Positions 1-21,226 of a stretch of 21,226 nucleotides of DNA are shown piece after piece. The notes beneath the pieces were generated by a model, which searched no databases, had not been told where the DNA came from, and worked only from the letters and a program-made list of their open reading frames with translations. The stretch spans positions 1 through 21,226 of IMG/VR virus record IMGVR_UViG_3300032326_000906, one strand, 5' to 3'. The stretch's first letter is position 1, and every line of letters begins with the position of its first letter. A program made the translations under genes and the position numbers. The DNA comes from a virus.

Positions 1-167
1 AGGCAAAAAGACGCATGCCATTCATCTTTTAATAAAAATGCTTGTATAAATTTGTCTTGTATATATGTAATGTCTTGACCGTGCATTCTGGTGTGAGATT
101 TGATAATTTCAATTGCTTGGTCGATATCGCGGTCGTCGCACAACCTACAAGTCAGTTTTATAGTCAT
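1..167 (-). CDS. Partial unknown protein (N-terminus only)
   Basis: An open frame starts at ATG 167 on the minus strand and runs off the left edge, giving about 55 residues beginning MTIKLTCRLCDDRDIDQAIE. There is no stop inside the window. The start rests on the ATG and on a perfect late-promoter octamer 42 nt upstream (209-216). The opening (short beta strand, then a D-D-x-D-x-D-x-A helix) is reminiscent of the N-terminus of GNAT acetyltransferases, but the diagnostic acetyl-CoA loop would lie outside the window, so I do not assign a function. It is divergent from the PP-loop gene at 214. Confidence 0.6.
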   Translation of the reverse strand, partial: MTIKLTCRLCDDRDIDQAIEIIKSHTRMHGQDITYIQDKFIQAFLLKDEWHASFC

Positions 168-208
168 AGCAGTTAATCCTGTTTAAATAGTAGTACTTTA
201 TGTGAGAG

Positions 209-216
209 TATTTATG
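209..216 (-). promoter_or_regulatory. T4-type late promoter octamer (CATAAATA)
   Basis: The minus strand reads CATAAATA, a perfect match to the NATAAATA form of the T4-like late promoter -10 element. With T4 spacing, transcription would start near 203 and give a leader of about 36 nt for the gene starting at 167. It overlaps the ATG of the divergent gene at 214. Confidence 0.6.
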
Positions 217-1134
217 AATTATGGTTTTGATGGTAAAAGATTTTATATTGACTATGAAAGTTGCAAACGGCCAGTGGGCAATATGCGAGAAGAATCGGAC
301 AGGCGTGCAGTTGAAGTTTATGAAACATCCGAAACAAAAAAACTGATATTAAGTTTAAGCAGCGGAATAGACAGTCAAAGTGTGTTGCATAGTTTCCATC
401 AACAAGGGATTCCGTTAGAAACTGTGTTCATGCATACACCTGGATATAACGACAACGAATTTTTAAACATACAACGTATTGATGCCAAGTACGGCGTTAA
501 GACGCAAGTAATTGAAATAGATCCCGTAGCTATTAAACAAGAATTAGAAGAAGAAGCTGCTGTTACCGGCATTCATGTTTATAGTCTCCTGTTCAAAAGG
601 TTCCTGCAACAAGTGCCCGAGGATTATGATTTTATACAAATGACGCACGATCCCTATGTGCATATTAGTCCGAGAAAAATATTCTATTGGTTTATGGGGT
701 ACAACAGTCCCGAGATACTTAGAGACAGAGCATTTAAAATGGTAGAACGTACAGGTAGAACTATATTCTACGGAGACACTCCAGAATTTACTTTAAGTAT
801 TATCGATGACAGTATTTTTAGTGCAGCATTATATTCTGCTAGATATTTTTCTGAAAACGGATTAACCAAACCAGGTGTAAAATTAGACAGTCTTGATCGA
901 TGGGACTACTATGTTAAGCCGTTGCTTTATGGAAAGTATTGGAAGGATGAGTTAATTTACTTCCCTAAGTATGTGGGATTTGAAAAATTAGATTGGCTTT
1001 CTGGCCCGTCGGGAATTAGAAATCACGGCGTAACAATCCCCTATCATGATTTTATCAAATTTTTGAAACAACCACCGGGTACTGTAAAACGCTTTTATGA
1101 AAACGTAGATCCTACTCCGCCGAAGAAAGAGTAA
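214..1134 (+). CDS. PP-loop ATPase / adenine nucleotide alpha-hydrolase-like protein
   Basis: The 306-residue protein carries SLSSGIDS at residues 47-54, the PP-loop (SGGxDS) signature of the ATP-pyrophosphatase superfamily (asparagine synthetase B, GMP synthetase, PAPS reductase, TilS). These enzymes adenylate a carbonyl, carboxylate or sulfate group before amide or thio transfer. A strand with FMHT follows, as expected for the Rossmann-like core. No N-terminal glutaminase domain precedes it, so the nitrogen or sulfur donor is not evident. I chose ATG 214 over GTG 202 because GAGAG lies just upstream. TTTAAATA at 182-189 is a one-mismatch late octamer. The 3' end overlaps the convergent Rieske gene by 23 nt. 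Superfamily is secure; substrate is unknown. Confidence 0.8.
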   Translation: MNYGFDGKRFYIDYESCKRPVGNMREESDRRAVEVYETSETKKLILSLSSGIDSQSVLHSFHQQGIPLETVFMHTPGYNDNEFLNIQRIDAKYGVKTQVIEIDPVAIKQELEEEAAVTGIHVYSLLFKRFLQQVPEDYDFIQMTHDPYVHISPRKIFYWFMGYNSPEILRDRAFKMVERTGRTIFYGDTPEFTLSIIDDSIFSAALYSARYFSENGLTKPGVKLDSLDRWDYYVKPLLYGKYWKDELIYFPKYVGFEKLDWLSGPSGIRNHGVTIPYHDFIKFLKQPPGTVKRFYENVDPTPPKKE

Positions 1135-1987
1135 GAAATTTTCGATAGTGCTGTTTGCTTTCTTCGAGGTTGTGCTGTGCAACTTCAGCAATCAAACTCA
1201 CTTGCTCTTTGTCTTGACTCCAAGCTAGTTCCCAGACTTCGTTATTAAGTTCCCAATTGAGATCACTATATCGTGTATCTCTATATTTAAAAACTTCTAC
1301 GTTAGAACTGTAGTCGTCAAATTTTGTTGCCACAGTAATGAAAACTGCACCAGGTTGCCACTCTATCATAGTTCCAGGATAAACAGCTAACCAAGCTGCG
1401 CCATATTTTCTATCAGCATCCTCTGGAATTAACGTTGCAGCAAAATCCTCATTAACAAAGTTATTGGCTACTAGCTGTAGTGATCTATTTTCTTTATAGA
1501 TCCAATCAACTGACGTTATATTAGATAATCCTATTTGTTCATAAACTCCTCTATGCACGATAGAGATATGATCAACATCTAAAAAGATATCCATTATAGT
1601 TGTTACTGTGCCCTGAACTCGATCTGTTCGCTTCTCTACTAATTCGAGATTTGAAAAATCTACATCAAGTTCTTTAAATTCTGCAGGAACTGTGAATATA
1701 AGATTGTTCCAAACATGCACATCTTCATTAGGTAGAGCACTATTGTTTTTACAACTAGCTCTACCAGATCCAATGGGCTTGCCTTCTAGATCAAAACTCC
1801 ATCCATGGTAAGGACAAACTCTGCTGCCTTTGCCCTTTTCTTTAGAGATCAAGCTGTTTTGATGCGGGCATACATTTGAAATCAAAGTATATTCTTGATC
1901 GACATTGACCAAAACTTTTTTGTTTCTTAATTGTGTAATTGGAAGATATTGATTGTTTTTAATATCGTCAGTGTGTGCTAAGAACAT
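1112..1987 (-). CDS. Rieske-type non-haem iron oxygenase (alpha-subunit-like)
   Basis: The 291-residue protein has a Rieske [2Fe-2S] domain with CPH at residues 40-42 and CPYHGW from 58, so the ligands are C40, H42, C58 and H61. A catalytic domain follows: DVDHISIVH puts the putative bridging D137 ahead of iron ligands H140 and H145, and a later WSQD supplies the probable carboxylate ligand. It is shorter than typical aromatic-ring dioxygenase alpha subunits (about 400-450 aa) and nearer to short oxygenases/demethylases. No ferredoxin or reductase gene is nearby, so electrons would have to come from host or unlinked phage partners. It is the last gene of a minus-strand run, 1 nt after the desaturase, which suggests coordinated work on a common, perhaps lipid, substrate. 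Substrate unknown. Confidence 0.88.
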   Translation of the reverse strand: MFLAHTDDIKNNQYLPITQLRNKKVLVNVDQEYTLISNVCPHQNSLISKEKGKGSRVCPYHGWSFDLEGKPIGSGRASCKNNSALPNEDVHVWNNLIFTVPAEFKELDVDFSNLELVEKRTDRVQGTVTTIMDIFLDVDHISIVHRGVYEQIGLSNITSVDWIYKENRSLQLVANNFVNEDFAATLIPEDADRKYGAAWLAVYPGTMIEWQPGAVFITVATKFDDYSSNVEVFKYRDTRYSDLNWELNNEVWELAWSQDKEQVSLIAEVAQHNLEESKQHYRKFLTLSSAE

Positions 1988-1988
1988 A

Positions 1989-2768
1989 TTATTTTTGTTT
2001 CGCTAATCCCAGTAGCATTAGAAAATTAATAACATACTTGCCTGGATCAAACTGATACCATTTGCGACCAATTCTATAGTCGCCTGGACGCAAGTGATGA
2101 TTGTTGTGCCAACCTTCTCCGAATGTTAGATAACTCCACCACCATACGTTGTGGCTTTGATCGTAGTTGCTATCAACTTCTTTACGACCAAACAATGCAG
2201 TATGATCAATCCAGTTACTAAAACGACTTGCAATGGTATTCATAAACACTGGAATTAGATATAGGTAAATGGCAATCATAGGATCTATATACAGTAATAG
2301 AGCCAATGTTGCTAACACTACAGCAATATAATACTCGTGTAAAAATCTATGAACAGGATCATTAATGATATCTCTAACAACCCATTTGTTAAATGTCCCG
2401 CTATAGTCTCCTATGATTGCACCAATTGGTCCCAGTGTAACTGGACTATGAGGGTCGCCGGGCTTGTCGGCATATTTGTGATGCAGTCTATGAACAAAGA
2501 CCCAACCTGCACTACTGCCTGTACAACCTATATTTGCAAAGTAACTAAACAAATGTTCTAAAGGTTTCCACAGTTTATATGATCTGTGAGTGAGCAATCG
2601 ATGAAACGTTACTGTGATTCCTAAACAGGTTATTAAAAAATATCCAAATATTGCCAACAACCAGTATTCTACACCGGCTGGGTTAAACAATGCCCAAATG
2701 GTAACCACAGTAGCAATTACCTGCATCAGAATAAAAAACCATTCTTTTGGATACAAATATTTCTTCAT
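1989..2768 (-). CDS. Membrane fatty-acid desaturase (first of two paralogues)
   Basis: The 259-residue protein has the three histidine boxes of acyl-lipid/acyl-CoA delta-9-type desaturases: HRLLTH at 56-61, HRLHH at 93-97 and WHNNHH near 220-225. These ligate the diiron centre that inserts a double bond into an acyl chain. Hydrophobic stretches at about 10-55 and 145-180 fit four transmembrane helices. Length is close to compact bacterial and cyanobacterial enzymes (about 260-290 aa). It would act in the membrane and needs ferredoxin or an equivalent donor, which is not encoded here. The ATG overlaps the stop of the upstream paralogue (ATGA), which implies translational coupling. Double-bond position cannot be read from sequence. 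Confidence 0.9.
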   Translation of the reverse strand: MKKYLYPKEWFFILMQVIATVVTIWALFNPAGVEYWLLAIFGYFLITCLGITVTFHRLLTHRSYKLWKPLEHLFSYFANIGCTGSSAGWVFVHRLHHKYADKPGDPHSPVTLGPIGAIIGDYSGTFNKWVVRDIINDPVHRFLHEYYIAVVLATLALLLYIDPMIAIYLYLIPVFMNTIASRFSNWIDHTALFGRKEVDSNYDQSHNVWWWSYLTFGEGWHNNHHLRPGDYRIGRKWYQFDPGKYVINFLMLLGLAKQK

Positions 2769-3523
2769 TTTTTCACAATTCCAATTATACTGCTAGCAGG
2801 ATCAATCTCCCACCATTTTTCTTTTGTTGTAGTGCCGGCTGGGTTGCCATGATGATTATTGTGCCAAGCATCGCCCATTATCAACGGCCACAAAAATATA
2901 TTGTTTGTACTCGAATCTTTAGTTTCATAATTTCTGTAGCCAAAAGTATGTGCAAAGTAATTGAAACTGTTCTGACTGAGTTGTACTGCAAATACAGGCA
3001 ACACCCATGTAAAATATATCATGTCAATGCCGAACAGTCCTACAAATGCTAACCATGCAAGTATAATGGCAAAGTAATAGTCATGAATAAAGATTTGATC
3101 CTTGGTCATTAGATCTTTAACTAGAAACACATTCATCTTACCACTCTTTGACTCTATATGTTTAAATCCAAAAAGTTTAAATCCAATGGTATTAGGGCTG
3201 TGAGGATCTTTATCGCTGTCACTGTATGCATGATGCAGCCTATGAACATATACCCATCCTAGCGGACTTGCTCTACCAGCAAGACATGCAAACAATGTAA
3301 AAATCCATTTAATTACAGGATGTATAAATTCAAAACTTTTATGAGTGTAATATCTATGCAGTGTAATTCCAACGCCTAATATGCTATAGATATAGAAAAA
3401 TAATATAGCAATTAGCACCTGCGCCAAAGTAAAGTCAAAGTAGAATAGCCCTAAAATAGATAGAGCACCTGAGATCATTTGAACGTTGTTTATTGTGTTT
3501 GCAGTTGCTGAGAATGGTTTCAT
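2765..3523 (-). CDS. Membrane fatty-acid desaturase (second of two paralogues)
   Basis: The 252-residue protein has the same desaturase pattern as its neighbour: HRYYTH, then HRLHHAYSD, then WHNNHH near the C-terminus, with hydrophobic spans between. Shared blocks such as GWVYVHRLHH and GDPHSP/KDPHSP-like segments show that the two genes are paralogues, but they are clearly diverged, so they probably differ in chain or position specificity or form a heteromer. A perfect late octamer lies 5 nt before the ATG and predicts a leaderless transcript. There is no Shine-Dalgarno sequence. It is the first gene of the desaturase-desaturase-Rieske part of the run. Confidence 0.9.
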   Translation of the reverse strand: MKPFSATANTINNVQMISGALSILGLFYFDFTLAQVLIAILFFYIYSILGVGITLHRYYTHKSFEFIHPVIKWIFTLFACLAGRASPLGWVYVHRLHHAYSDSDKDPHSPNTIGFKLFGFKHIESKSGKMNVFLVKDLMTKDQIFIHDYYFAIILAWLAFVGLFGIDMIYFTWVLPVFAVQLSQNSFNYFAHTFGYRNYETKDSSTNNIFLWPLIMGDAWHNNHHGNPAGTTTKEKWWEIDPASSIIGIVKK

Positions 3524-3528
3524 AGCAA

Positions 3529-3536
3529 TATTTATG
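3529..3536 (-). promoter_or_regulatory. Late promoter octamer 5 nt before an ATG
   Basis: The minus strand reads CATAAATA, then TTGCT, then the ATG of the desaturase at 3523. In T4 late promoters the octamer spans about -13 to -6, so +1 would coincide with the A of ATG. That predicts a leaderless mRNA for the two desaturases and the Rieske gene. Confidence 0.7.
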
Positions 3537-3554
3537 TGCTATGACAAGTGTATT

Positions 3555-4124
3555 CTACAAATCTGTCAAGTCAAAAACATCGGAAAATTCTTGTCGTAAC
3601 GATGTTGAGTATAAAAACCGAATACTTAATACTAATCTTGAATTAGAATTTTGACTTTCGATACTATGTACTTCGTCAGTTCGAACAAATGTTGGACAAT
3701 CAATTGTGGTAAAATCTGTCTTTATTAGTTGATCAATTGAAATAATTTTGCTAGCAGTGACATTGTTAAACCCGTATGGGCCATCTATAAGATTATCGTC
3801 ATCGCATTTCCACCAAGACATTGTGGTATTTTGATATCCTGCAATGGGTAAATTAAGTCCCAACGGAGACCTATTATTTTTTAATCCATCAATATGGGGT
3901 GGCAATGAACCATTGGGGGGAGTAAGATAAAATCGACAAAGACGAACAGGTAATTTTTTACGACTTTCTAAAAAATTATATAGCGTCGGAGAATTTATTT
4001 GAAACCATGTATATGGAACATCCCAATATCTTACATTATTCTTGACAAAATCAACAGTTGAGTTTTCTAACTCTAGCCTAATTTTGTCATAATCGGGAAT
4101 GTTAATTTTTTTGTAATATAACAC
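3555..4124 (-). CDS. 2OG-Fe(II) oxygenase, aspartyl/asparaginyl-hydroxylase-like
   Basis: The 189-residue protein has the double-stranded beta-helix signature: PPHIDG gives H77 and D79, and EVHSIESQNSNSR gives distal H153 and R163 for the 2OG carboxylate. These enzymes couple 2OG decarboxylation to hydroxylation or related oxidations. The start is GTG at 4124, one base after the TAA of the upstream GNAT gene (TAACGTG), so the two are translationally coupled. There is a 31 nt gap to the next gene, where a separate late promoter lies. Protein, sugar, nucleotide and lipid are all possible substrates. Confidence 0.8.
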   Translation of the reverse strand: MLYYKKINIPDYDKIRLELENSTVDFVKNNVRYWDVPYTWFQINSPTLYNFLESRKKLPVRLCRFYLTPPNGSLPPHIDGLKNNRSPLGLNLPIAGYQNTTMSWWKCDDDNLIDGPYGFNNVTASKIISIDQLIKTDFTTIDCPTFVRTDEVHSIESQNSNSRLVLSIRFLYSTSLRQEFSDVFDLTDL

Positions 4125-4125
4125 G

Positions 4126-4800
4126 TTACGTTAGCTTTTGTAACACCGGATTCTTTTCTTCGTGGGATCTAATGGTCTCCCAGTCGAATTCATAAGTTTC
4201 GTCAATCTTATGGCAAATGGCCCATTGTGTTAGCCCTTTAATTTCGATAGGAAACGGAACTTCAAATACGCCGTTATGAAAAAACATTTTATCTGTTCTA
4301 TTCTTTTGATGCCCAAGCCCGGTGCGCTTAATGACATTTAACAATCCACGATTGTACTTATTAACAGTGAGCATTATCATTTTGTAGTTGTTTCTAGTTG
4401 CCCATGCTAATTGTGCAGGCCATAAAAGTTCACCTAATAAATGATTGCCACGGTAATCCTTATTGACAAACGTTCTTACTGAACCTATTGCAATGTCATC
4501 ACAAAATTCAGATTTGTGAATACCAGAACCTGCAATGATTTTATCGTCTTTTTCTAACAGATAATACTGGCCGTTTCCTTTGTAAAAGCGTTTTTTGTTC
4601 CACAAAATATTGGCCAACGTTTCTTCGCGTTCCATCCAATTAAATGCACCCATGTTATAAGCAGCAGGGCTACCTTTGCTAGGGTTAGGATGGGATTCTA
4701 AAGACACTTCTTCGCACCAAGGAACTATTTTATTCTTGATGTAGTGCCCAGGAGCATTTAGTTTAGTAAAAGGAATCAGTTTGTATTCTTTATTTTCCAT
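4126..4800 (-). CDS. GNAT-like N-acyltransferase
   Basis: The 224-residue protein has a GNAT-type core: strand DDKIIAGSGI (about 85-94), strand IGSVRTFVN, then DYRGNHLLGELLWPA, which carries the RxxG acetyl-CoA pyrophosphate loop at about 117-120, then a helix and the strand YKMIMLTVN. It would transfer an acyl group from acyl-CoA to an amine. I chose ATG 4800 rather than the longer upstream frame because the extension would run across the divergent promoters and into the opposite gene, and because a promoter-like octamer sits 5 nt upstream. It resembles the GNAT-like product at 7730-8362 in layout. It heads the minus-strand lipid/oxygenase run. Confidence 0.7.
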   Translation of the reverse strand: MENKEYKLIPFTKLNAPGHYIKNKIVPWCEEVSLESHPNPSKGSPAAYNMGAFNWMEREETLANILWNKKRFYKGNGQYYLLEKDDKIIAGSGIHKSEFCDDIAIGSVRTFVNKDYRGNHLLGELLWPAQLAWATRNNYKMIMLTVNKYNRGLLNVIKRTGLGHQKNRTDKMFFHNGVFEVPFPIEIKGLTQWAICHKIDETYEFDWETIRSHEEKNPVLQKLT

Positions 4801-4805
4801 ACAAC

Positions 4806-4813
4806 TATATATC
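4806..4813 (-). promoter_or_regulatory. Late-promoter-like octamer, one mismatch (GATATATA)
   Basis: The minus strand reads GATATATA, one mismatch from NATAAATA, with exactly 5 nt between it and the ATG at 4800. The position matches the perfect copies elsewhere in the window, which supports it despite the mismatch. It lies back to back with the plus-strand octamer at 4816-4823, 2 nt apart. Confidence 0.45.
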
Positions 4814-4815
4814 AA

Positions 4816-4823
4816 TATAAATA
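4816..4823 (+). promoter_or_regulatory. Late promoter octamer TATAAATA before ATG 4829
   Basis: The exact T4 consensus TATAAATA is followed by 5 nt and then ATG 4829. Predicted +1 is the A of that ATG. The alternative ATG at 4823 overlaps the octamer and would lie upstream of +1, so this site also decides the start codon. Confidence 0.7.
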
Positions 4824-4828
4824 TGAGC

Positions 4829-5344
4829 ATGGAAATTATTAAAGCTCTAGAGGTCTTAGACCCAAAAACTGCCAAGAAATTAATCACAGAAGTTCTGGAG
4901 GCTTATGAAAAGCATCAAGACGGAACAGGACAGATTATACTGCAAACCAATCGACAAGGTGTGGAAGATTGGCACACCGGTGTTGGGCAAGTTGAAGCCC
5001 TTGAAGACAAAACTGAAGATGACTTTGTGCATATACAGCCTAGTTTGCAAGGCTCACTGATCGAGCAGTACATTAAAAAGTACAAAGGATTTAGAGCTAG
5101 AATAATGGCCATGAACCCTAAATCAAGTTATACAGTACATAAGGATTTTACGCCTCGAGTACATATTCCTATTGTTACTAATCAAAACGCTTGGATGGTC
5201 TGGCCAAATCATCAGCGTTGTTTTCAACTAAAAGCAGGTGCAGTTTATTATACAGACACTACTAAACATCACACTGCACTAAACGGCTCAATGGATGAAG
5301 TTAGAATACACATTGTTATGTGCATCGAGAACCCACCAGCATAA
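4829..5344 (+). CDS. 2OG-Fe(II) oxygenase, AspH-like
   Basis: The 171-residue protein has a compact cupin-like oxygenase core: YTVHKD gives H104 and D106, TKHHTALNG supplies distal H147 or H148, and VRIHIV supplies R159. The spacing and the R-I-H after the distal histidine resemble the aspartyl/asparaginyl beta-hydroxylase family. The start is assigned at ATG 4829 from the upstream late octamer; ATG 4823 would add two residues. It is a single plus-strand gene among minus-strand genes and overlaps the convergent methyltransferase-like gene by 29 nt. A protein side chain is a plausible substrate, by family only. Confidence 0.78.
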   Translation: MEIIKALEVLDPKTAKKLITEVLEAYEKHQDGTGQIILQTNRQGVEDWHTGVGQVEALEDKTEDDFVHIQPSLQGSLIEQYIKKYKGFRARIMAMNPKSSYTVHKDFTPRVHIPIVTNQNAWMVWPNHQRCFQLKAGAVYYTDTTKHHTALNGSMDEVRIHIVMCIENPPA

Positions 5345-5966
5345 ACCTAGTGTATTGCTCAAGGTCTAACCCGCCAGCATATTCTAAATCCATCGGGTAC
5401 TTTTCAATCATTTCGTCTAGATTTTCACAACAATTGACATGATCGTATCCTGGCAAGTTGTTGCTGTGTAACACAACTTTAGTTCCTGCTGGAATTCTAT
5501 CGTACCAACTGTTATCTGCAATGTGTTCGCAACTGGTATTGATAATCAAATCAAACTTAGTTAGGTCTATATCATTGACATCCAATGACAGATGTTTAAA
5601 TTCTTTATTGCGCCTATTAAGGTGCGTAGCAATAGTAGTTAATCTCTCGTCCGGGTCTGTTTCAGTAATAAACTTAAATCCCATCTTGGTTAAACATAAA
5701 CTTGTAAAACCTATCCACGAGCCAATAACAAGCACTTGACTGTTTTTATCAACGTCTTTTAGTTTGCTCATCATCCATGCTTTGCTTTGCATTTGTTTTA
5801 ATCTAAATGCATCTCTTATTTCTTCAAACGTAACTGAGTTAAATGCAGGCTCATGATAGAGCGCATTCATAACCCACGGTATTTGACTGCTGACAAATCG
5901 GATATCTATATCCTGGCCTGTTAAGTGTTTATGTTCAATCATGTTTAAAATGTTTCTCGGTTCCAT
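5316..5966 (-). CDS. Class I SAM-dependent methyltransferase-like protein
   Basis: The 216-residue protein carries a Rossmann-type segment VLVIGSWIGFTSL (about 78-90), with GSWIG in place of the usual GxGxG SAM loop, then FITETDPDER, where the acidic residues sit at the end of strand beta-2 as in SAM-binding folds. DLIINTSCEHI resembles motif IV (post beta-4). The N-terminal 60 residues look helical and are unassigned. ATG 5966 lies within the end of the upstream DUF6356-like gene (32 nt overlap), so the two are probably coupled. Phage-encoded small methyltransferases of this kind are common; the substrate is unknown. Confidence 0.6.
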   Translation of the reverse strand: MEPRNILNMIEHKHLTGQDIDIRFVSSQIPWVMNALYHEPAFNSVTFEEIRDAFRLKQMQSKAWMMSKLKDVDKNSQVLVIGSWIGFTSLCLTKMGFKFITETDPDERLTTIATHLNRRNKEFKHLSLDVNDIDLTKFDLIINTSCEHIADNSWYDRIPAGTKVVLHSNNLPGYDHVNCCENLDEMIEKYPMDLEYAGGLDLEQYTRFMLVGSRCT

Positions 5967-6138
5967 CTACAATTTTTTTAGCTAATATGTAGGGTGTAAA
6001 TTCAAACCAGAATGGAAAAATACTATGTATTACTCCTGTGATAAACACCAGTAATGCTAGAAAGTTAAAGTAACTTGCATACACTAAATGTTTAATATAA
6101 GTTGTCTTAGCTTCTCTAAGATGTTGGGTTAGTTTCAA
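5935..6138 (-). CDS. Small membrane protein, DUF6356-like
   Basis: The 67-residue protein has one clear hydrophobic segment at about 22-45 (ASYFNFLALLVFITGVIHSI). The flanking pattern of Y..H...A before the helix, and IH...PF.F..T after it, matches my memory of the DUF6356 family, found in alphaproteobacteria and some phages. The start is TTG at 6138, supported by GGAG 7 nt upstream; no in-frame ATG exists. It overlaps the glycosyltransferase-like gene by 23 nt and the methyltransferase-like gene by 32 nt, so all three are likely translated together. Function unknown; probably inner-membrane. Confidence 0.65.
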   Translation of the reverse strand: MKLTQHLREAKTTYIKHLVYASYFNFLALLVFITGVIHSIFPFWFEFTPYILAKKIVDGTEKHFKHD

Positions 6139-6796
6139 TGAAATACTCCAGTAGCCAATGATAGTTGTTAATTTTATGAAGTTCTTCTAAGTTGTTATCG
6201 TGTAACTCAACGAAGTTCTTTGCGTCTAAATACCCTTTATAGCACCATTGGGCATTAAGGGCATTGCTGTCTTTACAAGACTTCCATTGTTCGATGTAAG
6301 TGTCTATATTTTTAGCATTTGGCCTTGATCTAAAAATAACACTCATAAGTTTAACACAGTGTCTAAAAGAAGTTTTCCATGCATCATACGGACTGCTATT
6401 ATACCTAGTTTCAGAAAACGGATAATCGAGTATTTGCTTTCTCGTAGTAGCATTAAGAGTAAAGTCTCCCTTGCTCATATCTCTATTAACTATCATTCCT
6501 TTCTTCCATAATTTAACTCCGCCTAGCAAAGTTAAATTATTGTGTATAGGATCAATAGCCTTGAACATCAATAGATCACTCTTGATGGGATCTTTATATT
6601 CTAACTTTTCAGTTAGCCAATTGTCGCCATCTACAGTCCAAAAATAGTCAGTATGGGATACTTCCTCACACATTAAATGGACTCGATCAATTCCTTTTAT
6701 ACCGTGAAGTCGAACAGCATCTGGATGTAACTCCAGCACTCTGTTCCAATTTTCTTCACAGTTATCTTCTTTAAAACTTATAAAAAATACATCCAC
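6116..6796 (-). CDS. Glycosyltransferase-like phage protein (DGD motif)
   Basis: The 226-residue protein begins with a short beta strand MDVFFIS, followed by NWNRVLELHPDAVRLHGIKG, and has YFWTVDGDNWL at about 51-61. The aspartates after a hydrophobic strand resemble the DxD metal/nucleotide-sugar site of GT-A glycosyltransferases. I recognise this layout from marine phages and giant viruses, where it is annotated as hypothetical or glycosyltransferase-like. GTG at 6796 is the only good start, and no Shine-Dalgarno sequence is visible. It would transfer a sugar in the cytoplasm, perhaps to a surface glycan or virion protein. It leads a three-gene overlapping unit. Confidence 0.55.
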   Translation of the reverse strand: MDVFFISFKEDNCEENWNRVLELHPDAVRLHGIKGIDRVHLMCEEVSHTDYFWTVDGDNWLTEKLEYKDPIKSDLLMFKAIDPIHNNLTLLGGVKLWKKGMIVNRDMSKGDFTLNATTRKQILDYPFSETRYNSSPYDAWKTSFRHCVKLMSVIFRSRPNAKNIDTYIEQWKSCKDSNALNAQWCYKGYLDAKNFVELHDNNLEELHKINNYHWLLEYFIETNPTS

Positions 6797-6807
6797 GATT
6801 AAAGCTT

Positions 6808-6815
6808 CATAAATA
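6808..6815 (+). promoter_or_regulatory. Late promoter octamer 4 nt before ATG 6820
   Basis: The plus strand reads CATAAATA, then TCTC, then ATG. Predicted +1 falls on or within 1 nt of the start codon of the ANL ligase-like gene, so the message would be leaderless or nearly so. Confidence 0.65.
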
Positions 6816-6819
6816 TCTC

Positions 6820-7749
6820 ATGTTATTTAATCGCTTCTTAGACATTGCCAAAAAATATCCAACTGCTCTTGCTATCAATAATTTAACCTATTTGCAGTTG
6901 TTACAGTTGGTAAACGATAGACCTTACAATCCAGTTTGCGAGCAATCGGACTGGACTATTATATTGGACTTCTTAAAGGCTGCAAGCATTAACAAGTCTT
7001 TAACTATACTTCCTAAATTTAAAAGAGAAGGTATTGTTATTCCCGATGCAAAAGAAGAATTTGGAATATTTCTGTTTAGTAGTGGCAGCACCGGAACACG
7101 TAAAAATATATGGATACCTGAAACAATGCTGTTAGCCAATGCAGACAACGCTATCGCATCTCAGGGGCTAACACACCAAGACAAAATACTTACTGTCTGT
7201 AGTCTTAATCATACTGGCGGACTCAATGCACAAACTGTGCCTGGATTATTATGTGGAGCACATAATACAATAGAAGCATTTAATGCATTTAATTTTTTAA
7301 AGTTACTAGAAAAACACGAAATTACAATTAGTCATTTGGTACCAGTAATGATTGATGCATTAATCAAAGTAGATTCATCTGCAAATTTATCTGCCTTGCG
7401 GTTGATGGTTGCTGGCAGCGATTGTGTTTATCCGCATCATATATCCTACTGGACTAATAAAGGTGCTGAGTTTATCGCTAATTACGGAATGACTGAAGCT
7501 GGTCCTATTATTATCAATCACAAATACGTACCAGGAGAAGATTTAAGTTATCACAATGAAGGTGTTATTCTTGGCGATCAATACTGGTGTGATTATAAAG
7601 TAGTCGATGGAGAATTGTATCTTAAAGGCGACTGCATCAACGTAGATGATTGGCTTGCAACTGGGGATTGCGTCGAGCAAAAAGGCTCATGGATGTTTTA
7701 TAAAGGACGCATCAGCGCCGGTTGTAAAATTATACCGAAACAATACTAA
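6820..7749 (+). CDS. Truncated ANL-superfamily adenylate-forming (acyl-AMP/acyl-CoA) ligase
   Basis: The 309-residue protein contains the ANL core motifs in order: A3 P-loop SSGSTGTRK (87-95), A5 NYGMTEAGP (221-229), A7 TGD (281-283), and A8-like GRISAGCKI starting at 297. It stops right after A8, so the mobile C-terminal domain of about 100-130 residues, with the A10 catalytic lysine, is missing; the N-terminus is also short (families usually 450-550 aa). The plus strand beyond 7749 shows no continuation in another frame, because the convergent gene occupies it. It may retain partial adenylation, use a separate C-terminal partner, or bind acyl-AMP. MenE- and acyl-CoA-synthetase-like relatives activate carboxylic acids, which would suit the desaturase and GNAT neighbours. 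Confidence 0.8.
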   Translation: MLFNRFLDIAKKYPTALAINNLTYLQLLQLVNDRPYNPVCEQSDWTIILDFLKAASINKSLTILPKFKREGIVIPDAKEEFGIFLFSSGSTGTRKNIWIPETMLLANADNAIASQGLTHQDKILTVCSLNHTGGLNAQTVPGLLCGAHNTIEAFNAFNFLKLLEKHEITISHLVPVMIDALIKVDSSANLSALRLMVAGSDCVYPHHISYWTNKGAEFIANYGMTEAGPIIINHKYVPGEDLSYHNEGVILGDQYWCDYKVVDGELYLKGDCINVDDWLATGDCVEQKGSWMFYKGRISAGCKIIPKQY

Positions 7750-8362
7750 AGCCGTGTTCGATTATCTTATAGTATTCGGGACTCAAGCATAGTTGTAACC
7801 GTTCTCTAGTTCCGTGAAACGATCTCAATGCAGAAAGATATCGATCTAAATTAAGTTCCCACTTTGTTTGTGGTGTGCTGTATATAATTTCATCTGCTAC
7901 AAACTCAACAATACCGTTTTTTGCCAGTAGTTGTAATGCTTTATGTGTTCGCTTCATTTTCCCACTAGCATCATGTTCGCCGTTGCTGGTAGTAATGTAA
8001 AAATGTTCAACACCGTCTTCTACGCCTTTGGCAATTTGATAAGGCATCATTACACTAAATGGCAAACTGTTCATATGATTTCTGTTTAAGCCCGGAACAA
8101 TGGAATCATAAGCTGGTAGTGTAGCACTTCTAAACAGACAACGCTGTGTTCGATCTTTCCATTTATGGCACCCACTAACACAGATTAATTTGTTCTCAAA
8201 CATTATTCCCCAAAAATCAGCTTGCTCATATAAGTCGTACTTGCCATTGAACTTCATCAATGCAAGTGATGAGTTATTTTCATAGCCAGCCTTGGCGGCT
8301 TCTTGACAAAATTCTTCAAGGAGGGCAGAGTGATCTTTGGTTAATTTAACAGCACTATACAT
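7730..8362 (-). CDS. GNAT-like acyltransferase (divergent)
   Basis: The 210-residue protein has a GNAT-like order: strand FWGIMFENKLICVSGCHKW (about 50-68), strand RCLFRSATLP, a helix MPYQIAKGVED, strand EHFYITTSNGEH, and a helix followed by GIVEFVADEIIYS. The architecture resembles the GNAT product at 4126-4800, although the RxxGxG loop is not conserved, so activity is uncertain. Several marine phages carry similar proteins. Its 3' end overlaps the ANL ligase by 20 nt in convergent orientation. TATACT lies about 7 nt upstream of the ATG and may be a weak -10 box; no late octamer is present. Acyl-adenylate plus acyltransferase is a plausible functional pair, by inference only. Confidence 0.5.
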   Translation of the reverse strand: MYSAVKLTKDHSALLEEFCQEAAKAGYENNSSLALMKFNGKYDLYEQADFWGIMFENKLICVSGCHKWKDRTQRCLFRSATLPAYDSIVPGLNRNHMNSLPFSVMMPYQIAKGVEDGVEHFYITTSNGEHDASGKMKRTHKALQLLAKNGIVEFVADEIIYSTPQTKWELNLDRYLSALRSFHGTRERLQLCLSPEYYKIIEHGFSIVSV

Positions 8363-8393
8363 TTAACAAGTATAACAAAAACAAAAAGTTAAA

Positions 8394-8933
8394 TCAAGCA
8401 GTTTGGTTTTCTAGTATGCGTTTGACATCTTCAAACAGAGTACCTTTATTAACACTCCAACTGATAATGATACGTGTAGAATTTCCCCTGTGCTCTACCT
8501 TATGAGGAGCCGCAGAGTTATTAACCAGCGTTGGTCTAGTCAATGTAAATCTAAATGTTTCTATTACACTGTCTTCAGATAAGGCATGCCAAACTTTCTC
8601 GCCAACATAAGATGTTTCCTGTTTTGTTTTACGACGATAGAAGATAGTGTCGGACCCGTCAGTTCCTTGCAAAGGAATGTTTATGGCGCAGTCACGTTTG
8701 GCATCAATGTGCAACGGGATATCGTGTCCGGGCTGTACTATGTAGATATTATATAATGAACTTAGAAAAGGATATTTTTTTCTAATAGATGAAAGATACT
8801 GATCTTCTTCTGCTTTGTTTTGGTGTGGCAACAGTGACGAATTGGCATTGTCTTTCTTAGCCAACACTAGTTGTCTAAGGTATTCAGTATCAAACTCAAT
8901 GTCTAATTCACGTACATATTCATTGTCAATCAT
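8394..8933 (-). CDS. 2OG-Fe(II) oxygenase
   Basis: The 179-residue protein has iron ligands in PLHID (H75, D77) and APHKVEH (H144), and R154 in NSTRIIISW as the 2OG-binding arginine, ten residues after the distal histidine. Strands between them (CAINIPLQG, DTIFYRR) fit the double-stranded beta-helix. The ATG overlaps the stop of the preceding gene by 8 nt (ATGATTGA), so translation is coupled. It is the last gene of the long minus-strand unit that starts upstream of 12240. Substrate not predictable. Confidence 0.8.
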   Translation of the reverse strand: MIDNEYVRELDIEFDTEYLRQLVLAKKDNANSSLLPHQNKAEEDQYLSSIRKKYPFLSSLYNIYIVQPGHDIPLHIDAKRDCAINIPLQGTDGSDTIFYRRKTKQETSYVGEKVWHALSEDSVIETFRFTLTRPTLVNNSAAPHKVEHRGNSTRIIISWSVNKGTLFEDVKRILENQTA

Positions 8934-9570
8934 TTATTAATCTTCCAGTATTATATTTTTCTAATATAGATTCAAATGTTTCGTTGAGTCTCAATCGAAG
9001 AAATGCGCGATCTACCTGTACGCCTTTTACTCCGTGTATCTTGTGACTGTTAAAAATAGTAGGACATGTTGTGCTATAGTAATGTGTATAAACTATATCT
9101 TTATCACTTACTTGTGTTTTATATTCGCCTGGTATTTTAATTTCTATATCATCTCTATGATAAAAATCTACAGGTGCCCCTCCATCTTCTGGAATAATTG
9201 GCCACATCAATGTGCTTTGAGAATATCCATCAGTATGTGGCTCAAATTTAAAACCTGGGCGATAGATAATAATATCAACATTGTTACCTGTTATTTCATG
9301 ATCAAAATTTAATTTAGACACTAGTTCTTTTACATACGGAAACTCAAGCAGATTGCAACTAAGATTTTTATTAGAGTCGTCTAACATCATATGATCGCCG
9401 TATTGAACAACTACGCACTTGGCTTGATCTGTAGATAACACTTTAGACTTGTCATATGATCGCCAAGGTAGTCCCTTGACACGCCCAAGGTGTTTAGTTG
9501 CTTCATATATAGGAATTAGCTTTGTCCTATCGTAGTCTAATTCTTTTATTTCTAAAACAAAGTCTTTCAT
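8926..9570 (-). CDS. 2OG-Fe(II) oxygenase (paralogue of the 10620-11264 product)
   Basis: The 214-residue protein carries PHTD (H112, D114), then LMWPIIPEDGGAPVDFYHR, distal H179 in HKIHGV and R188. It matches the product of 10620-11264 in length and motif spacing (IIPxDGGAP, YSTxxPTI, IHGV), so the two are paralogues from a duplication that now flank the radical SAM pair. The C-terminus ends in a short helical tail in both. The start overlaps the upstream stop as ATGA. A joint role with the radical SAM enzyme is inferred from position. Confidence 0.82.
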   Translation of the reverse strand: MKDFVLEIKELDYDRTKLIPIYEATKHLGRVKGLPWRSYDKSKVLSTDQAKCVVVQYGDHMMLDDSNKNLSCNLLEFPYVKELVSKLNFDHEITGNNVDIIIYRPGFKFEPHTDGYSQSTLMWPIIPEDGGAPVDFYHRDDIEIKIPGEYKTQVSDKDIVYTHYYSTTCPTIFNSHKIHGVKGVQVDRAFLRLRLNETFESILEKYNTGRLIND

Positions 9571-9959
9571 CTATTTTCAATCTCGCTTTGACCTTGAGGC
9601 TGTCCCAGGTTGTCTTTAGTTAGCATCACATCAGTACTGCACATACAAATAGTACGAGGACACATAATACCATTATCTAACAATCGCAAATTGTCATCAC
9701 TAGCATGACCAATTCTTTTAACTAAGCATCTTCCGCCATAAATGAATCCAGTATGATCTATAAAAATTTCTTCACTGCCATAACCTTCGCAATGCCAGTT
9801 ATGGTAGTTGTTTAAATGATAGTTGATTAAACTTTGTGCATTTGTTTTAATAGTTCTGCCGTCGTGCAGATCAACTTCAACACGTTGTCTGCTACCGTTG
9901 TCGATTTGCTCGTCGATAATTTCTTTTAATTGTGGAGAAGTGCTTTCAAGTTTAGCCAT
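9567..9959 (-). CDS. SPASM-like C-terminal half of a split radical SAM enzyme
   Basis: The 130-residue protein has five cysteines, C57, C78, C100, C105 and C107, in a C-x20-C-x21-C-x4-C-x-C pattern around IFIDHTGFIYGGRC and CPRTICMCSTD. This resembles the auxiliary Fe-S cluster (SPASM/twitch) region that normally follows the radical SAM barrel in the same polypeptide. Here it is in the +1 frame relative to the radical SAM gene. ATG 9959 lies 8 nt inside that gene (ATGGCTAA); the frame extends further only to a TTG at 9986. Whether it is a separate subunit or the product of a frameshift cannot be settled here. Function as an auxiliary-cluster or substrate-binding module is inferred. Confidence 0.65.
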   Translation of the reverse strand: MAKLESTSPQLKEIIDEQIDNGSRQRVEVDLHDGRTIKTNAQSLINYHLNNYHNWHCEGYGSEEIFIDHTGFIYGGRCLVKRIGHASDDNLRLLDNGIMCPRTICMCSTDVMLTKDNLGQPQGQSEIENR

Positions 9960-10623
9960 GGGTTTGTTTCCATTCTTTGTAATCAAATTTACGATATTCT
10001 TTGTTATTAATTGGTTTAGCCAAATAGGTATTTCTAATTCGCTGAACAGTTGGGACTATACCCTCTTTATTCAGTGCTTCTTTAACAGCCAATACTCTTT
10101 CTGAATATGCTTCTTCCATCATTAGCATAACATTTACCTTTCCTTGTTTATTGCAAGTTAAGATAATGTCCATTGCTTCAGCTTCATTCCAATGTTCAAA
10201 GTGTGTAGAAAAACTTATACTAGCATACTTGGCTGCTTCTAAATAATATTCTTTAGTTTGAGAAATGTTTGTTAAAAAACTTACATTGAGGTAATCAAGT
10301 GTATTCTTTTCTTCATGCAAGTATTTTAAAAATTCTAAAAAGTCTGGATTAGCGGTTGGTTCGCCACCTGTCAAAATAACTCGCATTTTTCTAAAGCCTT
10401 TGGCAAGAGCAGCGTTCTTTGAGTTTGTCCAATATTGTTTTAATGTTTCTAAATTGTAGTGAGGACTAGTCTTATCTCTATTGGATTTGTCACAATAGGT
10501 GCAAACATAGTTACAGTATTTGCCAACCATCCAGTTAAGAGTAAAATCCCAAGGTTGCCGACTATCAACTGCGGGCCTAATAGATTTAATATCTTCAATT
10601 TTAATAGTAGATAGTATGCTCAT
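9952..10623 (-). CDS. Radical SAM protein (catalytic half)
   Basis: The 223-residue protein has the CxxxCxxC cluster motif (C37, C41, C44, in KYCNYVCTYCDK) that binds the [4Fe-4S] cluster for reductive cleavage of SAM, and GGEPT at 86-90 for SAM binding. It covers most of a partial TIM barrel and stops at TAA 9952-9954, just where the SPASM-like frame begins. Radical SAM/SPASM enzymes act on peptides, sugars and other small substrates. It begins with an ATGA overlap from the preceding 2OG gene. A flavodoxin or ferredoxin donor is not in the window. Confidence 0.88.
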   Translation of the reverse strand: MSILSTIKIEDIKSIRPAVDSRQPWDFTLNWMVGKYCNYVCTYCDKSNRDKTSPHYNLETLKQYWTNSKNAALAKGFRKMRVILTGGEPTANPDFLEFLKYLHEEKNTLDYLNVSFLTNISQTKEYYLEAAKYASISFSTHFEHWNEAEAMDIILTCNKQGKVNVMLMMEEAYSERVLAVKEALNKEGIVPTVQRIRNTYLAKPINNKEYRKFDYKEWKQTHG

Positions 10624-11264
10624 AATTTAATTAATTTTCCTTGTTTATCTAATTCAACCAGTTCTTCATATGAGTAATCATTTATTTTAAATCTTAGATA
10701 AACTCTTTCATGATCTAATTTACTTACACCGTGTATTTGTTGTTGATTAATTATTGTAGGATGAATCGTGCTGTAACTATGTTTGAACACAATGTCAGCA
10801 TCACTAAGTGTTCGTCTGTAATCAGTTGCAGCCTGCGGAATAACACCTTCTCTAGAATAAAAGTTAATAGGAGCACCTCCATCATCTGGTATGATTGGAA
10901 TCATTATTGTGCATTTAACTTGATCAGTGTGCGGTAAAAATTCAAAGTTAGGACGGAAACAATTGATATCTACTAGACCCGGTTTAATCTTAATATTAAA
11001 TTGATCAATAATTTTCTTAACAGCAGGATGAGAAGTTACATCATATCCTTGTTTATCAGTGTCAAGTACATGTACATTGTCAGGCTTAATTTGACTTTGC
11101 AATGTTTTATCTGGATCGGTTTCTTTAGTTTTATTAGTAGAGCCGCCAGCAAGATACAATCCTGTGGGTCGTCTATAATGTTTTACTTCTTGATACATCG
11201 ATTGTAGCTCTAATATATCATAACTAACACCCAGTATTGTATAGGCAAAATCTTCAAGCTTCAT
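10620..11264 (-). CDS. 2OG-Fe(II) oxygenase (paralogue of the 8926-9570 product)
   Basis: With ATG 11264 as start the protein is 214 residues, with LPHTD (H112, D114), IIPDDGGAPINFYSR, distal H178 in QIHGV and R187. Length and spacing equal those of the 8926-9570 product. I rejected the longer frame because its first codon at 11282 is TTG, whereas ATG 11264 has AGAG about 7 nt upstream. It overlaps the end of the preceding gene by 11 nt and the radical SAM start by 4 nt, so it is deeply embedded in the operon. Confidence 0.82.
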   Translation of the reverse strand: MKLEDFAYTILGVSYDILELQSMYQEVKHYRRPTGLYLAGGSTNKTKETDPDKTLQSQIKPDNVHVLDTDKQGYDVTSHPAVKKIIDQFNIKIKPGLVDINCFRPNFEFLPHTDQVKCTIMIPIIPDDGGAPINFYSREGVIPQAATDYRRTLSDADIVFKHSYSTIHPTIINQQQIHGVSKLDHERVYLRFKINDYSYEELVELDKQGKLIKL

Positions 11265-12240
11265 TGTCAAACTCTGGTTCAAATATTTTAATGTTATTAA
11301 ACTTATAACCGTTTTTATAATTCATACTAAAGACTTGTCCATTAACAAAGCCTAATTTTTCACAAACATGATCTTGAAATTCGCCATCAATTCTAATAGT
11401 AAAATGATTTTCTTCTTCTGGATCTACTCCGTGGCAATCGCTTTCATTAAACATGTATGCTTTACTTGATGTATAAATCTTTTCTTTAGTTACTTCGTCG
11501 TACATAAATCCCTTACGACTATTCGTAGTTAATTGTATATTGACAAAGTGGGCGCTGTGTCCAAAACTGTTGGCAGGATAATCTCTATGCGTAGGAACAG
11601 CATGTCCTATCTTATTTTGGTACACTAACACACGACCAATATGCTTAAACAAATATGTTTCCATTTCGTTTATCCATGCCTTAGTTAAAGGTACTGGCCC
11701 GGGTACTCTACCAGTAACTCCATGCACTTGTTGATTTCTGTAGTCGCCTTGCCTGTCAGGATCTTGCCATGCTGCACCAGGATTGTGTTTTCCTGTCCAG
11801 TATCTAGAATGTTCAGTTTGCTTTTTTAATATCAATGCACATTCCCATATAGGCTTTCCAAGATTAAAAGTTACCCATGCATCTAATTCTTGAGAAGATT
11901 TTAAACTGTTTCTAACATCTTCAGGTACATACTTTTCTGCAAAGTATTGGTAGTATGTCATAAAATGATAGTTGTTGAGTTCTTTTGGCAACATACAAGT
12001 TCCGCCACCAGGTCGGTGTCCCGAAGCATCTAATTGCGTCTGTAACTCAGCAATAATATCAGCAGTATTTTCTGGAAACTTAACAAACTCAGTAAGATCC
12101 AGCCAGGGCTTGCTTTCTGGGCCGCAACCTAGTATTCCACATTCATACCATTTGAACATGTGTTTTTTTATTCCCTGATTATTAAATTCTTTTTGTATCC
12201 ATATACCGGGAATGTTGTGTGTTGAGTTGTAAGTTGTCAT
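11254..12240 (-). CDS. Large 2OG-Fe(II) oxygenase-like protein
   Basis: The 328-residue protein has a C-terminal oxygenase core with THRD (H218, D220), a strand HFVNIQL, DCHGVD (distal H270) and HFTIRIDG (R283). The N-terminal 180 residues have no motif I recognise and include LGCGPES, HRPGGG, and a His/Trp-rich stretch around 140-175, perhaps a substrate-recognition domain. It is the largest 2OG-type protein in the window. A late octamer ends 6 nt before the ATG and itself overlaps the 3' end of the upstream tRNA-like gene. It heads the overlapping six-gene oxygenase/radical SAM unit. Confidence 0.72.
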   Translation of the reverse strand: MTTYNSTHNIPGIWIQKEFNNQGIKKHMFKWYECGILGCGPESKPWLDLTEFVKFPENTADIIAELQTQLDASGHRPGGGTCMLPKELNNYHFMTYYQYFAEKYVPEDVRNSLKSSQELDAWVTFNLGKPIWECALILKKQTEHSRYWTGKHNPGAAWQDPDRQGDYRNQQVHGVTGRVPGPVPLTKAWINEMETYLFKHIGRVLVYQNKIGHAVPTHRDYPANSFGHSAHFVNIQLTTNSRKGFMYDEVTKEKIYTSSKAYMFNESDCHGVDPEEENHFTIRIDGEFQDHVCEKLGFVNGQVFSMNYKNGYKFNNIKIFEPEFDNEA

Positions 12241-12246
12241 AAGTTA

Positions 12247-12254
12247 TATTTATG
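12247..12254 (-). promoter_or_regulatory. Late promoter octamer overlapping the tRNA-like CCA end
   Basis: The minus strand reads CATAAATA, then 6 nt, then ATG 12240. Its first two bases are the last two bases (CA) of the CCA that ends the tRNA-like gene at 12253-12323. Predicted +1 lies within 1 nt of the ATG. Confidence 0.65.
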
Positions 12255-12323
12255 GTGGTGCAAGTAGGATCGGCCTACATCTCGTGCCTGATGAAAGCAC
12301 GGCTTTAATTAAGCTACAGCACC
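12253..12323 (-). tRNA. tRNA-like gene, anticodon CAT, reduced D- and T-loops
   Basis: The 71-nt minus-strand sequence folds as a cloverleaf. The acceptor GGTGCTG pairs with TTGCACC (one T-T mismatch, one G-T). The D-stem is GCTT/AAGC with a 5-nt loop. The anticodon stem is GTGCT/GGCAC with loop TTCATCA, putting CAT at the anticodon. The variable region is GAGAT, and the T-stem GTAGG/CCTAC encloses the 5-nt loop CCGAT. It ends in A plus an encoded CCA. Met, initiator Met or Ile2 (modified C) are the options. It lacks both the D-loop GG and the TTC of the T-loop, which normally contact each other, so it may be a minimal or decaying tRNA. Confidence 0.6.
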
Positions 12324-12389
12324 TGGAAGCCGGGGGATTCGAACCTCCCTTTCTGTTAGCACAGCGTGAGCCATTTCACTTCAGCTTCT
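12324..12389 (-). tRNA. Degenerate tRNA-like sequence with a shortened anticodon arm
   Basis: The 66-nt minus-strand segment has a clear tRNA 3' half: GGAGG, loop TTCGAAT, CCCCC (one A-C mismatch), then GGCTTCC and A. The 5' acceptor AGAAGCT pairs with GGCTTCC except at the first position. A D-arm (AGTG/CACG, with GG in the loop) follows. Between D-arm and T-arm only 21 nt remain instead of about 27-28, giving a small CTGTGCTAACAG hairpin. The TGCTAA core recalls a serine GCT anticodon loop, but the stem does not close normally. CCA is not encoded. It starts immediately after the SGNH stop codon and abuts the next tRNA-like gene. Possibly a pseudo-tRNA or processing signal. Confidence 0.45.
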
Positions 12390-13169
12390 TTAATCTAGTA
12401 AGTTGTGTGTCTTTATCAATTGTTCAAGACGATCTGCCACTAATAAATTGCCTTCTTTATCTATATTATTAACAAAGAACACATTTCCTACATCATGCTT
12501 GTCAAGTATATCTGGAATAACATCATCAACTATACTGTTTTGAAATTTAAACCAGGGAGGTAATGTAATATTGTTGCCAACTATATGTATAGCTTTGATA
12601 TTTTTAAACTGTAAATACTGATCAATTTGTACAAGAGCTCCGGAGAACCTATTCATAATCAAATCCGGTTCTTCAAAATACTTTCTATAAATTTTAATAG
12701 CATCAATAAATGTTTCCGGAGATCCAAATTTTGCCATGAATTTTTTATGGTGTTCGTTATGAAAATCTTGCGAACTTGTCAATTCTTCTAAAGGACGCTG
12801 CGCCCAACGATCAATTGTTTTTCCTACAATTACATGCTTTTCAATATCGTAATCAGCCCAATCGGCGGGTAGTTTTTGTTTTTCTTTACCGTCTCTCCAC
12901 ACGTATCTAACTTTCTTTTCAAAGTTCATACCTACTGCAAAATCTCTATCGCATTCTGGTAAAAATATATGATCATGTGGGCAGTGAAATATAATTGCCA
13001 AATCGAGCCCTTTGGTCTTTTTTAATTCATACAATACTCGTTCTTCACTGCCTTGTCGTACTCCGATGTTTTTTATTTTAAAATTCAGTCGCTGGGCCAA
13101 CATATCAATGAAACTGTCATCTGATCTGTAAGCACAACTGCTATGTCCGTAGAATCCCACATTTTTCAT
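12390..13169 (-). CDS. SGNH/GDSL-like hydrolase family protein
   Basis: The 259-residue protein begins with a strand and VGFYGHSSCAYRSDDSF (residues 4-20), where GHSSC occupies the place of the GDS nucleophile block, followed by NIGVRQGSEERVLYEL, like block II (G/N region), and DLAIIFHCPHD. Similar proteins in marine phages are annotated as SGNH-fold hydrolases. The nucleophile block is atypical and I cannot place the C-terminal Asp-His pair with certainty, so esterase activity is not proven. It heads the minus-strand unit from a late octamer at 13195-13202, with a predicted 20-nt leader. The stop abuts the first tRNA-like sequence. Confidence 0.5.
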   Translation of the reverse strand: MKNVGFYGHSSCAYRSDDSFIDMLAQRLNFKIKNIGVRQGSEERVLYELKKTKGLDLAIIFHCPHDHIFLPECDRDFAVGMNFEKKVRYVWRDGKEKQKLPADWADYDIEKHVIVGKTIDRWAQRPLEELTSSQDFHNEHHKKFMAKFGSPETFIDAIKIYRKYFEEPDLIMNRFSGALVQIDQYLQFKNIKAIHIVGNNITLPPWFKFQNSIVDDVIPDILDKHDVGNVFFVNNIDKEGNLLVADRLEQLIKTHNLLD

Positions 13170-13188
13170 AGTTATACACTCTGTTAAT

Positions 13189-13196
13189 CATAAATA
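13189..13196 (+). promoter_or_regulatory. Late promoter octamer, plus-strand arm of a palindrome
   Basis: CATAAATA on the plus strand overlaps the minus-strand TATAAATA at 13195-13202, forming CATAAATATTTATA with a perfect ATAAATATTTAT palindrome. Predicted +1 is near 13202, leaving a 26-nt leader that contains AAAGGA before ATG 13228. Confidence 0.65.
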
Positions 13197-13202
13197 TTTA
13201 TA
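13195..13202 (-). promoter_or_regulatory. Late promoter octamer, minus-strand arm of a palindrome
   Basis: The minus strand reads TATAAATA, the exact T4 consensus. Predicted +1 is near 13189, 20 nt before the SGNH ATG at 13169. It shares bases with the plus-strand octamer, so one sigma-factor complex could block the other. Confidence 0.65.
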
Positions 13203-13227
13203 ACTAAATTTTCAAAGGAAAAAAATT

Positions 13228-13809
13228 ATGGCCACCATCGATCACTACATTGAGTTTGATTTAGACTACGACAAAGAGGGACTGTTAAAGTTATTTAACG
13301 ATCATATTGACGAATTCCCTGCTCTTAGAAACTTAACTTCTCCGTTTAGATCTGTAAGCGAAGATATCAGCTTGTCTGAACATGACTGCGTTAAACATGT
13401 ATTTGACGAATTATTTGTAATACCAAACAGTACAAAATTTTACAGTTTAACAGCATTAGAAAAAAGAACTATTCCACACACTAACCCCGGCTGTAATGGA
13501 AATATAATTATTCCGTTATGTGGGACATTATACGTAGATATCTTCTCATATGATGCTCCTATTGTTGATGGACGTCCTACACTGCATCCTATGCCTAGAG
13601 AACGAGTAAATTTTACAGACAAAGACGAAATGGCATTACAGCAGTCTTTTTTAGAAACTGTTGTTGTTAAAAAACCAATTGTTGTAAATGGATTAAAAGT
13701 GCATTCCTTTATGCCTGCAATGGCTGATAAGCCTACATTCTTAGCTATAAGAATACCTTCCAATATTGCATGGTCAGAAATGGTGAGTTTTGTACAAACT
13801 AAATTATAA
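13228..13809 (+). CDS. 2OG-Fe(II) oxygenase-like protein with HxN instead of HxD
   Basis: The 193-residue protein has the fold landmarks of the window's 2OG enzymes, IPHTN (H84, N86), the strand GNIIIPL, distal H159 in LKVHSF and R175 in LAIRIP, but the metal-binding aspartate is asparagine (codon AAC). In 2OG halogenases this position is Ala or Gly and opens a halide site; Asn could weaken metal binding or mean a non-catalytic scaffold. The start has AAAGGA about 10 nt upstream. It is the first gene of the plus-strand unit with the nitroreductase fusion. Confidence 0.65.
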   Translation: MATIDHYIEFDLDYDKEGLLKLFNDHIDEFPALRNLTSPFRSVSEDISLSEHDCVKHVFDELFVIPNSTKFYSLTALEKRTIPHTNPGCNGNIIIPLCGTLYVDIFSYDAPIVDGRPTLHPMPRERVNFTDKDEMALQQSFLETVVVKKPIVVNGLKVHSFMPAMADKPTFLAIRIPSNIAWSEMVSFVQTKL

Positions 13810-13819
13810 TCTTTCTTTG

Positions 13820-13827
13820 AGTAAATA
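13820..13827 (+). promoter_or_regulatory. Possible late promoter octamer, one mismatch (AGTAAATA)
   Basis: AGTAAATA differs from NATAAATA by one base and sits 23 nt before GTG 13851. The predicted leader of about 18 nt contains a strong AAGGAG ribosome binding site. The position is sensible, but the mismatch keeps confidence low. Confidence 0.35.
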
Positions 13828-13850
13828 TGTAGTACTTCAAGGAGAACTCC

Positions 13851-14996
13851 GTGTTAAAAGATGTTTTAGAAACTAGATTTACTGCCAAATGGTGGGATGC
13901 AAAACCAGTTGAATCTGATAAGTTGCAATATGTTCTAGATTGTGCCTACTTGGCACCGTCTAAACAGGGAAGGCACGATCATACTATCCTTGTAGTAACT
14001 GATAGTCCCGAAGGACTCGCTCTTAAAGATTGGCTTTATTACGAAGATACTTATTGCATTAACGGTATCCGTGGTCTTGAAGGTCCAGGGTTTAAAAGAT
14101 TTAACGGACAAGTTAGAGCACCGGTAGTGTTGTTATGGATAGCTGATACATTTCCAAACGGCAAAAATTCTAAGAATGAAATAGAAAATCAACGAGTACG
14201 TGATGATTCCATCGTTAGTGCAACTATTGCAATGTGTGCTGCCGAAGAGGTAGGGCTTGCTTCTGGATTCAACGGCTGTATTGGAAATTTTGAAGTAGCA
14301 AAGCATCTTGGTTTAACTGATAAAATTGTAACTATGGCAATTGGTATAGGATATGCAAGTCCAGATAGATCAAGAATCATTAGAGAAACGTATCAAGGCG
14401 AAGCTAGACCTATTGCATATCCTAATGATAATCCCAAAGCATTTCCAAATGCATATCAATTGTTAATGCAAAACAAAGAATTCATTGTAGAAGAATCTTG
14501 TGCATATTTGGCGTGGCAAGTTAATACAAATAAAACTTACAAAGGCTATCAATATAGCGAAGAAAAATGTAAAAGAGATTTAAGTTATGTCATAGATGCG
14601 ATGCTGCATGACATACAACATGATACTACTGCTGCATGTCAAACAATGATATCTGAATATTGGGCAAGGGGAGTTCCGCAAGTACGTCGAGTAGTAGAAC
14701 CATTAGTTTATAGTTTCATTAGAGGTCTAATGAGAGACTATATTATGAAAAATATTGCGTATCCTAATCCTAAACAATTGATTGCTGCCCAATATATAAA
14801 TTCAGCATTGATTCCAGAAGCTACCTCGGCAGCTAAAATTAATGGATTTGTGGTATTAATAGCCAACGGTATTAGAACAGGCAATAGGAAATTAACAGCC
14901 ATCGGTAATGATTACTCAAACGTAGCTCCGAACATTGTATCAGCACCTAATAGAAAAAGTAAACCTCCTAAGGAAGTAATGATAAATTACATATAA
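13851..14996 (+). CDS. Nitroreductase-like flavoprotein fused to a phage virion-type helical domain
   Basis: Residues 1 to about 195 resemble FMN nitroreductases: TRFTAKWWDAKPV (8-20) recalls the R(R/S)(V/T)R.F FMN-phosphate region, LAPSKQG (34-40) the conserved AP-S segment, and CAAEEVGLASGF (129-140) the late helix. Residues about 200-381 differ: NKEFIVEESCAYL then EKCKRDLSYVIDAMLHD (238-254) match a helical domain that I know from T4-like cyanophage and pelagiphage virion proteins (typically CxRDVGYIIDAxxYDL). The GTG start follows a strong AAGGAG. The fusion suggests a redox enzyme carried on, or docked to, the particle. FMN binding and virion location are inferences; the fusion is direct from one uninterrupted frame. 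Confidence 0.75.
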   Translation: MLKDVLETRFTAKWWDAKPVESDKLQYVLDCAYLAPSKQGRHDHTILVVTDSPEGLALKDWLYYEDTYCINGIRGLEGPGFKRFNGQVRAPVVLLWIADTFPNGKNSKNEIENQRVRDDSIVSATIAMCAAEEVGLASGFNGCIGNFEVAKHLGLTDKIVTMAIGIGYASPDRSRIIRETYQGEARPIAYPNDNPKAFPNAYQLLMQNKEFIVEESCAYLAWQVNTNKTYKGYQYSEEKCKRDLSYVIDAMLHDIQHDTTAACQTMISEYWARGVPQVRRVVEPLVYSFIRGLMRDYIMKNIAYPNPKQLIAAQYINSALIPEATSAAKINGFVVLIANGIRTGNRKLTAIGNDYSNVAPNIVSAPNRKSKPPKEVMINYI

Positions 14997-15007
14997 TAGG
15001 AGATTTT

Positions 15008-15724
15008 ATGTCTGAATCAAATAATCAGATCGTCCCACCGGGCGTTAGTGGAAGGGCGCCTAAGTTCGATGCACGCCTAGTCAATTTAGAAACTGTGGCA
15101 AATGAATTGGCATTGCTTAACCTTGGCGACTTTGAGCCGCTTAATATTAAAATCAATTGTGACAAGTTTATGAAAGAACTTGCACCTTTTGAAAATGATT
15201 GGGTTGATTATCTGCCCCGTACTGATCGTATCAATAGTAGAAAAGGATTAACCTTGACTTCATTGCCTGGTAAGACTCACAAAGATAATCCCAGTTTAGC
15301 TCAAGCGAGTCACGAAGCAGGCCGACGATTAAGCGAAAATGAATTTAATCAAAAGACTGATGTCTATAATGCCTGTACCAGCTTGCATCCACTGTTAGAT
15401 GAGTTTATGCCACTTGGTCGTACATTTTTAATTAGAAGTGACATGGGTGGATATTTTGTTCCGCATCGTGATCATCCAAGTATGCCTCGTGAAAGTTTTA
15501 GGATTGCGGTATTTTTAAATAACTGTGCACCACTACAGTACGACTGGTTAATAGATACTGATCGTAAATTACCAATTGAAATGGGACGAGCGTATTACAT
15601 TAATACACGTAAAACTCATAGAACAATCAGTTGGGTCAATAACAGCATCCATCTTATTCTAAATATTCCATTTAGTTCTGTTAATGTAGGCAAAGTTCTT
15701 GCCCACTTACAGCATCCACATTAA
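15008..15724 (+). CDS. 2OG-Fe(II) oxygenase-like, phage type, lacking the canonical Arg
   Basis: The 238-residue protein has VPHRD (H153, D155), a strand FRIAVFLNNC, and distal H204 in TRKTHRTISW, followed by NNSIHLILNIP. The usual 2OG-binding Arg about ten residues after the distal His is absent (I214/H215 there); R205 or R201 might substitute. Similar proteins with the same N-terminal extension are widespread in marine T4-like phages. AGGAG lies 7 nt before ATG 15008. It ends on a TTAA shared with the stop of the convergent gene, with 4 nt of overlap. It sits 11 nt after the nitroreductase fusion. Confidence 0.72.
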   Translation: MSESNNQIVPPGVSGRAPKFDARLVNLETVANELALLNLGDFEPLNIKINCDKFMKELAPFENDWVDYLPRTDRINSRKGLTLTSLPGKTHKDNPSLAQASHEAGRRLSENEFNQKTDVYNACTSLHPLLDEFMPLGRTFLIRSDMGGYFVPHRDHPSMPRESFRIAVFLNNCAPLQYDWLIDTDRKLPIEMGRAYYINTRKTHRTISWVNNSIHLILNIPFSSVNVGKVLAHLQHPH

Positions 15725-16230
15725 CTAACCAAGTGCCACGGGTCTTCTTGTAATCTTACACTGATTGCCAACCGTGGCATAACTGAATAATTTCTAACTG
15801 AATGCGGTACGTCGGTATTAAACAATACCGGCTTAACTAAAGTAAATTCTGTTATCTTCCTGCAATTATCTCTAGTGAGACCTATATAGGGTCTATTACT
15901 TGAAGTGTATTGTATATTAGCAGGATCATAATGAGTAGATTCCCAAAATTCAGTAACTGAATTTTCGCAGTTTCTTAACGAAAAATTAATAGCTAATTTA
16001 TTGTTATTATTAAATGCACGATAATCAGTATGAATATTTCCTACAGCTCGCCCTAATGACTGTATCAATACAATTTCATATACATCAAGTCCCATGAATT
16101 TAGTTATGCCTAAATCTAGTCCTTGATAGAAATGTATATTGTTAGTTAGTTTATCTATATCAGGCAACGTTCGGTTGCGTATCTCAGATACTTCGTCTTC
16201 AGGAAGTTCAATATGCTGCCAAATAAACAT
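15721..16230 (-). CDS. 2OG-Fe(II) oxygenase
   Basis: The 169-residue protein has NIHTD (H67, D69), a strand LAINFSL, then FNTDVPHSVRN with distal H143, and R153 in MPRLAISVRL, ten residues on. It is a complete, compact oxygenase core. The ATG shares its first base with the upstream stop (TAATG), so it is coupled to the gene before it. Substrate unknown. Confidence 0.82.
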   Translation of the reverse strand: MFIWQHIELPEDEVSEIRNRTLPDIDKLTNNIHFYQGLDLGITKFMGLDVYEIVLIQSLGRAVGNIHTDYRAFNNNNKLAINFSLRNCENSVTEFWESTHYDPANIQYTSSNRPYIGLTRDNCRKITEFTLVKPVLFNTDVPHSVRNYSVMPRLAISVRLQEDPWHLVS

Positions 16231-16967
16231 TAACTAGCTCTGGGCAATGCTGTGAATATACTAATACCTAATTTAGATTTAATTTTTTGAGCAACAAAAT
16301 CACTTGCACAGTGAAGTCTTACTGCATCAAATATAATAGCACTTCCCGGTTTCCAAGTTTCTGCTTGTTTAAAACTCAATCCCTTAAGCCAATTAGGTTT
16401 AATATGTGTTAGATAATTGTGATAGATTTCTGCAGGAATTTCTGCTGTAGATAAGTTTTGTACATCCTCATAACTATATACAGGTTCGTTATAAAATTGT
16501 TCAACTTTAACTTGAGCACCATTAAAAAATTTACTAGGGCCTTTTAGATAAAACTGATCAAAGAAACACAGTTTAGGATATCCAGTATTCTCTTCTTGAT
16601 ATTCAATTCTCAGCGGCAAAGTTATTGCTTTATAAGTTATAGGACTTAGAAAGTCGTCGTCATTGTGTATAATATGGGGAGTTTGTACATTAAAGTACAT
16701 TGATGTAAAAATACCGCACTCGCCGATCTTTTCCTTGATACGATCAAAGATTGCTTTCATTACAGGATCTTGTACTAATAATTTAGAAATGTCTTTAGTA
16801 ACAGGCCCTGTATTTTTATAAATTTTATCTCCTGTATTTTCATACAAGTCGATAAGATATTGTATCTCTTCCTGTGTAATAAATTCTTCAATTACATAAG
16901 GATCAGACATGTTAGAAACGATTAGATCATTTTCTTCTTTAGTTCGAGTGATTGTTCTTTTTGCCAT
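16230..16967 (-). CDS. 2OG-Fe(II) oxygenase-like protein
   Basis: The 245-residue protein has IIHND (H101, D103), then YKAITLPLR, and a distal RLHCASD (H219), followed by KIKSKLGISIF where Lys (230 or 232) stands near the usual Arg position. The long insert between the two ligand motifs (about 115 residues) resembles the larger phage oxygenases. The longer frame to 16988 begins with TTG; ATG 16967 is preferred because a late octamer ends exactly 5 nt before it. It is the first gene of a two-gene unit. Confidence 0.7.
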   Translation of the reverse strand: MAKRTITRTKEENDLIVSNMSDPYVIEEFITQEEIQYLIDLYENTGDKIYKNTGPVTKDISKLLVQDPVMKAIFDRIKEKIGECGIFTSMYFNVQTPHIIHNDDDFLSPITYKAITLPLRIEYQEENTGYPKLCFFDQFYLKGPSKFFNGAQVKVEQFYNEPVYSYEDVQNLSTAEIPAEIYHNYLTHIKPNWLKGLSFKQAETWKPGSAIIFDAVRLHCASDFVAQKIKSKLGISIFTALPRAS

Positions 16968-16972
16968 AATTT

Positions 16973-16980
16973 TATTTATT
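16973..16980 (-). promoter_or_regulatory. Late promoter octamer 5 nt before ATG 16967
   Basis: The minus strand reads AATAAATA, then AAATT, then ATG. Predicted +1 is the A of the ATG, so the message is leaderless. It lies just downstream of the terminator that ends the right-hand gene block. Confidence 0.65.
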
Positions 16981-17001
16981 TTAAACAACTACTTAGTCAA
17001 A

Positions 17002-17027
17002 AAAATAGGACCCAAAGGTCCTATTTT
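17002..17027 (-). terminator. Rho-independent terminator
   Basis: A perfect 11-bp stem (17002-17012 with 17017-17027) with a 4-nt loop is followed on the minus strand by a run of seven T. It overlaps the stop codon of the kinase gene at 17026. It would insulate Block B transcription from the late promoter at 16973. Confidence 0.9.
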
Positions 17028-17487
17028 AAACATACCATATTTCTTTAAAGCCTTCTTCTTCAGTTGGCTCATCCCAAGATGCAATCATACTAGCAACGAC
17101 ATGATCTGGAATCTCCTTGCCAGGTCGGCTGAGCAATCGGCGCATAAGTTCTTTGTGCTCAGGTGTCTTAAACACTACAGCAATATGGTAATAGTCCGGC
17201 AACATGTTAAACTTACGAGCACGACTTTTCACAGTAGTACTGGTTTGATCCCAAATGATATCACGCCCTACTTCACGTGCCGCAACTACTTCCTTGGCCA
17301 TAAGTTCTACAGCAGTGGGCATGAAATCTGTGAATACTTCACTGTAAGTACGGCCCACTTCCTTAGCATAGATTTCAACCCACTTGTCTGTACTGACCCA
17401 AGCACAAGTCATTGTCCAATCTTGGCTAGCAACCCAAGTACTTTTTCCTGCGCCCGGCACTCCAATTAATTGATAACATTTTGGCAT
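17026..17487 (-). CDS. P-loop kinase, T4 polynucleotide-kinase / zeta-like
   Basis: The 153-residue protein begins with a Walker A motif GVPGAGKST at residues 9-17. STDKWVE and IIWDQTSTT follow, the latter resembling the acidic nucleotide-coordination strand, and RRLLSRPGKEIP fits an Arg-rich lid. This layout is seen in the kinase domain of T4 Pnk and in small phage AAA/zeta-type kinases. It would phosphorylate RNA/DNA ends or another small substrate in the cytoplasm. No phosphatase domain is fused. It overlaps the preceding small gene by 22 nt and ends in a terminator stem. Confidence 0.8.
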   Translation of the reverse strand: MPKCYQLIGVPGAGKSTWVASQDWTMTCAWVSTDKWVEIYAKEVGRTYSEVFTDFMPTAVELMAKEVVAAREVGRDIIWDQTSTTVKSRARKFNMLPDYYHIAVVFKTPEHKELMRRLLSRPGKEIPDHVVASMIASWDEPTEEEGFKEIWYV

Positions 17488-17660
17488 TGTTGTAACCTTT
17501 CAATCTCATCTGCAGCCTCGTCAAGAAGGTTAGCAATCTTATCCGGTTTCCCTTCTACGACTGCTAACCTGCCTGGGATCTGCCTGCGTATTTCTGCCCG
17601 TTTGCGTAAGCGGAACAATAAGCTCTGCTCTGCAACTGGCAAATGACTTTCATCTTGCAT
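17466..17660 (-). CDS. Small conserved-looking phage protein, helical
   Basis: The 64-residue protein is highly charged with heptad-like segments (LRKRAEIRRQI, IANLLDEAADEIERLQ), so mostly helical, perhaps coiled coil. I recall similar short proteins in T4-like phages but no function. It lies 1 nt after the HD hydrolase stop and overlaps the kinase by 22 nt. Both positions argue that it is real. Confidence 0.6.
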   Translation of the reverse strand: MQDESHLPVAEQSLLFRLRKRAEIRRQIPGRLAVVEGKPDKIANLLDEAADEIERLQQCQNVIN

Positions 17661-17661
17661 T

Positions 17662-18198
17662 TTACACTCCTACGTACTTGCTTGCTTCGGCATGCAACCC
17701 TGCGTCACCCCGAGTCATCACAGCCAACAACAATCTCTTTTCCTCTAAGTAAGTCCTAGCGAAAGCAGGATCGTGTGCCATGATGCTTCGGCTGTTGCTG
17801 ATCAAATCAGCCAACTTGATTGTCTGTGCTTCAGACGGAGCCTCGGCAGTGTGAGCACGGTCCATAGCCTTGCGGTGGGCACGATTGCCATCTTCGGGCT
17901 TTGAAACGTCGGTCAACCATCCAACCAAGGCAGCAATGTCAGCACCGAATGCCATATGGATGTCAGTGTATGTGCAACCAGTGTCTTCCACAACATCGTG
18001 CAACCAAGCAGCCGCAACCATGTCTGGGGTGCTACCAGGAACGCCGGCTACAATCTTGGCAACTTCAGCAGGGTGAACGATGTAGGGCTCACCGGTATAC
18101 TTGCGCCTCTGTCCAACTGCGGCGTGAGCAGCCATGGCATAGACTTGTGCCTTGCGGACGATGTCCATACCGCTTTGGTCCATTGTGAAATCTTCCAT
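17662..18198 (-). CDS. HD-domain hydrolase, RelA/SpoT-Mesh1-like
   Basis: The 178-residue protein shows the (p)ppGpp-hydrolase type HD pattern: AAHAAVGQ (H25) and GEPYIVHP (H42), then AAWLHDVVEDTG with the HD doublet H67-D68 and E71-D72, and KLADLISN downstream. The metal site matches single-domain HD hydrolases such as Mesh1/SpoT-type, which remove pyrophosphate from (p)ppGpp or act on NADPH; activity on alarmone is only by family. AAGGAG lies 6 nt upstream of the ATG, and a full-consensus sigma70 promoter precedes it. It would let the phage blunt the host stringent response. It is the first gene of a three-gene unit. Confidence 0.82.
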   Translation of the reverse strand: MEDFTMDQSGMDIVRKAQVYAMAAHAAVGQRRKYTGEPYIVHPAEVAKIVAGVPGSTPDMVAAAWLHDVVEDTGCTYTDIHMAFGADIAALVGWLTDVSKPEDGNRAHRKAMDRAHTAEAPSEAQTIKLADLISNSRSIMAHDPAFARTYLEEKRLLLAVMTRGDAGLHAEASKYVGV

Positions 18199-18224
18199 GC
18201 TACTCTCCTTGTTAATAAGTGTAT

Positions 18225-18253
18225 ATTATAGCATGAATTTACCATGCTGTCAA
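18225..18253 (-). promoter_or_regulatory. Consensus sigma70 promoter (TTGACA-17-TATAAT)
   Basis: On the minus strand TTGACA (18248-18253) is followed by a 17-nt spacer and TATAAT (18225-18230). The spacer begins GCATG and ends CATGC, an inverted repeat that could be an operator. Predicted +1 is near 18218, 20 nt before the HD gene. The -35 box overlaps the stop of the upstream gene. Confidence 0.85.
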
Positions 18254-18480
18254 CCGGAAGTTTTGACCACTTCCAGTATGGTAATTTCTACTACTAAATG
18301 CTTACGCAGTAGCATAAACTTTCTAAATTTGGCTTCTATATCCCGTTGAATATATTCGTCATGATAGGGCATTGTAGCAACATCTTCATAGGGCACATCT
18401 TCTTCGTCTAGTGCTATAAAGCTGAGCTTAACTGTGCCCTGTTCGGGCTCTTTAAACATTTTTGCAAGTTTATTGAACAT
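18250..18480 (-). CDS. Small unknown protein
   Basis: The 76-residue acidic/basic protein starts at ATG 18480 (MFNKLAKMFKE). It has no recognised motif; the predicted pattern is strand-rich in the middle and at the end (VVEITILEVV). I chose this start because the longer frame runs antisense into the phosphoesterase coding region in a different frame, and because a perfect late octamer ends 5 nt upstream. There is no Shine-Dalgarno sequence. It ends on the -35 box of the HD gene promoter. Confidence 0.55.
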   Translation of the reverse strand: MFNKLAKMFKEPEQGTVKLSFIALDEEDVPYEDVATMPYHDEYIQRDIEAKFRKFMLLRKHLVVEITILEVVKTSG

Positions 18481-18485
18481 GCAAA

Positions 18486-18493
18486 TATTTATT
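18486..18493 (-). promoter_or_regulatory. Late promoter octamer 5 nt before ATG 18480
   Basis: The minus strand reads AATAAATA, then TTTGC, then ATG, the same geometry as 3529 and 16973. It overlaps the stop of the phosphoesterase gene. It is the only late octamer seen in Block B. Confidence 0.6.
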
Positions 18494-19040
18494 AAGCGTG
18501 GTGCTTTTTGATCTCGTTGTCTTTGATCATACGTACAGCACGATCCATAGAAATAACAATTTCCCCTGTAGAATCCATGCCCACGTCCATGCAACGATAT
18601 TTTTCCATACCTGTAGTGCCGCCGTGTAAGTGACCATGAAAGTGCAGTGCTCCACGATGCATCTGATCCCATTCAAAAATAGGATAATGAAACATCACAC
18701 ACTTATGCCCGTCATAAGTAATGTCCAAGTAGTCGTGTATTTCTGCAAATGCGTCGCGGAATGTAGCATCCATTAATGTCTTTCGGTCGTGGTTTCCACG
18801 TACTAAAATCTTAGTGCCGTACAACCGATTGATCATACGTCCGGCATCACTGCCACTCATAAACGCTACATCGCCTAGGATATAGACCAAGTCTCCTGGC
18901 TCAACCTTAGCGTTCCATTCTTCCACCATGGCATTGTTCATGTAGCCGACATCGTTATTAAATCGTGCTCGTGTCTGTGGGCAGAAACTCATAATGTTCT
19001 TGTGCCCAAAATGTAAGTCACTAGTTATCCATGTCTTCAT
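18492..19040 (-). CDS. Calcineurin-like metallophosphoesterase
   Basis: The 182-residue protein has the family motifs in order: DLHFGH (8-13), GDVAF (56-60), GNHD (82-85), HYP (about 118) and GHLHG (about 135-139). These ligate two metals and hydrolyse phosphoesters. T4-like phages often encode such small enzymes; the substrate could be a nucleotide, RNA, or (p)ppGpp-like compound. AAGGATGAGAA precedes the ATG, and the upstream small gene ends 3 nt earlier, so they are coupled. Confidence 0.88.
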   Translation of the reverse strand: MKTWITSDLHFGHKNIMSFCPQTRARFNNDVGYMNNAMVEEWNAKVEPGDLVYILGDVAFMSGSDAGRMINRLYGTKILVRGNHDRKTLMDATFRDAFAEIHDYLDITYDGHKCVMFHYPIFEWDQMHRGALHFHGHLHGGTTGMEKYRCMDVGMDSTGEIVISMDRAVRMIKDNEIKKHHA

Positions 19041-19043
19041 TTC

Positions 19044-19205
19044 TCATCCTTGAAACTCTACTGTATTGATCAATATAGCCAGCAATTCTTGATTGCTTAA
19101 TGCTTCTAATGTTTTGCGATCTTGAATGGGCTCAACTGTTTTACCATAAACTTCACGCCCGGCAGCAATCCAACTCATCAATTGATCAATTATCAAATTC
19201 CGCAT
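19044..19205 (-). CDS. Small unknown protein (53 aa)
   Basis: ATG 19205 to TGA 19044 encodes 53 residues beginning MRNLIIDQLMSW and ending ILINTVEFQG; predicted helical. It is placed 1 nt after the stop of the preceding gene (TAACATG) and its end carries the ribosome binding site region of the phosphoesterase. Tight spacing supports coding. Function unknown. Confidence 0.6.
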   Translation of the reverse strand: MRNLIIDQLMSWIAAGREVYGKTVEPIQDRKTLEALSNQELLAILINTVEFQG

Positions 19206-19206
19206 G

Positions 19207-19383
19207 TTAATATGTTTCTTTTATAATGTCAAATTGATCAGCAGGCCATTTGGCTTTGAACTCATCTGTTTTGACATATTCGTTGTAGCTTTTAGCTTCG
19301 AAGAATACTTTCTTAAAAACGCTCAAGTGATGAGTGCCTTTAGGCAGAATTGTAAGGTAAATTGATTTTGCTTTGCCGGCCAT
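19207..19383 (-). CDS. Small unknown protein (58 aa)
   Basis: ATG 19383 to TAA 19207 encodes 58 residues beginning MAGKAKSIYLTILPKGTHHL, basic, with a strand then helix pattern. AAAGGA lies 6 nt upstream. It forms a chain with the next two genes on the minus strand (1-3 nt spacing). No family recognised. Confidence 0.6.
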   Translation of the reverse strand: MAGKAKSIYLTILPKGTHHLSVFKKVFFEAKSYNEYVKTDEFKAKWPADQFDIIKETY

Positions 19384-19406
19384 AGTGTATCCTTTGTTGT
19401 TAATAT

Positions 19407-19412
19407 ATTATA
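19407..19412 (-). promoter_or_regulatory. Possible -10 element (TATAAT) in a short intergenic gap
   Basis: TATAAT on the minus strand lies 24 nt before ATG 19383, within the 46-nt gap after the phosphatase gene. The -35 region at 17 nt spacing (GATTAA) is poor, so this may be weak or need an activator. Confidence 0.35.
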
Positions 19413-19429
19413 TAGTTAAAAAACGTTTG

Positions 19430-19897
19430 TTAATCTATACTTCTAAAAGTTCGCCAATCATCTACATTGGGTTTCTCATCTTCATCATATGTCCAACCTA
19501 ATGCCTTCATCATACGATGCTTGACTAGTAAGTTAGGACTACGAAATCTACCGGTGTCTTCAAAACCCATCATAACACCAACTTCACATACTGCACCGCT
19601 ACGGCAAATACCTGCAAAGCAATGTACAACCACATTCATGCGATTGTCCTTTGCGTGTTGCAGTAAGCGAACAAGTTCGTTAGCCTGCTCCTGACTGCAT
19701 CGCATAGCTTCGTCTAGAGCGAAGTCATTCTTTTCTACATCCAGAAATTCAAAGTTGTGAATCTCTTTGAACTTGTGTGCAGGAACAGGTCGCCAGCTGG
19801 CTGGATCAACAATGCTGATCAGCATTGAATTCTCACCCGCTTCGTGATGAAACCTCTTAGGGATATCATCTGCGGCTACGTTTTCGATCCATGGCAT
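19430..19897 (-). CDS. Dual-specificity/tyrosine-type phosphatase
   Basis: The 155-residue protein has the CX5R active-site loop in HCFAGICRSG (92-101), with nucleophile C93 and R99, after a hydrophobic strand MNVVV. The upstream F-L-D-V-E-K-N-D may provide the general-acid aspartate (region 51-58). It would dephosphorylate host or phage phosphoproteins or another phosphoester. AGGAG lies 7 nt upstream of ATG 19897. It follows the 75-residue gene by 9 nt. Confidence 0.8.
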   Translation of the reverse strand: MPWIENVAADDIPKRFHHEAGENSMLISIVDPASWRPVPAHKFKEIHNFEFLDVEKNDFALDEAMRCSQEQANELVRLLQHAKDNRMNVVVHCFAGICRSGAVCEVGVMMGFEDTGRFRSPNLLVKHRMMKALGWTYDEDEKPNVDDWRTFRSID

Positions 19898-19906
19898 TGT
19901 ATTCTC

Positions 19907-20134
19907 CTAAACCATCATGTCTATTTGATTTGGTTGATTGTGTTTGGTTACCACTGCTCGATTATCATACACTTCTATAATGTTATGATAAACCCTAGTG
20001 ACCACAGATCCATTTGGGTAAGTAGTCTGTTGCCATGCTTCCTTATGTATAGCACCTTTGCCTACAGAGCCTGTGGGCAATACACCAGTAAAACTAGTGG
20101 AATACAGTGTAACAGGTACAATAGCGTCACTCAT
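19907..20134 (-). CDS. Small unknown phage protein (75 aa)
   Basis: The 75-residue protein starts at ATG 20134 (MSDAIVPVTLYSTSFTGVLP), overlapping the SprT-like stop by 8 nt (ATGAGTGA). The longer frame to 20254 is antisense-free but duplicates the SprT coding region in another frame, so I take the coupled ATG. It is strand-rich, with no motif I recognise. Confidence 0.6.
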   Translation of the reverse strand: MSDAIVPVTLYSTSFTGVLPTGSVGKGAIHKEAWQQTTYPNGSVVTRVYHNIIEVYDNRAVVTKHNQPNQIDMMV

Positions 20135-20531
20135 CAAGTGCTCTGCGAAAAATAATTTCTTGGCGGGCAAATGCATCCTGTTCCCAGGGCATATCCAAAT
20201 ATTTTGTTTTGTTACTATAACGCTTACCGGCCCACGTGTGACCATTCTTAACACTTTTCAGTATTCCTTTGGCCATTTGGCGAACATGCACCATTTCGTG
20301 TGCCAAAGTAAATCCAATATCTTTGAGTTTGCGATGTGGCTTAACTACAACAATATATGAGTCTAAGGCATCTACTGGAATAGTTGAACCCATATTATCT
20401 GTGCCATCATCTTCGATCTGAATCACCACAGCTTTCCGGCTCGAATCCAGCCCAAGTTGTGTAATTATACTGGGCAGGATAGCTTCAACGAATTTTTTAT
20501 TTCGCTTGCTTCCGTTAACTTTAAACTCCAT
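20127..20531 (-). CDS. SprT-like zinc metalloprotease
   Basis: The 134-residue protein carries HEMVH (78-82), the HExxH zincin motif, with a downstream WEQDAF that can give the third zinc ligand (E about 116). This is a minimal SprT/zincin-type protease, common in T4-like phages as a protein of unknown role. Its substrate could be host or phage protein. It has its own consensus sigma70 promoter at 20560-20588 and heads the run to 18492. The ribosome binding site is weak (AGAAAG). Confidence 0.8.
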   Translation of the reverse strand: MEFKVNGSKRNKKFVEAILPSIITQLGLDSSRKAVVIQIEDDGTDNMGSTIPVDALDSYIVVVKPHRKLKDIGFTLAHEMVHVRQMAKGILKSVKNGHTWAGKRYSNKTKYLDMPWEQDAFARQEIIFRRALDE

Positions 20532-20559
20532 GATGTGCTTTCTATGTTGCTATGTGTTT

Positions 20560-20588
20560 ATTATAACAGAAAATTTTAGATCTGTCAA
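20560..20588 (-). promoter_or_regulatory. Consensus sigma70 promoter (TTGACA-17-TATAAT)
   Basis: TTGACA (20583-20588), 17-nt spacer, TATAAT (20560-20565) on the minus strand. Predicted +1 is near 20553, giving a leader of about 22 nt for the SprT-like gene at 20531. It sits just after the stop of the 76-residue gene. Confidence 0.85.
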
Positions 20589-20590
20589 TC

Positions 20591-20821
20591 TTAATCAGTG
20601 CGCTCTTTACGCACCCGACCAATTCGGCTAGACTTGTTCCAGTCGTATGCAACACCATCTGGACACACTCCGTCCTTGATGCTATCAACACCGAACACTC
20701 CGCAGACTTCAAAATCTGGACCTTGAATAGAAACGAATTCATTCATTGACTTAGCAACATTCATTGCCTCAGCTAATGTAAGAACTTTGAAATTTTCTTC
20801 TTTACCTATTATTTTATACAT
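20591..20821 (-). CDS. Small unknown early protein (76 aa)
   Basis: The 76-residue protein starts MYKIIGKEENFKVLTLAEAM and has an acidic middle and basic tail (SRIGRVRKERTD). No family recognised. TATAAT ends 6 nt before the ATG, so the predicted transcript is leaderless or nearly so. There is no Shine-Dalgarno sequence. The next in-frame Met is 20 codons in, so the ATG at 20821 is the likely start. Confidence 0.6.
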   Translation of the reverse strand: MYKIIGKEENFKVLTLAEAMNVAKSMNEFVSIQGPDFEVCGVFGVDSIKDGVCPDGVAYDWNKSSRIGRVRKERTD

Positions 20822-20827
20822 GCTGTT

Positions 20828-20856
20828 ATTATAGCATCACTCTGCGTCAGCGTCAA
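20828..20856 (-). promoter_or_regulatory. Near-consensus sigma70 promoter (TTGACG-17-TATAAT)
   Basis: On the minus strand TTGACG (20851-20856), 17-nt spacer, TATAAT (20828-20833). Predicted +1 falls about 6-7 nt downstream of TATAAT, on or near the ATG at 20821. Confidence 0.75.
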
Positions 20857-20899
20857 TACCAAAATTGTTGTATTTTTACAACAAAATTTTAGCCAAAAG

Positions 20900-20921
20900 A
20901 AAACCCGCCGAAACGGGTTTT
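20900..20921 (-). terminator. Probable Rho-independent terminator
   Basis: AAAACCCG (20900-20907) pairs with CGGGTTTT (20914-20921) around a 6-nt loop; the minus strand continues TTTTCTTTT-like. It lies 14 nt after the stop of the gene at 20936 and before the promoter at 20828-20856. Confidence 0.75.
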
Positions 20922-20935
20922 AGAATGATTACTTA

Positions 20936-21226
20936 TTATAATCCGCTTGCGCCTGTTGTGGCCCACTCACGAGCACCGTTTGGCAATGTTCTCTCACAGG
21001 CCAACTGTGCTACTAATGTAGTAACGACCCCTGCTACAACGGCTGCACAACTTTGTGGAACAATCATAGCACCAGCGGCTGCATCTATACTCTTAGCCAA
21101 TGTAAAGGCAATGGCGTCTGTTAAGATTTGTCTGTTGGCATTACCAATTGCTTTACGAACATCCGGTGCCATCCAGATTAATTCAACGAATGCCTTAGCA
21201 GTTAAGTCACAGGCTGTGCCTAGTGC
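20936..21226 (-). CDS. Partial unknown protein (C-terminus only)
   Basis: The frame is open to the right edge; 96 residues are visible and the stop is at 20936. ATG 21172 is not necessarily the start because 18 further in-frame codons run to the edge. It is alanine-rich with hydrophobic segments (AAVVAGVVTTLVAQLA) and ends WATTGASGL. No family recognised; a virion or membrane-associated protein is possible. It is followed by a terminator at 20900-20921. Confidence 0.55.
   Translation of the reverse strand, partial: ALGTACDLTAKAFVELIWMAPDVRKAIGNANRQILTDAIAFTLAKSIDAAAGAMIVPQSCAAVVAGVVTTLVAQLACERTLPNGAREWATTGASGL

Follow-up and report, generated by a model that had tools for sequence, protein, structure and literature searches.

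2OG-Fe(II) oxygenases are recurrent accessory genes in aquatic T4-like phages, and the publications consulted report no tested function for them. T4-like cyanophages carry 1 to 5 2OG genes each (PMC3037559, PMC9602691), and cyanophage S-SCSM1 (MK867354, Kyanoviridae) has 24 2OG-Fe(II) oxygenase genes. The initial annotation of the DNA described here, which took single 2OG genes as the phage norm, therefore understated these numbers, and 2OG gene density alone is not new because high counts in T4-like phages have already been published. Acyl-CoA/fatty-acid desaturases have been described as auxiliary metabolic genes in Lake Baikal phages (PMC7678222) and in Arctic brine phages (PMC7300359).

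The whole stretch of DNA that was analyzed (the window) is a 21-kb piece of a large aquatic phage genome and comprises part of an accessory-gene island. Approximately nine Fe/2OG hydroxylase genes, one Rieske oxygenase gene, and two fatty-acid desaturase genes lie within 16 kb (Table 1). Related contigs of 235 and 345 kb contain a T4-type Gp23 major capsid gene, which was not found in smaller fragments. A tRNA-like element is located in the middle of the block. Pfam searches of the window revealed no scaffold-forming enzyme (PKS, NRPS, or RiPP/peptide precursor) and, among the genes searched, no cognate Rieske reductase or ferredoxin, which the host could supply. There are no tail genes in the window.

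Table 1. Genes of the window, with coordinates, strand, and supporting matches or residues
Coordinates	Strand	Assignment	Residues, matches, or context
202..1134	+	PP-loop ATPase, adenine nucleotide alpha-hydrolase type (QueC-like)	
1112..1987	-	Rieske oxygenase alpha subunit	Pfam 6.5e-13
1989..2768	-	Membrane diiron fatty-acid desaturase	HRLLTH, HRLHH, HNNHH; 5e-18
2765..3523	-	Second membrane diiron desaturase, 33% identical paralog	7e-18
3555..4124	-	2OG-Fe(II) oxygenase, AspH-type	H77, D79, H153, R163
4126..4887	-	GNAT acyltransferase	Pfam 9e-5; recurs adjoining desaturases
4829..5344	+	2OG-Fe(II) oxygenase 4781, Asp_Arg_Hydrox family, Cpz10 homolog	PDB 7V4F, E 5e-25
5316..5966	-	Methyltransferase-like protein	Syntenic
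6116..6796	-	Conserved protein without assigned function	Syntenic
6820..7749	+	Compact AMP-binding (adenylating) enzyme	Pfam 5e-23
7730..8362	-	Conserved protein, GNAT-like by eye only	Syntenic
8394..8933	-	2OG-Fe(II) oxygenase	H75, D77, H144, R154
8926..9570	-	2OG-Fe(II) oxygenase	H112, D114, H179, R188
9567..9959	-	C-terminal part of split radical SAM enzyme, SPASM-like by position	
9952..10623	-	Radical SAM core part of split enzyme	Pfam 6e-11
10620..11282	-	2OG-Fe(II) oxygenase, 36% paralog of 8926	H118, D120, H184, R193
11254..12240	-	Probable 2OG-Fe(II) oxygenase	Conserved H218, D220, H270, R283
13228..13809	+	Degenerate/doubtful 2OG-like protein	H84, H159 kept, Asp replaced
13851..14996	+	Nitroreductase with inserted ~110-aa domain	Pfam 2e-12
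15008..15724	+	2OG-Fe(II) oxygenase, family here seen only in phages	H153, D155, H204; Ser213, no canonical Arg
15721..16230	-	2OG-Fe(II) oxygenase	H67, D69, H143, R153
16230..16988	-	2OG-Fe(II) oxygenase, phytanoyl-CoA hydroxylase/SnoN/AndA fold	H108, D110, H226, K239

Oxygenase candidates and partner enzymes

All of the open reading frames listed in the initial annotation were found in place. Genes are designated by left coordinate, except for 4781 (w4781), the gene at 4829..5344. The ten proteins annotated as 2OG-like sorted into eight supported by homology or fold, one probable (11254), and one degenerate or doubtful (13228). Seven of the eight were linked by profiles to an Asp/Arg-hydroxylase anchor: profiles made from relatives joined 3555, 4781, 8394, 8926, 10620, 15721, and 15008 in one superfamily, with hhalign values of 95 to 100% along the chain, and none of the ten candidates scored above 4% with any of eight non-2OG control families. 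Only 4781 passed the Pfam cutoff (Asp_Arg_Hydrox, PF05118; 1.5e-6); the other nine fell below it. In an alignment of 22 sequences, H75, D77, and H144 were invariant and R154 was nearly so. PF05118 matched 4 of these 22 sequences at an E value of ≤0.01, and the alignment profile retrieved the 2OG beta-hydroxylase Cpz10 from the PDB (1.8e-7), the weaker profile matches being free-proline hydroxylases.

A double-stranded beta-helix fold is predicted for 4781 from its homology to 7V4F and for the other six from their profile links. The eighth supported candidate, 16230, had no sequence link to the other candidates (hhalign, ≤19%). Foldseek searches with its AlphaFold model (pLDDT 87.5) returned 2OG dioxygenases throughout the top 50 PDB matches (best E value, 5.8e-7), and the model predicts the same fold; the matches are small-molecule dioxygenases. 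Thus, the share of candidates with this predicted fold did not drop below half. With hhalign values of up to 67% and the conserved residues listed in Table 1, 11254 is probably a 2OG-Fe(II) oxygenase. For 13228 this assignment is doubtful: two His residues align, but the Asp position is N or F in homologs (HTN or HIF), and the AlphaFold model (pLDDT 32) has no usable fold. Searches of 50,697 phage records with 8926 and 11254 (tblastn) gave no match, and viral scans with 8926 and with the A1 alignment returned one relative only.

The metal triad H-x-D...H is kept in nine of the ten families, with 13228 as the exception. The further suggestion that most candidates keep HxD...H...R applies to seven families, in which the position downstream of the second His where a basic 2OG-binding residue is expected is Arg; this position is Lys239 in 16230 and Ser213 in 15008. 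Within the seven profile-linked families the full motif is conserved, save for the usual Arg in 15008.

The Rieske oxygenase and both diiron desaturases were correctly recognized, as judged from Pfam matches and retained metal ligands. The Rieske protein has an intact cluster motif (C40-x-H42...C58-x2-H61) and mononuclear iron motif (D137-x2-H140-x4-H145), and the desaturases retain three His boxes and score above the PF00487 cutoff. The radical SAM assignment was confirmed, but the annotated pair is one enzyme split into a core and a C-terminal subunit at a ATGGCTAA stop/start overlap (9952/9567). The nitroreductase fusion was also confirmed; the inserted domain resembles tail-fiber/virion PHROGs, and a viral scan with this nitroreductase (13851) returned no relatives. 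The adenylating enzyme (6820) ends shortly past a GRIxxxxK motif and is without the usual C-terminal subdomain.

Recurrence of the gene set in related phages

Co-occurrence was counted from a viral scan with 15008; an earlier desaturase-based locus set was dropped because it was biased toward desaturases. With 290 relatives in viral contigs and none found among approximately 85,000 cellular genomes, the 15008 family is well suited for probing phage-specific chemistry. Matches to 'Acinetobacter phage MD-2021a' were set aside because they look like bacterial contigs, with benzoate and anthranilate dioxygenase annotations. The 36 nonredundant phage loci with 15008 form an unbiased sample, in which the number of 2OG genes within 5 kb had a median of four and reached seven at most; this distance included 16230 in 26 loci and 4781 in 18. 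The HxD/E...H pattern was present in 123 of the 129 2OG genes around 15008 loci. A nitroreductase gene adjoins 15008 on the same strand, at most ~25 bp away, in approximately 20 loci. Most of these nitroreductases lack the tail-fiber-like domain, which is present in some relatives, in either order.

Other recurring partners are the GNAT gene, the two desaturases, the Rieske oxygenase, the methyltransferase-like gene, and, in the closest relatives, the adenylating enzyme. Gene-by-gene synteny with the window is near complete in contigs L005, L006, and L018, from which six window genes are absent, and in L005 and L006 a 62% identical counterpart of the PP-loop ATPase adjoins the Rieske gene. Syntenic contig G004 also has genes resembling those for a tryptophan halogenase and a ketosynthase, together with two or more additional desaturases. 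In two other contigs, the islands include an acyl carrier protein; among 27 related contigs, a ketosynthase occurs in 3 and a carrier protein in 6. Loci differ in gene content, order, and orientation, and both strands are used. Collagen-like repeats were found in 11 of 30 contigs, no more commonly with the island than without it, and none lay closer than 10 kb to 15008; hydroxylation of collagen-like tail fibers was rejected on these grounds.

In the large contigs, 2OG genes are confined to one island each. For example, 12 of the 13 matches in the 235-kb contig fall inside 36.7 kb. Clustering P values ranged from <1e-5 to 0.02 in five contigs, and chance does not explain the clustering. There were not many related phages with the same number of genes scattered without linkage. 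The recurrence of the island as a linked gene set in many related phages suggests a phage-carried chemical-modification system. The conserved set is compact, its partners are fixed (15008, 16230, nitroreductase, and 4781), and it offers a testable unit of few genes.

Possible functions of the island

The island collects Asp/Arg-hydroxylase-type Fe(II)/2OG hydroxylases and a phytanoyl-CoA-hydroxylase-like member. We tentatively propose, with somewhat less than even confidence, that its enzymes oxidize host- or phage-made amino-acid and acyl small molecules, a substrate class that we infer, in a few short infection-time pathways. In this scheme, activation and transfer of an acyl or aminoacyl part would fall to the adenylating enzyme and acyltransferases, and its oxidation to the desaturases, the Rieske enzyme, and the 2OG enzymes; the nitroreductase-15008 pair might perform a single oxidation step. 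The product could be a free molecule, or it could belong to the membrane or decorate a surface. Cpz10, the best-characterized relative of 4781, hydroxylates an aminoacyl-uridine, and the free-proline hydroxylase matches, the fold matches of 16230, the halogenase-like and ketosynthase-like genes of G004, and the carrier protein in other islands are also consistent with small-molecule chemistry. However, ketosynthase and carrier protein are rare in relatives, the window lacks PKS, NRPS, and peptide precursor genes, and the tail-fiber-like domain on some nitroreductases points to virions. In addition to Cpz10, relatives of 4781 include a SAR11 chromosomal gene; the cellular relatives kept are mostly SAR11 chromosomal genes outside biosynthetic clusters, and the one inspected has hemB/rpiB/glyA as neighbors. 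Of the dedicated oxidative tailoring or biosynthetic system suggested initially, the linked, recurrent set with one island per genome stands, and the chemistry is plausible but unproven. It is doubtful that large T4-like phages carry a mobile multienzyme pathway that, in a natural-product-like biosynthesis during infection, produces or remodels one particular oxygenated lipid or small molecule; such a pathway would comprise the 2OG hydroxylases, nitroreductase, adenylating enzyme, acyltransferases, desaturases, and Rieske enzyme, with halogenase and ketosynthase in relatives.

Variable non-core gene content is what a cargo hot spot would predict, and it is possible, although on balance unlikely, that unrelated genes with separate host targets gather at a recombination-prone site and only small pairs share a pathway. 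Variable locus order and orientation on both strands, the tRNA-like element, the six genes missing from the L005/L006/L018 block, and the interspersed PP-loop ATPase, radical SAM, and Bug-type receptor genes would fit such a site, but the partners of 15008 (16230 in 26 of 36 loci and the abutting nitroreductase) recur too regularly. Modification of phage tail fibers or cell-surface glycans, altering adsorption or blocking superinfection, is quite improbable. Four consecutive 2OG genes of S-SCSM1 and the island of pelagiphage Mosig adjoin tail-fiber genes, and nitroreductase fusions of either order carry a domain matching tail-fiber and virion PHROGs. However, most 15008-adjacent nitroreductases lack that domain, the window has no tail genes, and collagen-like repeats, which hydroxylases naturally target, are neither enriched in island contigs nor near 15008.

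Phage DNA hypermodification can involve 2OG enzymes, and QueC-like PP-loop genes are nearby. Yet no candidate had a Pfam Tet_JBP match and no glycosyl- or nucleotide-modifying partner was recognized, which makes DNA hypermodification of the TET/JBP kind very unlikely. There is similarly little likelihood that the hydroxylases chiefly consume 2-oxoglutarate, or that they signal nitrogen and oxygen status or buffer it, as hypothesized for T4-like cyanophages (PMC3037559); a single uncoupled enzyme would suffice for this. That the families are diverse and conserve distinct sequences, and that they co-occur with other oxidoreductases, argues for specific substrates.

Comparison with described systems

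We found no published report of a conserved AspH-type set with nitroreductase, GNAT, desaturases, Rieske oxygenase, and adenylating enzyme. S-SCSM1, a T4-like aquatic phage with a large genome, resembles the phage studied here in its many divergent, locally dense 2OG genes (up to 7 in 9.1 kb, beside tail-fiber genes). However, its 2OG genes are spread over 220 kb in several groups, some lying among replication genes, and are of the PF13640/13661/13759/05721 types according to its paper, in which a desaturase goes unmentioned; the window family profiles match only 5 of the 24. Pelagiphage Mosig EXVC030M (MT647606) has a contiguous accessory island that shares Asp_Arg_Hydrox, fatty-acid desaturase, nitroreductase, MoaA-like, GNAT, and methyltransferase genes with the window, but it has fewer 2OG genes (four A8 matches) and its own carbamoyltransferase, aminotransferases, and peroxiredoxin. 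Cpz10 (PDB 7V4F) is homologous to 4781 over its full length, with the same H-D-H-R residues, but functions in a bacterial nucleoside-antibiotic cluster, whereas the phage gene has different neighbors. In contrast to the desaturases of the Baikal and Arctic phages, the window pair is adjacent, often accompanied by GNAT, and situated inside a 2OG-rich island.

Identity of the putative 2OG oxygenases

The window, a complete IMG/VR record of 21,226 bases (GC content, 37%), covers part of a phage genome. All of the open reading frames named in the initial annotation are present, and Pfam confirmed the identity of the Rieske oxygenase, two desaturases, AMP-binding enzyme, GNAT protein, radical SAM enzyme, and nitroreductase. 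However, the radical SAM "pair" is one enzyme divided over two coupled genes (9567-10623) with a stop/start overlap (ATGGCTAA); homologues in related loci L056, L078, and L083 are undivided single proteins. The AMP-binding enzyme (6820-7749) is unusually short, retains the SSGSTGTRK, NYGMTE, and ATGD motifs, and appears to lack the C-terminal subdomain.

Of the ten 2OG candidates, only 4781 was supported by Pfam (Asp_Arg_Hydrox, 1.5e-6; this gene spans 4829-5344, and the others are named by left coordinate). Profile and fold tests were needed because the other nine had no meaningful match in Pfam or PHROGs. Families conservatively built from viral-contig relatives were compared all against all with hhalign, which joined 3555, 8394, 8926, 10620, 15721, 4781, and 15008 at 95-100%; for eight non-2OG control families, no score with any candidate exceeded 4%. 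The H-x-D...H...R pattern is conserved inside families, with the arginine replaced by Lys239 in 16230 and Ser213 in 15008. Across a 22-sequence alignment (~20% identity), no change occurs at H75, D77, or H144, and R154 is almost always kept. The profile of this alignment matched Cpz10 in the PDB at 1.8e-7, with weak matches to L-proline cis-4-hydroxylase and procollagen lysyl hydroxylase. Searched alone, 4781 gave a full-length match to Cpz10 (5e-25), and the two proteins share the H, D, H, and R residues given in the Cpz10 paper (His115, Asp117, His160, and Arg170 in Cpz10; PMC9814697).

No sequence link between 16230 and the other families was found with hhalign, but its predicted model (pLDDT, 87.5) matches 2OG dioxygenases, including SptF, SnoN, AndA, EctD, and phytanoyl-CoA hydroxylase. 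Gene 11254 (hhalign up to 67%; H218, D220, H270, and R283) is a probable 2OG enzyme. The assignment of 13228 (37-60%) is doubtful: H84 and H159 fall on the two histidines, but the metal-ligand aspartate is replaced by Asn in the window protein and Phe in homologues, and structure prediction failed. Therefore, eight of the ten enzymes claimed are supported, one is probable, and one is degenerate. With the Rieske oxygenase and two desaturases included, the total is 11 to 13 non-heme-iron oxygenases, in agreement with the "up to 13" first proposed.

Recurrence and linkage of the gene set

Three related loci (L005, L006, and L018) contain nearly the whole block: the kinase, 16230, an 8394-like 2OG gene, 15008, the nitroreductase fusion, 13228, 7730, 6820, 6116, 5935, 5316, 4781, 4126, both desaturases, the PP-loop ATPase, the Rieske gene, and 202. 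Genes 8926, 9567, 9952, 10620, 11254, and 12390 are missing from all three. A tRNA-like element, probably with anticodon CAU as judged by eye, borders the set missing from L005; neither ARAGORN nor a whole-window Rfam scan detected it. The 259-aa product of 12390-13169 had no relative at blastp E 1e-3 among the loci fetched at that point; its N-terminal start looks SGNH hydrolase-like, by eye only. In the first locus set, PP-loop (QueC/asparagine-synthase-like) ATPases of cluster cl1 were present in 43 loci and those of cl3 in 22; a locus often held several copies, and some copies adjoined Rieske genes (window copy, 202-1134). More distant loci (L025, L039-L043, L073, L077, and L082) have 15008 and 16230 near GNAT and desaturase genes.

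Because the first loci had been fetched via desaturases, the test was repeated with 15008 as bait. From 290 viral-contig relatives, 80 were kept, of which 54 were nonredundant and 36 had ≥4 kb on each side. Within 5 kb of 15008 in these 36 loci were 16230 (26 loci), 4781 (18), desaturase 1989 (11), a nitroreductase homologue (10), and GNAT gene 4126 (5). Therefore, the 2OG genes and the nitroreductase form the core of the set, with the desaturase/GNAT module as a neighbor that is common but not always present. There was a median of four and a maximum of seven 2OG genes per ~10.7 kb, and 123 of 129 retained HxD/E...H.

The Asp/Arg-hydroxylase-type (AspH-type) genes of large related contigs form one island each: 12 of 13 inside 36.7 kb of 235 kb (G008), 4 of 5 inside 8.8 kb of 345 kb (G018), 7 of 8 inside 18 kb of 146 kb (G010), 9 of 10 inside 30 kb of 112 kb (G007), and 4 of 4 inside 22 kb of 115 kb (G004). 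Random-placement p values ranged from <1e-5 to 0.02 but are indicative only because the contigs were picked for carrying an island gene. Thus, these contigs do not show the pattern that would have refuted the initial proposal, an equal number of such genes scattered without linkage. At least the 235- and 345-kb contigs are T4-like because they contain Gp23 capsid genes.

A nonexhaustive pattern scan of ~85,000 cellular genomes found no relative of the 15008 family. For 4781, the 80 best relatives from cellular genomes are nearly all chromosomal genes of SAR11. These Asp_Arg_Hydrox-type genes include L230:7629-8267 and occur in most of L206-L282; in L230, the one locus inspected, the flanking genes are presumably hemB and rpiB/glyA. 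The "Acinetobacter phage MD-2021a" records (CAKLQH020000002.1, CAKLQF020000006.1, and others of this kind) contain benzoate/anthranilate dioxygenases and appear to be bacterial contigs labeled phage by mistake.

Possible roles of the island

The substrates of the best characterized hydroxylase relatives are amino acids, an aminoacyl nucleoside, and small polycyclic or acyl compounds. Neighboring genes encode an adenylating enzyme, acyltransferases, desaturases, a methyltransferase-like protein, and the nitroreductase. The island of syntenic contig G004 extends to halogenase-like and ketosynthase-like genes and further desaturases, and carrier proteins lie inside the islands of G007 and G011. 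Because of these substrates, neighbors, and island contents, we tentatively favor a role in the oxidative tailoring of small metabolites of the amino-acid or acyl type, which the island enzymes might perform in a few short pathways. Although the genes themselves are identified, conserved, and linked, it is their substrate, co-expression, and step order that we infer. That the genes are cargo without a common pathway is somewhat unlikely.

Modification of tail fibers or surface glycans is less probable still. It is supported by the tail-fiber-like domain in some nitroreductase fusions, whereas its collagen-hydroxylation form was tested and not supported. In nitroreductase genes at equivalent positions, the tail-fiber-like domain of ~110 aa is inserted ahead of the C-terminal tail in the window, L108, and L109 and is N-terminal in L005, L006, L107, and L077. 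Most other nitroreductase homologues lack it.

Coordinates of selected features in the window and related loci
Feature	Location	Strand	Evidence
tRNA-like element	window 12256-12323	-	Rfam tRNA, 32.7 bits (cut-off 29)
Nitroreductase with tail-fiber-like domain	window 13851-14996		
Nitroreductase with tail-fiber-like domain	L005:3155-4273		
Nitroreductase with tail-fiber-like domain	L006:3185-4330		
Nitroreductase with tail-fiber-like domain	L108:8816-9991		
Tryptophan-halogenase-like gene	L193:7164-8324 (contig G004)		Pfam, 6.6e-35
Ketosynthase-like gene	L194:278-1429 (contig G004)		

Comparison with known 2OG-rich phages

Genomes holding 1 to 5 2OG genes have been reported for cyanophages (PMC3037559), and S-SCSM1 carries 24 (PMC9602691). 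When mapped, the S-SCSM1 genes reached 7 in 9.1 kb, adjoining tail-fiber genes; in the window, a 9.1-kb stretch holds 8 and a 13.4-kb stretch holds 10. 2OG density by itself is already known. No description of a conserved AspH-type set with partners was found in the searchable, open-access part of the literature. Only 5 of the 24 S-SCSM1 genes match any window family profile, and none matches A8, a profile that finds AspH-type genes, so the two expansions comprise largely different families. The island is real and recurrent and a good target for experiments; it represents a variation on 2OG-rich accessory regions already known and not a category of its own.
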